Source of the DNA: Aequorivita sp.
Lineage (GTDB): Bacteria > Bacteroidota > Bacteroidia > Flavobacteriales > Flavobacteriaceae
NCBI GenBank assembly: GCA_024637015.1
Contig: JAGXGE010000011.1
Span: 62,001-126,000, forward strand
DNA length: 64,000 nt
Reading direction: 5' to 3'
Positions 1-64,000 of this stretch are shown piece by piece (the first letter of the stretch is position 1; each line of letters starts with the position of its first letter). The notes under the pieces are model-generated. The model ran no database searches. It was given only the letters and a program-made list of their open reading frames with translations, and was not told the DNA's origin. Made by a program: the position numbers and the translations under genes.

Positions 1-1003
1 TGTTTAACAAAAAAGTTTCTTTTTCGGTGGAAACGATATCTTTTGAAATATCCACGGATTGCTTTTTCTCTTTTGTTTTTCCCCAATCGAAAATATTCCA
101 GTTCAGTTTCAAACCAAACATGTAGAAATCCTGAAACGAATTGTCCAGCATATTCAATCCAGGATTACCGTAACCTACCTGCGCAAAGCCCATTATTTTT
201 GGATAATTGCCTTTTGAAATCACTTCTTTTGAAGTTTCAAGTTGAGTTTGTTGCAATTCAAAAAACTTCAGTTCAGGACGTTGCGAAACGGTTTCAGAGG
301 AAACCAAAATTTCGGGGTTAAGCAAGGTTGTTTTGCTATCTATATTGAGTGAAAGCAATAACGATAGATTGTCAAGTGCTTTTTTTCGGTCAAAATTAGT
401 TTGTGAAAGCTGTTGTTCCAGTTTTAGTATTTCTGCTTTAAGCACCTGTTCGGAAGCGGGGAGGACTGCTCCATATTTTACTCCGGATTTTACTTCTTTT
501 AAGCGTGCACCGAGCTCTTCCAGTTTTGAAAGGAGCAATTTTTGCTGTTCCTGAAAAAGCAAAATGCTAAAGTAGTTTTGGTTGATGCGGCTTTTTAAAG
601 TGTAAAGAGATACCTCGATTTGTTGTTGCTGTGTTTCAAGTTCGGCGGTTTTCATTTTTTTGTTTGCCGCAATGTTTCCGCCATTATAAATTAATTGGTT
701 TGCGTCCAGCGTAGCGCGATATTGGTCTTTGTTGGGTAGTTCAATGTTTGAATTTGGAATTTGTAAAGGAAATTCAATAACGTCTGATTGATAGGTAGCT
801 TGGGCATTCAAATCCAATTTAGGAAGCCTTTCTTTTTCCAAAATCTTAATTTCAGAGTTTATTTTTTCTTCAAATAATCCAGTTTGCCGTGCCAAGGGAT
901 AGTTTTTTTCAGCCCTGGCGTAACATTCTTCCAAAGTCAAGACTTGCTGTGCAGAGACGAATAGTGGGGCAAGGCCAAAGAGTATGAACAATAGTCTTTT
1001 CAT
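1..1003 (-). CDS. TolC-family outer membrane efflux protein (partial, C-terminus outside window)
   Basis: Reading the minus strand from the ATG at 1003 gives an uninterrupted frame of 334 codons to the window edge. It opens with a signal peptide (MKRLLFILFGLAPLFVSAQ) and continues with the long amphipathic helices of outer-membrane factors (for example ALEL/QQQQIEV-type coiled coil and a conserved NIFDWGKTKEKKQ stretch late in the fragment). TolC homologues form the trimeric outer-membrane channel of tripartite efflux pumps. The start lies 3 bp after the stop of the TetR gene, so the two are one operon, and the periplasmic adaptor and inner-membrane pump probably follow beyond the left edge. 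Family assignment is firm; substrate is unknown. Confidence 0.85.
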   Translation of the reverse strand, partial: MKRLLFILFGLAPLFVSAQQVLTLEECYARAEKNYPLARQTGLFEEKINSEIKILEKERLPKLDLNAQATYQSDVIEFPLQIPNSNIELPNKDQYRATLDANQLIYNGGNIAANKKMKTAELETQQQQIEVSLYTLKSRINQNYFSILLFQEQQKLLLSKLEELGARLKEVKSGVKYGAVLPASEQVLKAEILKLEQQLSQTNFDRKKALDNLSLLLSLNIDSKTTLLNPEILVSSETVSQRPELKFFELQQTQLETSKEVISKGNYPKIMGFAQVGYGNPGLNMLDNSFQDFYMFGLKLNWNIFDWGKTKEKKQSVDISKDIVSTEKETFLLN

Positions 1004-1006
1004 TTT

Positions 1007-1621
1007 TTACTTTTTTATGGAATTGATTATAAACTCTGAAAGAGCATTTTTACGTTTCTCCATTAATTGCTTAAAACCCTTGTCGTCAATTTTTAATAGT
1101 CCTTTTATTAAAGGGGTAGCTACGAAGGGGAAAATATTTAGCGAAATTATATTTATAAAAAGTTGTTCGCCGTCAATAGGTTTTAGGATGCCCTGTTCAA
1201 CTTCCGACTTCACTTGGTTATTAAATTTTTCAAGTGTTGGAAAAGCAGTATTCTGTTGTATTTTTTCAAAAAACTTTGGGTTACGGTTCAATTCCTGAAT
1301 GATGAAATTGGGCAGATAGGGGTGTTTCGATATAAAAGAAATATAATTATGTGTGAAGTTTTTTACCTTTTCCTCGATTGAAGAATCATCATTTAAAATT
1401 TTGTTAAGTTGAGGTGCCAAAAGCGAAAAAGCATTGCTAAATACCGCCTCAAAAAGTAATTGCTTGCTGCGATAGTAATAATGTAACATCGCCTTGTTTA
1501 TGCCTGCTTCATCAGCTATTTCCTGCATTCGCGCACCATCCATTCCTTTCTTTTGGAATACGTTTTTGGCTGCGCTCAATATTTGCCCTTCAGTATCTTG
1601 GTTTTTATTTTTCTTTGCCAT
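1007..1621 (-). CDS. TetR/AcrR family transcriptional regulator
   Basis: The 204-residue protein has a TetR-type N-terminal helix-turn-helix at about residues 10-55 (ILSAAKNVFQKKG, then MQEIADEAGINKAMLHYYY), followed by a variable helical ligand-binding domain. It is the first gene of an operon with the TolC homologue, the usual arrangement for a local repressor of an efflux pump that is relieved by a pump substrate. Its own promoter carries a palindrome directly after the -7 box (see 1638-1690), which fits autorepression. The effector cannot be inferred. Confidence 0.9.
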   Translation of the reverse strand: MAKKNKNQDTEGQILSAAKNVFQKKGMDGARMQEIADEAGINKAMLHYYYRSKQLLFEAVFSNAFSLLAPQLNKILNDDSSIEEKVKNFTHNYISFISKHPYLPNFIIQELNRNPKFFEKIQQNTAFPTLEKFNNQVKSEVEQGILKPIDGEQLFINIISLNIFPFVATPLIKGLLKIDDKGFKQLMEKRKNALSEFIINSIKK

Positions 1622-1637
1622 CTTTCAACTTTATGGT

Positions 1638-1690
1638 TTAACCATTTGGTTAACAAAGATAAATAATTTTTATGTGCATAAAAATTATTT
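1638..1690 (-). promoter_or_regulatory. tetR-tolC promoter with two adjacent palindromes
   Basis: Read on the minus strand, a -7 box TATCTTTG lies at 1661-1654. Immediately downstream is the perfect dyad TTAACCATTTGGTTAA (1653-1638), which would cover the transcription start: a good operator candidate for the TetR protein encoded 17 bp further on. Immediately upstream, 1661-1690 is a second, perfect 30-bp palindrome (14-bp arms AAATAATTTTTATG with a TG centre). The rest of 1622-1876 holds no gene. The operator role is inferred from position and symmetry. Confidence 0.6.
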
Positions 1691-1876
1691 AGGACAATAC
1701 TGAAAATTATCTGTAAATGATTGATAATTATCATTTTTGAAAACAGTAACTTACTTTAAGTTTATACCATCTTTTGTGATTACTTCAAAATTTTAAAAAG
1801 TAGAAATGTATATTTACATATGCATTCGAAAAAGAAAATTAATAAGGCTGAATAATTAATTATTAAAAGGAATACT

Positions 1877-2509
1877 ATGCAAAGGTTATTTGCCATGGCG
1901 GTTTTTGTAATGTTTCTATCCAGTTGCTCCACCAGTCGATTGGTAGATGAATACGTAAATGCCGAAACCCCAAATTTTCAAACAAATAAAATTTTGGTAG
2001 TTGGTTTGACCCCAGACGGGGGGGTGCAACGCCAGTTTGAATATAGCCTTGTGCAAGCTTTGGAAGCTGAAAATGTAAATGCCATAAAAAGTGTTGATTA
2101 CTTTAAAAGCACTATAGATGAAAATAAACAATCTGAAGAGAACCTGAGAAACATTGAAAACGAATTATTGGATGCTGGTTTTGATGCGGTTCTTTTTTCA
2201 AAAGTCACGGGGCAGGAAAGCAAGGTTACTATAGTACAATCTTACCGTAATCTTACAAAATCTTTTGAGTCTTTCAGTGATTACTATTACAAAAACAAAC
2301 CAGTTTATGGCACTGAGCTGACTGAGGATTATTCAGTTTACAACACAGAAACTTCGCTTTATTGTCTCTGCCCAGGGAATGAGCATGATTTAATATGGCG
2401 TGGAAAGATAGACATTGTTGACCCACCGGCAGCATCATCTACCATTCACGATTATATTAAAACGCTGGTACGTGCACTTAAAAAAAATAACCTTTTGATA
2501 GTAAAATAG
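1877..2509 (+). CDS. putative lipoprotein of unknown function
   Basis: The 210-residue product has a lipoprotein signal ending in the lipobox LSSC (Cys17), so it is probably anchored in the outer membrane or periplasmic face. The mature part, with an ILVVGLTPDGGVQRQFEYSLVQAL segment, resembles small Bacteroidota lipoproteins with an alternating beta/alpha fold that are annotated only as hypothetical. It is monocistronic, facing the convergent universal stress gene 14 bp away. I cannot assign a function. Confidence 0.7.
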   Translation: MQRLFAMAVFVMFLSSCSTSRLVDEYVNAETPNFQTNKILVVGLTPDGGVQRQFEYSLVQALEAENVNAIKSVDYFKSTIDENKQSEENLRNIENELLDAGFDAVLFSKVTGQESKVTIVQSYRNLTKSFESFSDYYYKNKPVYGTELTEDYSVYNTETSLYCLCPGNEHDLIWRGKIDIVDPPAASSTIHDYIKTLVRALKKNNLLIVK

Positions 2510-2523
2510 GTTTTGGTAATTAA

Positions 2524-3348
2524 TTAGTGAAATACCAAAATCGGGATTTTTGAATTGTAACTAATTTTTGAAGTATCTGATCCAAAAATGAAACGATCCA
2601 AAAATGTTTTACGCTCCACAATCATTGCGTGAAGTTGTATAGGGATGAGCTGCTCAAAGGCATTGATCGCTATTGGTGTAGGGATATTTTTTATGAAGAA
2701 ACGCTCAAAATCAATTGCATTAAAAACTTCTTCAGCGTTATTTCTTTGGAAAGCCAATTGAATATTTTCTTCTTTTATTTCAAGAATCTTCAGGGATGCG
2801 TTGTGTTTTTTCACTATTTCTGAAAGAACTTTAAACGTTTTATTCGATACCTCATATTGATAAATGAGTGATAGCAAAACAGATTCAATTTTTTCAAAAA
2901 TGTATCTTTGAGGAATAACCATAACGGGACAATCAACATTTCGTATAATTTTTAACGTATTGCTCCCAAAAACAACTTCAGCAGCACCTGTTGCGCCATT
3001 TGTACCCATAACTATTAATTCAATATTATTCTTTGTAACTGCTTGGTTTACAGAATCAACAATATTGTCAAAATCAATTTTTGGAACGAAGGTAAAATTT
3101 TCCTTTTCAGAAATTGACTCACAAAATCGAATCATTTTTTCAAGTTCCTTTTTATTGTCGTTCAAAATACCGTCATAAATAGAAGTGCCAGGAGCACCAT
3201 AAAGTACATCTGCAGTAATATAACCAGACGGTTTTTGGGAATTTAGAATATGGAATGTACACGTTTCACCTTCAAAAAACTTCATAGCGAACTTGATTGC
3301 GCTCTTTGAGTTTTCTGAAAAATCTGTTGGTAAAAGTATGTTTTTCAT
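2524..3348 (-). CDS. universal stress protein, tandem UspA domains
   Basis: The 274-residue protein carries two UspA-like domains, about residues 1-147 and 150-274. The first has the ATP-binding signature G-x2-G-x9-G-S (G125, G128, G138-S139) and begins with the usual LLPTDFSENS. The second lacks a clear glycine signature and is probably degenerate. Usp proteins are cytoplasmic ATP-binding stress proteins, and several are induced by oxygen limitation. The gene has its own copy of the dyad-plus-minus-7 promoter found throughout the respiratory region, 22 bp of spacing intact, which places it in the same predicted regulon. Precise role unknown. Confidence 0.88.
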   Translation of the reverse strand: MKNILLPTDFSENSKSAIKFAMKFFEGETCTFHILNSQKPSGYITADVLYGAPGTSIYDGILNDNKKELEKMIRFCESISEKENFTFVPKIDFDNIVDSVNQAVTKNNIELIVMGTNGATGAAEVVFGSNTLKIIRNVDCPVMVIPQRYIFEKIESVLLSLIYQYEVSNKTFKVLSEIVKKHNASLKILEIKEENIQLAFQRNNAEEVFNAIDFERFFIKNIPTPIAINAFEQLIPIQLHAMIVERKTFLDRFIFGSDTSKISYNSKIPILVFH

Positions 3349-3363
3349 AATATTAGATTTTCA

Positions 3364-3407
3364 CAAAAGTACTTTTTAAGTATTTTTTTTAAAATGATTT
3401 TCGTCAT
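3364..3407 (-). promoter_or_regulatory. Crp/Fnr-type operator and -7 box of the usp gene (site A)
   Basis: On the minus strand the dyad ATGACGAAAATCAT (3407-3394) is followed after 22 bp by the -7 box TACTTTTG (3371-3364). The usp ATG is 22 bp past the A of the box. Seen directly in the sequence; activator binding is inferred from eleven identical layouts in the window. Confidence 0.7.
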
Positions 3408-3497
3408 AAATCCGTTCACTAAAATCATTGATATTTACTATCGGAATTTTTTTAACTGCGATTTAAAATACAATTAAAAGATAAAAATGTCCTATAT

Positions 3498-3541
3498 ATG
3501 ACAAAAATCATATTCTATCTATCATTCTAGGGCTAATTTTG
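3498..3541 (+). promoter_or_regulatory. Crp/Fnr-type operator and -7 box upstream of the nosZ operon (site B)
   Basis: The dyad ATGACAAAAATCAT (3498-3511) is followed after 22 bp by TAATTTTG (3534-3541). It faces away from site A, so usp and the cytochrome-fasciclin-nosZ unit are divergently transcribed from paired copies of the same promoter type. The box overlaps a possible TTG start at 3539, which argues for the downstream ATG at 3566 as the real start of the cytochrome. Confidence 0.72.
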
Positions 3542-3565
3542 TCTTATAAATTAATTCAAACAACT

Positions 3566-4072
3566 ATGAATAAGATAATTAAATCAATAGCCGCAATTGC
3601 AATTTTAACCCTAATAAGCTGCGGCGGAAAAGAAGAGAAAAAGAAAGACACCATTCAAATTGGGCAAAAATCAACTACTACCGAAACTCCAAAGGAGGAG
3701 TCAGCAGCTGTTACTACGAAAGCTTCGGAAACAATCGATTTAACCAATAAAGGTATTGGCCCAATTAAAAGTTTAGAATTGCCAGCTATTGTTGACCAAG
3801 CAATGGCAGCGAAAGGAATGGAGATCTATAAAGCAAAATGTATGGCCTGCCATAAACCCGCCAAAAAGTTTATTGGTCCCGCTCCAACTGGAGTTTTGGA
3901 AAGACGGACCCCTGAATGGATTATGAATATGATTCTAAATCCTGAGGAAATGGTACAAAAAGATCCTCTTGCAAAAGCACTATTGATAGAGTTCAATGGA
4001 TCCCCGATGGCGAACCAAAATTTAACAGAGGAAGAAGCTAGACAAGTATTGGAATATTTTAGAACACTTTAA
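3566..4072 (+). CDS. lipoprotein c-type cytochrome (nos-associated)
   Basis: The 168-residue protein has a Sec signal with lipobox LISC (Cys19), a low-complexity linker to about residue 60, and one haem c motif CMACH at residues 92-96. A later SPMANQNL segment probably supplies the Met axial ligand. It is a membrane-tethered periplasmic cytochrome and, being first in the unit that contains nosZ, is a good candidate electron donor to the N2O reductase; such cytochromes accompany clade II nos clusters. The ATG at 3566 is preferred over the in-frame TTG at 3539 because the latter lies in the promoter -7 box. Confidence 0.88.
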   Translation: MNKIIKSIAAIAILTLISCGGKEEKKKDTIQIGQKSTTTETPKEESAAVTTKASETIDLTNKGIGPIKSLELPAIVDQAMAAKGMEIYKAKCMACHKPAKKFIGPAPTGVLERRTPEWIMNMILNPEEMVQKDPLAKALLIEFNGSPMANQNLTEEEARQVLEYFRTL

Positions 4073-4095
4073 TAGAACCTTAAATAATCAAGTCT

Positions 4096-4122
4096 CCTTG
4101 CAGGATTTCTTGTCCTGCAAGG
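4096..4122 (+). other. perfect 10-bp stem-loop between cytochrome c and fasciclin genes
   Basis: CCTTGCAGGA (4096-4105) and TCCTGCAAGG (4113-4122) form a perfect stem with a 7-nt loop. No T tract follows, so it is not a textbook intrinsic terminator. It may stabilise the 3' end of the cytochrome message, pause polymerase or mark processing. Confidence 0.55.
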
Positions 4123-4138
4123 GTTAAAACCAAAACCA

Positions 4139-4717
4139 ATGAAAACAATAACCAAACTGCTATTTGTTTCAGCTACATTACTCGTGTTTTCAGCCTGTAA
4201 AAATGAAACAAAAACCGACGTGGACGGATCTGCCATTGAAAGTTCCGCAACAACCAGTGCCTCAACAGAGAAACAAGGTCAGGCCTTTATTAAAGATGAC
4301 GTATCAAAACCTAATGTGCTTCAAATTGCAATTGGTTCTCCGGACCACACTACACTTGTTGCTGCAGTTCAAGCCGCAGGATTGGAAAATTCTCTGGTAA
4401 ATGCAGGCCCATTGATGGTTTTTGCCCCAACCAATGCAGCGTTTGATGCTTTGCCTGCAGGAACTGTGGAAGATTTATTAAAACCTGAAAATAAAGAGCA
4501 ACTGGCTTACATCTTGAAAAATCATGTTACACCGGGTAACTATTCAAAGGATTTTCTGAAAAAATTCAAAAAACTAGGTCAGGCAGGTGGTGAAAGCGTC
4601 CTCATTGAAGTGAAAGGCGAAGATGTTTATGTTGGAGGAGCCAAAATCCTTGCAAGTATTCCAGCCGGTAATGGAATTGTACACGTGGTGGATAAAGTGA
4701 TACTACCAGCAAACTAA
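4139..4717 (+). CDS. fasciclin-domain lipoprotein
   Basis: The 192-residue product has a lipoprotein signal (lipobox FSAC, Cys20), a Ser/Thr-rich linker and one FAS1 domain from about residue 58 to the end, with the hallmark motifs TTLVAAVQAAGL, FAPTNAAFDALP and the terminal NGIVHVVDKVILP. FAS1 domains usually mediate adhesion or protein-protein contact. Here it sits between a cytochrome lipoprotein and nosZ, 27 bp before nosZ, so a scaffolding role in a periplasmic N2O-reduction complex is a reasonable guess, not shown by sequence. Confidence 0.88.
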   Translation: MKTITKLLFVSATLLVFSACKNETKTDVDGSAIESSATTSASTEKQGQAFIKDDVSKPNVLQIAIGSPDHTTLVAAVQAAGLENSLVNAGPLMVFAPTNAAFDALPAGTVEDLLKPENKEQLAYILKNHVTPGNYSKDFLKKFKKLGQAGGESVLIEVKGEDVYVGGAKILASIPAGNGIVHVVDKVILPAN

Positions 4718-4744
4718 TCAATTAATTTTATAAATAATAGAACA

Positions 4745-6712
4745 ATGAAAAAAACAATTAATATTTTAGTTTCCCTGATTATGGTTACCGGTTTGGTGAG
4801 CTGTAACAATGGCGAAAACAAAAGAGAAAACAAGGGGCAGGGCGCCCTAGCCACCAATGCTGCTGAAAAAGTGTACGTTGCTCCAGGAGAGCACGATGAG
4901 TTTTATGCGTTTCTTTCCGGAGGTTTCAGTGGACAGCTCTCTGTTTACGGCTTGCCATCAGGACGTTTGTTTAAAGTAATTCCAGTTTTCTCTCAAGATG
5001 CTGAAAAAGCGTGGGGTTATAACGAAGAAACCAAACCTATGTTGGAAACTTCCTATGGCTTTGTGCCTTGGGGAGATGCGCATCATCCAGATATTTCACA
5101 AACAAATGGCGAACTTGATGGACGTTGGGTTTTCATAAATGAAAATAATACACCTCGTATTGCAAGGATAGATCTTACCACTTTTGAAACTGCTGAAATT
5201 ATTGAAGTCCCAAATAGTGCGGGTAATCACAGTTCCTCTTTCGTAACTGAAAATACAGAATATGTGGTTGCAGGAACTCGTTTCTCTGTGCCAATTCCCC
5301 AACGCGATATGCCTATTAATGAATATAAAGGAAACTTTAAAGGTTCGCTTTCCTTCATTAGTGTAGACCCTGAATCTGGCCGCATGGCTATCAAATTTCA
5401 ATTGATGATGCCTGGCTTTGACTATGATCTTTCTCACCCGGGCCGTGATAAATCCCACGGTTGGTTCTTCTTTACTACTTATAACACTGAAGAAGCAAAT
5501 TCATTATTGGAAGTAAATGCATCGCAAAATGATAAAGATTTCATTGCAGCAGTTAACTGGAAGAAAATCGAAGAATATGTGAACAATGGCGGTGGAACAA
5601 AAGTTCCTACCAAATATGCACACAACGTTTACAGCGATGAGACCCATACAGCCACCTCCACAATGATTAATGAAGTGCTTACCGTAAATCCATTGGATGT
5701 TCCGGGAGCTGTTTATTTCCTTCCAACCCCAAAATCTCCTCACGGTTGCGACGTGGATCCAACGGGTGAATACATTGTGGGTAACGGAAAACTTTCTGCC
5801 GATTTAACTGTGCACTCATTTACAAAAATGCTTGCCGCAATCGAAAACAAAAGATTTGATGGCGAAGCGTACGGTATTCCAATCTTGAAATTTGAAGATG
5901 TACTTGCCGGAACAGTAAAGCAAGCAGGCTTAGGCCCATTACACACTGAGTTTGATGATAAAGGCAATGGTTACACAACATTCTTTATTTCTTCTGAAGT
6001 TGTAAAATGGAAAGTCGGAACATGGGAAGTTTTAGATCGTCAACCTGTTTTTTACTCAGTGGGCCATGACATGATTCCTGGTGGAAATTCACGCAAGCCT
6101 TTCGGTAAATATCTTGTCGCATTAAACAAGATTACTAAAGACCGTTATTTGCCAACAGGGCCGGAAGTAACCCAATCTGCACAGTTATTTGACATTACTG
6201 GTGAGAAAATGGAACTGCTGTTGGATTTCCCAACTATTGGTGAACCACACTACGCAGCCGGTATTCCTGCAGATATTGTTGCCAAAAATTCAAGACAGAT
6301 ATTCAAACTTGCCGAAAACAAGCACCCTTATGCCACAATTGACGGTGCAGACGCTAGGGTAGAGCGCAAGGGCAACGAAGTTCATATTTATATGACAATG
6401 ATTCGCAGCCACTTTACTCCAGACAATATTGAAGGTATAAAAGTGGGCGACAAAGTATATTTCCACGTAACAAACCACGAGCAGGATTACGATGTACCGC
6501 ACGGTATCAGTATGATTGGCGCCAACACTTCCGAGTTGTTGATTATGCCCGGGCAAACCGAAACATTTGTTTGGTACCCAAAACAACCAGGTGTATGGCC
6601 ATTCTACTGTACAGACTTTTGCTCTGCATTGCACCAAGAAATGCAAGGTTATGTTCGTGTAAGTCCTGCAGGCTCCAGCACGGAACTTAAATGGTCATTG
6701 GGCGAAGATTAA
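4745..6712 (+). CDS. nosZ: nitrous oxide reductase, clade II (Sec-dependent lipoprotein)
   Basis: The 655-residue enzyme reduces N2O to N2 in the periplasm. It starts with a Sec lipoprotein signal (lipobox LVSC, Cys20) and has no twin-arginine motif, which marks the clade II (atypical) type. The N-terminal seven-bladed propeller holds CuZ histidines (for example in AHHPDISQTNGELDGRW, SPHGCDVDPTG and GPLHTEFD). The C-terminal cupredoxin domain carries CuA ligands: the His of DVPHGISM and C622-x3-C626-x3-H630-x2-M633 in FYCTDFCSALHQEM. Length is normal and all ligand motifs look intact. A strong terminator follows at 6769. Confidence 0.97.
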   Translation: MKKTINILVSLIMVTGLVSCNNGENKRENKGQGALATNAAEKVYVAPGEHDEFYAFLSGGFSGQLSVYGLPSGRLFKVIPVFSQDAEKAWGYNEETKPMLETSYGFVPWGDAHHPDISQTNGELDGRWVFINENNTPRIARIDLTTFETAEIIEVPNSAGNHSSSFVTENTEYVVAGTRFSVPIPQRDMPINEYKGNFKGSLSFISVDPESGRMAIKFQLMMPGFDYDLSHPGRDKSHGWFFFTTYNTEEANSLLEVNASQNDKDFIAAVNWKKIEEYVNNGGGTKVPTKYAHNVYSDETHTATSTMINEVLTVNPLDVPGAVYFLPTPKSPHGCDVDPTGEYIVGNGKLSADLTVHSFTKMLAAIENKRFDGEAYGIPILKFEDVLAGTVKQAGLGPLHTEFDDKGNGYTTFFISSEVVKWKVGTWEVLDRQPVFYSVGHDMIPGGNSRKPFGKYLVALNKITKDRYLPTGPEVTQSAQLFDITGEKMELLLDFPTIGEPHYAAGIPADIVAKNSRQIFKLAENKHPYATIDGADARVERKGNEVHIYMTMIRSHFTPDNIEGIKVGDKVYFHVTNHEQDYDVPHGISMIGANTSELLIMPGQTETFVWYPKQPGVWPFYCTDFCSALHQEMQGYVRVSPAGSSTELKWSLGED

Positions 6713-6768
6713 AAAGATGTTTTTAGTTGTGAAAATATTTGATTAGTGATAAACAATATTTTCTTTAG

Positions 6769-6802
6769 AAAGACGGGGGTTCGTTGATTTCCCCCGTCTT
6801 TT
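6769..6802 (+). terminator. intrinsic terminator after nosZ
   Basis: AAAGACGGGGG (6769-6779) pairs perfectly with CCCCCGTCTTT (6791-6801) around an 11-nt loop, with T residues at the 3' side. It should end most transcripts after nosZ, separating it from the nos accessory genes that start at 6917. Confidence 0.8.
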
Positions 6803-6916
6803 AAAAACCTCCGAAAATTTGTGGTTTTCATAAAAAAACAAGAATCAAAATACCCGCACAAACTCTTAAACCAAAATCCAACCAAACTGAAGTTTAAGAT
6901 TTAAAAATTACACAAA

Positions 6917-7534
6917 ATGAAAAAGGCAGGAATAATAATGATAATTGGCTCCTTGCTGTTGTTGGGACTTTTTAAATTCCCTTTGTGGAACATTATGCTT
7001 GGCGCACCCCAATACCCAGACCCTTTGGGAATGGATATTTATATTGAAGGAATTCAGGGTGTGGATGAATTTGACATTCAAAATATTGACGGGCTTAACC
7101 ATTACATAGGAATGAAAACCATTCCGAAAGCTGAAGATATGTGGGAATTCCAAGTGTTTCCACTGGTAATTGGCGGGATGGCTGCTATTGGTGTTATAAT
7201 TGGATTGCTTGGTTTCTTCGGAAAAGTGAGTTATAAATGGTTTCTAGGTTGGTTTTTGCTAATGTCTGTTTTGGGAATTATGGGAATGTATGATTTTAAC
7301 GCCTGGCTTATTGATTATGGAACTAATTTGGACCCCAAGGCAATTATGAAACTGCTTAATCCAGATGGTTCTCCAATGACCTACAAACCACCGCTCATGG
7401 GCTATCAAAAAATGCTTAATTTCGATGTTGATTCGTGGCCAGCAACTGGCGCTTATATGATGTTTGTGGGCATGATGCTCACCGTAGTCGCTTTCTTCGT
7501 AGGAAAGGGAGAGTATAAAAAAATTGAGAAATAA
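6917..7534 (+). CDS. four-helix membrane protein of clade II nos clusters
   Basis: The 205-residue protein has hydrophobic segments at about residues 5-22, 77-97, 104-124 and 178-196, with a periplasmic loop between the first two. I recognise it as the conserved hypothetical membrane protein commonly found between nosZ and nosL in Bacteroidota nos clusters. No enzyme motif or metal site is visible. It starts the second nos block, 26 bp before nosL, and probably serves NosZ maturation or electron supply. Confidence 0.8.
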   Translation: MKKAGIIMIIGSLLLLGLFKFPLWNIMLGAPQYPDPLGMDIYIEGIQGVDEFDIQNIDGLNHYIGMKTIPKAEDMWEFQVFPLVIGGMAAIGVIIGLLGFFGKVSYKWFLGWFLLMSVLGIMGMYDFNAWLIDYGTNLDPKAIMKLLNPDGSPMTYKPPLMGYQKMLNFDVDSWPATGAYMMFVGMMLTVVAFFVGKGEYKKIEK

Positions 7535-7560
7535 TCATCCTTAAAAACCGTAATGCCATA

Positions 7561-7995
7561 ATGAAACCTTTTATCTTTTTGAGTATTATTACTGCGTTGC
7601 TTGTTTCTTGCAACGTGAGCCCACAGCATATAGAATACGGTACCGATGCCTGCTATTACTGCAATATGACCATTGTGGATCGCCAACACGCGTCACAAGT
7701 TGTTACCTCAAAAGGAAAAGCATTTAAATATGACGCAATAGAATGTATGGTCCATTCCATACAGGACGATATGAAAGATATTGAAATCGCGCTGTATTTG
7801 ACTGCAGATTTCAATCAGCCGGGCCAATTAATGGATGCCACAATGGCTACCTATCTGGTTAGCGACCAAATTTCAAGCCCCATGGGCGCCAATCTTTCCG
7901 CTTTTGAAAATGAAAAGGCAGCGGAAAAAGTAAAGGAAAAATTCACAGGAAAACTTTTTTCTTGGGAAGAAATCCAGAACCACTTAAAGCAGTAA
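7561..7995 (+). CDS. nosL: NosL copper-binding lipoprotein
   Basis: The 144-residue lipoprotein (lipobox LVSC, Cys17) contains the NosL core DACYYCNMTIVDRQHASQVV, whose Cys, Cys and Met residues match the Cu(I) site of NosL proteins. NosL delivers copper for assembly of the NosZ CuZ centre in the periplasm. A conserved second half (FKYDAIECMVH, ATYLVSDQISSPMGANLSAF) supports the family. It lies between the clade II membrane protein and a small cupin (4 bp gap). Confidence 0.95.
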   Translation: MKPFIFLSIITALLVSCNVSPQHIEYGTDACYYCNMTIVDRQHASQVVTSKGKAFKYDAIECMVHSIQDDMKDIEIALYLTADFNQPGQLMDATMATYLVSDQISSPMGANLSAFENEKAAEKVKEKFTGKLFSWEEIQNHLKQ

Positions 7996-7999
7996 TGCA

Positions 8000-8290
8000 A
8001 TGTTAAAGATAAACAATAGCATCAATGCCCAAGGTTTCAAAAAGCTTCTGGTGTTAAAATTAAACAGCGGACCTGCTGAGACCCTTCTTATTACCCTTGA
8101 AAAAGATGCGATTCTTCCCGAACATAGTTCCCCACGAGATGCACATTTGATTGTTTTGGAAGGTGAAATACAATTCCATATAAATTCTGAAGAGTTTCGC
8201 TTAAAAAAACATCAAGATTTTAAATTTCCAAAGGATGCCCCGCATTGGGTGAAAGCTGGGGAAAATTCAAAGTTCTTGGTTATCCGCTAA
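8000..8290 (+). CDS. small cupin-domain protein
   Basis: The 96-residue protein is a single cupin barrel: EHSSPRDAHLIVLEGEIQFHI is motif 1-like and FPKDAPHWVKA motif 2-like, with histidines that could bind a metal. No signal peptide is present, so it is cytosolic. It begins 4 bp after nosL and precedes nosD, so it travels with the nos genes. Small cupins often act as metal or ligand sensors; its role here is unknown. Confidence 0.8.
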   Translation: MLKINNSINAQGFKKLLVLKLNSGPAETLLITLEKDAILPEHSSPRDAHLIVLEGEIQFHINSEEFRLKKHQDFKFPKDAPHWVKAGENSKFLVIR

Positions 8291-8365
8291 ATTCTGTATT
8301 TTCACTCTTTTTTATAAAACATAGTTATCGCTGATGGTTTTGTATTTACTAATTTTGCTTCAAAA

Positions 8366-9619
8366 TTGAAAAAAACATTTCACATATATTTCTTAGTTGC
8401 CTTGTTTTTTGGCACCTTCACAGGTTTTGCCAAAACCATTACTGTGTGCAGTTCCTGTTCCATAAAAACCATTCAGGAAGGAATTGCCCAAGCTTCGGAA
8501 GGAGATACGGTATTGGTGAAGAAAGGTATTTATAAAGAAATAAACATTACCATAGACAAAAGCCTAGTTCTGTTAGGTGAAAATCTTCCAACAATCGATG
8601 GAGAAGACAAAGGCGAAATAATAAAAATTGTAGCAGACAATGTTACCGTGGACGGTTTCAAAATAATAAACGTCGGTACCAGTTATACTGAAGATTATGC
8701 TGCCGTTCGTGTAATTAAGAAAGATGGTTTTTTAATCCAGAATTTACAATTGGAAAAACTTTTCTTCGGAATTTACCTCGAAAAATCAAATAACGGAAAA
8801 GTACTGAACAACAAAATAAAAGGTGATGCCGTAAACGAATATAATTCCGGAAATGGCATCCAGCTTTGGTATTGCAAAAATATTGAGGTACAAGGAAACA
8901 CAGTAGAAAACGTCCGTGACGGAATTTACTTGGAATTTTCAGACAATATATTAATAAGCCATAACTACAGTAAAAATAATCTGCGTTACGGCTTGCATTT
9001 TATGTTTAGCGACCACGATGTTTATGAGTATAATATCTTTGAAAATAATGGGGCAGGAGTGGCTGTGATGTTTTCGAAATTTGTGGATATGAATCATAAT
9101 ATTTTTAAGGAAAATTGGGGCACGGCAGCATTCGGACTATTGCTAAAAGAAATAAACGATTCCAAAATCACTAATAACGTTTTTCAGGAAAACACTGTAG
9201 GCATCAACGTTGAAGGCAGTAACCGCATTGAGTATTCACACAATGATTTTATTAGTAACGGCTGGGCCATAAAGGTTCGTGGCGCCTGTTATACTAACTC
9301 TTATGTGCAGAACAATTTTATGTACAACTCTTTCGATATTTCATATAACAGCGGTATGAACGACAATGTTTTCAACAGAAATTATTGGAGCAATTATGCG
9401 GGTTACGACCTGGATAAAAACGGGGTTGGCGATGTGCCATATAGACCCGTAAAACTGTTTTCGTATATCGTAAACCGAACGCCGGAGGCCATTATTATGT
9501 TGCGTAGCCTGTTTATAGATATAATTGATTTTTCAGAAAAAGTTTCCCCAGTTTTCACACCAGACAACTTGGTGGATGAACATCCCAAAATGAGAAAAAT
9601 AAACCATGATAGAAGTTAA
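8366..9619 (+). CDS. nosD: NosD periplasmic copper-processing beta-helix protein
   Basis: The 417-residue protein has a signal peptide and then a right-handed beta-helix built of CASH/NosD repeats (residues about 35-350; NNKIKGDAV, GNTVENVRDGIYL, SHNYSKNNLRYGLHFM, NNVFQENTVGINVEG). It works with the NosFY transporter in loading the copper-sulfur CuZ site of NosZ. The start codon is TTG (8366), preceded by a possible -7 box TAATTTTG at 8350. The 3' end overlaps nosF by 14 bp. Confidence 0.95.
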   Translation: MKKTFHIYFLVALFFGTFTGFAKTITVCSSCSIKTIQEGIAQASEGDTVLVKKGIYKEINITIDKSLVLLGENLPTIDGEDKGEIIKIVADNVTVDGFKIINVGTSYTEDYAAVRVIKKDGFLIQNLQLEKLFFGIYLEKSNNGKVLNNKIKGDAVNEYNSGNGIQLWYCKNIEVQGNTVENVRDGIYLEFSDNILISHNYSKNNLRYGLHFMFSDHDVYEYNIFENNGAGVAVMFSKFVDMNHNIFKENWGTAAFGLLLKEINDSKITNNVFQENTVGINVEGSNRIEYSHNDFISNGWAIKVRGACYTNSYVQNNFMYNSFDISYNSGMNDNVFNRNYWSNYAGYDLDKNGVGDVPYRPVKLFSYIVNRTPEAIIMLRSLFIDIIDFSEKVSPVFTPDNLVDEHPKMRKINHDRS

Positions 9620-10316
9620 GGAACTATACAAAAAGTTTGGAAAAAACGAAGTGCTCAAAGGCATAGACCTTTCCATTGAGAGGGGTGGTATTTTTTCAGT
9701 ATTGGGCCCAAACGGCTCTGGAAAGACCACGCTTATAAAATGTATTTTAGGAATGGTTTTGCAGGACTCTGGGAACATTTCTATCGATGGCAAACCGCTG
9801 AAAAACAATTTCAAATACCGAAATGAAATAGATTATTTGCCGCAGATAGCAAATTTCCCCGGAAACTTGAAAGTAAGTGAACTTATTGCGATGATAAAAG
9901 ATTTACGCGATTCGAAAGCTACTAAGGATGAAGAATTGATTGAGCTTTTTAAATTACAACCTTTTCTCAATAAAAAATTAGCAAACCTTTCCGGTGGAAC
10001 AAAACAAAAAGTGAACTTGGTGCTTGCCTTTATGTTTGACAGTCCGTTGTTAATTTTGGATGAACCTACCAACGGTCTGGATCCAATTTCACATTTGCGT
10101 TTAAAAAACCTTATCAATTCTGAAAAGGAAAAAGGGAAAACCATCCTTATCACCTCACATATTTTGAGTTTTGTTGAAGAAATTTCTGATGAAATTGTAT
10201 TTCTTTTAGAAGGGAAGATTTATTTCAAGGGAAGCATTTCAGAACTGAAAAAGAAGACGGACCAACCCGATTTTGAACACGCCATAGCCTCTATTTTATC
10301 CGCTAGTTATGCTTAA
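9606..10316 (+). CDS. nosF: NosF ABC-transporter ATPase
   Basis: The 236-residue ATPase has Walker A GPNGSGKTT (residues 34-42), signature LSGGTKQKV, Walker B LLILDEP and the H-loop ITSH. NosF powers the NosFY permease, which supplies sulfur for CuZ biogenesis of N2O reductase. It overlaps nosD upstream and nosY downstream (8 bp), so the three are translationally coupled. Confidence 0.95.
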   Translation: MIEVKELYKKFGKNEVLKGIDLSIERGGIFSVLGPNGSGKTTLIKCILGMVLQDSGNISIDGKPLKNNFKYRNEIDYLPQIANFPGNLKVSELIAMIKDLRDSKATKDEELIELFKLQPFLNKKLANLSGGTKQKVNLVLAFMFDSPLLILDEPTNGLDPISHLRLKNLINSEKEKGKTILITSHILSFVEEISDEIVFLLEGKIYFKGSISELKKKTDQPDFEHAIASILSASYA

Positions 10317-11091
10317 AATATTAAAATACAGTTTTTACGATTTAATGCGAAGCCGTTGGAGCTACGTGTATTTTCTATTCTATTTGCTGCTTGGTGTTGT
10401 ACTTTTATTTTTAAACAACGACCTATCCAAAGCGGTAATCACGTTGATGAATGTCATCATTATTTTGGTGCCGCTCATCGGGACTATTTTTGGGGTGATG
10501 TACTATTATAATTCCCGTGAGTTTACGGAACTTCTTTTGGCGCAGCCCGTAAAAAGGAGTTCCATCTTTTTGGGGCAATATTTCGGCGTTGCCACCTCGC
10601 TTTCAATGAGTTTGGTTATTGGTCTTGGAATGCCGTTTATTTTCTACGGAATTTTCAATAGTAGCGCGATTTGGGATTTTTCCCTTTTACTAATAACAGG
10701 AGCATTTTTAACTTTTATATTTACTGCCCTGGCTTTCGTAATTGCACTTTCCAACGAAAATAGAATAAAAGGATTTGGCTATGCCATTTTACTATGGCTG
10801 TTTATGGCAGTGATTTATGACGGTATCTTTTTGATGTCATTGCTTTATTTCGAAGAGTATCCTTTGGATAAATTTTCGCTACTGGCTACGATGCTGAACC
10901 CCATTGATTTGTCGCGTGTAATGATTCTTTTAAAACTTGATATTTCAGCACTTTTGGGTTATACTGGGGCTGTTTTTCAAAAATTCTTTGGAACCAGTTT
11001 TGGATTGTTGCTTTCTTCGGCAATGTTGATTGTTTGGGTTCTCGTACCTACTTTCTTTATTTGGCGCATTGCTAAGCAGAAGGATTTTTAA
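10309..11091 (+). CDS. nosY: NosY ABC-transporter permease
   Basis: The 260-residue integral membrane protein has six predicted transmembrane segments, begins MLKILKYSFYDLMRSRWSYVYF as in NosY/ABC-2 permeases, and contains the conserved YYNSREFTELLLAQPVKRSSIFLGQ cytoplasmic loop. With NosF it forms the transporter needed to mature NosZ. It is the last nos gene of the block; no clear terminator follows. Confidence 0.94.
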   Translation: MLKILKYSFYDLMRSRWSYVYFLFYLLLGVVLLFLNNDLSKAVITLMNVIIILVPLIGTIFGVMYYYNSREFTELLLAQPVKRSSIFLGQYFGVATSLSMSLVIGLGMPFIFYGIFNSSAIWDFSLLLITGAFLTFIFTALAFVIALSNENRIKGFGYAILLWLFMAVIYDGIFLMSLLYFEEYPLDKFSLLATMLNPIDLSRVMILLKLDISALLGYTGAVFQKFFGTSFGLLLSSAMLIVWVLVPTFFIWRIAKQKDF

Positions 11092-11145
11092 GGGAATGTC
11101 CGTTGCCAACTTTTGATAAAGTTATTTATTGGATTTAAGTCTTTT

Positions 11146-11189
11146 ATGACCTGCGTCATATTAAAAAAAAAAAAGATTTTCCACCTTTA
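11146..11189 (+). promoter_or_regulatory. Crp/Fnr-type operator and -7 box of the 600-residue unknown gene (site C)
   Basis: The most symmetrical dyad of the set, ATGACCTGCGTCAT (11146-11159), is followed after 22 bp by CACCTTTA (11182-11189), with the ATG 35 bp past the A of the box. It lies inside the N-terminal extension of the longest possible frame, showing that the real start is downstream at 11218. Confidence 0.68.
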
Positions 11190-11217
11190 CTGTTTTTCAA
11201 TCCAAATCTTCATTAAA

Positions 11218-13020
11218 ATGCAGACTACCAGCCCGCACACCTTCCAAATTCCCGTGATGGGAATTGCCTACACGATCGATACTCCTATAAAAGTAGCTTG
11301 TTACGGTATCAATTCGGCAATTTCAATAATTGAAGACAATTTACTGGAAGTTATGCGGAAATACTACTACCAAAAAAACAACGAAACCTATATTCCTATA
11401 ACAGTAAAAGAAGAGGATTATAGAACACGCCGTATAACCGATTATCTCAACTTGATGCAACGCATAGTTCATTTCAAAATGGAAAGGCTTAAAGCTGCTA
11501 CTTTTGAAACTGGATCAGATCTTGTAAAATATTTTGAAATGCTTCCTGATGCAAGCGTGCTAAAGGAAAAGTATCATGAATGGCTTTTTACATCAAACCC
11601 GGAAAAAAAAAGGGTGTTGGAAAAGTTTCTACCCAAGCTTGTAGTTCCGGGTGCTATTGAGGTAAACATAATGACCAAAGTAGACAAGAACAATTTAGAC
11701 AAAAACAAGGAGGTAATAGAAAATGGTTCAGATGCGCTGACTGCTCTAAAAGGATATGCCCAGAGTGAGTTAATAAATTCATCCGTTATTTTTTCTGCAG
11801 GAATGAATCCCCGTCTTTACAATTATATGGAAACTTTTTCGGCCTTTGATGCATACCAATGGGGCTGTTTTCACAAAAAAGTAATCATAAAAGTAAGTGA
11901 TTACCGTTCGGCCTTAATACAAGGAAAATATTTGGCAAAAAAGGGAATTTGGGTCAGTGAGTTTCGCATTGAATCTGGCCTGAATTGCGGAGGCCACGTT
12001 TTTGCTACTCAAGGATTGCTTATGGGACCGATTCTTCAAGAATTTAAAGCAAAAAAACAAGAACTACAGGATAGTCTTTTTGAATTGTACAATCCTGCAA
12101 TTGTGACTAGAGGAAAAATTGGTTTTTCGAAACCCCACCCAATAAAAATAACATTTCAGGGTGGAATTGGAACTAGTGAAGAAGACAGTTTTTTGCGTGA
12201 GTATTATCAAGTGGACGGCACTGGTTGGGGTACCCCATTTTTGCTATGCCCAGAAGCGACAACCGTTGATGAAAACACGCTGGAATTATTGGCTCAATCC
12301 AAAGAAAATGATGTGGTTCTTAGTAAAGCATCACCGCTGGGAGTGCAGTTCAACTATTTAAAGGAGACCACTGCTGAAAAGGAACGTCTAGAACGAATAG
12401 TGAAAGAAAAACCTGGCAGCCCGTGTACCGAAAAATTATTGGTTTCAAACACAGAGTTTACCAAAGCGCCAATATGTACCGCTTCCAGTAAATACCAAAA
12501 ATTGAAACTGCAACAGTTGGAAACTGCGAATCTTTCAAAAGAGGATTTTAAACGCCAATGCGATGATGTTTTAAGCAAGGAATGCCTCTGCATTGGCCTG
12601 AGCAATGCAGCTGCCATTAGCTATGAAGTTCCATTTCTTAAAAAACTAAAGGCCGTTACTATTTGCCCAGGGCCGAACATTGTCAATTTTTCAAAAATTG
12701 CCAGTTTGCGCGAAATGACAGATCATATCTACGGACGTAAAAATATTATGCAACAAGCTAAAAGGCCCACTATGTTTGTTACCGAATTGCGTCTATATAT
12801 AAATTTTTTAAAAAAGGAAATTGAACAGACAAATCAGCCATCTCCTCGTGACTTTAAGAACTGGGAGCGTTTTTGTAATAACCTCATAGCGGGTATTGAA
12901 CATTATCACGGTTTGGCATCAAATAACACTTTGGGCAATAGTATTCAATTTGAAGAGGATTTGGAGGAAGCTAAAGTAGAAATCATGAAAATATTGGAAT
13001 TCCAATTACAAATAGGCTAG
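11218..13020 (+). CDS. conserved 600-residue protein of unknown function
   Basis: No signal peptide or membrane segment is visible, so it is cytosolic. Notable segments are ESGLNCGGHVFATQG, a GGIGTSEEDSFL stretch followed by VDGTGWGTPFLLCPEA, KPGSPCTEKLL, APICTAS, CDDVLSKECLCIGL and ICPGPN. The clustered Cys residues in the C-terminal third suggest a metal or Fe-S site; the glycine motif recalls FMN-binding TIM barrels, but I cannot confirm either. I know the family only as a conserved hypothetical of Bacteroidota and relatives. It is monocistronic, with its own anaerobic-type promoter, converging on the acyl-CoA synthetase. The start at 11218 follows from the operator position. Confidence 0.8.
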   Translation: MQTTSPHTFQIPVMGIAYTIDTPIKVACYGINSAISIIEDNLLEVMRKYYYQKNNETYIPITVKEEDYRTRRITDYLNLMQRIVHFKMERLKAATFETGSDLVKYFEMLPDASVLKEKYHEWLFTSNPEKKRVLEKFLPKLVVPGAIEVNIMTKVDKNNLDKNKEVIENGSDALTALKGYAQSELINSSVIFSAGMNPRLYNYMETFSAFDAYQWGCFHKKVIIKVSDYRSALIQGKYLAKKGIWVSEFRIESGLNCGGHVFATQGLLMGPILQEFKAKKQELQDSLFELYNPAIVTRGKIGFSKPHPIKITFQGGIGTSEEDSFLREYYQVDGTGWGTPFLLCPEATTVDENTLELLAQSKENDVVLSKASPLGVQFNYLKETTAEKERLERIVKEKPGSPCTEKLLVSNTEFTKAPICTASSKYQKLKLQQLETANLSKEDFKRQCDDVLSKECLCIGLSNAAAISYEVPFLKKLKAVTICPGPNIVNFSKIASLREMTDHIYGRKNIMQQAKRPTMFVTELRLYINFLKKEIEQTNQPSPRDFKNWERFCNNLIAGIEHYHGLASNNTLGNSIQFEEDLEEAKVEIMKILEFQLQIG

Positions 13021-13069
13021 TGGGAATATTGCACAACGCGTTTGTACATGGTTTGCATTTTGATAAAGA

Positions 13070-15124
13070 CTACCCAATCTTTATGCGTGCATCCACAGCT
13101 GTAATCGCCCGTTGCGTTCCTATAAGAGGGTTGATGTCCATTTCGATAATTTCCGGTGCCGCTGCTACCAAGACAGAAAGTCGCTGGATGATATCCACGA
13201 ATATTGCTTCGTTTGCGCCCTCTTGCCCTCTGGCGCCCTGTATAAGTTTATAGCCTCGAAGCGATTTTACCATTTTCTCTGCTTCTTCTTTTGAAATGGG
13301 GCTTAATCCTGCAGACACATCGTTCAGAACTTCAATAAAGACTCCTCCCAAACCACAAAGAATGGTGTGGTTGAAATTAGGTTCTTTCAGTACCCCCACA
13401 AAAAGTTCTAGTCCTGCCAATTGTGGCTGAACCATTACTGCAGTTGCAGAATCGATCTTCATTAAAAAATCGAAGGTTTTCGAAACTTCTTCTTTGGAAG
13501 TAATGTTTAGTATCACTCCCTTTGCGTCCGATTTGTGTAATGGCCCTACAACTTTCATAACTACAGGGAAATCCATAGCGCCCATTGCTATAATGATTGC
13601 CTCTTTTGAATTTTCAACAATTTCCATAACACGTGAAATTCCTGCCGCGTCTAGCAACTTTTCAGTTTGATTAGCATTGAGATAGCCTTCGGAAGCATTA
13701 TCTATAACGGAACGTATTTTTTGAACATCAATATTTGGTAATGTAATCTTTTCAGAAGTAGGTTCGGGTGTATTGAAAACTTGCGAAAGCGCTTTTCCCA
13801 AAACAACTTCATCGGGAAAATTAATATGTCCTTTTTTCAAAAATGATTGAATTTCACGTTGTGCGTTCACCACTGAAGGTAGCACGGGGAAAATAGGTTT
13901 TTTACAAATTTCTAATTTTACACTCAAAACGTTGTAAACATTTTCGACGTCGAAAAGTCCGGGGCTTCCAAAAACCACGGCCATCGCATCAATATTTTCA
14001 AATTTATGTTCGCAGTAATCGATAATGATACCCAGTTGTTCTGCAGTTCCCGTCGCCAAAAAATCTATGGGATTGCTAACTGATGAACCGGGATAGAGAA
14101 ATGATTTCAGTTTTTCGGCATCTGGACCTGATATTTCGGGAACCTTTAAACCTCCTTTTGAAAGCTCGTCAGCCAACATAACTGCTGAACCGCCAGCGTG
14201 GGTAATAATAGCAATATTTTTTCCCTCTAATTTTTTATAATTAAAAATGGAAGCCACGCTCAACAGTTCCTCGCGGCTACTGCAATAAACAATTCCTGCT
14301 TTGTTGAACAGCGCGCGCACCGTCATATCACTACTTGCGATAGCACCAGTGTGCGAAGTTGCAGCACGACTACCTTCTAAGGTACTTCCAGCTTTGATGG
14401 CTGCTATTTTTGCCCCTTTTTTTATGAGAGACGAAGCATGTTTCAACAACTTCATGGGATTAGAAACTGTTTCAAGGTAAAGTAATTTAACTATTGGATC
14501 AGTTTTTGGATTGAAATGGGTGTCCATATATTCCAAAATATCCTCCACGCTGGTTTGCACTGCATTTCCAACAGAAAATACATTTGCAAAGGAAACTCCG
14601 AGCGCCATTCCTGCTTCCATAATAAAAACGGCTGTAGCGCCTGAACCCGAAATAAGATCGCAGCCCTTTGGATTAAATTGTGGAACTGGAGCTGTAAAAA
14701 CTCCTTTGTAATTTTCCGTTATAACGCCGATACAGTTGGGGCCGATTAGACAACCATTCACGCTATCTACAGTTGTTTTAATTTGTTTACCCCATTCCTT
14801 TCCATTTTCGCCTGCTTCTCCAAAACCTGCGGAAATAATAATGAAAGCTTTGGTACTTTTTTCTTCAATCAAAATTTTTACGACATCGGGACAAAATTTG
14901 GCAGGGATTGCAAGAATGGCCAACTCGGTTTGTGGAATTTCTTTTACCTCAGAATAACACTTTATACCCTGTACCTTTTCTTCTTTTGGGTTAACAACGG
15001 ACAAATCTCCACTATAACCGCCAGAAATAATGTTTTTTAGCATATTTCCACCAGGCTTTTTGGTGTCGTTAGAAGCACCGATTATTACGATACTATTTGG
15101 TTGAAGCAGTTGCTTGTTGATCAT
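13070..15124 (-). CDS. ADP-forming acyl-CoA synthetase (acetate-CoA ligase type), fused alpha-beta
   Basis: The 684-residue enzyme combines an N-terminal CoA-binding domain (IVIIGASNDTKKPGGNML), succinyl-CoA-ligase-like domains with the phospho-histidine region SHTGAIA, and a C-terminal ATP-grasp domain (from about residue 470; VVMKVVGPLHKSDAKGVILN, then GGVFIEVLNDVSAGL and MDINPLI). It interconverts acyl-CoA + ADP + Pi and acid + CoA + ATP, so it can make ATP from acetyl-CoA when respiration is limited. The ATG at 15124 is chosen because upstream codons run through the operator at 15176-15189. Substrate range cannot be read from sequence. Confidence 0.88.
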   Translation of the reverse strand: MINKQLLQPNSIVIIGASNDTKKPGGNMLKNIISGGYSGDLSVVNPKEEKVQGIKCYSEVKEIPQTELAILAIPAKFCPDVVKILIEEKSTKAFIIISAGFGEAGENGKEWGKQIKTTVDSVNGCLIGPNCIGVITENYKGVFTAPVPQFNPKGCDLISGSGATAVFIMEAGMALGVSFANVFSVGNAVQTSVEDILEYMDTHFNPKTDPIVKLLYLETVSNPMKLLKHASSLIKKGAKIAAIKAGSTLEGSRAATSHTGAIASSDMTVRALFNKAGIVYCSSREELLSVASIFNYKKLEGKNIAIITHAGGSAVMLADELSKGGLKVPEISGPDAEKLKSFLYPGSSVSNPIDFLATGTAEQLGIIIDYCEHKFENIDAMAVVFGSPGLFDVENVYNVLSVKLEICKKPIFPVLPSVVNAQREIQSFLKKGHINFPDEVVLGKALSQVFNTPEPTSEKITLPNIDVQKIRSVIDNASEGYLNANQTEKLLDAAGISRVMEIVENSKEAIIIAMGAMDFPVVMKVVGPLHKSDAKGVILNITSKEEVSKTFDFLMKIDSATAVMVQPQLAGLELFVGVLKEPNFNHTILCGLGGVFIEVLNDVSAGLSPISKEEAEKMVKSLRGYKLIQGARGQEGANEAIFVDIIQRLSVLVAAAPEIIEMDINPLIGTQRAITAVDARIKIG

Positions 15125-15145
15125 AATTGTTTGGTGAATAAAGGA

Positions 15146-15189
15146 TAAAAGTAACGTTTGTGAAAAAAATCGGAAATGACAAAAATCAT
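15146..15189 (-). promoter_or_regulatory. Crp/Fnr-type operator and -7 box of the acyl-CoA synthetase (site D)
   Basis: On the minus strand ATGATTTTTGTCAT (15189-15176) is followed after 22 bp by TACTTTTA (15153-15146). On the plus strand its 14 bp are identical to site B of the nosZ operon. It forms a divergent pair with site E, centres 81 bp apart. Confidence 0.7.
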
Positions 15190-15256
15190 ACTTGTAATAC
15201 AAGTAGAAAGTGTGCTTGATCGAACTTATATTTTAAATGGCTGAATTGTCCTTAAA

Positions 15257-15300
15257 TTGATATTTGTCATATTTTGTAGTGTTTTGTTGGAGTATTTTTA
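15257..15300 (+). promoter_or_regulatory. Crp/Fnr-type operator and -7 box of the nor-nad operon (site E)
   Basis: TTGATATTTGTCAT (15257-15270) is followed after 22 bp by TATTTTTA (15293-15300); the norC ATG is 29 bp past the A of the box. Confidence 0.7.
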
Positions 15301-15322
15301 ACACTAATTTTAGTGTCTCGAA

Positions 15323-15754
15323 ATGTCCACAAATTCAAAGCTTTATCTTTTTGTAATTGCGTTTTTGATTGCCATTTTCGCTTTTTACAATTATTTGGTT
15401 TACTCCTCGAACGGCTATGTGGCTGTTGAAAAACTATCCCCAATGGCAGTAAAAGGACAGCAATTATTTCAGAATAACCGTTGTTGGTCATGCCATCAAT
15501 TGTATGGTTTGGGAGGATACTTGGGACCTGACCTCACAAATGTTTATTCTGATGAGGATAAAGGCCCTCTTTATTTTAAAGCATTTTTGAACAGCGGCGT
15601 AAAAAGTATGCCCAAATTTAATTTTTCCGAAGAAGAAAAAGATGTTTTGGTGGAATATATGAAACAAGTTGATGAAACAGGAATCTATCCCAACTATGAC
15701 GCTGAAATTGAAGCCACAGGCTGGGTAAAGCTAAAATACCAAAATGAAGAATAA
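15323..15754 (+). CDS. norC: nitric oxide reductase cytochrome c subunit
   Basis: The 143-residue subunit has one N-terminal membrane anchor (residues about 7-26) and a periplasmic haem c domain with CWSCH at residues 54-58 in the NorC-typical context NNRCWSCHQLYGLGGYLGPDLTN; a Met in KSMPKF probably ligates the haem. It passes electrons to NorB. It overlaps norB by 11 bp. Confidence 0.95.
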   Translation: MSTNSKLYLFVIAFLIAIFAFYNYLVYSSNGYVAVEKLSPMAVKGQQLFQNNRCWSCHQLYGLGGYLGPDLTNVYSDEDKGPLYFKAFLNSGVKSMPKFNFSEEEKDVLVEYMKQVDETGIYPNYDAEIEATGWVKLKYQNEE

Positions 15755-17069
15755 AGCCCCTATTTATTTTTTGCTTTTCGCAATTATCGTCTTCTTTTTG
15801 GGAATGTTCTTCGGAATGATTGCATCATTTCAATACTTACTTCCAGAATTTTTGAAAGAATACCTTCCTTTTTCAAAACTGCGCCCATTTCACGTTACCT
15901 CAGTTATTTCATGGATTGTGCTCTGTGCCACGGGCAGTATTTATTTTTTTCTCACTTATGTCGAAAAATTCAAGCTTTTTTCGCCCTTATTGGTAAAATT
16001 GCATTTCATTATTTTTCTTTTAACCGGCATTGCCATTTACTTTTCGTTTGCGTTCGATTATACAGAGGGGAGGGAATATTTTGCTTTTAAGCCAATTTTG
16101 ATAGTACCAATTTTAATTGGCTGGATTTTATTTGGAATAAATTATTTCAAGACTCTTTATAAAAATGTAAAAGGCTGGCCCGTATATTACTGGATGTGGG
16201 GCACGGGTATTGTTTTTATTTCATACCACTTAATGGAAGCGCATTTTTGGCTCCTCGATTTTTTTAGGTTGAATTTTATCAAAGATTTTGCTGTTCAATG
16301 GAAATCTACCGGTTCGTTCACGGGTTCGTGGAATATGTTGGTGTATGGAATCTCTATCTATTTAATGTCCAAAATAAAAAAAGATAGCGATGTGGCTAGA
16401 AACAAGGCCGCTTTTTTCTTCTACTTTTTGGGACTAACTAATTTAATGTTCGGTTGGGCACATCACACCTATTTGTTGCCTACACAACCGTGGATTCGGT
16501 ACGTGGCTTATGCAATAAGTATGACCGAATGGATTGTTTTGGCGTCGATTATCTACAGCTGGAAACGCTCTGTTTTAAAAGTTGAAAAGGAAAATCATCC
16601 GATGGCATATCGTTTTTTATTGGCTACTGATTTTTGGATTTTCCTAAATATAATTCTTGCGCTCCTTTTCTCAATTCCCGCCATCAATTTCTTTACACAC
16701 GGTACACACATTACGGTGGCACATTCCATGGGAACTACCATCGGGATTAATACAACCATTCTTTTTTCAGCACTGTTTTTTATACTGCATCAGCTTTATC
16801 CAGATTTTGAAACCGATCGGAAATGGGTTAAAAGAGGTTTTGTCTCTTTCAATATTTCATTGTTCTTTTTTTGGATTTCACTTTTGATTGCTGGTGGAAA
16901 AAGAAGTTATTGGATGTATGTTTCAAAAAGCGGGTTGTTTTCTGAAATGCAGGATTCACTTATCCTGTATTACATTTCATTTTTCATTTTTGGAATTGGC
17001 ATTTTCGTTTCACTTCTAATTGTTGCGTTTCCTATTTTCAAAGCATTCTTTCATAAAATTAAAACATAA
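15744..17069 (+). CDS. norB: nitric oxide reductase large subunit
   Basis: The 441-residue, about 12-helix protein is the haem-copper-type subunit that reduces NO to N2O. Family motifs are LRPFHVTSVISW (haem b ligand region), LMEAHFWLLDFFR, WAHHTYLLPTQPW and HGTHITVAHSMGTT. With NorC adjacent, this is a cytochrome-c-type NOR (cNOR) and not the quinol-oxidising qNOR, which carries an N-terminal extension missing here. It is followed 3 bp later by nadA. Confidence 0.94.
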   Translation: MKNKAPIYFLLFAIIVFFLGMFFGMIASFQYLLPEFLKEYLPFSKLRPFHVTSVISWIVLCATGSIYFFLTYVEKFKLFSPLLVKLHFIIFLLTGIAIYFSFAFDYTEGREYFAFKPILIVPILIGWILFGINYFKTLYKNVKGWPVYYWMWGTGIVFISYHLMEAHFWLLDFFRLNFIKDFAVQWKSTGSFTGSWNMLVYGISIYLMSKIKKDSDVARNKAAFFFYFLGLTNLMFGWAHHTYLLPTQPWIRYVAYAISMTEWIVLASIIYSWKRSVLKVEKENHPMAYRFLLATDFWIFLNIILALLFSIPAINFFTHGTHITVAHSMGTTIGINTTILFSALFFILHQLYPDFETDRKWVKRGFVSFNISLFFFWISLLIAGGKRSYWMYVSKSGLFSEMQDSLILYYISFFIFGIGIFVSLLIVAFPIFKAFFHKIKT

Positions 17070-17072
17070 TCG

Positions 17073-17999
17073 ATGGATTTACATCAAAAAATAATTCAAC
17101 TGAAAAAACAAAAAAATGCCGTCATTCTCGCGCACTATTACCAAGTACCCGAAATCCAGCAAGTGGCAGATTATGTGGGTGACAGTTTGGGGCTTTCGCA
17201 AAAAGCTGCCGAAACCGATGCCGAAATAATTGTATTTGCAGGCGTTCATTTTATGGCCGAAACTGCAAAAATTTTAAACCCCAATAAAAAAGTTTTGTTG
17301 CCCGATTTAATGGCAGGCTGTTCTTTGGCAGATTCCTGTCCACCAGAAGCTTTCAACAAATTGGTGAAAGCACATCCCAAGCACGTGGTAATAACCTACA
17401 TAAATTGTTCTGCAGAAATCAAGGCAATGAGCGATTTGGTGTGCACATCTTCTAATGCCGAAAAGATTGTGAATTCTGTTCCAAAGGGCGTGCCGATTAT
17501 TTTTGCACCAGATAAAAATCTGGGAAAATATATCCAGAAAAAAACTGGAAGAAAAATGCTGCTTTGGGATGGCGCGTGCATTGTACACGAAGCATTTTCA
17601 ATAGATAAACTTTTGAAATTGTACAAAGAACATCCTGGATCAAAAATCATTGCCCATCCTGAAAGTGAAAGTCATATTTTGGAAACCGCAACTTATATTG
17701 GTTCTACGGCAGGAATGATTGATTATGTGAAAAAACATCCCTCAGAAAAATTTATAGTTGCAACCGAAGCAGGAATTCTTCATAAAATGCAGCAAGAAGT
17801 ACCGCAAGCCGTATTGATTCCGGCTCCTGCGAAAGAGGATAATACTTGTGCCTGCAGTGAATGTGCTTTTATGAAAATGAACACGTTGCAAAAGTTGTAT
17901 GATTGTTTGCTGAACGAAAATCCACAGATAGAGATTTCCGAAGAAATACAAAAAAAAGCCATTCTACCTATTGAACGAATGCTTGAATTATCAAAATAA
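17073..17999 (+). CDS. nadA: quinolinate synthase A
   Basis: The 308-residue enzyme condenses iminoaspartate with dihydroxyacetone phosphate to quinolinate in NAD synthesis. It has the NadA motifs [41 protein letters not shown] and [12 protein letters not shown]; three of the cysteines hold the oxygen-sensitive [4Fe-4S] cluster. It sits 3 bp after norB and overlaps nadB by 1 bp, so it belongs to the NO-reductase operon. Confidence 0.95.
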
Positions 18000-19576
18000 T
18001 GATGGAAACTAATTTTTTAATCATCGGTTCGGGAGCGGCGGGTTTGACACTCGCAGTGAAACTTGCCGAGAAATTTCCAAGGAAAAAAATAACGGTTGTA
18101 ACCAAAGCAAATGAGGCCGAATCCAACACCAAATATGCCCAAGGTGGTGTGGCGGCGGTTTTCGATTTAAAGGAAGATTCCTTCCAAAAGCACATTGAAG
18201 ATACCCTGATTGCAGGTGATGGACTTTGCGATAAAGCTATTGTAAAAATGGTCATTAGGGACGGTCCCAAACGATTGAAGGAATTGATGAAATGGGGTGC
18301 CCATTTTGATACCGATACCGATGGTGAACTCTCTTTGGGCAGGGAAGGTGGCCATTCTGAATTTAGGGTGATACATCATAAAGATACTACCGGAAACGAA
18401 ATTGAACGTGCTCTTTTGGAACGCGCCAACCAACTGCAGAACATTACGCTGCTCTCGCATCATTTTGCAATAGATTTGATTACGGAGCATCATTTACCCA
18501 ATATTAAAAGTAAAGAGATTTCGTGTTGTGGGGCTTATGTTTTGGACCAGATTTCAGGAAATATCTTTACTATAAAAGCAGATTGCACAACGCTAGCATC
18601 GGGCGGAATAGGCCGAGTATATGGCCATACCACCAATCCCGAAGTTGCTACAGGCGATGGCATTGCAATGGCTTATCGTGCCAAAGCTTGCATTAAAAAT
18701 ATGGAGTTTATCCAATTTCATCCCACTGCATTTTACGATGGAAACAAAGGAACTTCCTTTTTGATTTCAGAGGCGGTGCGTGGGTTCGGTGCGTTTCTTC
18801 GGAACAAAAAGGGAGAGCGGTTTATGTTGAATTATGATAAACGGGGCGAATTAGCCTCACGAGATATTGTTTCACGCGCTATAGACTCCGAAATGAGAAA
18901 GTCTAACGATGACTGTGTTTATTTGGATTGTACCCATCTTGATATTGAAGAGTTTAAACAACATTTCCCCAATATTTATGAAACCTGTTTACAGCAAAGC
19001 CTGCATGTTGCCAAGGATTGGATTCCCGTTGTTCCAGCGGCACATTATTTATGTGGTGGAATAGTGGTAGACAAAGATGGAGGTACTTCCATCAAAAATC
19101 TTTTTGCCTGCGGTGAGTGTTCTTACACTGGTTTGCACGGCGCCAATCGTCTAGCTTCCAATTCTTTGCTAGAAGCGTTGGTTTATGCAGACCGAATATA
19201 CAAATACCTGAGTAAGCATATGCCTTTGCATACGACTATCACTATTCCCGACTGGAATGATAAGGGTATGGTTTTTTTGGACAATACTGAAATTATTCAG
19301 CAAAAAACGAAGGAATTACAATATTTGATGCGAAGATTTGCAGGTGTGGTTCGAAGCAACAACGATTTGAAAAAGGCTTCTTTTCAACTGAAAAATTTAT
19401 ATACCGAAACCGAGGTATTGTATAAAAAAAACAAATTGAACACATCACTTTCTCAACTTCGAAATATGGTTAATGTGGCACATTTGATTATTCAACAATC
19501 ATTGATTAGAAAAGAAAACCGAGGAGGGTATTATAACATAGATTATAAAAGAAAACTCATAAAAGAAAAAGCATGA
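17999..19576 (+). CDS. nadB: L-aspartate oxidase
   Basis: The 525-residue flavoprotein oxidises aspartate to iminoaspartate for NadA. It has the FAD-binding IIGSGAAGLTLAVKLAE at the N-terminus, the GGVAAV and HTTNPEVATGDGIAMAYRA motifs of the succinate dehydrogenase/NadB family, and EFIQFHPTAFY. NadB can use O2 or fumarate as acceptor, so it works with or without oxygen. Start ATG at 17999; a second in-frame ATG is the next codon. The 3' end overlaps the next gene by 4 bp (ATGA). Confidence 0.95.
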   Translation: MMETNFLIIGSGAAGLTLAVKLAEKFPRKKITVVTKANEAESNTKYAQGGVAAVFDLKEDSFQKHIEDTLIAGDGLCDKAIVKMVIRDGPKRLKELMKWGAHFDTDTDGELSLGREGGHSEFRVIHHKDTTGNEIERALLERANQLQNITLLSHHFAIDLITEHHLPNIKSKEISCCGAYVLDQISGNIFTIKADCTTLASGGIGRVYGHTTNPEVATGDGIAMAYRAKACIKNMEFIQFHPTAFYDGNKGTSFLISEAVRGFGAFLRNKKGERFMLNYDKRGELASRDIVSRAIDSEMRKSNDDCVYLDCTHLDIEEFKQHFPNIYETCLQQSLHVAKDWIPVVPAAHYLCGGIVVDKDGGTSIKNLFACGECSYTGLHGANRLASNSLLEALVYADRIYKYLSKHMPLHTTITIPDWNDKGMVFLDNTEIIQQKTKELQYLMRRFAGVVRSNNDLKKASFQLKNLYTETEVLYKKNKLNTSLSQLRNMVNVAHLIIQQSLIRKENRGGYYNIDYKRKLIKEKA

Positions 19577-20178
19577 AAGATTTGATAGAAAAATCAGTCA
19601 ATAAAGCAATGTCTTATAATCAGTATAACTTGCTTTTTAAACAATTGGTAGAAGAGGGAAGTAGCACTGGAGAGCAAACCTTAGAAAAGATTAATTACAC
19701 AAAATTGAATTTTAGTCGCACCAAAAGACTGGACAAAACTGCTGAAATCTCGGAAGAGCTTATTGATGTTTTCGAGAATTTTTCGGAAAAGCAAACTTGG
19801 CTTGTTATTAGTGAGCCTTGGTGTGGTGACGCTGCGCAGACGCTTCCTTTTTTAAACAAGATTGCGCAATTTTCTGACAGTATAGAATTAAAAATTTTGC
19901 TTCGTGATGAAAACCCAGAACTGATAGATCAATTTTTGACCAATGGTTCGCGTTCTATTCCAATAGTGATTATACTTGACGAAAACTTAAATGTTATTCA
20001 AACATTTGGCCCTCGCTCTAAATCAGCATCGCAACTAGTAAACGATTACAAAGCACAACACGGAAAAATTGATGCTACTTTAAAGGAAATGCTTCAAATT
20101 TGGTACAACAAGGATAAAGGTATATCTATTGTAAACGATATTTCTGAGTTGTTTTTTTCAGAAAAAGAATCTTTCTGA
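19573..20178 (+). CDS. thioredoxin-like fold protein
   Basis: The 201-residue cytosolic protein has a thioredoxin-like domain from about residue 55 with WLVISEPWCGDAAQTLPFLNK, where the usual CxxC is reduced to a single Cys (WCGDA), and the cis-Pro region SRSIPIVIILDE. It matches the Thioredoxin_9-type family of Bacteroidota and Firmicutes. It ends the norCB-nadAB operon with a 4-bp overlap to nadB. The single Cys argues against a classical disulfide reductase. Confidence 0.85.
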   Translation: MKDLIEKSVNKAMSYNQYNLLFKQLVEEGSSTGEQTLEKINYTKLNFSRTKRLDKTAEISEELIDVFENFSEKQTWLVISEPWCGDAAQTLPFLNKIAQFSDSIELKILLRDENPELIDQFLTNGSRSIPIVIILDENLNVIQTFGPRSKSASQLVNDYKAQHGKIDATLKEMLQIWYNKDKGISIVNDISELFFSEKESF

Positions 20179-20218
20179 TAATTATCATTTCTGTAAGAAT
20201 ATAATTTTCACAACTTTG
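20175..20218 (+). promoter_or_regulatory. Crp/Fnr-type operator and -7 box of the CoA transferase (site F)
   Basis: CTGATAATTATCAT (20175-20188) starts inside the last codons of the preceding gene and is followed after 22 bp by CAACTTTG (20211-20218). The ATG of the CoA transferase is 23 bp past the A of the box. Confidence 0.65.
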
Positions 20219-20234
20219 CCCTAAAATTGAAATT

Positions 20235-21503
20235 ATGCAAATCGTTTCTGCCGAAGAGGCCGTATCTATAGTAAAATCAAATAATCGTGTATTTTTTCAG
20301 GGAGCTGCAATGACACCCAATTTGTTGATAGACACTTTGTGTGAAAGGTATAGTGAACTGAAAAATGTTGAAATAATCCAAATCCATACCCACGGGGAAG
20401 CAAAATATACCCAATCTCCTTATACAGAGGCTTTTCATCTGGCCAGCTGTTTTGTGGGCGATAATGTTCGGAAAGGGGTTAATACTATACACGGTGATTA
20501 TATTCCCGTTTTTTTAAGTGAAATCCATTGGCTTTTCAGAAGAAATATTCTTCCGCTGGATGTGGCATTTATTCAGGTTTCACCTCCGGACAAACATGGC
20601 TATTGTTCGCTGGGAGTTTCGGTGGACGTTACATTGCCCGCTATTCAGACTGCAAAAAAAGTGGTGGCACAGATCAATCCGAGAGTTCCCAGAACCCACG
20701 GCGATGGTATTATTCACATAAAAAACATTGATTTTGCCGTAGCAATGGATGCACCTATTCACGCTTCCATTTTAGGAACTCCAACAGATGTGGAAGCAAT
20801 CATCGGGAAACACGTTGCGAGCTTGGTGGAGGATGGCGCAACGCTGCAAATGGGCATTGGAAACATTCCCAATGCGGTACTTCAGAATCTGCAAGATCAT
20901 AAAAGATTGGGAATTCACACCGAAATGTTCAGCGACGGCATTCTTTCTTTGGTTGAAAAAGGGATAATTACAGGTGAAGATAAAGAAATAAAAACAGGAA
21001 AAATAGTAACGTGCTTTGCTATGGGAACCCAAAAACTTTATGATTTTGTGGATGACAATCCTATAGTGCATTTTAAGGAAGCAGGTTACACCAATGATAC
21101 CGCCATCATCCGCAAAAACCCAAAAGTTACAGCTATCAATAGTGCCATAGAAATTGATTTGACCGGGCAGGTGTGTGCAGATAGCATCGGGATGTACCAA
21201 TATTCCGGTGTTGGTGGTCAAATGGATTTTATCCGTGGGGCGTCGCTATCGGAAGGAGGGAAACCTATTATTGCAATGTCTTCAGTAACAAACAAGGGTA
21301 TTTCCAAAATCACTCCTTTTTTAAAGGAAGGCGCAAGCGTAACTACCACCAGGGCGCATGTGCATTATGTTGTTACTGAATATGGCGTTGTGAATCTTTT
21401 TGGAAAGGGAATTGAACAACGTGCAAAGGCACTTATTTCCATTGCCCATCCAAACCACCGAGAGGCTTTGGAGCGCGAGGCACGAAAACGGTTTGATAAT
21501 TAA
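20235..21503 (+). CDS. acetyl-CoA hydrolase / 4-hydroxybutyrate CoA-transferase family
   Basis: The 422-residue protein is a family I-like CoA transferase: N-terminal AVSIVKSNNRVFFQGAAMTPNLL, HTHGEAKY, VSPPDKHGYCSLG, the MGIGNIPNAVL motif and a C-terminal TTRAHVHYVVTEYGVVNLFGKG. The catalytic Glu is likely in HTEMFSDG. It moves CoA between acetyl-CoA and another acid, or hydrolyses it. It has its own anaerobic-type promoter, so it is likely used with the ADP-forming synthetase in acetate or dicarboxylate handling under oxygen limitation. The acceptor acid is not determined. Confidence 0.88.
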   Translation: MQIVSAEEAVSIVKSNNRVFFQGAAMTPNLLIDTLCERYSELKNVEIIQIHTHGEAKYTQSPYTEAFHLASCFVGDNVRKGVNTIHGDYIPVFLSEIHWLFRRNILPLDVAFIQVSPPDKHGYCSLGVSVDVTLPAIQTAKKVVAQINPRVPRTHGDGIIHIKNIDFAVAMDAPIHASILGTPTDVEAIIGKHVASLVEDGATLQMGIGNIPNAVLQNLQDHKRLGIHTEMFSDGILSLVEKGIITGEDKEIKTGKIVTCFAMGTQKLYDFVDDNPIVHFKEAGYTNDTAIIRKNPKVTAINSAIEIDLTGQVCADSIGMYQYSGVGGQMDFIRGASLSEGGKPIIAMSSVTNKGISKITPFLKEGASVTTTRAHVHYVVTEYGVVNLFGKGIEQRAKALISIAHPNHREALEREARKRFDN

Positions 21504-21570
21504 ATCGATGATTAAAACTGAAATTGTTTAAGATAAAAATTTGTAGAAATCTTTTAAGATAGATTTATCC

Positions 21571-21598
21571 TTGATAAAGAGGTTATTAAGTACTTTTG
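21571..21598 (+). promoter_or_regulatory. housekeeping-type promoter of the Rrf2 gene
   Basis: A TTG (21571) and the -7 box TACTTTTG (21591-21598) are 17 bp apart, the normal Bacteroidota sigma-A spacing, and no dyad of the respiratory type is present. The Rrf2 start is 23 bp past the A of the box. Confidence 0.5.
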
Positions 21599-21614
21599 AA
21601 AAAAATAATTCAAT

Positions 21615-22043
21615 ATGTTTTCAAAAGCCTGTGAATATGGCATTAGGTCTGTTCTTTTTATTGCAAAGCAATCCCAAAATGGTATACGCCCCAACATTAC
21701 CGAAATAGCGAAAGCTGTGGATTCTCCTGAACCTTTTACAGCCAAAGTTTGCCAGCAGCTTGCCCGTGCTGGAATAATTCTTTCAAAGAAAGGACCCAAT
21801 GGCGGATTTTATTTGGAAAAAGATTCAACCTTAAAACTGGCTGATATTGTTGCTACTATTGATGGAGAAAAGATTTTCACGGGTTGTGGCCTGGGCCTGC
21901 GCAAGTGCTCTTCGGAACATCCCTGCCCTGTTCACGATCAGTTTATGAGCGTGCGCAATGGGTTAAAGCATATATGCGAAAACACAATGGTGATGGAACT
22001 TGCCGCAAATCTAGAAGATGGAGAAACGTTTTTGAAAGTTTAA
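21615..22043 (+). CDS. Rrf2-family regulator with three-cysteine motif
   Basis: The 142-residue protein has the Rrf2 winged helix (FSKACEYGIRSVLFIAKQ, then ITEIAKAVDSPEPFTAKVCQQL and GPNGGFYLEK) and the cluster-binding loop CGLGLRKCSSEHPC with three Cys as in NsrR and IscR. It is therefore probably an Fe-S sensor; with a haemoglobin remnant, hemerythrin and RIC directly downstream, NO sensing like NsrR is the most likely role, though IscR-like or redox sensing is possible. Confidence 0.88.
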   Translation: MFSKACEYGIRSVLFIAKQSQNGIRPNITEIAKAVDSPEPFTAKVCQQLARAGIILSKKGPNGGFYLEKDSTLKLADIVATIDGEKIFTGCGLGLRKCSSEHPCPVHDQFMSVRNGLKHICENTMVMELAANLEDGETFLKV

Positions 22044-22052
22044 ATAAGAACC

Positions 22053-22437
22053 ATGAAGAAGGATGTAATACAAATGGATGATGTTAAGATATTGGTAGAT
22101 TCATTTTATGGAAAAGTCCAAAAGGATGCATTGTTGAAGAATATTTTCAATACTATCATCCAAGACCGTTGGGCAGCGCATATGGAAAAAATGTACACTT
22201 TCTAACAAACTGTTTTGCTGAATGAGCATACGTATTATGGAAGCCCCATTTCCACCGCATGTAAAAATGCCTATAAACAAGGAACACTTTGACCCTTGGT
22301 TGCAACTTTTTTTTGAAACCATTGATGAAAATTTTACGGGTGAAGTTGCCTACAAAGCTAAATGGCGCGCTTCCAAAATGGCCGAGATGTTCCAATTTAA
22401 GATTAATTATATGCGCGAAAACACTGGCATTCTATAA
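22053..22437 (+). pseudogene. truncated haemoglobin (group III), disrupted
   Basis: From the ATG at 22053 the frame reads a group III truncated haemoglobin N-terminus (VKILVDSFYGKVQKD, then IIQDRWAAHMEKMYTF) and stops at TAA (22203-22205) after 50 codons, where the family has Trp in a FWQTVLL context. The frame continues homologous (QTVLLNEHTYYGSP) until a CCCC run at 22244-22247, where one extra C moves the rest (FPPHVKMPINKEHFDPW to NTGIL) into another frame ending at 22437. Two independent lesions make loss of function likely. The last stop overlaps the next start (TAATG), so the original gene was coupled to the hemerythrin gene. Confidence 0.85.
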
Positions 22438-22907
22438 TGGAGAATAAAAAACCTATAAAACGTCACCTAGCATTACAGCCGTTGAGCCGCCAGCATCATT
22501 TTGGGTTGCTCTTCAGCTGGAAACTCCGTAAAGGTTTCAGTAATAATGTGGCGACGGAACGCCTTCAAGAATATGCAAAATGGTTTTTTGAAACAGAAAT
22601 AAAACCACACTTCAAGGCCGAAGAAGAAGTTGTTTTCCCTGTTTTGGATGATGAAAATGAGTTGATAGTCCGCGCTTTAAAAGAGCATAGGCGAATTGAG
22701 CGTCTTTTTAAGGATACTGAAAACCCAGAAAAATCATTAAACCAACTGGAAAAAGAGCTTAATGCCCACATTCGTTTTGAAGAGCGCGTGCTTTTTAACG
22801 AAATCCAAAAAGTGGCTACTGCCGAGCAACTTGAAAGAATTGCAGAAATCCATTCTGAAAAGGAAACACAAACCGAATATCACGATCCTTTTTGGGAAAA
22901 TCAATAG
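22437..22907 (+). CDS. hemerythrin HHE-domain protein
   Basis: The 156-residue helical protein has the histidine/acidic pattern of HHE cation-binding domains: LSRQHHFGLLFSWKLRKG, HFKAEEEVVFPVL, ALKEHRRIERLF and HIRFEERVLFNEI. These residues can hold a di-iron centre for O2 or NO binding or for iron handling. It starts within the stop of the broken haemoglobin gene and precedes ric; all fit a nitrosative-stress cluster. Confidence 0.85.
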   Translation: MENKKPIKRHLALQPLSRQHHFGLLFSWKLRKGFSNNVATERLQEYAKWFFETEIKPHFKAEEEVVFPVLDDENELIVRALKEHRRIERLFKDTENPEKSLNQLEKELNAHIRFEERVLFNEIQKVATAEQLERIAEIHSEKETQTEYHDPFWENQ

Positions 22908-22984
22908 TTTTTTAATCTTTATGGATTATATTTTTAAGAATATCAATTCATTTTTTTTTAAAATTAAGATAAAAATATCTTTTT

Positions 22985-23028
22985 ATGATTTAGGTCATAG
23001 TTTGTTCCTTTATTTCTGCTGAAATTTG
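22985..23028 (+). promoter_or_regulatory. Crp/Fnr-type operator and -7 box of ric (site G)
   Basis: ATGATTTAGGTCAT (22985-22998) is followed after 22 bp by GAAATTTG (23021-23028); the ric ATG is 37 bp past the A of the box. Confidence 0.68.
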
Positions 23029-23058
23029 CGTTATAATATTTATAAAAAATAGAAAGCG

Positions 23059-23781
23059 ATGACAGCACTTCAAGAAAGAACCGTAGCCGATGTAGTTACG
23101 GAAAACATAAAAGCAGCCCACATTTTCAAAAAACACGGTATTGATTTTTGCTGCGGCGGTGGAGTAAGTATTAAAAAAGCCTGCGAAAAAGCAAAAATAG
23201 ACCCTACTATTTTGGAAGCGGAACTGTTGAATCTGGATGCAGTTCAGGACCGTGCCTATGATTTTAACAGTTGGAAGTTAGATTTCCTTACTGACCATAT
23301 CATCAACGTCCATCATTCATATGTAGAAGAGAGCAGTCCATTGCTTTTGCAATATGCCCAACGTGTAAACCACGTTCACGGCCATCATTATACAGAACTG
23401 GTGCAGATTGAAGCATTGGTGAAGCAAGTGGTCCAAGAACTGGCTTCACATATGAAAAAGGAAGAATTGATACTTTTTCCTTTCATCAAAAAACTGGTAA
23501 ACGCTGAACGTGAAGGTGATCAAGTTCCTGCAATCCATTTTGGAACCGTTGAAAATCCTATAAAAATGATGGAAGCCGAGCACGAAGAAGCAGGCGAGAT
23601 ACTGCGAAAAATTGCAGAATTGAGTAACAATTATACACCACCACAAGAAGCGTGCAATACATATCGTGCATTTTACGCCAAGCTAGACGAATTTGAGCAG
23701 GATTTGCATCAGCATGTTCATTTGGAAAACAACATCCTTTTCCCAAAAGCTTTAGGATTGGAGAGAAAATTAAAAAAATAA
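23059..23781 (+). CDS. ric: di-iron Fe-S cluster repair protein RIC (YtfE/ScdA)
   Basis: The 240-residue protein has the N-terminal ScdA_N domain (VADVVTENIKAAHIFKKHGIDFCCGG, residues about 8-60) and a hemerythrin-like domain with di-iron ligands in HIINVHHSYVEE, HGHHYTEL, HMKKEELILFPFI, MEAEHEEAG and HQHVHLENNILFP. RIC proteins repair Fe-S clusters damaged by NO or peroxide. It is monocistronic between its own anaerobic-type promoter and a strong hairpin at 23839. Confidence 0.94.
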   Translation: MTALQERTVADVVTENIKAAHIFKKHGIDFCCGGGVSIKKACEKAKIDPTILEAELLNLDAVQDRAYDFNSWKLDFLTDHIINVHHSYVEESSPLLLQYAQRVNHVHGHHYTELVQIEALVKQVVQELASHMKKEELILFPFIKKLVNAEREGDQVPAIHFGTVENPIKMMEAEHEEAGEILRKIAELSNNYTPPQEACNTYRAFYAKLDEFEQDLHQHVHLENNILFPKALGLERKLKK

Positions 23782-23838
23782 TCAATTCAAATTATCCCCA
23801 GCCCCAAATCGTAGTTTTTTTTATTTGATTGTTTTTTA

Positions 23839-23899
23839 GGACAGTTCGGAAGTTTGGTGAATATGAATGTTTCTTACCAAACTCCGGACTGTTATTTTT
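23839..23899 (+). terminator. long stem-loop terminator after ric
   Basis: A long imperfect stem pairs GGACAGTTCGGAAGTTTGGT (from 23839) with ACCAAACTCCGGACTGTT (to 23893), followed by ATTTTTAATTTT. The T-rich 3' side fits an intrinsic terminator for ric. The following gene starts only 15-20 bp beyond, so it may be read by partial read-through or from a promoter I cannot see. Confidence 0.65.
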
Positions 23900-23913
23900 A
23901 ATTTTGAAGCTTG

Positions 23914-25128
23914 ATGGATTTAAAAAAACATATAGCCATTGCGCTTTTTTACTTTTTAATTGTTGCGCTACTGGGCGTTTTACTGCGTTTTTACTTTGTA
24001 ATCCCTATTCCTTTCAACTATAAATTCTTGCTCCATGCGCACTCGCACACGGCATTGTTGGGATGGATTTATTTGGGATTGACGACCTTGATTTATAGAA
24101 TTTTTCTTTCTGAAGCAAAAAAAACGAAACTGTATAAACGCATTTTTATCTTTACAAACTTTTGCATCATTGGAATGTTAGTTACGTTTCCATTTCAGGG
24201 TTATGCACTGTTTTCCATCATATTTTCTACATTTTTTTTGTTTGCTACCTATTGGTTTGCTTGGTTCGCCATGAAATATATTCCACAGCGTTTTAAAAAT
24301 CGCTTCTCGTGGAAATTGATAAAAACTGCGCTTTTGTACCTCGTTCTTTCCAGCCTTGGCCCGTGGGCAATTGGCGGAGTAATGGGAACCTTGGGAACGG
24401 AATCCATTTGGTACAAAACATCTATTTATTTTTACCTTCATTTTCAGTACAATTGTTGGTTTATTTTGGCACTTTTGGGTGTTCTGTTTTATATTTTGGA
24501 AGAAAAGGGAATCCAGTTCAATCCAGAAAAACTGAAATCATTTTTTCTTCTTTTGAATTTCGGAGTATTGTTTACCGTGTTTCTTTCGGTACTTTGGTTC
24601 GCGCCACCAATCATTTTTTACATATTCGGGCTGCTGGGAGCGGTGTCGCAGGGCCTTGCTTTTTACGAACTTTATTTGATGTTGAAAGATCATTTTCCAG
24701 TTTTGAAAAAATCCTTTGCACCAAGAACAATTTTTCTTCTGAAAATTGCCGGAAGTTTAATGGTTGTGAAACTTTTGATGCAACTCTTTTCAACACATCC
24801 TTATTTTTCCGATTTGGCTTTTAAGCTCAAAGATTTTGTGATTGGTTATCTTCATTTGGTTTTCCTCGGAATTGTAATTACAACTTTATTAGCCTTTTTA
24901 AAATATTTTAAATTGCTGAGGCTCCCTAAACGTTTTTTGTTTCTCTACCTTTTTGCTTTCGTAACCACTGAAATTTTAATCTTTTATAAGGCCTTATCAT
25001 TTTGGTTGAACCTACCATTTTTTTCCAGTTATTATACACTCTTGGCAATTTTCAGTATGATCTTTCCTATTGCAGTAGGTATTCTTTTTTTTAAAAACAT
25101 CTTTCCTCAAAAATTTTATAACCCATAA
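23914..25128 (+). CDS. polytopic membrane protein with haem-copper-oxidase-like histidine motifs
   Basis: The 404-residue protein has about 12 hydrophobic segments. Three His (41, 43, 45) lie in LLHAHSHTALLGW at the start of helix 2, His176 in YLHFQYNCWF and His314 in IGYLHLVFLG; these resemble, but do not fully match, haem ligands of haem-copper oxidase/NOR or NnrS proteins. I recognise it as a Bacteroidota conserved hypothetical often beside ric. The full Cu-binding set of catalytic HCO subunits is absent. ATG at 23914 is preferred to the TTG one codon earlier. A haem-binding NO-related role is inference. Confidence 0.7.
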   Translation: MDLKKHIAIALFYFLIVALLGVLLRFYFVIPIPFNYKFLLHAHSHTALLGWIYLGLTTLIYRIFLSEAKKTKLYKRIFIFTNFCIIGMLVTFPFQGYALFSIIFSTFFLFATYWFAWFAMKYIPQRFKNRFSWKLIKTALLYLVLSSLGPWAIGGVMGTLGTESIWYKTSIYFYLHFQYNCWFILALLGVLFYILEEKGIQFNPEKLKSFFLLLNFGVLFTVFLSVLWFAPPIIFYIFGLLGAVSQGLAFYELYLMLKDHFPVLKKSFAPRTIFLLKIAGSLMVVKLLMQLFSTHPYFSDLAFKLKDFVIGYLHLVFLGIVITTLLAFLKYFKLLRLPKRFLFLYLFAFVTTEILIFYKALSFWLNLPFFSSYYTLLAIFSMIFPIAVGILFFKNIFPQKFYNP

Positions 25129-25196
25129 AATTTCTTATCTTAGTTTTTTATTGCCCCCATTATAAGCTGTTTTTAAAACTTAATAAATTTCAAGAT

Positions 25197-25406
25197 ATGA
25201 AAGATAATATGGGCGGTGCAGACCGTATAATTAGACTTTTAATAGCTGGAACTGTGGTGGCTTTGTATTATTTTGAAGTAATTAATGGTACGTTGGGTAT
25301 TATATTACTCGTGCTTGCTGGAATTTTTGTTTTAACCAGTTTTATCGGATTTTGCCCTCTTTACAGACTTTTTGGAATTAATACCTGCAAGAGTAAAAAA
25401 GTATAA
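25197..25406 (+). CDS. DUF2892 (YgaP transmembrane-like) small membrane protein
   Basis: The 69-residue protein has the DUF2892 start DNMGGADRIIRLLIAG and two transmembrane segments, ending FCPLYRLFGINTCKS with the two conserved cysteines. Family members are inner-membrane modules often fused to rhodanese domains. Function unknown. Confidence 0.88.
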   Translation: MKDNMGGADRIIRLLIAGTVVALYYFEVINGTLGIILLVLAGIFVLTSFIGFCPLYRLFGINTCKSKKV

Positions 25407-25419
25407 ATAACTAACTTTA

Positions 25420-25463
25420 GTGATATTTATCATTTTATAAAGGAGTTTCATTGCTAAACTTTG
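25420..25463 (+). promoter_or_regulatory. Crp/Fnr-type operator and -7 box of ccoI (site H)
   Basis: GTGATATTTATCAT (25420-25433) is followed after 22 bp by AAACTTTG (25456-25463). The distance rule seen at the other sites (22-37 bp from the A of the box to the start) fits an ATG at 25493 and excludes any start before about 25475. Confidence 0.66.
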
Positions 25464-25492
25464 CAGTGGGTATAATGAGCAAAATTAGATTG

Positions 25493-27904
25493 ATGGTAAA
25501 CTGTTTCCATTGTGGTGATTCGTGTTTGGATTTTGAATTAAAGCACGACGAAAAATCCTTTTGTTGTCACGGTTGTAAAACTGTTTACGATATTCTGCAC
25601 GATAACGATTTAGGTTATTATTACGATCTTGAAAAAACACCGGGTATTTCCCCAAAAGAAGTTATTGGAAAATACGACTATCTCGAAAACGAGATAATCG
25701 TTGAAAAACTACTTGAGTTTAATGATGGTAACACCCAGATTGTTTCGTTTCTGATTCCTTCCATCCACTGCAGTAGTTGCATCTGGATTCTTGAAAACCT
25801 GAACAAGCTAAATCCGTCCGTTAAATCTTCACAAGTAAATTTTCCCGAGAAAACAGTGCGCATTAATTTTTCTGCGGAAGAAAATTCACTGAAAAATTTA
25901 GTCATTCTTTTAAGTCGGATTGGTTACGAACCCTACATTTCACTAGATGATTTTGATAAAAAAGAAAAATACATCAACCGAAGCCTTATTTATAAATTGG
26001 GCATCGCAGGTTTTGCCTTTGGGAATGTAATGTTTCTTTCTTTTCCCGAATATTTTGAACATTCTGAATTCTGGTTAGATCAGTTTAAACCTATGTTCCG
26101 ATGGTTGATGTTTGCGTTTTCACTTCCGGTTGTTTTGTATTCTGGAAGTGGTTATTTCACTTCAGCATACAAAGGTCTCCGTTCAAGAATTTTGAATATT
26201 GATGTACCAATAGCACTGGGGATTTCCGTACTTTTTATTCGAAGTACGCTGGATATCGTTATGAATTGGGGCACGGGCTTTTTCGACAGTCTTACTGGTC
26301 TTGTTTTCTTTTTGTTGCTCGGGAAATTTTTTCAACAGAAAACATACAATTATCTTTCATTTGAACGCGATTACAAATCCTATTTCCCTATCGCCGTTAC
26401 ACGACTTTTTAAAAATTCCGAAGGAAAAATAGTTGAGGAACAAGCTGAAGTTTATAAGGTGAAAAAAGGCGATCGATTGCTTATTCGTAATAATGAAATA
26501 ATACCTGTGGATGCTATTTTAATTAAAGGAAGCGCTCTTATAGATTATAGTTTTGTTACTGGAGAGGCAGAACCAATTTCCAAACAAAGCGGTGACAAAC
26601 TCTTTGCCGGTGGCAAACAACAAGTAGGAATTATAGAAGTTGAAGTGCTAAAACCTGTTGCGCAAAGTTACTTGACGCAACTCTGGAGCAATGACGTTTT
26701 CAGTAAAGATAAAACCGGTATTTTTGATTCATTGACCGATGGTATAAGCAAACGGTTTACCATTGCCATTCTTTCCGTCGCGTTTATTTCTACCATTTTT
26801 TGGTTGATAGCAGATCCTTCAAAAGCATTCAATGTTTTCACATCGGTTTTGATTGTTGCCTGCCCTTGTGCAATAGCACTCGCAGCACCATTTACTTTGG
26901 GTAATTTGCTGCGCATCTTCGGAAGAGAGAAGTTATATTTAAAGGAGGCTTCGGTAATTGAGCAAATGGCGAAGCTGGACACTGTGGTTTTTGATAAAAC
27001 AGGTACGCTCACCACAAATCAAAAAAACTTAATTACCTATGAAGGTGTGGCATTTTCTGCTGAAGAAAAACAATTGCTAACAAGCACGCTTCGCGCATCC
27101 AGCCATCCTTTAAGCCGCTCGCTTTACAGTATTTTGGATAAAAACGATATCCAAACTTTGGATGATTTTGAAGAAGAAATAGGGAAGGGGATTTCTGCTA
27201 CTTCCAATGATAATTCCATTAAAGTTGGTTCTTATGAATTTGTGGGTTATTATAACGAAAATACTTCGGAATTAAAAGACAGAACCACTGTTCATATAAG
27301 TGCGAATCAGGTTTATAAAGGTTGTTATATTTTCAACAGTGAATACAGAAAAGGTATTTCTGAGCTTTTTGAACAATTGGTGAATGATAGAGAAGTAATC
27401 GTGCTTTCCGGCGACAATGAAGGCGAGCGAGAACGTTTAGAAACGCTTCTTCCAACAGGCACAAATCTATACTTCAATCAAAAACCAGACGACAAACTAA
27501 ATTTCATAAAAAAATTACAGCAAAACGGAAAGCAAGTATTGATGATAGGCGATGGCCTTAATGATGCCGGAGCTTTAAAACAGAGCAATGTTGGGTTTGT
27601 AATTTCAGAAAACACAAATGTTTTTTCGCCCGCCTGCGATGGTATTTTGGATGCTTCACAGTTTAAAAAAATTGCAGATTATCTAAATCTTTCAAAAAGT
27701 GGTGTGAAAATAATTAAATGGGCATTTTTGTTTTCTTTGGTTTATAATTTAGCGGGACTTTCGTTTGCTGTAACGGGACATTTACGTCCGGTAGTAGCAG
27801 CTATTTTAATGCCTTTAAGCTCTATAAGTATAGTGGTTTTTACAACGGTTGCCACACAGTATATTGGCAAGAAATTAAGAATGAAAATAAATAATAAAAA
27901 TTGA
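25493..27904 (+). CDS. ccoI: cbb3-oxidase copper-loading P1B-type ATPase
   Basis: The 803-residue heavy-metal ATPase has an N-terminal zinc-ribbon-like CFHCGDSC...FCCHGCKTVY, a metal-binding CSSC (HCSSCIWIL), the transmembrane CPC motif (residues 457-459, ACPCAIALAAP), the phosphorylation site DKTGTLT (D501) and GDGLND. CcoI/FixI exports Cu(I) for CuB assembly in cbb3 oxidase. The start at 25493 gives MVNCFHCG, the family's normal beginning, and a suitable leader after the promoter; ATG 25475 is the alternative. Confidence 0.93.
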   Translation: MVNCFHCGDSCLDFELKHDEKSFCCHGCKTVYDILHDNDLGYYYDLEKTPGISPKEVIGKYDYLENEIIVEKLLEFNDGNTQIVSFLIPSIHCSSCIWILENLNKLNPSVKSSQVNFPEKTVRINFSAEENSLKNLVILLSRIGYEPYISLDDFDKKEKYINRSLIYKLGIAGFAFGNVMFLSFPEYFEHSEFWLDQFKPMFRWLMFAFSLPVVLYSGSGYFTSAYKGLRSRILNIDVPIALGISVLFIRSTLDIVMNWGTGFFDSLTGLVFFLLLGKFFQQKTYNYLSFERDYKSYFPIAVTRLFKNSEGKIVEEQAEVYKVKKGDRLLIRNNEIIPVDAILIKGSALIDYSFVTGEAEPISKQSGDKLFAGGKQQVGIIEVEVLKPVAQSYLTQLWSNDVFSKDKTGIFDSLTDGISKRFTIAILSVAFISTIFWLIADPSKAFNVFTSVLIVACPCAIALAAPFTLGNLLRIFGREKLYLKEASVIEQMAKLDTVVFDKTGTLTTNQKNLITYEGVAFSAEEKQLLTSTLRASSHPLSRSLYSILDKNDIQTLDDFEEEIGKGISATSNDNSIKVGSYEFVGYYNENTSELKDRTTVHISANQVYKGCYIFNSEYRKGISELFEQLVNDREVIVLSGDNEGERERLETLLPTGTNLYFNQKPDDKLNFIKKLQQNGKQVLMIGDGLNDAGALKQSNVGFVISENTNVFSPACDGILDASQFKKIADYLNLSKSGVKIIKWAFLFSLVYNLAGLSFAVTGHLRPVVAAILMPLSSISIVVFTTVATQYIGKKLRMKINNKN

Positions 27905-27944
27905 TAAATGTCATATTTTAAAGAGACTCACAATAATATTTTTG
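27901..27944 (+). promoter_or_regulatory. Crp/Fnr-type operator and -7 box of the ccoS-ccoNOQP unit (site I)
   Basis: TTGATAAATGTCAT (27901-27914) begins at the ccoI stop codon and is followed after 22 bp by TATTTTTG (27937-27944), with the ccoS ATG 24 bp past the A of the box. Confidence 0.7.
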
Positions 27945-27961
27945 AATTATAAATTTCAAGT

Positions 27962-28168
27962 ATGAATATCATTTATATGCTATTGGCAATCAGTGTTTTC
28001 GTGGCACTCATCTTTTTTGTACTGTTTATTTTTTCTGTAAAAAAAGGACAATATGATGATACATATACACCTTCAGTCCGAATGCTTTTTGAAGATGAAT
28101 TGGTAAAGGAAGGAACTTCAGCGAAAAATCAAACTTCAAAAGAAAAAATAACCAACCCAGAAAAATAA
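27962..28168 (+). CDS. ccoS: cbb3 oxidase assembly protein CcoS
   Basis: The 68-residue protein has one transmembrane helix (residues 4-25) followed by the CcoS signature FSVKKGQYDDTYTPSVRMLFED. CcoS is required for cofactor insertion into cbb3 oxidase. It lies 13 bp before ccoNO. Confidence 0.92.
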   Translation: MNIIYMLLAISVFVALIFFVLFIFSVKKGQYDDTYTPSVRMLFEDELVKEGTSAKNQTSKEKITNPEK

Positions 28169-28181
28169 TTCTATTAACACT

Positions 28182-30383
28182 ATGCAAACAGAACAGTTTT
28201 ATTACGACAACCAAATTGTTAAAAAATTCATCAATGCGACCATTTTTTGGGGTATCATTGGTATGAGTGTAGGCTTATTGCTGGCCTATATGTTTTTGTT
28301 CCCAAACATGACTGATGGTATTTCTTGGCTCAGTTTTGGGCGTTTAAGACCCTTGCACACAAATGCGGTCATTTTTGCATTCGTAGGTAATGCAATCTTT
28401 GCGGGAGTTTATTATTCCACTCAGCGTTTGCTTAAAGCGAGAATGTGGAGTGATTTTCTTAGTAACCTAAATTTTTGGGGCTGGCAAGCCATTATAGTTG
28501 GCGCCGCCATTACACTTCCTTTGGGTTATACTACTTCAAAAGAATATGCCGAACTGGAGTGGCCTTTTGATATTGCCATAGCAGTAATTTGGGTGGCCTT
28601 TGGTCTTAACTTGATTATGACAATGGTAAAAAGACGCCAGCGTCATTTGTATGTGGCTCTTTGGTTCTATTTGGCAACTTTTGTTACCGTTGCCGTGTTG
28701 CATATTGTGAACAGTATGGAAATTCCCGTAAGCGCATTGAAGAGCTATTCAATGTACGCTGGCGTTCAGGATGCACTGGTGCAATGGTGGTATGGGCATA
28801 ATGCAGTTGCATTTTTCTTGACCACACCTTTCCTAGGGTTAATGTATTATTTTGTGCCAAAAGCGGCAAATAGACCAGTATATTCTTATCGATTATCAAT
28901 CGTTCACTTTTGGTCGTTGATCTTCATCTACATTTGGGCAGGACCGCACCATTTATTGTATACCGCACTTCCGGAATGGGCTCAAAATTTAGGCGTGGCC
29001 TTTTCTGTAATGCTTATCGCTCCATCTTGGGGAGGTATGATAAACGGTTTGTTGACACTTCGTGGTGCCTGGGACAAAGTTCGTGTGGACCCAGTTTTAA
29101 AATTTATGGTTGTGGCTATTACCGGTTATGGTATGGCAACCTTTGAAGGCCCTATGCTTTCACTTAAAAACGTAAATGCTATAGCCCACTTTAGCGATTG
29201 GATTATAGCGCACGTTCACGTGGGTGCTCTAGCTTGGAACGGTTTCTTGACTTTTGGTATGATTTATTGGTTGGTACCACGTCTTTTCAAAACGAAATTG
29301 TATTCTATTAAATTAGCTAACGCTCATTTTTGGATTGGAACACTGGGTATCATTATGTATGCGCTTCCAATGTACGTTGCAGGATTTATGCAGGCTTCTA
29401 TGTGGAACCAATTCAACCCTGATGGCACGCTTACCTATGGTAACTTTTTAGAAACTGTTACCCAAATTATACCGATGTACTGGATGCGAGCTATTGGCGG
29501 AACCCTATTTATTGCAGGAGCTTTCATTATGCTATATAACGTAGTGTTGACAGCTAGAAGGGGCAGCAAGGTTACTGATGAGTTAGCCGAAGCAGCACCG
29601 CTTACTCCAGTAACAAAAAGACAAACTTCAGGGGAAGGCTGGCATACTTGGCTGGAGCGTCGTCCTGTTAAGTTGACTATTTATGCAACCATCGCTATTT
29701 TAATTGGTGGAATGGTACAAATTATCCCTTCTTTGATGGTAGATGATTATGTGCCAAAAATTTCCAGCGTGAAACCTTACACACCTTTGGAATTGGAAGG
29801 TAGAGACATCTATATCCGTGAAGGTTGCGTTGGATGCCACTCGCAAATGATACGTCCTTTCAGAAGTGAAGTGGAACGCTATGGCGAATATTCTAAATCT
29901 GGAGAATATGTTTACGACCATCCATTCCTTTGGGGAAGTAAACGCACTGGTCCAGATTTACACAGAATAGGAGGAAAATACTCGGATAACTGGCACTTAA
30001 ACCATATGTACGATCCGCAGAGTACCTCTTCGGGCTCTATTATGCCTTCCTATAAGTGGTTGATAAATTCTGAATTGGACAAATCAGATACTGAAGCAAA
30101 AATGAATGCGATGGTTACGCTTGGGGTGCCTTATACTGAAGAAGAAATTACCAACGCCCAACAATGGATGGATGAGCAGGGCTCCAAAATAGAGAAGAAC
30201 CTTTATAGCGATCCAGACTTTGTAGCCACTTATGAAGCAAGCAAGAAATATGCTGAGGAAAACGGTGAAGAGTTTATAGAAATGAAGAATCGTGAAATAG
30301 TTGCAGTTATTGCCTATTTACAGCGATTGGGAACTGATATTAAAGTAGAAAACGCTGAAAATACTTCAGCTAAAACCAAATAG
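28182..30383 (+). CDS. ccoNO: cytochrome cbb3 oxidase, fused catalytic CcoN and haem c CcoO subunits
   Basis: The 733-residue fusion holds CcoN in residues about 1-480 (12 helices; RPLHTNAVIFAF haem ligand, WWYGHNAVAFFLTTP with the CuB His and catalytic Tyr region, GPHHLLYT, HVHVGALAWNGF) and CcoO after a linker and one helix near 505-525, with haem c motif C549-x2-C552-H553 in REGCVGCHSQMIRPF and Met ligand in SIMPSYKWL. It reduces O2 with high affinity and pumps protons. The CcoN-CcoO fusion is normal in Bacteroidota. Confidence 0.96.
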   Translation: MQTEQFYYDNQIVKKFINATIFWGIIGMSVGLLLAYMFLFPNMTDGISWLSFGRLRPLHTNAVIFAFVGNAIFAGVYYSTQRLLKARMWSDFLSNLNFWGWQAIIVGAAITLPLGYTTSKEYAELEWPFDIAIAVIWVAFGLNLIMTMVKRRQRHLYVALWFYLATFVTVAVLHIVNSMEIPVSALKSYSMYAGVQDALVQWWYGHNAVAFFLTTPFLGLMYYFVPKAANRPVYSYRLSIVHFWSLIFIYIWAGPHHLLYTALPEWAQNLGVAFSVMLIAPSWGGMINGLLTLRGAWDKVRVDPVLKFMVVAITGYGMATFEGPMLSLKNVNAIAHFSDWIIAHVHVGALAWNGFLTFGMIYWLVPRLFKTKLYSIKLANAHFWIGTLGIIMYALPMYVAGFMQASMWNQFNPDGTLTYGNFLETVTQIIPMYWMRAIGGTLFIAGAFIMLYNVVLTARRGSKVTDELAEAAPLTPVTKRQTSGEGWHTWLERRPVKLTIYATIAILIGGMVQIIPSLMVDDYVPKISSVKPYTPLELEGRDIYIREGCVGCHSQMIRPFRSEVERYGEYSKSGEYVYDHPFLWGSKRTGPDLHRIGGKYSDNWHLNHMYDPQSTSSGSIMPSYKWLINSELDKSDTEAKMNAMVTLGVPYTEEEITNAQQWMDEQGSKIEKNLYSDPDFVATYEASKKYAEENGEEFIEMKNREIVAVIAYLQRLGTDIKVENAENTSAKTK

Positions 30384-30385
30384 TT

Positions 30386-30583
30386 ATGTTGAAATTTGTA
30401 AAAGGAAACCTCGAGAACATAGATAATGTTCAAATATATCCAATGATTTCACTGTTGATATTCTTCTTCTTTTTTGTGGCACTTTTTTATTGGGTGATTA
30501 CGGCCAAAAAGGAACACATAGAAGAAGTGAGCAACATTCCATTGGAATCTGATACTAACCACCAAAATGAAGAACAACTATGA
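30386..30583 (+). CDS. ccoQ: CcoQ-like small membrane subunit
   Basis: The 65-residue protein has one transmembrane helix (residues about 20-40; PMISLLIFFFFFVALFYWVIT) and a short charged tail. Position between ccoNO (2 bp) and ccoP (4-bp overlap) identifies it as CcoQ/FixQ, which stabilises the cbb3 complex. Confidence 0.88.
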   Translation: MLKFVKGNLENIDNVQIYPMISLLIFFFFFVALFYWVITAKKEHIEEVSNIPLESDTNHQNEEQL

Positions 30584-31563
30584 AAACCACAGCATCATAT
30601 TTAAGAGTTATCGGCTTTGCCATACTTGCATTTTTTCTGCTGGAACTTACAATTGATTCCGGCGAGCAGTGGGCTATTGTAAAACATCCAATTATTTGGG
30701 CTGTTCTGGGAATGTTGATTCTTTTCGCAATAGCACTGGAGATTGTTGCTTCAGCCCTGCAGCGCATCCTTTTTGGCGGGCTAAATCCTGAGGCACAAGA
30801 ACGCTATATAGCAGCTGAAAAAGCTCGTGAAGAAAACCGATTTGGTTGGTTTAAAAGAAAATATAAAGAAATGCTCGGCGCCAAACCTATGGAAAAAGAG
30901 CAGGAAATTGTATTGGATCACAATTATGATGGCATACGCGAATTAGACAATAGTCTTCCGCCGTGGTGGGTTTATATGTTCTATGCTACAATTATTTTTG
31001 CAGCAGTTTATCTAGTGCGCTATGAAATTTTTGACGGCAGAGATCAAACTGAGGAATATGAAATAGAAGTAGCACAGGCAAAAATAGAAATGGAAGAATA
31101 TAAAAAGAACAACAAAGACCTTATTGATGCAAACACAGTTGAATTGCTAACGGATGCAGGCGATATTGAAGCCGGAAAAAGCATCTTTGTTGCAAATTGT
31201 GTAGCCTGTCACAAAGATTCAGGAGGTGGAGGAATTGGGCCAAATCTTACGGATGATTATTGGATACTTGGTGGTGGTATCAAGAATATTTTCCATACCG
31301 TTAGTGAAGGAGGTCGTGCCGGTAAAGGGATGATTGCGTGGAAAACAGATCTTAAACCTAGTGAAATGGCACAGGTGGCAAGTTACGTAATGACGCTTCA
31401 CGGAACAAACCCTTTAGATGGCAAAGAGCCCGAAGGAGATGTTTGGGTAGATGAAAACGCTCCGGTAGATAATGTTGAGGTTAAAGTGATAGATTCTACC
31501 AAAATAGAAATCAAAATGACCGATGAACCGGTCATTGATGACCTACAAGCAGAAGGCAAGTAA
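30580..31563 (+). CDS. ccoP: cbb3 oxidase cytochrome c subunit CcoP (single haem)
   Basis: The 327-residue protein has membrane helices near residues 8-26 and 38-58, the PPWWVYMFYATIIFAAVYLVRYE helix (136-158) typical of CcoP, and one haem c motif C207-x2-C210-H211. Proteobacterial CcoP has two haems; only one is present here, as in other Bacteroidota. The tail after about residue 285 is acidic and has no domain. Confidence 0.93.
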   Translation: MKTTASYLRVIGFAILAFFLLELTIDSGEQWAIVKHPIIWAVLGMLILFAIALEIVASALQRILFGGLNPEAQERYIAAEKAREENRFGWFKRKYKEMLGAKPMEKEQEIVLDHNYDGIRELDNSLPPWWVYMFYATIIFAAVYLVRYEIFDGRDQTEEYEIEVAQAKIEMEEYKKNNKDLIDANTVELLTDAGDIEAGKSIFVANCVACHKDSGGGGIGPNLTDDYWILGGGIKNIFHTVSEGGRAGKGMIAWKTDLKPSEMAQVASYVMTLHGTNPLDGKEPEGDVWVDENAPVDNVEVKVIDSTKIEIKMTDEPVIDDLQAEGK

Positions 31564-31596
31564 AACCTTTTACAATTAACCCTAATTAAATAAACC

Positions 31597-33018
31597 TTGG
31601 ATACTCCAGAAAATGAACGTTTTAGAGATAGCATTGGTACTATAAACGAAGAAGGTAAAAGGGCTTGGGTTTATCCCAAAAAACCTTCGGGTAAACTATA
31701 TGAATACAGAAAGTATGTAAGCTATTTTTTGCTTGTTTTTCTGTTTGCAGCTCCGTTTGTGAAGATTAATGGAAACCAATTTTTACTTTTCAATGTTTTG
31801 GAGCGCCGTTTCAATATTTTCGCTTTTCCATTTTGGCCTCAGGACTTTTATCTTTTCGTAATTATGATGGTTATTGGGGTAGTATTCATTTTATTGTTTA
31901 CTGCCGCTTTTGGTAGAATTTTTTGTGGATGGATATGCCCACAGACTATTTTTATGGAAATGGTTTTCAGAAGAATTGAATATTGGATTGACGGTGATAG
32001 AGGAGCGCAAATCCGTTTGGATAAGCAAGCCTGGAATGCCGAGAAGATTAGAAAACGCGCCCTTAAATGGTTTATTTTCTTTATTATCTCTTTTTTGATT
32101 GCCAACGTTTTTTTGGCATATGTAATAGGAAGTGACCGCTTAATGCAATACGTTTTTGAAGGTCCCTTAGACCATATTAGCACATTGATCTCTTTGCTAA
32201 TATTTACGAGTGTTTTCTATTTTGTATTTGCTTGGTTTAGAGAACAGGTTTGCATTATAGCTTGCCCATACGGAAGGTTGCAAGGAGTCTTGCTAGACAA
32301 TAAATCTATAATCGTGGCATACGATCATAAACGCGGAGAAAAAGAAGAGGGACGCGCCAAGTTCAAGAAGAATGAAGATAGGGAAGCTTCCGGAAAAGGT
32401 GATTGTATAGATTGTTTTCAATGTGTACACGTGTGTCCAACGGGAATAGATATCCGTAACGGAACTCAGCTAGAGTGTGTTAACTGTACCGCTTGTATAG
32501 ATGCGTGCGATAGTATTATGGAAGCAGTAAACCTGCCAAAGGGCTTAATTCGCTACGCAAGTGAGGAAAATATAGAGAAAAAGGCGAAGTTTAAGTTTAC
32601 ACCACGTTTAAAAGGTTACACGGCCGTTTTGCTAATTTTGATCGGGGTGCTCAGCGGGCTACTCTTTTTACGTAGCGATGTAGAAGCAAACATTCTGCGC
32701 CTTCCAGGACAATTGTACGAACATAAGGATGGCAATATAATCAGCAATGTGTTCACCTATAAATTATTGAATAAAACCACCAAGAATATTGACAATATTA
32801 ACTTTAAGCTAAAATCCCACAAAGGAACTATTCACTCAGTAAAACAAGGCGAATTGATTGTGCCAGCACAAGGACTGGCAGAGGGAACATTATTTATTGA
32901 AATAAACAATGGGGCGCTTACAGGTGATAAGAATAGAGTGGTAATTGAGGTTTATAGCAATGAAGAATTGATTGAAACAACGAGTGTGACATTCTTGGGT
33001 CCAAGGAGTTATAAATAA
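31597..33018 (+). CDS. ccoG: CcoG polyferredoxin-type membrane protein
   Basis: The 473-residue protein starts with TTG and has several membrane helices, a RIFCGWICPQTIFMEMVFR motif, and two 4Fe-4S motifs, CIDCFQCVHVCPTG and CVNCTACIDACDS, followed by an Ig-like C-terminal periplasmic domain. CcoG reduces Cu(II) to Cu(I) for cbb3 assembly. It lies 33 bp after ccoP. Confidence 0.94.
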   Translation: MDTPENERFRDSIGTINEEGKRAWVYPKKPSGKLYEYRKYVSYFLLVFLFAAPFVKINGNQFLLFNVLERRFNIFAFPFWPQDFYLFVIMMVIGVVFILLFTAAFGRIFCGWICPQTIFMEMVFRRIEYWIDGDRGAQIRLDKQAWNAEKIRKRALKWFIFFIISFLIANVFLAYVIGSDRLMQYVFEGPLDHISTLISLLIFTSVFYFVFAWFREQVCIIACPYGRLQGVLLDNKSIIVAYDHKRGEKEEGRAKFKKNEDREASGKGDCIDCFQCVHVCPTGIDIRNGTQLECVNCTACIDACDSIMEAVNLPKGLIRYASEENIEKKAKFKFTPRLKGYTAVLLILIGVLSGLLFLRSDVEANILRLPGQLYEHKDGNIISNVFTYKLLNKTTKNIDNINFKLKSHKGTIHSVKQGELIVPAQGLAEGTLFIEINNGALTGDKNRVVIEVYSNEELIETTSVTFLGPRSYK

Positions 33019-33106
33019 TGTTGAATGCTCCATGTTTGCTGCTGGATTAATAGGACCCTGATAGGTTTAATGCAAGAAAATAAATAATAAATAAATATTT
33101 TAAGCA

Positions 33107-33553
33107 ATGAAAATAAACTGGGGAACAGGATTGGCGATTGGATTGACACTTTTTATCGGCTTCATTTTATTTTTTGTCATAAAGATTAGTACAGATAAAA
33201 AATACGATTACGATTTGGTAACCGAAGAATATTATAAAAAGGAAATGGTTTATCAAAAGGAGATTGATGATGAAGAAAATTCAAATACGCTTAGTGGGAG
33301 TATTTCTGGAGAAAAAACCGAAGCTGGCTGGGTGCTTACTTTTCCAGAAAACCTTGATTATTCCAAAATCACTGGTACGGTTATACTCTATAGACCTTCA
33401 AACAAAAATCTTGATTTTGAAATGCCTCTAAGATTATCAGACCAGAATTTATTAATACCAGATGAACAATTAGTGACCGGAAGATGGAATACAATAGTTC
33501 AATGGAGCTATAACGGAAAGGACTATTTATATAAGAATGAGATTGTTTATTAA
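33107..33553 (+). CDS. ccoH: FixH/CcoH family protein
   Basis: The 148-residue protein has one N-terminal helix (residues 6-27) and a periplasmic beta-sandwich with the FixH pattern YDYDLVTEEYYKKEMVYQKEIDDEENS. CcoH/FixH is needed for stable cbb3 assembly. It begins 88 bp after ccoG; a heptamer repeat tract follows. Confidence 0.92.
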   Translation: MKINWGTGLAIGLTLFIGFILFFVIKISTDKKYDYDLVTEEYYKKEMVYQKEIDDEENSNTLSGSISGEKTEAGWVLTFPENLDYSKITGTVILYRPSNKNLDFEMPLRLSDQNLLIPDEQLVTGRWNTIVQWSYNGKDYLYKNEIVY

Positions 33554-33601
33554 ATTCCTAGACTAAAAAAGTTTATTAGTTTTGGCATTTATTTTTATTT
33601 T

Positions 33602-33688
33602 AACAACCAACAACCAACAACCAACAACCAACAACCAACAACCAACAACCAACAACCAACAACCAACAACCAACAACCAACAACCAAC
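33602..33688. repeat. tandem heptanucleotide repeat, 12 perfect copies of CAACCAA
   Basis: From 33604 to 33687 the 7-bp unit CAACCAA is repeated twelve times without a mismatch, plus partial units at both ends. The tract lies between ccoH and the DsbD-type gene and stops 20 bp before its ATG. A -7-like box TAGTTTTG is at 33577-33584, so the tract would fall in the untranslated leader. Perfect short tandem repeats are prone to copy-number change. Confidence 0.95.
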
Positions 33689-33708
33689 TATTAAACATCG
33701 AATTTAAA

Positions 33709-34446
33709 ATGCTAGCAACCGCACTCATATTCGGATTATTGGGAAGTTTCCACTGTGTGGGAATGTGTGGGCCTATTGCGTTTTTATTACCGGTAGATCG
33801 AAATAATAATATAAAAAAAATTGGACAGATTTTTCTATATCATTTCGGAAGGATTTTAGCCTATAGCATTATAGGGCTAATTTTTGGTTTAGTTGGAAAA
33901 AGTTTGAATTTATTCGGTTTCCAGCAACAGCTCTCTATTTTGATTGGTATTTTAATGATTACTGTTATCTTCATTCCTCAGAAAACTTTTAATAAATACA
34001 ATTTTTCAAGACCTATTTATAAAATCATTTCCAAGGTAAAATCAGCCTTGAGAAAAGAACTTAAAAAGAAAAGCCCCGATACTTTTTTGACTATCGGCTT
34101 TTTAAACGGTTTTCTTCCGTGCGGGCTTGTTTACATTGCAGTTTTTGGCGCTATTGCTTCGGGAAATGCTTTGCATGGAAGTTTATACATGGCACTTTTC
34201 GGACTAGGGACAATACCGTTGATGACTTCAGCCATTTATTTAGGTAACTTTTTAAACGGACAGGTGCGTCAGCGTATTCGACATGCCATACCAGTATTTG
34301 TAGTAATTATAGGATGCCTTTTTATAGTCCGCGGCTTAGGCCTTGGTATTCCGTATATTTCACCGAAACCAATGACGGAAACTGTTGATGCAAATTATAA
34401 TTGTCATACTGCAGTTTCAGAAAATAAAACAACCAATAAACATTAA
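33709..34446 (+). CDS. DsbD_2/TauE-type membrane protein of cbb3 clusters
   Basis: The 245-residue protein has six helices and opens with LIFGLLGSFHCVGMCGPIAF, the paired Cys motif of the DsbD_2 (sulfite exporter TauE/SafE-like) family, with FLNGFLPCGLVYIAVFGA in the second half. Homologues next to ccoGHIS are thought to act in copper or thiol-electron transfer for oxidase assembly. The direct substrate is unknown. Confidence 0.88.
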   Translation: MLATALIFGLLGSFHCVGMCGPIAFLLPVDRNNNIKKIGQIFLYHFGRILAYSIIGLIFGLVGKSLNLFGFQQQLSILIGILMITVIFIPQKTFNKYNFSRPIYKIISKVKSALRKELKKKSPDTFLTIGFLNGFLPCGLVYIAVFGAIASGNALHGSLYMALFGLGTIPLMTSAIYLGNFLNGQVRQRIRHAIPVFVVIIGCLFIVRGLGLGIPYISPKPMTETVDANYNCHTAVSENKTTNKH

Positions 34447-34457
34447 TTTTTTAAATT

Positions 34458-34595
34458 ATGACAAATACAATAATTCCGCTAGCAAATTGGGGTTTAGGTA
34501 CCGCAATAATAATCGTTTTTGCTATAGTATGTATTGTGCTTACCGCTTTGGTAATCAATTTTGTAATGAAGGGGAAAAGCAAAGAAGATGAGTAA
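34458..34595 (+). CDS. 45-residue single-pass membrane protein
   Basis: A short ATG frame encodes MTNTIIPLANWGLGTAIIIV and continues through one hydrophobic helix (about residues 12-37) to a charged tail KGKSKEDE. It begins 11 bp after the DsbD-type gene and is followed by a second tiny membrane protein. Coding is supported by the coherent helix-plus-charged-tail layout and tight spacing. Function unknown; an accessory subunit of the oxidase is possible. Confidence 0.6.
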   Translation: MTNTIIPLANWGLGTAIIIVFAIVCIVLTALVINFVMKGKSKEDE

Positions 34596-34636
34596 TTTGT
34601 TTATTTTTTATTAACTTGAGATAAAAATTTCTAATT

Positions 34637-34825
34637 ATGAAAAATTTAAATAATATTTTCTTGGCAGATTTCACTGGAGGTGCAGTTGTTTGGATTATTT
34701 CGATAGTATTAGCCTTAGCCATTATTATTATACTTATTCTTAATGCCAAAAGGAAAAGAAAAAATAAACAAGGAATGGTTCACAATAAACCAAAGAAGAA
34801 CGATCACCCTGAAAATTTAAAATAA
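34637..34825 (+). CDS. 62-residue single-pass membrane protein
   Basis: The protein has one helix (VVWIISIVLALAIIIILIL, residues about 17-36) and a very basic C-terminus (KRKRKNKQG...KPKKN). It is the last gene before the terminator at 34826, 41 bp after the 45-residue protein. No family recognised. Confidence 0.6.
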   Translation: MKNLNNIFLADFTGGAVVWIISIVLALAIIIILILNAKRKRKNKQGMVHNKPKKNDHPENLK

Positions 34826-34861
34826 AAAAAGTCTGCTTCATATACTAGAAGCAGACTTTTT
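34826..34861. terminator. bidirectional terminator between cbb3 and nir regions
   Basis: AAAAAGTCTGCTTC (34826-34839) pairs with GAAGCAGACTTTTT (34848-34861) around an 8-nt loop, with A and T runs on both sides, so it can end transcription from both convergent operons. Confidence 0.88.
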
Positions 34862-34879
34862 GGGTAATGGGCAAAAGTT

Positions 34880-35500
34880 TTATTTTGCCAAATCAATGAT
34901 AGCTGCTACAGTTTCTTTGTTGTCCACTCCAAGACCTTCTTGTTGAAGCACCATTTCTCCGCGCTGGTCAAAAACACTTATAATGTTTGAATGTGAAAAA
35001 TCCATCGGTGAAATTTCCTTGTAACTTACAGCCAATACTGCTGCAAACTCACGTGTATCTTCTTTAGTTCCACGAAGGAAAAGCCATTTATCATCTTCCA
35101 TTTCATTTTCTTTTGCAAAAGCTTTCAATCTTTCGGGTGTATCTGTTTCTGGATCGATGCTCACAAAAACATATTGTACATCATTTTTCTTTTCTTCGGG
35201 AACTTGTTTTTCAATATTACGCATATCTGCAACCAACCTTGGGCAAGCCGCTTTACATGTTGTATAAATCATAACCATTACCACTACATTTCCCTGCAAA
35301 GTTTTCAGTTCAATATCTTCACCATTTTGGGTAGTCCAGTGGGAGGGAAGATTGTAAATAGACATTTCGGGAATTTTTTCGCCCTCAGCTTTCTTTTTTT
35401 TTTTGACTTCAGCAGTATCTGTATTTTTTTTTGAATTGTTATTACAGGAAATAATTGTGAAAGAAGCAATTATTGTTGCTGCGAGAATAAATTTTTTCAT
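34880..35500 (-). CDS. SCO1/SenC-family copper chaperone lipoprotein
   Basis: The 206-residue lipoprotein (lipobox IISC) has the Sco thioredoxin-like fold with the copper site CKAACP and the distal His in DFSHSNIISVFD. Sco proteins deliver copper to CuA or reduce its thiols. As last gene of the nirK operon it may serve NirK or the CuA of NosZ. The ATG at 35500 removes a 12-residue extension that would precede the signal peptide. Confidence 0.92.
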   Translation of the reverse strand: MKKFILAATIIASFTIISCNNNSKKNTDTAEVKKKKKAEGEKIPEMSIYNLPSHWTTQNGEDIELKTLQGNVVVMVMIYTTCKAACPRLVADMRNIEKQVPEEKKNDVQYVFVSIDPETDTPERLKAFAKENEMEDDKWLFLRGTKEDTREFAAVLAVSYKEISPMDFSHSNIISVFDQRGEMVLQQEGLGVDNKETVAAIIDLAK

Positions 35501-35513
35501 CTTTTGGTATTTG

Positions 35514-36290
35514 TTAGTTATCAATATCTTTCGCACAGCGGAAGCCTAAGTTCTGCGAAGAATAGCGCGCTTTCATACTTCCGCGAAAAGCATAGCGCAT
35601 AAATGCGGCATAATTCATTAAATCTGAAGCACCTATTGCAGCACTTCCACAGAAAAGGTTCGAATCTTTATCAACATCTTTTCGGGATTCTCCTGAAATT
35701 AAAACGGAGTTAAAATCCAGTGTCCATTCCCAAACCAAACCGTGCAAATCATAGATTCCCCAATAATTCTTAAAAGTTTCTCCAACAGGGTTACTGAAGG
35801 TTTTTGGAGTTTCGTACCAGTTAAGAATATATTGATTGTAGGTTTCTATTTTTCGTGCATCCTGTACTTTTTCATTGGCCATTGCCGCAAATTCCCATTC
35901 ATCCATTGTAGGTAGCCGTTTGCCTTGACATTCGCAATATTTTTTTGCAGCGAACCAAGAAACATTTGTAACTGGTGAATTTGGCAATCCTTTGAAAGAA
36001 TAATCACCTGTCCAGTTTGTCAAATAACTTTTATCTGCAAACAAACTCTTCACATTGGTTCTGTTCCATTGTGGATTTTCTTTCACAAATTTTAGATAAT
36101 CAGCATTTGTAACTGGATAAACATCCATCAAATATGGTGAGACAGTTACTAATTTATCTGCTGTTCCATATAAAGGAAGATAAACACCGCCCTTTACAGT
36201 GGCCATATCAATTTTTTGTGCTGATATAGTGCTAAAAAAGGATAAAAAAACCAAACAAAGGACGGTACTGTGTAATTTCAATTTGAACAA
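35514..36290 (-). CDS. nirV: NirV-like formylglycine-generating-enzyme-fold protein
   Basis: The 258-residue protein has a signal peptide and an FGE/SUMF1 domain: DVYPVTNADYLKFV, PNSPVTNVSWFAAKKYCECQGKRLPTMDEWEFAA, YDLHGLVWEWTLDF and the C-terminal LGFRCAKD. Genes of this family lie beside nirK in other denitrifiers and are called nirV. It is probably a periplasmic NirK-associated factor; the sulfatase-activating activity is not expected. It starts 4 bp after nirK. Confidence 0.85.
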   Translation of the reverse strand: MFKLKLHSTVLCLVFLSFFSTISAQKIDMATVKGGVYLPLYGTADKLVTVSPYLMDVYPVTNADYLKFVKENPQWNRTNVKSLFADKSYLTNWTGDYSFKGLPNSPVTNVSWFAAKKYCECQGKRLPTMDEWEFAAMANEKVQDARKIETYNQYILNWYETPKTFSNPVGETFKNYWGIYDLHGLVWEWTLDFNSVLISGESRKDVDKDSNLFCGSAAIGASDLMNYAAFMRYAFRGSMKARYSSQNLGFRCAKDIDN

Positions 36291-36294
36291 TTTT

Positions 36295-37755
36295 TTATTT
36301 ATTTCTAACAGCTTTTACCATTTCTGGAGTTACTTCTTTTTTTGAATTTCCCCAACTGTTGTAAACATAAGTAAGCACGTTTGATACTTCCTCATCACTC
36401 AACGCTTGGGCTGTCATAACACTGTTATACTTTTTACCGTTAACTGTAATTTCTCCAGTCTTACCGTGCAGAACAATATCAATTGCTCTATCTACATCAG
36501 CATTTAGATAATCTGATTTTGCCAATGGAGGGAAGGCACCTTCAATACCTGCTCCCGTTGCTTGGTGACAAGCCAGACAGGTACTTGCATAAATGTCTTT
36601 ACCAAACTTCATTTTTTCTTCTAATCCAACTGCTTTAATTTCTTCAGACTTACCATTGTCCTTTGGCATAGATTGAATGGCACCTCCTTCTGGAAGGTAG
36701 ATTCCATCTCGAATTTCTCCTGAGTAGATTGTTTTGTTCTTTTCGCCTTCTACTTTTAACATAGCAAGCGCTCCTTTATTAAAAGCTCTAAAAATGGAGT
36801 GATCAACTAATATAAAAGTACCTGGAACATCTACTCTAAACTCTACAATTGCGGCTCCTCCAGCAGGTATTAGAGTGGTTTGAACGTTTTCATTAATTAA
36901 ATCGCCACCCTCCACATGCACTTTGTCAAAAATCTCCCCAATAACGTGAAAAGATGAAACAAGGTTTGGACCGCCATTACCTACAAAGAGACGAACCGTT
37001 TCCCCAACTTTTGCGGTTATAGCATTATCACCAGTCATAGCGCCAACACTTCCGTTAAATACTACATAGTCTGGTTTTTCATCAATAGCCTTTTGCATAT
37101 CAAACGGCTGAACTCCACGATCTCCATAGTTGCCTTCGGTATAAAAATCACCTTGCATAATGTAATATTCTTTGTCAACTGGTGATAAGCCCCCTTCTGG
37201 TTCAACCAAAATAAGACCATACATTCCGTTTGCAATGTGCATACCTACAGGTGCTGTAGCACAATGGTAAACATAAAGCCCCGGATTCAACACTTTAAAA
37301 GAGAATACTTTTTCGTGCCCAGGAGCAACGAAGGATGATTCCGCGCCACCGCCGGGACCATTCACCGCATGAAGATCAATGTTGTGCGGCAATTTATTAT
37401 CTGGATGATTTTTTAGGTGAAATTCTACTTCGTCGCCTACTCTTGTTCTTATGAAACTGCCTGGAACGGTACCACCAAAAGTCCAATAAACATATTTTAC
37501 ACCTCCAGTCATTTCGCCTTCCTTTTCTAGAATCTCCAAATCAACAATTAGTTTTTTGGCCATTCGTTTTCCAATAGGTGTTGGCACATTTGGCGGTGAT
37601 GTTAATTCCGCAATCATTTCCTGGTTTACAGGAATATCTACCGTGTCATTGTACTTTTTGTAGGACTGATCATTTATACAACTTGAAAGAAATGCAAGGG
37701 TAACAAGACCGAGAAACATTTTTGTAACTAAGGTTTTTTTTAGATTTAATTTCAT
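36295..37755 (-). CDS. nirK: copper nitrite reductase with C-terminal cytochrome c domain
   Basis: The 486-residue lipoprotein (lipobox LSSC, Cys26) reduces nitrite to NO. Two cupredoxin domains carry the copper ligands: [17 protein letters not shown] (type 1 and type 2 His), [18 protein letters not shown] (Cys, His, Met of type 1 copper) and the final [12 protein letters not shown] (type 2 His). After residue about 370 a fused class I cytochrome c has CLACH at 393-397. The fusion lets the enzyme take electrons through its own haem. Confidence 0.95.
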
Positions 37756-37779
37756 GGGTTATTATTTAAGAGTGGTTGT

Positions 37780-39060
37780 TTAATTGATTGTTACTGTATT
37801 TTGTTTTTGCCAAGAGAAAAGAACGGGATCTATTGTCACTATTATCCACGCCCAATTATTTGAGTTGCCATCAAAATTGTTTTTCACGGTTTGAGTTCCC
37901 TTTGAAGCAAAAAATTGTGAATAACCTGCCTGAATGCCTGTAAATTCTGTCATTTTGAACGAAGATACTAAATCTAGTTCAAAACCTAAATCTTTTGAAG
38001 TTTCGTTTACAATTTCCGCTGCTGCGAAAAATTGATGAAATGCAACTTGAACATTTGCTTTTTTGTTGAAAGAATATTTAATATTCACATTAGCATCAAT
38101 TAGGCCAACATTATTGAGATGGTTACCAACGTAGAAATAATCCATAAACCCATTGAACTTATGGTTAGTGCCATAAAGTGGGTTGAAAGCTTCATTTTTT
38201 CCGTTTGAAGGAAGTCCATAATCGTTTCCACTTTGCAGCTCCCCTCCCAATCCTACAATTAAATTCTCGGTTGCTGCATATTTAGCTTCTAGTGAAAGTA
38301 AATAGGCCCGCAGCTCATTATCTGAAACATCTTTCCCTAGTTGATAATACAAATTTGAAATAACGCTAAACTTGTTTACATTTCTCTTTAAATGAAGTCC
38401 AAGAGTTTGGGAGTATCGTGTTTCATTTTTAGATTCATCAATTTCATCTATGTATTGCAATCCATTATTCAAAAACAGAAAACTGGCGTTTAATTTCTCC
38501 CAATCTTTGTGAAGCCATACATACTGTAGGTTCTTATAGGTATTTGTTGTAAGTACATTTCCGGTTAAAGCTTCTTTATCTTGATTGTATGCAGCGCCAA
38601 AATGCAATCTCATAAAACTGGGTTCATATTTTAAAATTACAGCATCATGGCTTCTTCCTTGTTGTGCCCAATCTACATTTCCAAGAAAACGCTGATCGTC
38701 ATAAACAAGTTCTTGTCGACCAATTTTAAGATATAGTTGTGGAGTAAAAAGCAGCTCACCCCATGCTTGATGCAATGAAAATCCATTTTCATCAACTGTG
38801 TTTAATTGCGGCACATCGCCCCAAACCCGTATGTCTTGAGGACTTAGATAAAAGTTAAGTTTTTCGGTTTTATAACCAAAATTGAGACGAGTTCGCTGCG
38901 ATACAAAAGCTGCCGGATCTACATTATCAGGAAAAAGTGTTTTATATCCGTGTCTGTATTCAAATCTTGGCCTAAGTTGGGCATCTACGGTAAACTGAGC
39001 GTAGCTGTTTGTTAAGCTGAACAACAGGATTAGTGGGAGCGTGGTTTTTAGAAAATTCAT
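37780..39060 (-). CDS. alginate-export-type outer membrane porin
   Basis: The 426-residue protein has a signal peptide and a beta-barrel of the Alginate_exp family (LRPRFEYRHGYKT, RTRLNFGYKTEKLNFYLSPQDIRVWG, LKIGRQELVYDDQRFLGNVDWAQQGRSHDAV). It is first in the operon with nirK, nirV and sco, 24 bp before nirK, so it may admit nitrite or another anion to the periplasm. That role is inferred from position. Confidence 0.88.
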   Translation of the reverse strand: MNFLKTTLPLILLFSLTNSYAQFTVDAQLRPRFEYRHGYKTLFPDNVDPAAFVSQRTRLNFGYKTEKLNFYLSPQDIRVWGDVPQLNTVDENGFSLHQAWGELLFTPQLYLKIGRQELVYDDQRFLGNVDWAQQGRSHDAVILKYEPSFMRLHFGAAYNQDKEALTGNVLTTNTYKNLQYVWLHKDWEKLNASFLFLNNGLQYIDEIDESKNETRYSQTLGLHLKRNVNKFSVISNLYYQLGKDVSDNELRAYLLSLEAKYAATENLIVGLGGELQSGNDYGLPSNGKNEAFNPLYGTNHKFNGFMDYFYVGNHLNNVGLIDANVNIKYSFNKKANVQVAFHQFFAAAEIVNETSKDLGFELDLVSSFKMTEFTGIQAGYSQFFASKGTQTVKNNFDGNSNNWAWIIVTIDPVLFSWQKQNTVTIN

Positions 39061-39079
39061 TATCCCTATATTTAAGACA

Positions 39080-39123
39080 CAAATATCCTATTTAAGATTT
39101 TTTGTAAATATGACCTTCGTCAA
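39080..39123 (-). promoter_or_regulatory. Crp/Fnr-type operator and -7 box of the nir operon (site J)
   Basis: On the minus strand TTGACGAAGGTCAT (39123-39110) is followed after 22 bp by GATATTTG (39087-39080); the porin ATG is 26 bp past the A of the box. Confidence 0.68.
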
Positions 39124-39165
39124 CTTTGGGTGGTATTTTTGGAAAATATGTTTTAGTGGTTAAAT

Positions 39166-40530
39166 TTAAACCGTCATGGAGAAAAGCTGCATCTCTGGCT
39201 TGCTGCGCTGCAAAAGCAGATCAAAAGCCATACAGACGTTACGAACATAAGGACGTCCCTTTTCAGTAATTTGAAGATTTTGTGAATCTATTTTCAGCAA
39301 TCCATCAGTTTCCATTTCTTTTAATTTTTCCAAAACTTCGGGTAACTCATCAAATTGAAGATTTTTTTCCTCCCAGGAAGTATCCAGCTTACACATCATA
39401 TTCAAGATATGCTTGCGAATTAATAAATCCTCCTCATTCAAAATATGCCCTCTATAAACAGGAATAATATTTTGACCTACTAATTCTTGGTATTCCTCTA
39501 CATTTTTTACGTTTTGCCCAAAACTATACCAACTGTCACCAATTGCTGAAACTCCCAGGCCCAGCATCAATTGGGTTTTGCTGTCGGTATAACCCATAAA
39601 ATTGCGGTGTAGGGTTCTATTTTCCACAGCTTTGTAAAGGCTATCATTTTTAAGAGCGAAATGGTCCATGCCAATTTCAATATAACCAGCTTCTTCTAGC
39701 ATTTTTTTGCCGGTTTCATACATATCGCGCTTTTCAGCTGCACTTGGTAAATCCGCTTCCTTAAAACCGCGCTGACCGTTGCCTTTTATCCACGGCACAT
39801 GAGCGTAGCTGTAAAAGGCGATGCGGTCTGGCATTAATTCCTTGGTTTTTTCAATGGTGTAAATAATGTGCTCTTTTTTCTGAAAGGGAAGACCAAAAAT
39901 TATATCGTGTCCCACCGAAGTGTAGCCAATTTCACGAGCTTTTTCAGTTACTCGCTTCACATTTATAAAAGGTTGAAGTCTGTGTATTGCGAACTGCACG
40001 GTTGGATTGTAATCCTGAACGCCATAACTAACCCTTGTAAAGCCACAATCAAAAAGTGTTTGTAAATGCGCTTCGGAAGTATTGTTGGGATGTCCTTCAA
40101 AACTGAATGATGGATTTTTGGCAATAGTTGCATCGCGGAAAATTCCTTTAAGAAGGAGTTTTAAATTTTCGGCTGAAAAAAAAGTGGGTGTGCCACCACC
40201 GAGGTGTAATTCCTTGATAATCGGTCTTTCAGAAAAAAGTTCCAAATAAAGGCGCCATTCCTTTAAAACGGATTCCAAATAAGGGGTTTCAACACCGTGA
40301 TTTTTGGTTATACGTTTGTTACAACCGCAAAATGTACAAAGACTTTCACAAAACGGAAGGTGGATGTAAAGGCTTATGCCTTCATCAGAATTGCTTTCGG
40401 CAAAACTTTTGACTACCCCTTTTTTCCATTCGCTTAAAGAAAAATTGTTATTGTTCCAATAAGGGACTGTTGGATAACTTGTGTATCGTGGTCCGGCAAC
40501 GTTATATTTTGAAACTAAAGTGCTTTGCAT
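39166..40530 (-). CDS. hemN: oxygen-independent coproporphyrinogen III oxidase
   Basis: The 454-residue radical SAM enzyme makes protoporphyrinogen IX without O2. The cluster motif is in YIHLPFCESLCTFCGCNKRI (CxxxCxxC plus the extra Cys), with LHLGGGTPTFF and the HemN C-terminal domain. It supplies haem for the c- and b-type cytochromes encoded around it and has its own copy of the anaerobic promoter. Confidence 0.96.
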   Translation of the reverse strand: MQSTLVSKYNVAGPRYTSYPTVPYWNNNNFSLSEWKKGVVKSFAESNSDEGISLYIHLPFCESLCTFCGCNKRITKNHGVETPYLESVLKEWRLYLELFSERPIIKELHLGGGTPTFFSAENLKLLLKGIFRDATIAKNPSFSFEGHPNNTSEAHLQTLFDCGFTRVSYGVQDYNPTVQFAIHRLQPFINVKRVTEKAREIGYTSVGHDIIFGLPFQKKEHIIYTIEKTKELMPDRIAFYSYAHVPWIKGNGQRGFKEADLPSAAEKRDMYETGKKMLEEAGYIEIGMDHFALKNDSLYKAVENRTLHRNFMGYTDSKTQLMLGLGVSAIGDSWYSFGQNVKNVEEYQELVGQNIIPVYRGHILNEEDLLIRKHILNMMCKLDTSWEEKNLQFDELPEVLEKLKEMETDGLLKIDSQNLQITEKGRPYVRNVCMAFDLLLQRSKPEMQLFSMTV

Positions 40531-40549
40531 AGCTTTTAATTTGTGACAT

Positions 40550-40593
40550 CAAAAGTACTTTTTGAGCATATAATATAAAATGATATATGTCAG
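40550..40593 (-). promoter_or_regulatory. Crp/Fnr-type operator and -7 box of hemN (site K)
   Basis: On the minus strand CTGACATATATCAT (40593-40580) is followed after 22 bp by TACTTTTG (40557-40550), with the ATG 26 bp past the A of the box. Confidence 0.7.
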
Positions 40594-40602
40594 CTCGGAT
40601 TT

Positions 40603-40642
40603 TTGGAAAAAAAAAGAAGACACCAAGATTGATGTCTTCTTT
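40603..40642 (-). terminator. terminator after tRNA-Pro
   Basis: On the minus strand AAAGAAGACA (40642-40633) pairs with TGTCTTCTTT (40622-40613), followed by a run of T. It ends the tRNA transcript just upstream of the hemN operator. Confidence 0.8.
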
Positions 40643-40646
40643 ATAG

Positions 40647-40720
40647 TCGGGATGACAAGATTTGAACTTGCGACCCCACGCCCCCCAGACGTGTACGCTA
40701 CCAGGCTGCGCTACATCCCG
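40647..40720 (-). tRNA. tRNA-Pro (anticodon GGG)
   Basis: The minus strand folds as a 74-nt cloverleaf: acceptor CGGGATG/CATCCCG, D arm GCGC-AGCCTGGTA-GCGT, anticodon stem CACGT/GCGTG with loop CTGGGGG (anticodon GGG), T arm GCAAG-TTCAAAT-CTTGT and discriminator A. C1 and the AGCCTGGTAGCG D-loop are typical of bacterial tRNA-Pro. CCA is not encoded. Confidence 0.95.
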
Positions 40721-41035
40721 AATGATGTTTTAAAACCCATACTTTAAATTTAGTACGACTGGTAATTATTTTTCTGAACCTTCAAGTAGTGCGGTTTACC
40801 CTGAGCCTGCCTAAGTGCTATATCCAAAATTACAGTTGAGCTGAAAACTCTATTTTTAAGTATCAGAACCTAAAATAGAAGGACAAAAATAATCAAAATA
40901 TGAAGTGTGGCAAGTTGCATATTTAATAAATAACGGATTATTTTCATAAGCTCACTGAATGAGTTTATTATAATTCTTAATAACTTTTAGTATTCCATTC
41001 CTATTAAAGTTGTTATTTTTGAAATCTGAAAAATA
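40721..41035. other. intergenic region between tRNA-Pro and trxB
   Basis: No coding frame or RNA is apparent in this 315-bp AT-rich stretch. A -7 box TATTTTTG at 41014-41021 suits trxB, and a CAAAATTA at 40825 could be a minus-strand box about 100 bp from the tRNA. No respiratory-type dyad is present. Confidence 0.5.
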
Positions 41036-41050
41036 TTGAAGATATTTATT

Positions 41051-42013
41051 ATGAACGAAACTATTGAAAGAATAAAATGCCTTATCATTGGCTCTGGCCC
41101 AGCGGGATACACAGCTGCAATCTATGCTGCACGCGCAGATTTAAAACCTGTTATGTACACGGGCATGGAACCTGGCGGACAGCTAACTACAACTACTGAA
41201 GTTGATAATTTTCCCGGCTATCCTGATGGAATTGACGGCCCAACAATGATGGTGCAATTGCAGCAACAGGCCGAACGTTTTGGAACTCAAGTGCGAATAG
41301 GAATGGTTACTAACGTTGAATTCAGCAATGAAGTAGGGGGTATTCACAAAGTAACTGTTGATAATGCAACTAAAATTGAAGCCGAAACAGTTATTATTTC
41401 AACTGGTGCAACCGCTAAATATTTGGGATTGCCGAGTGAGCAAAAATTGCGTGGTGGTGGAGTTTCTGCTTGTGCTGTTTGCGATGGTTTTTTCTATAAA
41501 AACCAAGATGTCGCTATAGTTGGAGCTGGAGATACTGCTGCTGAAGAAGCTACCTACCTTTCAAACATTTGCAATAAGGTGACAATGTTAGTACGCAAAG
41601 ATTATATGAAGGCTTCCAAAGCGATGCAACACCGCGTTAATAACACAAAAAACCTTGAAGTTCTTTATAATACCGAGGTTGACGAAGTTTTGGGTGAGCA
41701 AGTTGTAGAAGGGCTTAGAATGGTAAACAATGAAACGGGCGAAAAGAGAGAAATTGAAATTACTGGTCTTTTTATAGCAATCGGGCATAAACCAAATACC
41801 GATATTTTCAGGGGTCAGTTGGATATGGATGAAACAGGTTACCTTATTACAAAAGGAAAATCTACAAAAACTAACAAACCGGGAGTTTTTGCCAGTGGTG
41901 ATGTGCAGGATAAAGAATATCGACAAGCCGTAACTGCTGCGGGAACTGGCTGTATGGCTGCTTTAGACGCAGAACGTTATCTAGCCACTATTGAAACAGA
42001 AGTTACTGAGTAA
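41051..42013 (+). CDS. trxB: thioredoxin reductase
   Basis: The 320-residue flavoprotein has FAD-binding IIGSGPAGYTAAIYAARA, the redox pair CAVC (ACAVCDGFF), NADPH-binding VGAGDTAAEEATYL and the final GVFASGDVQDKEYRQAVTAAGTGCMAALDA. It keeps thioredoxin reduced. ATG 41051 gives the usual MNETIERIKCLIIG start; the TTG at 41036 would add five residues. Confidence 0.95.
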   Translation: MNETIERIKCLIIGSGPAGYTAAIYAARADLKPVMYTGMEPGGQLTTTTEVDNFPGYPDGIDGPTMMVQLQQQAERFGTQVRIGMVTNVEFSNEVGGIHKVTVDNATKIEAETVIISTGATAKYLGLPSEQKLRGGGVSACAVCDGFFYKNQDVAIVGAGDTAAEEATYLSNICNKVTMLVRKDYMKASKAMQHRVNNTKNLEVLYNTEVDEVLGEQVVEGLRMVNNETGEKREIEITGLFIAIGHKPNTDIFRGQLDMDETGYLITKGKSTKTNKPGVFASGDVQDKEYRQAVTAAGTGCMAALDAERYLATIETEVTE

Positions 42014-42023
42014 AACTTAGTAA

Positions 42024-42068
42024 ATGAATCAAAAAAAGCCACTGTTGAAGTGGCTTTTTTTGATTCAT
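42024..42068. terminator. bidirectional terminator between trxB and convergent lipoprotein gene
   Basis: A perfect 20-bp stem (AAAAAAAGCCACT core with flanking ATGAATC) and 5-nt loop with A/T runs on both sides serves both convergent genes. Confidence 0.9.
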
Positions 42069-42080
42069 ATTAAATTCAAC

Positions 42081-42521
42081 TTATAATTTCGTAAACGTTA
42101 GTAATTGAACATCACCGTTCCCGCCACTTATATCTGAAAGTTCAATTTTGGAATTGTTTACCGAAACAATATCCCAGTCGTCATTAATTTCATCAAAAGG
42201 AGTCATTTCGCTAAATTGTAGAATAAGCTCTTCGCTATTGTCGCTACTGCTTGAGGAATTGTCATAAGCCCAAGTACCGTTTTCTGTAAAGAGATCATTC
42301 TTCGCCATTACGGTTCCATCTTGATTAAAGGTAAAAACGAAACTTTCAAAGGCTGCGGTGTGGTCAGATTGTCCATCAATTAATAAACTTACTTTCCATT
42401 CGCCTTGTGGCAAAGTGGTTTTAATGTTTTCAAATTCGTTGGTATTTACGTTCCCTGAATCGTCGTCAGAACTACAGGATGCAAATGCAACTATTGCGAA
42501 TAATATCAATATCTTTTTCAT
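42081..42521 (-). CDS. lipocalin-like lipoprotein
   Basis: The 146-residue lipoprotein (lipobox FASC, Cys16, then SSDDDSG) has the small-barrel pattern of Bacteroidota lipocalin-like proteins (GEWKVSLLIDGQ, FVFTFNQDGTVMAKN, GTWAYDNSS, LSDISGGNGDVQLLTFTKL). No ligand known. ATG 42521 is chosen to place the signal peptide at the N-terminus. Confidence 0.75.
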   Translation of the reverse strand: MKKILILFAIVAFASCSSDDDSGNVNTNEFENIKTTLPQGEWKVSLLIDGQSDHTAAFESFVFTFNQDGTVMAKNDLFTENGTWAYDNSSSSSDNSEELILQFSEMTPFDEINDDWDIVSVNNSKIELSDISGGNGDVQLLTFTKL

Positions 42522-42587
42522 AATTTTTTGTTTTAATCTAATATCCAATTTTATAGGTAAAAACCTCTTAAAATTATGATAAAAGGC

Positions 42588-42628
42588 AAAAGGCCTAGCA
42601 GTTTTTGGGAAACTGTTAAGCCTTTTTT
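42588..42628. terminator. stem-loop terminator near DUF2807 gene end
   Basis: AAAAGGCCTAGCAGTTT and AAACTGTTAAGCCTTTT form an imperfect stem with T runs on either strand, lying downstream of the minus-strand DUF2807 gene. Confidence 0.6.
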
Positions 42629-42673
42629 AGCAATTCGCGAATAATATATTAAAATGACGGAATGTCGATAGCA

Positions 42674-43393
42674 CTACATTTTATTTACACTTCCCGAATG
42701 ACTTTTGTTTGAATTTACCGAAACAGGGTTTCCGTAATAATTTACATCACCGCCGCTGCTAACTTTTGTTTCCAAATTGTCTTTTACGTTTACTGTAACT
42801 TCGGCGCCACTCGATGCTTCGGCATTGCAGCTTATTACCAAAAGTTCCTTTGCGTTCAGTTCACTTCCACTAGAAGCATCTGCCTGTAGTGAAGAAGCTT
42901 TTCCAGAAACTACCAAATCTGCACCACTACTGGTTTTGGCGGTAAGATTTTTGGAGAAAATTTCCACTTTTAAATCAGCGCCACTACTACTTTTTAAAGA
43001 TAAGTTTTCACTCTTTATCACAGAATTTCCAGTTACATCTGCACCGCTGCTGGCCTCAACAGTGTTGAGTTCTTTAAAAGTTACATAAACCTTTTTGGCT
43101 TTGGAACGACCAATATTTTCGGAAGTGGTAACATGAAGTTTTCCATTTTCCACATCAGTTTCAATATATTGTTGTAGGTTTTCATCGGCTTCTACCACAA
43201 TTTTGTTTTCATCACCTTGAGTAAGATATACATCCAACCCAGCGCTGCCTCTTACTTCCGTGAAGTCTTTGGTAACGTTACGTTCTTGAGTTACAACTTT
43301 TCCGTTGCCGTTTTCACCTGTATTAATATGTAAATTACAGGCACTTAATAGAAATGCAGCTCCGATTGCTGTTATGATGTTTATTGTTTTCAT
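42674..43393 (-). CDS. head GIN-domain (DUF2807) lipoprotein
   Basis: The 239-residue lipoprotein (lipobox LSAC) forms a repetitive beta-helix: SSGAD/SSGSE/SSGGD turns recur about every 19-22 residues from residue 113 on (ASSGADVTGN, SSSGADLKVE, TSSGADLVVS, ASSGSELNAK, ASSGAEVTVN, VSSGGDVNYY). This is the DUF2807 domain common at the ends of Bacteroidota PspC operons. Role likely in envelope stress or adhesion, unproven. Confidence 0.9.
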   Translation of the reverse strand: MKTINIITAIGAAFLLSACNLHINTGENGNGKVVTQERNVTKDFTEVRGSAGLDVYLTQGDENKIVVEADENLQQYIETDVENGKLHVTTSENIGRSKAKKVYVTFKELNTVEASSGADVTGNSVIKSENLSLKSSSGADLKVEIFSKNLTAKTSSGADLVVSGKASSLQADASSGSELNAKELLVISCNAEASSGAEVTVNVKDNLETKVSSGGDVNYYGNPVSVNSNKSHSGSVNKM

Positions 43394-43412
43394 TGTATAT
43401 GGTTTTTAGTTA

Positions 43413-45167
43413 TTAATCAACAGTTACTGTTATTGTTTTGCCAGATTTTATTGTTGAAGCACTATTATTTTTGAAACCATCTTTCACTTCTTCCTCCCAA
43501 TTTTGGTTTTTGATTGTATCCAAAACCTCTTCGGAATCCAGCATTTCTAGTGAATCAGTGTTTTCAATTATTTCCTCTTTTTCTTTGCAATCGAGACATT
43601 CAAATCTGTTTTTCAAAATTCTGAAATAATGCGCTTCGTTGTCCCAATTAGCCAATTCGGCAAAATCTGAATTGAAACCGTAATATGATGTTGCATTTTC
43701 TTCGGAATAAACTACCGTTCCCTCTGGCACATAAATGGTTATGTCAATTTGTTGATCACGATATTTGTTTGAAGTATCTGTGATGAAAAACCCATCTAGC
43801 AGTAAACTATTGTTTTCAAATGAATATATATACTCAATAGCTTCTGCCCGTTTTTTAGCATCGAGATGATTGTTTCCTTCGGCAGATTTCCCGATGACTA
43901 TTTTTCCGATGGAATCCTTGGTGGATTTTATTTTTAGTGTGATGTCACTTGAATATATTACTCTTTTGTCATCATCTGTATATTTTAAATCTAAACCATT
44001 ATCTCTGCCAACTTCGTAACTAAATTGTTTGTCAGCTCTCATAGAAATGCGAAGGGTATCTCCGGTTTGAACGGGTAGCATCTGCTCTTCAATATAATTT
44101 CCTTCGTAGGCTTGTTCAGTAGCTTGCTTTATTCCCAAAATTGCCAAACCTATAACTGAAAGTGCCCAAACCACAATAAGTAATATTTTTACAGTAGAGC
44201 TCAATGATTTTAGATTGCTTATTAAAAGTTTTAGCCCTAAAACAAACAATACAAAAAACGGGATTCCAATAGCGAAGAGAGCCAACAAAGCTAAAAGCCA
44301 CATTGGTACATTGGTTGTATCTACTAAGGCAATATATTCTGTTATTTCATTATTGCCCCAAAAATCGATGGAGCCAAAGGTGAAAAATGCAACTACCAAA
44401 CCAATAATGGTAGATAATGAAACAATAATTATAAGTACGCCTATAAATTTCGCAAACACTTTAAAAAGCGTTGCGATTAAGTTTCCCAAACTGTCAAAAA
44501 AACCTGAAGCGCCTGTTTTTATTTTATTACCATACTTATCGTAATCAACATTTTTTACACGGTCAGCAACATTGTCAAAACCCTCTTTGAATTTTCGTTC
44601 TATGTTTGAAATATTCACGGGTTCACCAGTCATTCTTAACTTGTCCGAAGTTGTAAGCGCTGGCGGGACCAAAATCCACAATAATATATAGACAACTATT
44701 GGAGAACCAAAGCCTGCAACGATCAAAAGTATCCACAAAAGACGGATCCAAATGGCGTCAACACCTATATAGTGTCCCAAACCGGAGGAAACCCCCGAAA
44801 TGTATTTGTTGTCAACATCTCTGAAAAGCTGTTTGTGCGTAGCATTTCCTCTTGATTTTGTATGCGTTTTTGAAGAAGGGGGAACGTCTTCAAAAATTTC
44901 GTCATCTACTTCATAATCTTCTGGCTGTCCCATAACAGCAATCACCTCGTCAAGATTTTTCAAGGTTATTACTTGGGATGGACTTTCAATCTTTTCAGAA
45001 AAAAGTTCGCCAATACGGGCTTCAATGTCCTGCATTATCTCTTCACTTCCGTCAGCACCTTTCAGCGATTTACGGATGGCGTCTAGGTAGCGCGAAAGTT
45101 TCCCAAAGGCATCTTCGTCTATGTGAAAGGAAGTGCCTGCCAAATTTATGTTTACTGTCTTGTTCAT
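43413..45167 (-). CDS. PspC-domain membrane protein
   Basis: The 584-residue protein has an N-terminal regulatory-type segment (MNKTVNINLAGTSFHIDEDAF...EEIMQDIEARIGELF), a PspC domain near residues 107-170 (RDVDNKYISGVSSGLGHYIGVDAIWIRLLWILL), further helices, and a C-terminal beta region with DUF2807-like character. PspC proteins sense membrane stress. The 5' end overlaps the PadR gene by 4 bp, so the two are co-expressed. Confidence 0.88.
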   Translation of the reverse strand: MNKTVNINLAGTSFHIDEDAFGKLSRYLDAIRKSLKGADGSEEIMQDIEARIGELFSEKIESPSQVITLKNLDEVIAVMGQPEDYEVDDEIFEDVPPSSKTHTKSRGNATHKQLFRDVDNKYISGVSSGLGHYIGVDAIWIRLLWILLIVAGFGSPIVVYILLWILVPPALTTSDKLRMTGEPVNISNIERKFKEGFDNVADRVKNVDYDKYGNKIKTGASGFFDSLGNLIATLFKVFAKFIGVLIIIVSLSTIIGLVVAFFTFGSIDFWGNNEITEYIALVDTTNVPMWLLALLALFAIGIPFFVLFVLGLKLLISNLKSLSSTVKILLIVVWALSVIGLAILGIKQATEQAYEGNYIEEQMLPVQTGDTLRISMRADKQFSYEVGRDNGLDLKYTDDDKRVIYSSDITLKIKSTKDSIGKIVIGKSAEGNNHLDAKKRAEAIEYIYSFENNSLLLDGFFITDTSNKYRDQQIDITIYVPEGTVVYSEENATSYYGFNSDFAELANWDNEAHYFRILKNRFECLDCKEKEEIIENTDSLEMLDSEEVLDTIKNQNWEEEVKDGFKNNSASTIKSGKTITVTVD

Positions 45168-45502
45168 TGTGTGTTTTTTTCCCTGGTTACTTTGTTCACG
45201 GCCTGTTGCAGTTCTGCCCAGGTGCCGTTCAATTCGGTTAAAAATAATTTACCGGTTTCGGTAAGATCATAATACTTTCTTGGCGGTCCGCTGGTAGATT
45301 CTTCCCAACGGTAGGAAAGCAACCCCGCGTTTTTAAGCCTTGTGAGCAGCGGATAAATTGTGCCTTCCACGACAAGCATTTTTGCGTCCTTAAGGGTTTC
45401 AAGAATGTCTGAAGTATACGCCTCGCCGTCTTTGAGGACGGAAAGGATGCAGAACTCCAAAACCCCTTTTCGCATTTGCGCTTTTGTGTTTTCGATTTTC
45501 AT
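45164..45502 (-). CDS. PadR-family transcriptional regulator
   Basis: The 112-residue protein is a PadR winged helix: KGVLEFCILSVLKDGEAYTSDILETL, EGTIYPLLTRLKNAGLL, and the beta-wing GPPRKYYDLTETG. It probably autoregulates the PadR-PspC-DUF2807 set, which it precedes with overlapping stop/start codons. Confidence 0.92.
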   Translation of the reverse strand: MKIENTKAQMRKGVLEFCILSVLKDGEAYTSDILETLKDAKMLVVEGTIYPLLTRLKNAGLLSYRWEESTSGPPRKYYDLTETGKLFLTELNGTWAELQQAVNKVTREKNTQ

Positions 45503-45684
45503 AATTCCTTTTTACTTGTTTTTAATTCCTGTTCGTTATTGATGATGAATGAATAAGGAAGCGTGCTTGTGGTTTCTTCGCATTGTTGATGAGTCAATAC
45601 GCTAACAGTTTCCTGTTCCTGCGGCATGCTTACGCCTATAAACTGTAAAATGGCAGCCAATAGGTAACTAACTAATGTGCTCAT
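45499..45684 (-). CDS. small hypothetical protein
   Basis: The 61-residue frame begins MSTLVSYLLAAILQFIGVSM, a hydrophobic N-terminus, and ends in a polar tail. It overlaps the DUF4870 gene by 17 bp and the PadR gene by 4 bp, as expected for a coupled operon member. No family is recognised and coding status is moderately likely. Confidence 0.45.
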   Translation of the reverse strand: MSTLVSYLLAAILQFIGVSMPQEQETVSVLTHQQCEETTSTLPYSFIINNEQELKTSKKEL

Positions 45685-46168
45685 TTTGAATAGGGTTTTT
45701 AAGGTTAGTTTTTATAAATGGTATGCAAAGCGGATATTGATATAATTGGCCCCGTGAGGCGTGAATGGAAGCGTTGATCACTGCGTAAAGTTCAAAAACG
45801 AACAGTCCAAGTAATAACAAGACCGCCAAACCAAATAACAAAATGTATCCCGAAAGATTTTGAATGTTGTTCACTGAAAAATCTCCGGCGTTGTGATCTA
45901 TTGTTTCAATCAATGAAATAAAATCTGTAGCGAAAATGATAAAGAATGGAAGGCATATTAAACCTATTAATAAAGTATAAACCAAAACGCTCAATTGAAA
46001 ATTGATAGCCTGCTTACCATGTTCGTCCACAAAAGCTTTGTCTTTATTGAAAGTCCAAATTAATAATGGAGCAATAAAATTTGCAAACGGGAAAAAGTAT
46101 TTTAAAAATGTTGACAAGTGAATGAAAGCACTGGTGTTTTTTTGGTTTTCTGAAATTGTAGTTTCCAT
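45668..46168 (-). CDS. DUF4870 membrane protein
   Basis: The 166-residue protein has four helices with the DUF4870 pattern TSAFIHLSTFLKYFFPFANFIAPLLIW, VDEHGKQAINFQLS and a YPLCIPFIK end. Such small membrane proteins accompany PspC/PadR genes in Bacteroidota. Function unknown. Confidence 0.88.
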   Translation of the reverse strand: METTISENQKNTSAFIHLSTFLKYFFPFANFIAPLLIWTFNKDKAFVDEHGKQAINFQLSVLVYTLLIGLICLPFFIIFATDFISLIETIDHNAGDFSVNNIQNLSGYILLFGLAVLLLLGLFVFELYAVINASIHASRGQLYQYPLCIPFIKTNLKNPIQNEHIS

Positions 46169-46302
46169 AACTTATTATTTTCTTATACAAATATATGTCT
46201 AAAAGATAGTAGTGTGTTACACATAGTACTAAATTTAACATTATTTTAACAAATAGGAAGTCAGAGATATATTGAATATCTTCGTGAGATATTTATAAGA
46301 AA

Positions 46303-46758
46303 ATGAAACTCAGCTCTAGTAAAATCAATACTTTCTTATTGTTTAAATTACCTTCTGCATACTTCACTGGGGTACGCGTAAAAACTATTTCTGAAAATGC
46401 GTGTGTTACCACCGTAAAGCATAGATGGATTAATCAAAATCCTTTTAAATCTATGTTTTGGGCTGTACAAGGGATGGCGGCTGAACTTAGTACTGGAGCC
46501 ATGGTGATGGCTGCCATTAAAGCGAGCAACCAAAATATATCTATGCTTGTGGCAAACAATAAAGCTACATTTTCCAAAAAGGCAAGAGGAAGAATAACCT
46601 TTAATTGCAATGACGGTCAACTTATAAAAGCTGCAATCAAAATGGCCATTAGTTCAGGAGAGGGTCAAACCTGTTGGATGAAATCTGAAGGAAGAGATTC
46701 TACTGGAGACTTAGTCTCGATTTTTGAATTTGAATGGACTGTAAAAATTAAAAGATAG
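46303..46758 (+). CDS. DUF4442 hotdog-fold (thioesterase-like) protein
   Basis: The 151-residue protein has the PaaI/DUF4442-like core (FKLPSAYFTGVRVKTI, NPFKSMFWAVQGMAAELSTGAMVM, SMLVANNKATFSKKARGRITF). It is probably a small acyl-CoA thioesterase-like enzyme, but no catalytic residues are confirmed. Monocistronic. Confidence 0.8.
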   Translation: MKLSSSKINTFLLFKLPSAYFTGVRVKTISENACVTTVKHRWINQNPFKSMFWAVQGMAAELSTGAMVMAAIKASNQNISMLVANNKATFSKKARGRITFNCNDGQLIKAAIKMAISSGEGQTCWMKSEGRDSTGDLVSIFEFEWTVKIKR

Positions 46759-46936
46759 TTGTCAATGTTTTCGATAGCTATAAAAGGATGTTCAGCTTGT
46801 TAACAAAATTTTAACAGGTTTAAAAAGAGCACAAAGAGAATTTAATTAACATTTATTTGTTATATTTAAAACATATTAATTTAAAAAATCTTTGCTTATT
46901 GTAAAAAGCTACTTAATTACTAAACCTCAATTAACT

Positions 46937-47134
46937 ATGGCAAGAGCAATGTATGATTATACCAAAGCTGTACTTGCAAAAGTAAGTTTTGACGTCAATT
47001 TGTTCTGCAAAGAGTTGAAAAAAGCGTTAACCAGATTGCTACCTTACGAAGTAGAGGAGCTTAAACTCTGGATTGACTCGCTTATCAAGCAGAACCCTCA
47101 ATTAAATCAATGTCTAATCTATCTAAACCCATAA
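46937..47134 (+). CDS. conserved 65-residue flavobacterial protein
   Basis: The ATG at 46937 starts MARAMYDYTKAVLAKVSFDV and continues with LFCKELKKALTRLLPYEVEELKLWI. It is a short, soluble, helical protein that I recognise as a conserved hypothetical in Flavobacteriaceae. The upstream TTG at 46892 adds an unlikely extension. A strong terminator follows at once. Confidence 0.8.
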   Translation: MARAMYDYTKAVLAKVSFDVNLFCKELKKALTRLLPYEVEELKLWIDSLIKQNPQLNQCLIYLNP

Positions 47135-47168
47135 AAAAAATCCCGCTGAGCAATCGGCGGGATTTTTT
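47135..47168 (+). terminator. intrinsic terminator
   Basis: AAAAAATCCCGC (47135-47146) pairs with GCGGGATTTTTT (47157-47168) around a 10-nt loop, directly after the 65-residue protein gene and before the end of convergent oxyR. Confidence 0.9.
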
Positions 47169-47214
47169 AGTTATTAGGTTATTCAATTACTGAGAACTGC
47201 CTAAAGCAAACTGA

Positions 47215-48153
47215 TTACTTTTTGGTTGGACTGATTATTTTCACATCTTGAAATGCAATCGCACCCCGTATTACTCCAGAAATTATATCGTGTAATGCAT
47301 TTATAATTTGCATTTTAAGCTCACTTTTGCTATAAATAAGGCTCACTTCACGAGCTGGAGATGGCTCATTAAAATATTTTATATTTTTGGTTTGGGAAGG
47401 TAAAATATCCAAAGTATGTAAATAGGGGAGAAGCGTCATACCTAAACCCTCATCTGAAAGTTTTATAAGGGTTTCAAAACTTCCGCTTTCTAATTGAAAT
47501 TTTTCACTGCCGTTAAGTTTTGAAGCTTTGCAAAGATTTATAATTCCGTCGCGGAAGCAATGCCCATCTTCTAAAAGTAAAATATCTTCAATATCGAGAT
47601 CGCTTATTTCCAGCTTTTCTTTTGAAAATAATCTATGGCTCTCGGGAATATAACCTACAAAGGGTTCGTAATATAAAACTCGTTCTTTGATTTTTTCATG
47701 CTCCAGCGGTGTGGCCGCAATTGCTGCGTCTAAATAACCATCATTAATTTTAGTAATTATTTCGTCTGTGTTCAGCTCTTCAATTTTCAATTGCACTTTT
47801 GGGTATCGGGTTGAAAAATTCTTAAGAAACATCGGCAATAATGTGGGCATCACTGTTGGAATTATGCCCAGTTTAAAAGTTCCACCAATAAATCCTTTTT
47901 CCTGATCTACAACATCCTGCATCCGTTCAGATTCATTGACGATATTTCTTGCCTGTTCCACAATTTTTTTTCCGACGCTGGTAAGTTCAATAGGTTTTTT
48001 GCTTCTGTCAAAAATTTGAATTTCAAGTTCGTCTTCCAGTTTTTGAATTTGCATACTTAACGTAGGCTGTGTAACGAAAGTCTTTTCAGCAGCTTTTGTG
48101 AAATTTTGATGCTCGGCAACAGCCAAAACATATTTAAGTTGGGTGATTGTCAT
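47215..48153 (-). CDS. oxyR: OxyR-type LysR regulator
   Basis: The 312-residue LysR protein has the N-terminal HTH (TITQLKYVLAVAEHQNFTKAAEKTFVTQPTLSMQIQKLE) and, in the effector domain, DGHCFRDGIINLC, where two Cys 9 positions apart match the peroxide-reactive C199 and C208 of OxyR. It should be a peroxide-sensing activator of catalase and similar genes. ATG 48153 is chosen; the longer frame adds 20 residues before the HTH. Confidence 0.92.
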   Translation of the reverse strand: MTITQLKYVLAVAEHQNFTKAAEKTFVTQPTLSMQIQKLEDELEIQIFDRSKKPIELTSVGKKIVEQARNIVNESERMQDVVDQEKGFIGGTFKLGIIPTVMPTLLPMFLKNFSTRYPKVQLKIEELNTDEIITKINDGYLDAAIAATPLEHEKIKERVLYYEPFVGYIPESHRLFSKEKLEISDLDIEDILLLEDGHCFRDGIINLCKASKLNGSEKFQLESGSFETLIKLSDEGLGMTLLPYLHTLDILPSQTKNIKYFNEPSPAREVSLIYSKSELKMQIINALHDIISGVIRGAIAFQDVKIISPTKK

Positions 48154-48170
48154 TGCGTAAAGTATTTGTA

Positions 48171-48202
48171 CAAAGATAGTTTTTATATAAAAAAAAACTA
48201 TC
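48171..48202 (-). promoter_or_regulatory. oxyR promoter -7 box with overlapping inverted repeat
   Basis: On the minus strand TATCTTTG (48178-48171) is a -7 box. It overlaps an inverted repeat GATAGTTTTT (48175-48184) and AAAAACTATC (48193-48202), whose ATAG/CTAT ends resemble OxyR half-sites. Autoregulation is inferred. Confidence 0.45.
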
Positions 48203-48237
48203 GAAATGTTCAAATATAAAGATTTTGTTTATAACAA

Positions 48238-48264
48238 AAAGCCCGATGTAAAACATCGGGCTTT
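48238..48264 (-). terminator. terminator of the DUF2141 gene
   Basis: AAAGCCCGATGT and ACATCGGGCTTT form a perfect 12-bp stem with a 3-nt loop; on the minus strand it is followed by TTGTT and lies 22 bp beyond the DUF2141 stop. Confidence 0.85.
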
Positions 48265-48285
48265 AAAATTTTATTATGGATTTTT

Positions 48286-48714
48286 TTACATTCTAATTTC
48301 CATCTCTATAGGTTGCTCGTAAACTTCAAATTTTGCGTCACTCCACTGTGGTGGCCCATAACTCATTACGTTATTGGAAACACCGTAAGGCTCCAAAGGC
48401 ATTCCATTCATATCAAAATCCATTTGTTTGTTACTGTTTTTGTCGTGGAAAAGAATAATGGCGTACTCTCCAGGAACTACATTGTTAAAAGTCACAGTAG
48501 CTTTTCCGTCTTTAATAATACCTTCAGCGCTTTGTAATCCTTTCTGCATAAAATGAGCTTCGTCATCCAGCGCGACCAGTATGCTTCCTTCGTCACTATT
48601 TACAGGTACTGTTACCTTTATGGTTGTTCCTTCCGGTACTGAAGCAGTGTCGTTTTGGGCGTTCAAAAAGTGAGTGAAAAATGTTAGACCGATTAATGCG
48701 ATGATTGTTTTCAT
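48286..48714 (-). CDS. DUF2141 secreted protein
   Basis: The 142-residue protein has a signal peptide and the DUF2141 beta-sandwich with VPGEYAIILFHDKNSNKQMDFDMNGMPLEPYGVSNN. Widespread in Bacteroidota, function unknown. Confidence 0.92.
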   Translation of the reverse strand: MKTIIALIGLTFFTHFLNAQNDTASVPEGTTIKVTVPVNSDEGSILVALDDEAHFMQKGLQSAEGIIKDGKATVTFNNVVPGEYAIILFHDKNSNKQMDFDMNGMPLEPYGVSNNVMSYGPPQWSDAKFEVYEQPIEMEIRM

Positions 48715-48815
48715 AATAGTAAGTTTTAGTTTTTGAATTATATATCAAATGTCCTAAAACTTCACTTTGGAAAGAAAAAGCAATTCTCCAACTGTTGAAT
48801 TTTTACGCTGAAATG

Positions 48816-50150
48816 CTATAAAAGTCCTCTCGCTTTTATTTCTAAATACTTATTAATGGTATTCACGGTAAGGTTTTCCGGGGCTGTTAGAATAGATTGA
48901 ATGCCGTATTTGTGTAGTTCGTTTACAATCAATTTCTTTTCATAAATGAATTTTTCCGCGATCGTTTTCTCAAAAACTTGATGGGTCGTGGTTGCTTTTT
49001 TGTCCAAAAAGGATTTTAATTCGGTATTTTCAAAAAAGATAACTACCAAAAGATGGTTTTTATTGATTGCCTGCAAATATGCCAGCTGACGGTGCAATGC
49101 GTCCATCGTTTCAAAATTTGTGAACAGCAATAACAAACTTCTTTGTTTAATATGGCGCTTAACATCTATATACAAACGCGAAAAATCACTTTCCGAAAAA
49201 TCGGTTTCCACGTTATAAAGCGTTTCCAAAATAAGATGCATTTGTGCGCTTCTACGTTGCGCAATTACCCGATCTTCTACTTTCCGGGAAAAGGTGAACA
49301 TTCCTGCTTTATCGTGTTTTTTCAAAACAATATTTGAAATTACAAGCGTTGCATTAATTGCGTAATCCAGCAGACTCAGATTATTGAAAGGCATTTTCAT
49401 AACCCTTCCTTTATCGATTACAGAATAAACAGGCTGCGATTTTTCATCCTGAAATTGATTTACCATCAAACTGCTTCGTTTTGCGGTAGCTTTCCAGTTA
49501 ATGTTTCGAACATCATCGCCAGAAGTGTAATCTTTAATTTGCTCGAACTCCATCGTGTTGCCAATTCTTCGAATCTTTTTTAGTCCGAAAAGTTTTAATC
49601 TATTGGTAAAGGCAATAAAATCATACTTTTTGAGCTGAAGAAAAGAGGGATAGTTCGGAACCATCGCTTCTGCGGAAAATTGTTGTTTTCGAGCAACCAA
49701 TCCCAAAACTGAAGATGAAAAAATATTTAGATTTCCAAAATGATATTCGCCCCTCTCTGTCGGACGGACCTGATATGTAAATTTCTTTTCTTCGGAAGAA
49801 TTCAAAATAGCTTCAATTTTAAAATCCCGAATCTGCCATTGAATGGGCAATTCATCAATAATTTTCACGGAAGTCTTAAATTGAAATCTATTTACAATTT
49901 TAATTTCAATAGAATTATCATCGCCATTTGATAGTTTTTCAGGTAAAATACGTTGCGCCTGTATTCCCGTTTTGTTTCGATAAAGTAGCAAAATATCAAA
50001 AACAAAAGCCGCTAAAAGCAAATAAAATAAAAGCCTAGCTACCCCGAACAATTCCTGAAAGAAGTATGAAACCACAAACAAGACCGCAAGCGAGAATAGA
50101 ACGATAAAAAATCGTTTTTTTAGGTATAAGCTTTTCAGAAATCTTTTCAA
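48816..50150 (-). CDS. DUF58 domain protein (MoxR-associated)
   Basis: The 444-residue protein has two N-terminal helices, and the DUF58 signature YTSGDDVRNINWKATAKRSSLMVNQF near residue 210 followed by a von Willebrand A-like domain. DUF58 proteins partner with MoxR ATPases. It is the last gene of the cluster, 90 bp after MoxR. Confidence 0.92.
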   Translation of the reverse strand: MKRFLKSLYLKKRFFIVLFSLAVLFVVSYFFQELFGVARLLFYLLLAAFVFDILLLYRNKTGIQAQRILPEKLSNGDDNSIEIKIVNRFQFKTSVKIIDELPIQWQIRDFKIEAILNSSEEKKFTYQVRPTERGEYHFGNLNIFSSSVLGLVARKQQFSAEAMVPNYPSFLQLKKYDFIAFTNRLKLFGLKKIRRIGNTMEFEQIKDYTSGDDVRNINWKATAKRSSLMVNQFQDEKSQPVYSVIDKGRVMKMPFNNLSLLDYAINATLVISNIVLKKHDKAGMFTFSRKVEDRVIAQRRSAQMHLILETLYNVETDFSESDFSRLYIDVKRHIKQRSLLLLFTNFETMDALHRQLAYLQAINKNHLLVVIFFENTELKSFLDKKATTTHQVFEKTIAEKFIYEKKLIVNELHKYGIQSILTAPENLTVNTINKYLEIKARGLL

Positions 50151-50171
50151 TTTTAGTTTTTCAATTTAAAA

Positions 50172-50196
50172 CCCTTCGACTGCGCTCAGGGTGACA
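50172..50196. repeat. REP-like intergenic palindromic element
   Basis: The 25-bp stretch starting CCCTTCGACTGCGCTC and ending AGGGTGACA, G+C-rich against an AT-rich background, matches a short interspersed element I recognise from Bacteroidota genomes. Its CCCT/AGGG ends can pair. It lies between MoxR and DUF58 genes, beside repeated TCTCA-type words. Confidence 0.55.
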
Positions 50197-50240
50197 TTAT
50201 AATATTAACTTCCTTCTCATTTCTCAATTCTCACTTCTCA

Positions 50241-51233
50241 TTACCTTGGAATTTCGATGGTTTCAATTATTTGTTGCACCACTTTATCTGCAGTTATTCC
50301 TTCCATTTCGCGCTCGGGCGTCAACATAATTCTATGTCTTAAAACTGATGGAGCAATTTTTTTAATATCATCTGGCGTTACAAAATCGCGGCCGTTCATA
50401 GCAGCCAAAGCTTTGGAAGCATTCATAATTGCTAGCGAGGCACGTGGCGAGGCGCCCAAAAATAAGTTTGCGTTTGTTCGTGTATTATCAACAATTGCCG
50501 CGATGTATTTCAACAAATTACTTTCAATGATTATCTGTTTTATTGTGTGTTGGTACTCTGCGATTTGCTTTGCGTTTAGAACCTGAACTACACTGTCCAA
50601 AACGAAAGCGTCTTTTCTATTATGTTCGGTTTCAAGAATATGTATTTCTTCTTCCAGAGTTGGGTAAGGCACATTTATTTTGAAAAGAAAACGATCCAAT
50701 TGCGCCTCAGGCAGCGCGTAAGTTCCTTCCTGCTCCACAGGGTTTTGGGTAGCGAAAACCAAAAATGGAGGTTGCATTTTATATTCTGTACCGTCCATTG
50801 TTACTTGACGTTCCTCCATTATTTCAAAAAGTGCGGCCTGTGTTTTTGCCGGAGCTCGGTTTATTTCATCAATCAAAACTATGTTTGAAAAAACAGGACC
50901 TTTTTTGAATTCAAACTCGCTATTTTTAACGTTGAAAATTGACGTTCCCAAAATATCGCTCGGCATTAAATCTGGCGTGAATTGGATTCGGCTGAAATCT
51001 ACCGCCAAAGTTTTTGCCAATAATTTTGCGGTTAACGTTTTACCAACGCCTGGTACGCCTTCAATCAACGAATGGCCGTCTGTCAAAATTGAAATGATGA
51101 GCATTTCCAACATATCGTGTTGCCCAACAATTACTTTACCCAATTCAGTTTTGATTTTCTCAACCGCTTCCTGTAGATTTTTTAAATCTAATCGCGAATT
51201 GAACGCTAACGGATTTTCCTGTGTTTCTTCCAT
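50241..51233 (-). CDS. MoxR-family AAA+ ATPase
   Basis: The 330-residue AAA+ protein has Walker A EGVPGVGKT, Walker B VLIDEINRAPAK and FATQNPVEQEGTYALPEAQLDRF. MoxR ATPases act as chaperones for metal or complex assembly with DUF58/VWA partners. Gap to DUF4350 is 4 bp. Confidence 0.94.
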   Translation of the reverse strand: MEETQENPLAFNSRLDLKNLQEAVEKIKTELGKVIVGQHDMLEMLIISILTDGHSLIEGVPGVGKTLTAKLLAKTLAVDFSRIQFTPDLMPSDILGTSIFNVKNSEFEFKKGPVFSNIVLIDEINRAPAKTQAALFEIMEERQVTMDGTEYKMQPPFLVFATQNPVEQEGTYALPEAQLDRFLFKINVPYPTLEEEIHILETEHNRKDAFVLDSVVQVLNAKQIAEYQHTIKQIIIESNLLKYIAAIVDNTRTNANLFLGASPRASLAIMNASKALAAMNGRDFVTPDDIKKIAPSVLRHRIMLTPEREMEGITADKVVQQIIETIEIPR

Positions 51234-51237
51234 AATT

Positions 51238-52425
51238 TTATAGTCTGAATGCTTCTATTTGTTTGTTCAGTTCAAGCAAATCGGCTTCGCTGTGAACAGA
51301 TTTTTCTTTTAAATGGTTTATTAGGTCCATCAATTTTTTGGTCTTTTCCAAAGTGCTTCCACTTTTCAAAGCCAGTTTTTTGATAAAATCTTCCGTAATA
51401 TCATTTGTATTTAAAAAGTATTTTGAGCGAAGGGTTTCCAAAAAATACGTGATTTTCTTCGCGATAATATTGCTGTAATCTTTATGTTGAAAATACAAAT
51501 CGCCAATGGTTTTCGTGAATTCCACCGAAGTATTTTCCAACGGCTCCATAACTTCAACAATGCGCTGCTCGCGTTTTCCTTTGAAAAGTACAAAAATTAA
51601 CAATCCTCCAAGCAAAACATAATATGCCCAAGTAAGCGGCGCTTGATTCAAAATAAATCGCATCGGCGAAGTGACTACTTTTCTGCCGGATTTTAAATAT
51701 TCGTCCCAATATATTTTGTCTGAATCAATATAAGAAAGAACGTTTGCCGCGTATTGTTCGTTGCCTTTCAGTAAATAATAATTTGAAAATGCTTCAGGCA
51801 AATTGTGAATCAAAAACTGTCCTTTTCCGAAATTTACCTTTATATAATTAAGTTCTTCAAGTTTTGGTATTTCAGAATCGTAAAAACCCAAAGCTGTTGT
51901 TTTTAATGTGTCAATTTTATCAAAAGAAGTTCTGAAAACACCTTTTTTATATGCCGGAAGCGAATCCTGGTTTAACGATGGTGAGAAAAATTTCGGCTGA
52001 AGTTCTTCCTCAAGAATATTGTAATCTGTAGATGAATCTATTTTCAAAGAATCGTGCAAAATATTGCCGATGCTTCGCGAAGAGATGAATACGGTGTTGC
52101 CGTTTTCAACATATTTTAAGATTTCATCTGTTTGCCTTTCATCAAAGGACAATTCGTCATTGATAAAAATATATGCGGAATTTTGTGCGTAAGCGTTGTC
52201 CGTCAAAAATACATATGGATCTTTATCAACTTTTTCAATGTTGGTATTTTTGAATAGGGAAGAGGCTTCCTCAAAAAGCACATATTCGCCGAAAGGAATT
52301 TTATCTGTTGAAATATAACTGGCGCGCCAATCTATTGGTTTTGGACGCACGAGCTCTGTAATCACGATACCTAGTAACACAATCCCGAAAATCCAAAGCA
52401 CTCTTTTTGAACGTTTATCCAGCAT
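51238..52425 (-). CDS. DUF4350 domain membrane protein
   Basis: The 395-residue protein has one N-terminal and one middle helix (near residue 266), with a DUF4350 region between (GNTVFISSRSIGNIL, GKGQFLIHNLPEAFSNYYLL). It is coupled to the neighbour upstream by an 11-bp overlap and belongs to the MoxR cluster. Function unknown. Confidence 0.88.
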   Translation of the reverse strand: MLDKRSKRVLWIFGIVLLGIVITELVRPKPIDWRASYISTDKIPFGEYVLFEEASSLFKNTNIEKVDKDPYVFLTDNAYAQNSAYIFINDELSFDERQTDEILKYVENGNTVFISSRSIGNILHDSLKIDSSTDYNILEEELQPKFFSPSLNQDSLPAYKKGVFRTSFDKIDTLKTTALGFYDSEIPKLEELNYIKVNFGKGQFLIHNLPEAFSNYYLLKGNEQYAANVLSYIDSDKIYWDEYLKSGRKVVTSPMRFILNQAPLTWAYYVLLGGLLIFVLFKGKREQRIVEVMEPLENTSVEFTKTIGDLYFQHKDYSNIIAKKITYFLETLRSKYFLNTNDITEDFIKKLALKSGSTLEKTKKLMDLINHLKEKSVHSEADLLELNKQIEAFRL

Positions 52426-53140
52426 TTTTCAAATTTTTGTTTAAAAGTTCGAAATCTTTTTGGGCGTTCTCAAAACCTGCTTTGTTTAATGCATATTCTC
52501 CGTACCAAATATTGTCGTATAAATAGGATATCTTTTTGAAGTTTTCCTTAAAAGTGACACTTTCAATTTCTCGGTAATAATCGCTGTTAGTTTTTTCAAA
52601 ATGCCAATCGATGATATTTTTCAGCGAAAGCAATTTCAAAGATTTTAAATACATATACCGAATTGCCAACCGGTAATTTTCTTCCTTTAAAGCATTTTTT
52701 ATGTAGCTGTCCAAATCTACATTTTCAATATGTTCCTCTTGGATATTGAGTGGCGCGACCATCTTACTTTTTTTACTGAAAAATGACGAAGCATTATCGC
52801 CCACGAGAAGTTTCACCAGAATATAAAGTGCAAAAACAATGAGCAATCCGTAAATGATGAATTTTATAATTTGATACATTTCAGGGGAAAGATGGACGCC
52901 GAAAATTTCTCCAAGTTTGTAGAAGAACCAATTAATGGCGCGACCCAAAAAGTTTTCCGCCTCGCCTTCCACAGAATCGTAATCAAAGTCATTGCCAGAA
53001 TATTTTTCGGATAAATTTTCAGAAAAATGTTTTGGAATAATCTTGCTACTGTCAATGGTAACGGTCAGACTGTCCGTTCCCGATGCGGTGGCGGCTAGGG
53101 TATTCAAAAGGAAAAACAATATGAAGAGAAATCTATTCAC
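52415..53140 (-). CDS. DUF4129-type membrane protein of the MoxR cluster
   Basis: The GTG at 53140 begins (M/V)NRFLFILFFLLNTLAATASG, a proper signal peptide; the longer ATG frame would overlap the preceding gene by 62 bp. The 241-residue product has a central helix (about residues 106-125) and the C-terminal DUF4129 pattern LRLAIRYMYLKSLKLL...NSDYYREI. Overlap with the preceding stop is 8 bp. Confidence 0.8.
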   Translation of the reverse strand: MNRFLFILFFLLNTLAATASGTDSLTVTIDSSKIIPKHFSENLSEKYSGNDFDYDSVEGEAENFLGRAINWFFYKLGEIFGVHLSPEMYQIIKFIIYGLLIVFALYILVKLLVGDNASSFFSKKSKMVAPLNIQEEHIENVDLDSYIKNALKEENYRLAIRYMYLKSLKLLSLKNIIDWHFEKTNSDYYREIESVTFKENFKKISYLYDNIWYGEYALNKAGFENAQKDFELLNKNLKNAG

Positions 53141-54059
53141 CCGCGCCAATGTTATCAATACGTTCGCGAGTGGCTTCGTTATAAGTCTCTTCATGAAGGG
53201 AATAATACAGAATGCCGTTCACAAATTGTGAAAGCGATTGGTTAATAGTATAAAGAATTAAAACTAGCGAAATGGCAAGCGTCCAAACAATATTAGCCAT
53301 TGGTGAATTGGCAAGATCCACACCCGTATCCAAAGAATGGAAGGCGTAAATACCTACTAAAATTCCCGGAATCATTAAAACTACCATCATCAAAATTCCG
53401 AGAAGCAATCCAATAACGAGGTTTGAAAGCACACTTTTCCAAAAGAATTTTTTCATTAGTTTCCAACCTTCACCGAAAGCGTCGGTTACTTCTTTGTTAT
53501 CATTTATCATAGCCATAAAAGAAAGACCCATCCAACTCATGAAGGCTAAGATCATTATATAGTACGCAATGCTGCCCAAAAGTGGAATAAACGAGATAAT
53601 TGCGCCAACCACCATTAGTACGATATACATAAACACCGCTAAAATGACGAAGAGAATTATTTTTCCAAGGTTTTGCTTTACCGTTTCCCAGACCTTTCTT
53701 TTTTCTACAGCTGCACCTTTGTTTTGTTCATATTGAATCATATAAACTGCTGCTAGACTATAATTTAGTAATGCTGTGATAAGGAATAGAATTACAAAAC
53801 CCACGGCTCCGGCAATAAAAAAAGCTATGTAATTAGATGGATCATTGTCAATTCCAAAGCCCGATTGTGCTGAGAATACACCCACAAAACCAGTAACCAA
53901 AAGATAACTCACCCCCAAAAAACCTAGAATAAAAATTCCGTTGTAACTGATGAAAATATTTAAAAATGGCTTGAAATTCTGTTTAAAAAACTCAAAGTAG
54001 GTTGTGATCATTTCGCCTACGTCGCGTTGCTGTTTAAGCGGTATATATTTGTGTTGCAT
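53133..54059 (-). CDS. polytopic membrane protein of the MoxR cluster
   Basis: The 308-residue protein has about six helices and resembles the membrane domain seen in glycerophosphodiester-phosphodiesterase-associated proteins. ATG 54059 (MQHKYIPLKQQRDVGEM) is chosen within an overlap of the SpoIIM-like gene. Function unknown. Confidence 0.82.
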   Translation of the reverse strand: MQHKYIPLKQQRDVGEMITTYFEFFKQNFKPFLNIFISYNGIFILGFLGVSYLLVTGFVGVFSAQSGFGIDNDPSNYIAFFIAGAVGFVILFLITALLNYSLAAVYMIQYEQNKGAAVEKRKVWETVKQNLGKIILFVILAVFMYIVLMVVGAIISFIPLLGSIAYYIMILAFMSWMGLSFMAMINDNKEVTDAFGEGWKLMKKFFWKSVLSNLVIGLLLGILMMVVLMIPGILVGIYAFHSLDTGVDLANSPMANIVWTLAISLVLILYTINQSLSQFVNGILYYSLHEETYNEATRERIDNIGAGE

Positions 54060-55008
54060 GCTTTTTGTTGAGGATGATTGGATAAATAACGTAATAATAA
54101 ATAACAAGCGCCAAGGAACTAAAAATAATGGTCATTGCCAACCAAACTGGCATATTGCTGTAGCGGGTTATAAACCCTTCAATAAAACCCGCAATAATGA
54201 AAAAAGGAATTGTGCTCACCACAATTTTGAGGCCGTCCTTTGCGCCTTTCAGAAATGAAACTTTCCGTGAATATGTTTTGGGGAAAAGAATACTATTGCC
54301 CATCACCATTCCCGCGCAGCCAGCAATAATGATAACCGAAATTTCAATGGTCCCGTGAAGCCAAATGCTTTTTGAAGCTTCAAAAAGTAAATCGCGGTTG
54401 AAAAAAAAAGTGAAAAATGCTCCGAGCATCACGCCATTGCTGAACAGTAAATAAGCCGTTCCCAAAGAAGTAATCACCCCGAAAGCGTATGCTAGAAATG
54501 CCACGCGAATGTTGTTGATTGTTATTCCCAAAAATGTACCAATTTCACTGCCGCTTTTGTAAATGGCGGTTGGGTCGCCTTTGTCAATGTTGTTCAACGT
54601 TTCGTTTACGTAATTATCACCCAAAATTAACCGAACGAAGGAATCATCGTTATATGCGGAAATTGCACCAATAGCGGTCGCAATGGCAAATATTAAAAAC
54701 GAAAACAGAAGCATACGTTGATGCTGTCTAAAAAATAGCGGAAACTCATATTTCCAAAAACCTACAATGCGGTTTTTGGATTCTTTTTTATTTTTATAAA
54801 TCTTTTGATGGGCCTGCGAAGCCAAAGAATTAAGATACTGAAGTGCTTTGCTGTCAGGATAATAGGTTTGTGCATAGGCGAGGTCATTGGTAAGTTGGAT
54901 GTAATGGTCGGCAAGCTGATCTGGACTTATTTTTGAATTAAGTGTAATTGCCTCTTCAAAAGCAATCCATTTTTCCTTATTTTGCTTGACGAATGACGCT
55001 TCGCGCAT
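54034..55008 (-). CDS. SpoIIM-family (stage II sporulation protein M-like) membrane protein
   Basis: The 324-residue protein has an N-terminal helical soluble part and a SpoIIM-type membrane domain (FLGITINNIRVAFLAYAFGV, WLHGTIEISVIIIAGCAGMVMG). It is the first gene of the minus-strand MoxR cluster and diverges from RDD, a gene order common in bacteria. Not linked to sporulation here. Confidence 0.9.
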   Translation of the reverse strand: MREASFVKQNKEKWIAFEEAITLNSKISPDQLADHYIQLTNDLAYAQTYYPDSKALQYLNSLASQAHQKIYKNKKESKNRIVGFWKYEFPLFFRQHQRMLLFSFLIFAIATAIGAISAYNDDSFVRLILGDNYVNETLNNIDKGDPTAIYKSGSEIGTFLGITINNIRVAFLAYAFGVITSLGTAYLLFSNGVMLGAFFTFFFNRDLLFEASKSIWLHGTIEISVIIIAGCAGMVMGNSILFPKTYSRKVSFLKGAKDGLKIVVSTIPFFIIAGFIEGFITRYSNMPVWLAMTIIFSSLALVIYYYVIYPIILNKKHATQIYTA

Positions 55009-55047
55009 ATCCTGAAATTTTCGATAAATATAACCACTTGCTTTTAC

Positions 55048-55773
55048 ATGGCAAACTTAGAAATCAATACAACCCAAAACGTAAACCTGGACTATAAAAT
55101 AGTTAGTGTGGGCGAACGCATTCTAGCTTTTTTAATAGACCTCTTCCTCTTTTTTATATATTTCTATATTGTGGAATTAGCAACTGAAGCAATGAATATG
55201 GCATTTAGTGACCATTGGACCGTTTTTGGACTACAGCAATTGTTGCTTTTGCCTGTGATGTTTTATTCGCTTTATATGCACATACTTTTCAATGGAAGAA
55301 CGGTAGGGAAGATTGCGATGAAAACCCGAGTGGTGAAAGTAGACGGAAGCCCAGCACGCTGGAGCGATTATATGGTGTTGTGGATGCTACGTTTGGTGGA
55401 TATTTGGATATTTTTGGGTTCTATAGGTTTACTATCTATTATTTTTTCTGATAAAAGACAACGCGTTGGTGATCATGCAGCGGGGACAGTTGTAATAAGT
55501 ACTAAAAGCAAAGTAAAGATAAGTCATACAATTTTAGAAGAAATTGCGGAAGATTACCAACCCAAGTTCATGAACGTAACCAAGTTGACTGATAAAGACG
55601 CTCGGCTAATTAAGGAAACCTATCTAATCGCAATAAAATCGAACGACTTTAAAACGCTGAATATGCTTCGTAAGAAAGTGGAAACTGTTTTGGAAACCTC
55701 TTCAGATTTATATGACAAACAATATATAGATACCGTTTTGCGCGATTATAACCATTTTACACAAAACATGTGA
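55048..55773 (+). CDS. RDD-family membrane protein
   Basis: The 241-residue protein has the RDD domain (VSVGERILAFLIDLFLFFIYFY, NGRTVGKIAMKTRVV, SDKRQRVGDHAAGTVV) and a helical C-terminal extension. It is divergent from the SpoIIM gene and functionally linked to the MoxR cluster by context. Its 3' end overlaps the next gene. Confidence 0.92.
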   Translation: MANLEINTTQNVNLDYKIVSVGERILAFLIDLFLFFIYFYIVELATEAMNMAFSDHWTVFGLQQLLLLPVMFYSLYMHILFNGRTVGKIAMKTRVVKVDGSPARWSDYMVLWMLRLVDIWIFLGSIGLLSIIFSDKRQRVGDHAAGTVVISTKSKVKISHTILEEIAEDYQPKFMNVTKLTDKDARLIKETYLIAIKSNDFKTLNMLRKKVETVLETSSDLYDKQYIDTVLRDYNHFTQNM

Positions 55774-56390
55774 AGCTAATATTAGTAATAGATATTCTTG
55801 GAACCATCGCGTTCTCTATTTCGGGAGTGCTTACGGCACTCAACAAACGGCTGGATCCATTCGGGATTTTGATAATTGCGTTTGTTGCGGCCGTGGGTGG
55901 CGGAACTTTAAGAGATATTCTAATTGATGCTCCTGTATCTTGGATGCGCAACCTCACTTTTATATATGTTATTTTTGGTTCCACCATTTTTGCAGTCATT
56001 TTTAGAAAACGACTTGGTTATATTCGTCGATCACTATTTTTATTTGATACTATTGGAATTGCGCTCTATACTATTGTTGGTGTAGAGAAAGGGATTGCGG
56101 CTGGTTTTCACCCTACAATTTGCATTGCCCTAGGAACAATTACGGCCTGTTTTGGCGGTGTGCTTCGCGATATTCTTTGTAATGAAATCCCGATTATTTT
56201 CAGAAAAGAAATTTATGCCACAGCTTGTATTTTAGGAGCTTCCGCATATTTCTTATTGCATTATTCTCCAATTCCTGAAGATTTTATTGTTGTTATTTCG
56301 GGTTCTATTGTAATTATTGTACGGTTATTGGCGGTTTATTTTAAGCTTTCTTTGCCGAGTATTTATACGAAGAATGAAATGGAAAATTAA
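55770..56390 (+). CDS. TRIC/UPF0126-type membrane channel protein
   Basis: The 206-residue protein has two repeats of three helices with glycine-rich motifs (GTIAFSISGVLTALNKRLDPFG, VGGGTLRDIL and GTITACFGGVLRDILCNEIP), the UPF0126/prokaryotic TRIC family of monovalent cation channels. Start is GTG at 55770, overlapping the RDD stop (ATGTGA). Confidence 0.9.
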   Translation: MKLILVIDILGTIAFSISGVLTALNKRLDPFGILIIAFVAAVGGGTLRDILIDAPVSWMRNLTFIYVIFGSTIFAVIFRKRLGYIRRSLFLFDTIGIALYTIVGVEKGIAAGFHPTICIALGTITACFGGVLRDILCNEIPIIFRKEIYATACILGASAYFLLHYSPIPEDFIVVISGSIVIIVRLLAVYFKLSLPSIYTKNEMEN

Positions 56391-56391
56391 T

Positions 56392-57132
56392 TTATTCCAA
56401 AACTTTCACAGTAATATAAATATTATTCAAAGGCCAATCGCCGTCATCTGCTTTCACTTTTGAAATTTCCTCCACCACGTCCATTCCTTTGGTTACTTTC
56501 CCGAAGATGGTGTATTTTCCGTTTAAGTGTGTTGTTGAGGATTTTGGGCCGAGGAAGATGAAAAACTCATATGGCGCAGTTCTGTTATCAGGGTTTTCAC
56601 GATACTCTTTTGCACCGGAAACCGTTCCATATTCGTGAACTCGACCGGGAATAATTTCTGCGGGAAGCAAATACTCTTTTCCCAAAGCGGCGCGTTTTTT
56701 TTGGGTTGAAACCAAATCGCTATTTCCAGCTTGAATTATAAAATTTGGAACCACTCGATGGAAAAAAGTTTCATCAAAATAATGTTGCTTCACCAAATAA
56801 ATAAAATTTGCTCGGTGTAAAGGTGTGTCTCTATATAATTCAATTTCAATATCGCCAAAACGGGTATTTATCAAAACCTTGGTTTCAGGATTTTTTTTTC
56901 CGTATTCAGTTAAAAAAGAGACTACATTTTCAATGGTAATTTCGGGGTAATTGGTTGAGTCTTTCTTTTCGGTTTCAACTTCAGCTTCTTTTTTGATTTC
57001 GGTTTTGGTTTCTCCTGAAGTTTTGGGATCAGTTTCGTCCCGATAGCTATCGGGATTGGAAGCCTTTTTATTATCTTCACAGCTTCCTAAGAACAGAACA
57101 ATTCCAAAGAAATAAATAAACAACTTTCTCAT
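56392..57132 (-). CDS. cyclophilin-type peptidyl-prolyl isomerase lipoprotein
   Basis: The 246-residue lipoprotein (lipobox LGSC, Cys18) has an acidic, Lys-rich linker to about residue 80 and a cyclophilin domain (HRANFIYLVKQHYFDETFFHRVVPNFIIQAGN, NGKYTIFGKVTKGMDVVE). It assists folding in the periplasm. ATG 57132 is used; it lies 2 bp from the start of the divergent Nudix gene. Confidence 0.92.
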   Translation of the reverse strand: MRKLFIYFFGIVLFLGSCEDNKKASNPDSYRDETDPKTSGETKTEIKKEAEVETEKKDSTNYPEITIENVVSFLTEYGKKNPETKVLINTRFGDIEIELYRDTPLHRANFIYLVKQHYFDETFFHRVVPNFIIQAGNSDLVSTQKKRAALGKEYLLPAEIIPGRVHEYGTVSGAKEYRENPDNRTAPYEFFIFLGPKSSTTHLNGKYTIFGKVTKGMDVVEEISKVKADDGDWPLNNIYITVKVLE

Positions 57133-57134
57133 AA

Positions 57135-57776
57135 ATGGATTTTCGCGATTTTGAAAAACGGATTGTAAAAGTAACAAAAATGGAACTTCCAGGCGAAGCA
57201 GTTCAATTTAAAATGGCGCCAATTGAACGTTTGCAGGAATTAAAAAGAATAGCCAGAGAAAAAGATACTGCAAAGCGGGCCGGTGTAATGTCGCTTTTTT
57301 ATCCTTCGGAAAATTTTGAAACCAAACTGATTTTGATTCTTCGGAAAACATATAAGGGCGTTCATTCTGCACAAGTTGGTTTTCCTGGCGGAAAGTTGGA
57401 AATAGAAGATGATTCAATTCAAGATGCTGCTCTTCGGGAAACGGAAGAAGAGGTTGGTGTTTCGCGTGAAACCATTTCAGTATTAAAAAAGCTTACAGAA
57501 GTTTATATTCCGCCGAGTAATTTTTTTGTACAACCATTCTTAGGAATAACCACGGAAGCACCAAAATTTGTTCCCCAGGAAGAAGAAGTGGAAGCACTAA
57601 TAGAAGTTGCGTTGCAGGATTTTATGAATGATGCAAATATTATTAGTCAAACGCTTTCCACATCATACGCTACCAGTATTGAAGTCCCCGCCTTTAAGCT
57701 GAACGGCCACATAGTTTGGGGTGCTACAGCAATGATGCTCAACGAAGTGCGCGAATTGCTGAAAATGGTACTGTAA
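57135..57776 (+). CDS. Nudix hydrolase, CoA pyrophosphatase type
   Basis: The 213-residue protein has the UPF0035 signature VHSAQVGFPGGKLE before the Nudix box (AALRETEEEVGV), typical of enzymes cleaving CoA or acyl-CoA to phosphopantetheine and 3',5'-ADP. Promoter elements must lie inside the divergent gene's coding region. Confidence 0.9.
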   Translation: MDFRDFEKRIVKVTKMELPGEAVQFKMAPIERLQELKRIAREKDTAKRAGVMSLFYPSENFETKLILILRKTYKGVHSAQVGFPGGKLEIEDDSIQDAALRETEEEVGVSRETISVLKKLTEVYIPPSNFFVQPFLGITTEAPKFVPQEEEVEALIEVALQDFMNDANIISQTLSTSYATSIEVPAFKLNGHIVWGATAMMLNEVRELLKMVL

Positions 57777-57854
57777 TGGCTTATTTTAGTATATTTGTCA
57801 AGAATGAATAATGATCAATGAAACCACTCTTGCCTAAAGCAATTGGTTACTGCA

Positions 57855-57882
57855 ACTGAATACTGACCACTGAATACTGACC
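57855..57882. repeat. two tandem copies of ACTGAATACTGACC
   Basis: The 14-bp unit is perfectly repeated at 57855-57868 and 57869-57882, followed by a partial third (ACTA), 7 bp before the plsC-like start. Function unknown. Confidence 0.9.
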
Positions 57883-57889
57883 ACTAAAA

Positions 57890-58693
57890 ATGAGTCTCTT
57901 CAAAAAAAACCCATTCGGGCATGTACTTTTTTTAAAACTCTGGTTAATCCGGATTGCGGGTCTTATGACTCACAGACGTTTTAAGGGTTTTAACGATCTG
58001 CAAATTCACGGCAGTGAGATTTTAAAAAACCTTCCCGAAAAAAATGTGCTCTTCGTGAGCAACCACCAAACTTATTTTGCCGATGTTGCTGCAATGCTCC
58101 ACGTCTTTAACGCAAGTTTAAGCGGAAGGGACGACAGTATAAAAAATGTTGGTTATTTATGGCGTCCTAAGCTTAATATTTATTTTGTTGCGGCCAAGGA
58201 AACTATGAAAGCGGGTTTGCTTCCTAAAATTCTTGCTTATGCAGGCTCTGTAAGCATCGAGCGTACTTGGCGCGAAAAAGGTAAGGAAGTGAACAAGCAA
58301 GTGAAAATGAGTGATGTTAGTAATATTACGAAAGCACTGAACGATGGTTGGGTAATTACTTTTCCACAGGGAACAACCAAACCTTGGAGACCCATTCGCA
58401 GAGGAACTGCACACATCATTAAAAAGAATAAACCCGTGGTTGTCCCCATTGTAATTGATGGTTTTAGAAGATCTTTTGATAAAAAGGGAATCCGTATTAA
58501 AAAGCGTGGTATTCTTCAATCTATGGAAATAAAGCCACCGCTGGATATTGATTATGAAAATGACACCATGGATGAAATTGTTGAAAAACTGGAATATGCA
58601 ATTGAGCAGCATCCTTCTTTTCTAAAAGTAATTCCCACTTCCGAAATTCAAAGTGAGGAAGAGCTCAACAAAGAGCGACAGTGGCGCTATTAA
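57890..58693 (+). CDS. 1-acyl-sn-glycerol-3-phosphate acyltransferase (PlsC-type)
   Basis: The 267-residue protein has the acyltransferase motif SNHQTYFAD (HxxxxD) and FPQGTTKP (EGTR-equivalent block) and an N-terminal hydrophobic segment. It likely acylates lysophosphatidate or a lysolipid at the inner membrane. Confidence 0.88.
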   Translation: MSLFKKNPFGHVLFLKLWLIRIAGLMTHRRFKGFNDLQIHGSEILKNLPEKNVLFVSNHQTYFADVAAMLHVFNASLSGRDDSIKNVGYLWRPKLNIYFVAAKETMKAGLLPKILAYAGSVSIERTWREKGKEVNKQVKMSDVSNITKALNDGWVITFPQGTTKPWRPIRRGTAHIIKKNKPVVVPIVIDGFRRSFDKKGIRIKKRGILQSMEIKPPLDIDYENDTMDEIVEKLEYAIEQHPSFLKVIPTSEIQSEEELNKERQWRY

Positions 58694-58776
58694 AAAAGTG
58701 TTCAGTATTCATTAACATTTGGTAGTCATGCAACACACAAAAAACTGAATGCCACCACTGCAAATAGCTACTTTCT

Positions 58777-59421
58777 TCAGAATTCTATTTTCTCCAACTC
58801 TTTATAGTTTTTGTGAAGTCTTCTCAATAAAATTCCATAAACAAGTCTGTAAAAGAGCAGGACGAAACCAATCATCACAATTCCAAAGAGGATTTGAATG
58901 GAAAAAAACATTTTCATAAACCTTTCCTGGGAAATATTTGCGATGCCGTAGTCTTCTGTCATAAACCTAAAGACAATATCCTGGTTTAAATAGTAGTAAA
59001 TATTAATGCCTACTATAAGTAAAACTGAAGTAGTTACATTATAAATCACAAAATATTTTACTGTTTTTCGCGTGCGCAAAATGTTCCCCATCAGTTCTTT
59101 CACGGAATCTGTTGTTGAAATTTTCCGATAATTTCTGTAAAAAAGAAATATGAAAAAACCAAAAACTAAATAGTTTACTACATTAATGGCTACCAAAATA
59201 TTGTGCAAACCAATGTCATCACTAAATTTGGTACTCGATTCTGGCACTAAGAGTGCAAGCAATGTCCAAAAAACAATTTCTGCAATACTGATGTAGAATA
59301 TCCACTTCACGATGGATGAGGATTTCTTCAGCAGCATTTTATAAATATCGCCAAAGCTTAACTTGGGAAGCTCCTGTTCCCTGCTTTGCCATTGTTTTTT
59401 TAATAGTTCCAGTTCATCCAT
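58777..59421 (-). CDS. membrane protein downstream of ECF sigma factor
   Basis: The 214-residue protein begins MDELELLKKQWQSREQELPKL and has four helices. It starts 6 bp after the sigma gene and is probably its membrane regulator (anti-sigma-like), though it lacks a recognisable zinc anti-sigma motif. Confidence 0.72.
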   Translation of the reverse strand: MDELELLKKQWQSREQELPKLSFGDIYKMLLKKSSSIVKWIFYISIAEIVFWTLLALLVPESSTKFSDDIGLHNILVAINVVNYLVFGFFIFLFYRNYRKISTTDSVKELMGNILRTRKTVKYFVIYNVTTSVLLIVGINIYYYLNQDIVFRFMTEDYGIANISQERFMKMFFSIQILFGIVMIGFVLLFYRLVYGILLRRLHKNYKELEKIEF

Positions 59422-59427
59422 AGTGGG

Positions 59428-59922
59428 TTACGGATTTAAAATAGTTCGTAATTTTTCCTTTATTCTATTCATTTTTACTCGCGCATTTACTTCGGTAATA
59501 CCCAATGTGTCAGATATTTCCCTGTAATTTTTGTCTTCCAAATAGAGAAAAACTAAGGCTTTGTCAATATCGTTCAAATCTTTTACTGCACTGTACATTA
59601 ATTTCAACTGTTGCTCGGCTGTATCGTCATAAGGTTCTGAAGAAATTTTAAAACTAACTCCTTCAAAATCCTGCGTTTTTATACTGCGTTTTGATTTTCG
59701 GTAAAGCGTTATTGCAGTATTCAGAGCCACTCGGTACATCCATGTGCTAAACTTGGAGTCGCCCCGAAACTTGGGATACGCTCGCCAAAGCTGTATGGTT
59801 ATTTCCTGAAACAGATCGTTGTGAGCGTCACTGTCATTGGTGTATAACCTACAGATTTTATGTACAATGTTTTGGTTCTCCTCAAGTTGGGCAACAAAAC
59901 TATGTTCCAGTTCTTTGTTCAA
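59428..59922 (-). CDS. ECF-type RNA polymerase sigma factor
   Basis: The 164-residue protein has sigma region 2 (DLFQEITIQLWRAYPKFRGDSKFSTWMYRVALNTAI) and region 4 (DKALVFLYLEDKNYREISDTLGITEVNARVKMNRIKEKL). It is a stress-type sigma factor with the following membrane protein as presumed partner. Confidence 0.93.
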   Translation of the reverse strand: MNKELEHSFVAQLEENQNIVHKICRLYTNDSDAHNDLFQEITIQLWRAYPKFRGDSKFSTWMYRVALNTAITLYRKSKRSIKTQDFEGVSFKISSEPYDDTAEQQLKLMYSAVKDLNDIDKALVFLYLEDKNYREISDTLGITEVNARVKMNRIKEKLRTILNP

Positions 59923-60034
59923 TGGTTCTTTGTTGGCTATTTAATTAGTGTTCTTTGGAATTGCTTTGTTACAAAAATCTTAAAAAATAAGATAACTCGA
60001 TGAACAAATTGTATTTTTATACTTTATAAAAAAA

Positions 60035-61306
60035 ATGAATATACCTGAAAACAATGTACCGCGAATTGTTGTAATAGGCGGCGGATTTGCTGGTATCTCC
60101 TTCATAAAAAAGCTTCAAAAAGAAAAAGTACAAGTCGTCCTTTTCGATAGGCATAATTACCACACTTTTCAGCCATTGTTATATCAGGTTTCTACTGCTG
60201 GTTTGGAGCCAGATTCTATTGCATATCCACTTCGGAAAATTTTCAGAAAGAATATGGATTTTCACTTTAGAATGGCTGAAGTTGAAAATATAAATCCTGA
60301 TAACAATACAATTTCAACATCCATAGGAAGTTTGAAATATGATTATTTGATAATCGCTACGGGTACAAAAACCAATTTCTTCGGAAACAAAAGCATTGCC
60401 GAGAATAGTATGCCAATGAAAACAGTGCCACAGGCACTGAACATACGAAGTTTGATGCTTCAAAATATTGAAAAGGCCGATATCACTAGCGATGAAGAGG
60501 AAAGAAAGCGATTGCTCAATTTTGTTATTGCAGGTGCTGGGCCTACAGGAGTGGAGCTAGCCGGAGCTTTGGCAGAATTTAGAAAAGGAATTCTTGAAAA
60601 TGATTATCCCGAGCTCGAAGAAGAAGAAATGAGCGTCCACCTAATTGAAGGTTTGGATAGGGTTTTGCCGCCAATGAGTGAAACGGTTTCTAAAAAAGCC
60701 CAAAAATTTCTGGAGAACCTTGGTGTACAGGTGCATCTTGAAACATTTATAAGCGATTATGACGGAAAAACAGTTAGCACCAAAGACGGTAAAAAGTTTG
60801 AAACTGCTACTTTTATATGGGCAGCCGGAGTTACTGGTGCACCTATAAAAGGAATAAGTGGCGAAGCATTGGTGGAAAAGGCTAACCGTTATAGAGTTGA
60901 TGAATTCAATAAAGTTAAGGGTTTTAAAAATATATATGCTTTGGGAGACATTGCTATCATGGAAACCAAGGAATATCCCAAAGGGCATCCCCAAGTGGCA
61001 CAACCAGCAATCCAGCAGGGAAAGCACCTAGGCAAAAATTTCAGAAAAATGTTAAAGGGCACCCCAATGGAACCTTTTAAATATTTTGATAAAGGTACTA
61101 TGGCCACTGTAGGTAGAAACAAAGCTGTTGTAGATATTGGCAATCTGCATTTTGGCGGTGCCATCGCTTGGTTTTTGTGGATGTTTGTTCACCTTTGGTT
61201 CTTGGTGGGGTTTAGGAACAGGGTCGTTACTTTTTTCAATTGGACGTATAGTTACATAAATTATGATCGCGCTGCCCGATTGATTATTCGCCCTTTTAAA
61301 AAATAG
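60035..61306 (+). CDS. ndh: type II NADH:quinone oxidoreductase
   Basis: The 423-residue flavoenzyme has the FAD site VVIGGGFAGISF, NADH-binding FVIAGAGPTGVELAGALAEF, YALGDIA and a C-terminal hydrophobic membrane-binding part. It passes electrons from NADH to quinone without proton pumping. Confidence 0.94.
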   Translation: MNIPENNVPRIVVIGGGFAGISFIKKLQKEKVQVVLFDRHNYHTFQPLLYQVSTAGLEPDSIAYPLRKIFRKNMDFHFRMAEVENINPDNNTISTSIGSLKYDYLIIATGTKTNFFGNKSIAENSMPMKTVPQALNIRSLMLQNIEKADITSDEEERKRLLNFVIAGAGPTGVELAGALAEFRKGILENDYPELEEEEMSVHLIEGLDRVLPPMSETVSKKAQKFLENLGVQVHLETFISDYDGKTVSTKDGKKFETATFIWAAGVTGAPIKGISGEALVEKANRYRVDEFNKVKGFKNIYALGDIAIMETKEYPKGHPQVAQPAIQQGKHLGKNFRKMLKGTPMEPFKYFDKGTMATVGRNKAVVDIGNLHFGGAIAWFLWMFVHLWFLVGFRNRVVTFFNWTYSYINYDRAARLIIRPFKK

Positions 61307-61636
61307 TTACTGCACTTTTACAGGAATAGGCCCTCCGTTTGAAACCCAGCCGCCCCCAATTTCATCCAGATTTACATCCAGCTCGTCCGTGGTTTCAATT
61401 TTTTTGATATTCACTTTTACCTCGTCGTAAGTATCTACACCTTTTAAATTTACGTTCAGTTTATCATAAGTGTTGATATCCACCAAACGAACATCCATCA
61501 CTTCGTTTACTGGTTTGGGTTCAGCCTTTTCAGAAGCATAGGCCGAAGGAAAAATTTCAAAATCCTTTATTACATTTATAGTTAAACAAATTGCAATAAT
61601 AGTCAGGATTGTTTTGGTATAATTGTCTGTTTTCAT
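61307..61636 (-). CDS. hypothetical protein with 13-residue repeats
   Basis: The 109-residue protein has one N-terminal hydrophobic segment (residues 9-22, or signal anchor) and, from V49, three 13-residue repeats with the theme V-x-[LI]-x2-[IV]-x-T-x-D-x-[LV] (VRLVDINTYDKLN, VNLKGVDTYDEVK, VNIKKIETTDELD). No family recognised. It converges on ndh. Confidence 0.7.
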   Translation of the reverse strand: MKTDNYTKTILTIIAICLTINVIKDFEIFPSAYASEKAEPKPVNEVMDVRLVDINTYDKLNVNLKGVDTYDEVKVNIKKIETTDELDVNLDEIGGGWVSNGGPIPVKVQ

Positions 61637-61680
61637 AATTAAGAAATTTTTAAATTTTAAATGCTGATTGCAAGTTATGT

Positions 61681-62796
61681 TTACTCCTTCATATAAGTAA
61701 CCAACTCAATCTCTTCACTTTTGCCGCGTAGTTTTTCTTTTCCCAATTCTTTTTTGGAAACGCCTTTGGGTAATTTATAGGCGATATCGGCAAATGGTTT
61801 TGATGCTAAAATTTCAACATCAAGTTCGTTACACATAGCCTGAATACGCGAGGTTGTGTTCAAAACATCACCAGAAAAAGCAATATCTCGTTTTATCTGC
61901 CCAATTTCACCAACCATTACTGTGCCGAAGTGAAGGCCCACTTTAAATTCGGGAACAACGCCGTATTTTTTTAAATATTTAGGAGCCTTGTATTTTATGA
62001 TTTTTTTCATGCTGTAAAAACATTGGATTGCATTTCCGTGTTTCAGGCCCCACTTCATTTTCCAAGAAACAACCACTTCATCACCTACGTATTGATAAAC
62101 CTCGCCTCGGGTTTGTACAATTGCTGGAGCAATATGTCTGAAGAAGTCCTTTAGGAAATTAAAGTATTTTTCTTCGCCCAAACTTTCTGCGATTCCAGTT
62201 GCGTTTTTTATATCGGCAAACATAAAAATACGCCGTTCGTGCTTTGGTCTAAAATACCTTCCTATTAAATAATCAGGAAAGACTCCGGGACCGTATTTAT
62301 CATTCACCATCAAAACGATGAGCGTAACCAAAACGATAAAAAGCCAAATAATATAATTCTTTATGAAAAGCCACGAGCCAAAGAAATAAAAAATCTCTTG
62401 AATTACTTCCCAATAATAAAAAGGAACACCTAGGTCTTCACTTGTTATGTATAGCGCACCAATGGAACCAACGAGTAATGCCGTAAGAGTGTAAGCTATT
62501 ATTAAATAGAGGAGGGCTTTCCAAAAAACTAAGCGTCGCAGCCAGCGTTCCATCAGGTTTACAGTTACTATTCCGCCAATGAGCCCTGCTGAAATGGCGA
62601 CGATGAGGTTGGCCATAAGAGCCGAATAAAAGTCATAACTGGAACTCAACACGCCGTTGCTTTTCAGCGTGATAACTTCATAAAAAAACATAATGTTTGA
62701 AATAATGACCCAAGCCACCAAAATCCAAAATGCACGCCGAGTATAAAACCATAATTGGCGGATGGTGTATCTTTCAAAATTCGGTTTAATGGCCAT
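61681..62796 (-). CDS. membrane-bound class III adenylate/guanylate cyclase
   Basis: The 371-residue protein has four N-terminal helices (residues about 15-155) and a catalytic CHD domain with metal-binding Asp in FMFADIKNATG and YVGDEVVVSW and the transition-state Asn/Arg in LNTTSRI. It probably makes cAMP. It overlaps the end of the following frameshifted gene (TAATG-type). Confidence 0.88.
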   Translation of the reverse strand: MAIKPNFERYTIRQLWFYTRRAFWILVAWVIISNIMFFYEVITLKSNGVLSSSYDFYSALMANLIVAISAGLIGGIVTVNLMERWLRRLVFWKALLYLIIAYTLTALLVGSIGALYITSEDLGVPFYYWEVIQEIFYFFGSWLFIKNYIIWLFIVLVTLIVLMVNDKYGPGVFPDYLIGRYFRPKHERRIFMFADIKNATGIAESLGEEKYFNFLKDFFRHIAPAIVQTRGEVYQYVGDEVVVSWKMKWGLKHGNAIQCFYSMKKIIKYKAPKYLKKYGVVPEFKVGLHFGTVMVGEIGQIKRDIAFSGDVLNTTSRIQAMCNELDVEILASKPFADIAYKLPKGVSKKELGKEKLRGKSEEIELVTYMKE

Positions 62797-63382
62797 TAAC
62801 AGTTTTTGTATTTATCATTAAGTCCAATGCCCTTTTTTATCAGTTCAATAGATTTTTCAAGTCGGGTTTGTTGTGTGGCTTCGCGTTTAGCTTCGCCAAT
62901 ATATTGCGCATATTCCCTCTGTTTTCCGGGCGTTAAGCTATTGAAACTTTTCTGTAATTCTTTGTCTTCAGCAAGCGCACTTTTGAAGATTTGAGGAATG
63001 GAAACTTCTTTTTTAACTGCTTCTTTTCCTGCTGATGCATTTACAATGGCTTCTTTGATATATTCCAATACAAGATTGGAATCAATTTCATCCTCTTCCT
63101 CAAATCGCCATTGGCGCAACGCTTTTGTTACACCTTCCTGCGCATTGATCAGTTTTTTTGTCTGTCTTTCAAAAATACCCCTTGATGGAACCAAAGCGCC
63201 ATGTGGTTTTTGAAATCTGCCATTGCAGCAACCATCTTTCCATCCATAGTATATGTGGGCTTGCCCCATTTTACTTCTTCTGTAAGTTCTGTTTTTTGAA
63301 AAACAGCGCGAAGTTGCTGCAACTTTTCTTTCCACTTTGTCTGCTTAGCTATAAAAGCATCTACTTTTTGCGAATCAGTCAT
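62796..63382 (-). pseudogene. YdeI/DUF1801-type protein, single frameshift at an A7 run
   Basis: From the ATG at 63382 the frame reads MTDSQKVDAFIAKQTKWKEK to FLKDRQKN and stops. The remainder (KKLINAQEGVTKALRQWRFEEEDE to the stop at 62796) is in the -1 frame. The junction is a run of seven A (minus strand), read CAA AAA AAC TGA; one more A restores a normal full-length YdeI-like protein. It may be a sequencing error, a recent mutation, or -1 slippage at the A-AAA-AAC heptamer. Confidence 0.78.
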
Positions 63383-63601
63383 GTTGCTTTGTTTTCTTCC
63401 GAAGATACAATTTACAATTTTTGCTTCAGAAAAAAGTAGAATAGAATTTTTGCAAAATGCCTTTAAAATCAAAAGCTTTACCCTTCTTTACTGTAGAAAA
63501 TTATATTAAGAATTATTTTATTTGTCGAAAAATAAAACATATTTATTGTTTATCAATAAATATTTATTTAAATTCGCCAAGTAATTTTAATTCAATCAAT
63601 T

Positions 63602-64000
63602 ATGAAAACAAGTATTATTTTGAAATTAATGAACATACTTTTCTGGATAGTATTCATTGGTCTTTGTATTAAAACTGGCGCGTTGCTCATTTCTTTTTTT
63701 GTAAGTCTTTTCGTTAATCCCGAAGGCGGGCAGGATCTTTATCTCGGATTAAATCTTCATGATGTTTATAGTTTTGATCTTGAAAAATACATTGGTGTGG
63801 CCAGCATGTTAATTGCCTTAACAGCAATGAAAGCATACCTTGCCTTTCTGGTGGTAAAACTTTTTTTGAAGTTCGACTTAAATTATCCTTTTAATGAAAA
63901 CACGGCTTCGCTCATTTCCAAAATCAGTTATTATGCATTGAGTATTGGCGTTGTAGCTATAATTGCAGAGCAGTATGGACACCGTATAATAAAACAGGGA
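63602..64000 (+). CDS. DUF2975 membrane protein (partial)
   Basis: The frame from ATG 63602 runs to the window end (133 codons). It has the DUF2975 pattern: helices near residues 10-36, ASMLIALTAMKAYLAFLVVKLFLK, NYPFNENTASLISKISYYAL and GVVAIIAEQY. This family usually precedes an XRE-type regulator, expected beyond the edge. Confidence 0.85.
   Translation, partial: MKTSIILKLMNILFWIVFIGLCIKTGALLISFFVSLFVNPEGGQDLYLGLNLHDVYSFDLEKYIGVASMLIALTAMKAYLAFLVVKLFLKFDLNYPFNENTASLISKISYYALSIGVVAIIAEQYGHRIIKQG

Follow-up and report, generated by a model that had tools for sequence, protein, structure and literature searches.

A rigid 44-bp composite promoter in Flavobacteriaceae and its candidate receiver-Crp and FNR-like regulators

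Which protein reads the promoters that recur through the nos, nirK and cbb3 gene region of Aequorivita sp.? The stretch of DNA analysed here, called the window below, is 64,000 nt long. An earlier note on it had described eleven promoters of one fixed layout and had attributed them to a Crp/Fnr-type activator encoded elsewhere.

The promoter is a 44-bp unit composed of a dyad, NTGAYNNNNRTCAT, followed after exactly 22 bp by a -7 box of the form NANNTTTR. The eleven dyads reported earlier were all recovered, each ending in RTCAT in gene orientation and each followed by NANNTTTR exactly 22 bp on. The total is 13 composites rather than eleven, as the one at 1721..1764 (+) had been missed and dyad 3394 has a box on its + side too. 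Only 0.04 were expected from dinucleotide shuffles, and none of 100 shuffles reached 13. The box stands at 22 bp in 12 of the window's 13 dyads, dyad 3394 being used both ways; the sole exception is a dyad core at 10444..10457, inside the nos-cluster ORF 10309-11091. The distance from box start to ATG, previously given as 22-37 bp, proved slightly more variable (19-38 bp for the eleven, nine of them within 22-37).

The target of the 1721 composite is uncertain because the nearest ATG-started ORF (1877) lies 112 nt past the box. Dyad 3394 serves a universal stress protein gene (2524-3348, -) through the composite 3364..3407 (-) and, in the opposite direction, forms the composite 3394..3437 (+) upstream of the nos-type cluster, with an ATG 128 nt past the box. 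The composite at 3498..3541 (+) precedes genes for a cytochrome c (3566-4072), a fasciclin protein (4139-4717), NosZ (4745-6712) and NosD (8366-9619), followed by ORFs that we named nosF-like (9606-10316) and nosY-like (10309-11091) by eye only. A 600-aa protein without a Pfam or NCBIfam match is encoded at 11218-13020 (+) behind the composite 11146..11189 (+); its paralogue on contig C32 also has a composite promoter. Composites 15146..15189 (-) and 15257..15300 (+) belong, respectively, to an acyl/acetate-CoA ligase-like gene (13070-15124, -) and to a series encoding a cytochrome c (15323-15754), a COX1-family subunit that we read as NorB-like (15744-17069), NadA (17073-17999) and an FAD-binding/fumarate-reductase-type flavoprotein (17999-19576). 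Single genes follow for an acetyl-CoA hydrolase/transferase (20235-21503, +; composite 20175..20218, +), an iron-sulfur repair protein of the RIC/ScdA type (23059-23781, +; composite 22985..23028, +) and a heavy-metal P-type ATPase, CcoI-type by its place (25475-27904, +; composite 25420..25463, +). The composite at 27901..27944 (+) stands before ccoS/fixS (27962-28168), fused ccoNO (28182-30383) and ccoG/fixG (31597-33018). On the other strand, the composite 39080..39123 (-) precedes genes for an alginate-export-type porin (37780-39060), NirK (36295-37755) and an FGE-like protein (35514-36290), and 40550..40593 (-) precedes hemN, encoding oxygen-independent coproporphyrinogen III oxidase (39166-40530, -).

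In the whole genome, a loose form of the pattern gave 33 matches compared with 4 for a backwards-read control, and a strict form gave 31 compared with 0 in the reversed control. T14 is kept in 31 of the 33 loose matches and its mirror base A1 in only 13 of 31, indicating that the element is not fully symmetric; the two matches without T14 are C15:161610 and C17:37135, the latter before nuoA. Among the 31 with T14, no ORF of 60 aa beginning with ATG lies within 260 nt of C23:42257, and six sites have an ATG 55-145 nt off; these poorly fitting sites were left in the counts. The genes behind the sites comprise nirK, nosZ, NorB-like, cbb3 oxidase and assembly genes, hemN, nadA, Fe-S repair and universal stress protein genes and, elsewhere in the genome, hydrogenase and 2-oxoacid:ferredoxin oxidoreductase genes. 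The earlier note had referred to denitrification; the gene list points to a general low-oxygen regulon that is wider than this. In F. psychrophilum, cbb3 oxidase is strongly induced by oxygen limitation, and haem synthesis is also induced (PMC9723704).

The regulator does lie outside the window, as had been noted, but its probable gene is close by, 13 kb upstream on the window's own contig, and the product is most likely no ordinary Crp/Fnr protein. The gene at C23:47905-48954 encodes a fusion of a receiver (Pfam Response_reg, 3.7e-29) with cNMP_binding and HTH_Crp domains, and just upstream lies the gene of a PAS histidine kinase (C23:46667-47893). The receiver residues D9, D10, D52 and K104 (acidic pair, phospho-aspartate and lysine) are invariant in all 15 aligned fusions, none of which has an N-terminal FNR-type cysteine cluster. 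In 32 of 34 loci of relatives, a composite on the strand of the fusion gene follows its stop codon within 122 bp. The kinase gene has no composite at 22 bp; its box is at 24 bp instead. Of the two regulator types that we favour, the source genome has the fusion only, and we regard this protein as the most likely regulator on the sequence evidence.

Residues 1-129 of the kinase matched 14 PDB sequences at E 1e-5 or better, of which 12 carry the names DosP, haem PAS sensor or FixL; a further match is yddU (which we take to be DosP), and the last is another kinase. A histidine of the kinase PAS aligns in all five DosP/haem-PAS alignments displayed, and the kinase scored 97 bits with the FixL model (cut-off 850). 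This resemblance to haem sensors makes low oxygen, possibly NO, the probable signal. A haem sensor is not general among fusion loci, as several of their kinases lack the haem-type histidine: the neighbouring kinase has another PAS and no such histidine in L063, L066, L068, L069, L072 and L074 (clear) and in L056 and L057 (partly seen), and L053 has a FixL-like PAS stretch without it. Haem PAS domains can bind NO, and nirK, nosZ, NorB-like and Fe-S repair genes are among the targets, so that a DNR/NnrR-like response to NO or nitrite rather than oxygen deserves consideration. We give it a small chance, as the targets also include cbb3 oxidase, hydrogenase, 2-oxoacid:ferredoxin oxidoreductase, hemN and NadA, which fit a shortage of oxygen better.

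Relatives also carry a stand-alone FNR-like protein of 225 aa, with six invariant cysteines, candidate ligands of an Fe-S cluster, in all 13 sequences fetched. Its alignment to the Fnr model starts at residue 3, and its 90 bits are below the model's cut-off of 228. A composite adjoins the start of its gene, pointing away from the gene, in 12 of 13 loci, and a recognition-helix core of ATESxIR, or near it, is common to this protein and the fusion. A tblastn search of the window revealed no remnant of the FNR-like gene (best E 0.41).

Site counts were associated with the presence of either protein. The median was 0 sites in 28 family genomes with neither, 10 in 55 with the FNR-like protein only (at least five sites in 48, under five in seven), 15 in 31 with the fusion only (at least six in all 31) and 27 in 35 with both. 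This co-occurrence is a correlation, and many of the genomes with neither regulator are small or incomplete; in the eight that reach both 3.0 Mb and 94% completeness, the counts were 0 (G010, G039, G073, G087), 1 (G122), 2 (G086, G148) and 8 (G138). Four of the 28 had at least five sites: G048 (27 sites, 82% complete), G147 (14, 73%), G138 (8, 99%) and G052 (5, 90%). Fusions were called by an open frame of at least 347 aa and E 1.2e-27 or better, with matches listed down to about 3e-22, and FNR-like proteins at E 7.2e-41 or better; both thresholds are our own. A second, more distant fusion subfamily occurs in 14 genomes, and none of the 31 fusion-only genomes rests on it. On a tree of 35 fusion proteins, which follows the gene and not the species and takes 23 of them from fusion-only genomes and 12 from genomes with both, presence of the FNR-like protein changes nine times, five of them forced by well-supported branches. 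It shows no more clustering than labels shuffled at random, of which 147 and 124 out of 500 gave values as low.

The eight sites of the nearly complete G138 suggest that another Crp protein may read some of them. Another Crp/Fnr protein of the source genome, above all one of 195 aa (C6:85044-85628), could be the regulator, leaving other targets to the fusion; its helix, GLRVETVIRAIK, also keeps E and I-R, and G138 has proteins of this type. A composite is present at three of ten loci of such genes, including one in G148, a genome with neither favoured type and only two sites in total. Presence of the 195-aa protein, however, does not track the sites (median 12.5 with it, 14 without), and the counts in the four genomes where it stands alone are 8, 4, 2 and 2. 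Composites occur in 28 of 29 fusion loci of similar length as opposed to the three of ten, and there is none at the source genome's own copy. The 195-aa protein is thus less likely to be the main regulator, and we give this explanation a small chance. By eye, its gene adjoins a globin-like gene.

The spacing of dyad and box is rigid. In the window, 18 oriented TGAYNNNNRTCAT dyads have the box at 22 bp in 13 cases, at 21 bp in one and at 20, 23 or 24 bp in none. In stretches of the source genome outside the window it is at 22 bp in 18 of 31 dyads, and in relatives' loci in 58 of 95 and 25 of 52, with 0-2 at 20, 21, 23 or 24 bp. Two far smaller peaks lie at other distances: in fusion loci six boxes stand at 54 bp, and FNR-like loci have eight at 8 bp. 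The flavobacterial sigma-A -7 box, with the consensus TAnnTTTG, has been mapped at -12 to -5 (PMC9723704), and the composite box resembles it. As the published box sits there, the dyad centre would be at -41.5, in agreement with the class II position of about -41.5 proposed in the earlier note. The dyad is two-fold and of the Crp/Fnr type, which supports the interpretation of the unit as a putative class II operator of a Crp/Fnr-type protein.

The asymmetry of T14 and of the WTT behind it, both overlapping the -33 place, would also suit an extended -35-type element that an alternative sigma factor recognises without any Crp/Fnr protein. The two-fold dyad, the single dyads serving opposite promoters (3394 and C17:40101), the site counts that follow Crp-type proteins and the box resembling the sigma-A consensus (PMC9723704) make this very improbable. 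That the pattern arose by chance or from the composition of AT-rich DNA, as the shortness and AT-richness of both elements might suggest, is ruled out for practical purposes by the shuffle and reversed-pattern controls (13 versus 0.04 in the window; 2194 sites versus 108 reversed in 149 family genomes) and by the single spacing peak. The promoter and its gene list, regarded earlier as new in flavobacteria, are not peculiar to the source genome: the composite recurs across the family and also elsewhere in the class.

The computational results cover the promoter with its spacing and distribution, both types of regulator and the way in which these accompany the sites; on this basis we consider it probable that the unit is an activator-dependent sigma-A promoter, with activation rather than repression. 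A Crp/Fnr-type dimer would bind the dyad at -41.5, beside or over the usual place of the -33 element, and bring RNA polymerase to the -7 box, whose distance from the dyad is fixed. In the source genome the activator would be the fusion, phosphorylated by its neighbouring kinase; in many relatives, the cysteine-bearing FNR-like protein may read the same promoters, alone or alongside the fusion.

Such a circuit would be a shortened form of the rhizobial cascade FixL-FixJ-FixK2, in which a haem-PAS kinase, a receiver and a Crp/Fnr effector control targets such as ccoNOP/fixGHIS and hemN. A receiver and a Crp/Fnr-type effector occur here too, with a putative haem-PAS sensor kinase, and sites precede cbb3, hemN and nos genes, which the fusion may control in a similar way. 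FixK2 has been linked with nos genes in rhizobia (PMC5582078). Unlike in rhizobia, receiver and Crp part form one protein, as if FixJ and FixK had merged, with no LuxR-type FixJ output; the dyad is NTGAYNNNNRTCAT instead of TTGATnnnnATCAA, and the -7 box is that of Bacteroidota. FNR of E. coli and its relatives shares the class II position, an FNR-like dyad and low-oxygen targets, but the fusion lacks its N-terminal cysteine cluster. DNR/NnrR are likewise Crp/Fnr-type regulators with nir/nor/nos targets (PMC1274295), whereas the system described here has much wider targets, two-component input and different outer bases. HcpR2 of Bacteroides is a Crp/Fnr-family protein in Bacteroidota as well, but its predicted control of hcp is through GTAACnnnnGTTAC (PMC1274295). 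Flavobacteriales Crp/Fnr homologues have been placed near a MalR-like group (PMC8510549).

Among the titles and abstract openings listed in searches of open-access literature, several of them confined to the best 10-25 of many hits, we found no earlier description of the promoter or of the fusion as its regulator, and 'Crp' and 'Fnr' are absent from the main text of PMC9723704. Nitrous oxide can be consumed by Bacteroidota, which carry nosZ, yet their low-oxygen control seems little described in that literature. The 44-bp rule has almost no background, so that the sequence of many genomes suffices for reading the regulon; it also yields candidate regulators, here one that would shorten a textbook cascade. 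Across Bacteroidota, we lean towards one rigid code with two exchangeable regulators that have a common recognition helix and of which lineages have, time and again, retained either one or both. An Fe-S sensor, a haem-PAS kinase or a kinase responding to another input could then drive the same regulon, a natural experiment in which regulators may have been swapped and the promoters kept unchanged.

The window spans bases 62001-126000 of contig C23. The pattern NTGAYNNNNRTCAT, 22 bp, NANNTTTR (a 14-bp dyad followed by a -7 box) occurred as 13 oriented composites in the window, against 0.04 expected from dinucleotide shuffles. The earlier note had listed eleven of these promoters, all of which proved correct on re-check, and had named an equal frequency in shuffled sequence as grounds for rejecting the pattern, which was not what we found. 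Two more were added: a composite at 1721 (+), and one on the dyad at 3394 that points the opposite way to the promoter already listed there. The rest of the 3.22 Mb genome held 18 more strict composites, and the control, the same pattern read backwards, gave none. The distance between dyad and box had a single dominant value. TGA, TCA, the A of the box and TTT are set by the search pattern itself, and only the remaining positions are informative in the 31 strict sites: W, T and T followed TCAT in 31, 22 and 23 of them, respectively, the first base of the box was T in 23, and the base preceding TGA was free (A in 13). The last base of the dyad, T14, was present in 31 of the 33 loose matches. 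In loci extracted from relatives, small secondary NANNTTTR peaks lay 54 bp past the dyad in fusion loci (6) and 8 bp past it in FNR-like loci (8).

PMC9723704 places the flavobacterial -7 box at -12 to -5. On that placement the A of the box would lie at -11, the dyad at -48 to -35 (centre -41.5) and the TT after the dyad at -33/-32. Given this dyad-box geometry, the best reading is that a Crp/Fnr dimer would bind the dyad and confer class II activation.

The composite-bearing genes make up a predicted low-oxygen regulon. Targets in the window included a cytochrome c-nosZ-nosD cluster, a cytochrome c/NorB-like-nadA cluster, ccoS-ccoNO-ccoG and a porin-nirK cluster; the others encoded a universal stress protein, a 600-aa unknown, a CoA ligase, an acetyl-CoA hydrolase/transferase, an Fe-S repair protein, a CcoI-type ATPase and HemN. 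Outside the window, composites preceded genes for a NiFe hydrogenase, a 2-oxoacid:ferredoxin oxidoreductase, a ferredoxin, a second NadA, a sulfide:quinone reductase-like protein, an MlaE permease, more stress proteins and others, while NuoA had a loose match only, without T14. We infer that whole clusters are transcribed from each composite. An ATG followed the box by 11-32 nt in 24 of the 30 strict sites of the genome with an ORF found. Among 98 strict composites of relatives, taken from loci picked around the regulators, 92 had an ATG-started ORF at most 80 nt away, and 83 of these ORFs resembled a target of the Aequorivita sp. genome; CcoI-like and CcoS-like genes stood behind 12 sites each.

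Two 600-aa paralogues (window 11218-13020, +; extracted locus L042:4404-6206, -) each lie directly downstream of a composite. Neither had a Pfam match and the window copy had no NCBIfam match; they are an uncharacterised protein of the predicted low-oxygen regulon. Similarly, a 134-aa protein (L038:6150-6554, -), encoded behind a composite and divergently from the kinase gene, had no Pfam or NCBIfam match, and its homologues followed composites at six relatives' sites. In the same locus, the gene downstream of C23:42257 resembles, by eye, a hibernation-factor-type gene broken by a frameshift in the assembly, either a sequencing error or a pseudogene; a stress protein gene comes next.

Three proteins of the genome passed the HTH_Crp_2 cut-off. 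The candidate regulator is a receiver-cNMP-HTH_Crp fusion of 349 aa (C23:47905-48954), encoded directly downstream of a 408-aa PAS histidine kinase gene. Composites flank this pair, one serving the divergent neighbour of the kinase gene and one a stress gene after the fusion, and in 32 of 34 relatives' loci a composite followed the fusion stop codon within 122 bp. On the side of the kinase-fusion operon, the flanking dyad (C23:46618-46662, +) has a TACTTTTG box at 24 rather than 22 bp, so that the operon's own genes are perhaps under different or no control.

Relatives frequently carry an FNR-like class, a stand-alone 225-aa protein whose six cysteines were invariant in all 13 sequences fetched; it was absent from the Aequorivita sp. 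genome at E 1e-30. A composite was directed away from the start of the FNR-like gene in 12 of 13 loci. Identity between the two classes was only about 29-39% across the part compared, yet with few exceptions they shared the helix core ATESxIR. The base after TGAY was A at 29 of 36 listed sites in three FNR-like-only genomes (G059, G044, G072) and at 21 of 44 in two fusion-only genomes (G027, G143); a difference in site preference at this position is possible.

Across 149 family genomes (148 genera) we counted 2194 strict composites and 108 control matches. The median number of sites per genome was 0 with neither class (n=28), 10 with the FNR-like class only (n=55), 15 with the fusion only (n=31) and 27 with both (n=35). 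In a tree built from 35 fusion proteins, parsimony gave nine state changes of the FNR-like class, five of them forced by well-supported branches, and every fusion-only genome (31/31) had at least 6 sites. The fusion alone thus accompanies a maintained regulon, and apparently does so repeatedly. There were exceptions to the association: four of the 28 genomes with neither class had 5 or more sites (G048 27, G147 14, G138 8 and G052 5), and 7 of the 55 FNR-like-only genomes had fewer than 5.

The 195-aa Crp of Aequorivita sp. may possibly have a minor or overlapping role on the composites: its helix retains E and I-R, and G148, a genome with neither favoured class, has one of its two sites near the gene for this protein. 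However, site number did not track its presence, and a composite was found in 3 of 10 of its loci, compared with 28 of 29 fusion loci.

In a phylum sample of 296 genomes (sums by hand), the same order gave 32 sites against 3 control matches (6 genomes) and the same class outside the order 183 against 9 (37 genomes). Beyond the class (223 genomes), every genome had at most 7 sites except G413, from another class of the phylum, with 28 composites and no control match. Its stand-alone protein has CDEC near the start and the helix GTATETTIRILSDF; the isolated occurrence may reflect transfer or old inheritance. A search at E 1e-80 recovered the fusion from 72 of 149 class genomes; carriers among the matches listed included Aquimarina, Salinimicrobium, Chitinophaga, Mucilaginibacter, Jiulongibacter, Sphingobacterium and Flavobacterium sp. 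7A, and 7 of 14 loci of listed carriers held a strict composite (control: 1 of 14).

The input to the regulator is less certain than class II activation. The kinase PAS domain matches DosP and FixL (PDB), and in the alignments shown a kinase histidine falls under the DosP haem-PAS histidine, presumably the haem ligand. By eye, a histidine occupies the same place in five relatives' kinases (L101, L103-L106), and at least six relatives' kinases have another PAS type. These resemblances suggest that oxygen, sensed through haem, is the likely input in Aequorivita sp., and the other PAS types that this is not general among relatives. The different PAS domain (RKDGS/T.YPVEVHLQ type) stands in fusion-adjacent kinases of L063, L066, L068, L069, L072 and L074, and partly L056 and L057; different sensors therefore seem to feed one kind of response regulator. 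Input via the complete receiver seems likelier than input via the cNMP domain.

Crp/Fnr promoters of class II, FixLJ-FixK and receiver proteins all belong to established kinds. In the titles and abstracts listed by searches of an open-access library, no earlier account of the system appeared, which does not prove its absence. Three features seem new: a rigid composite code in Bacteroidota, the fusion that would regulate it, and the swapping of two regulator classes on one set of promoters.
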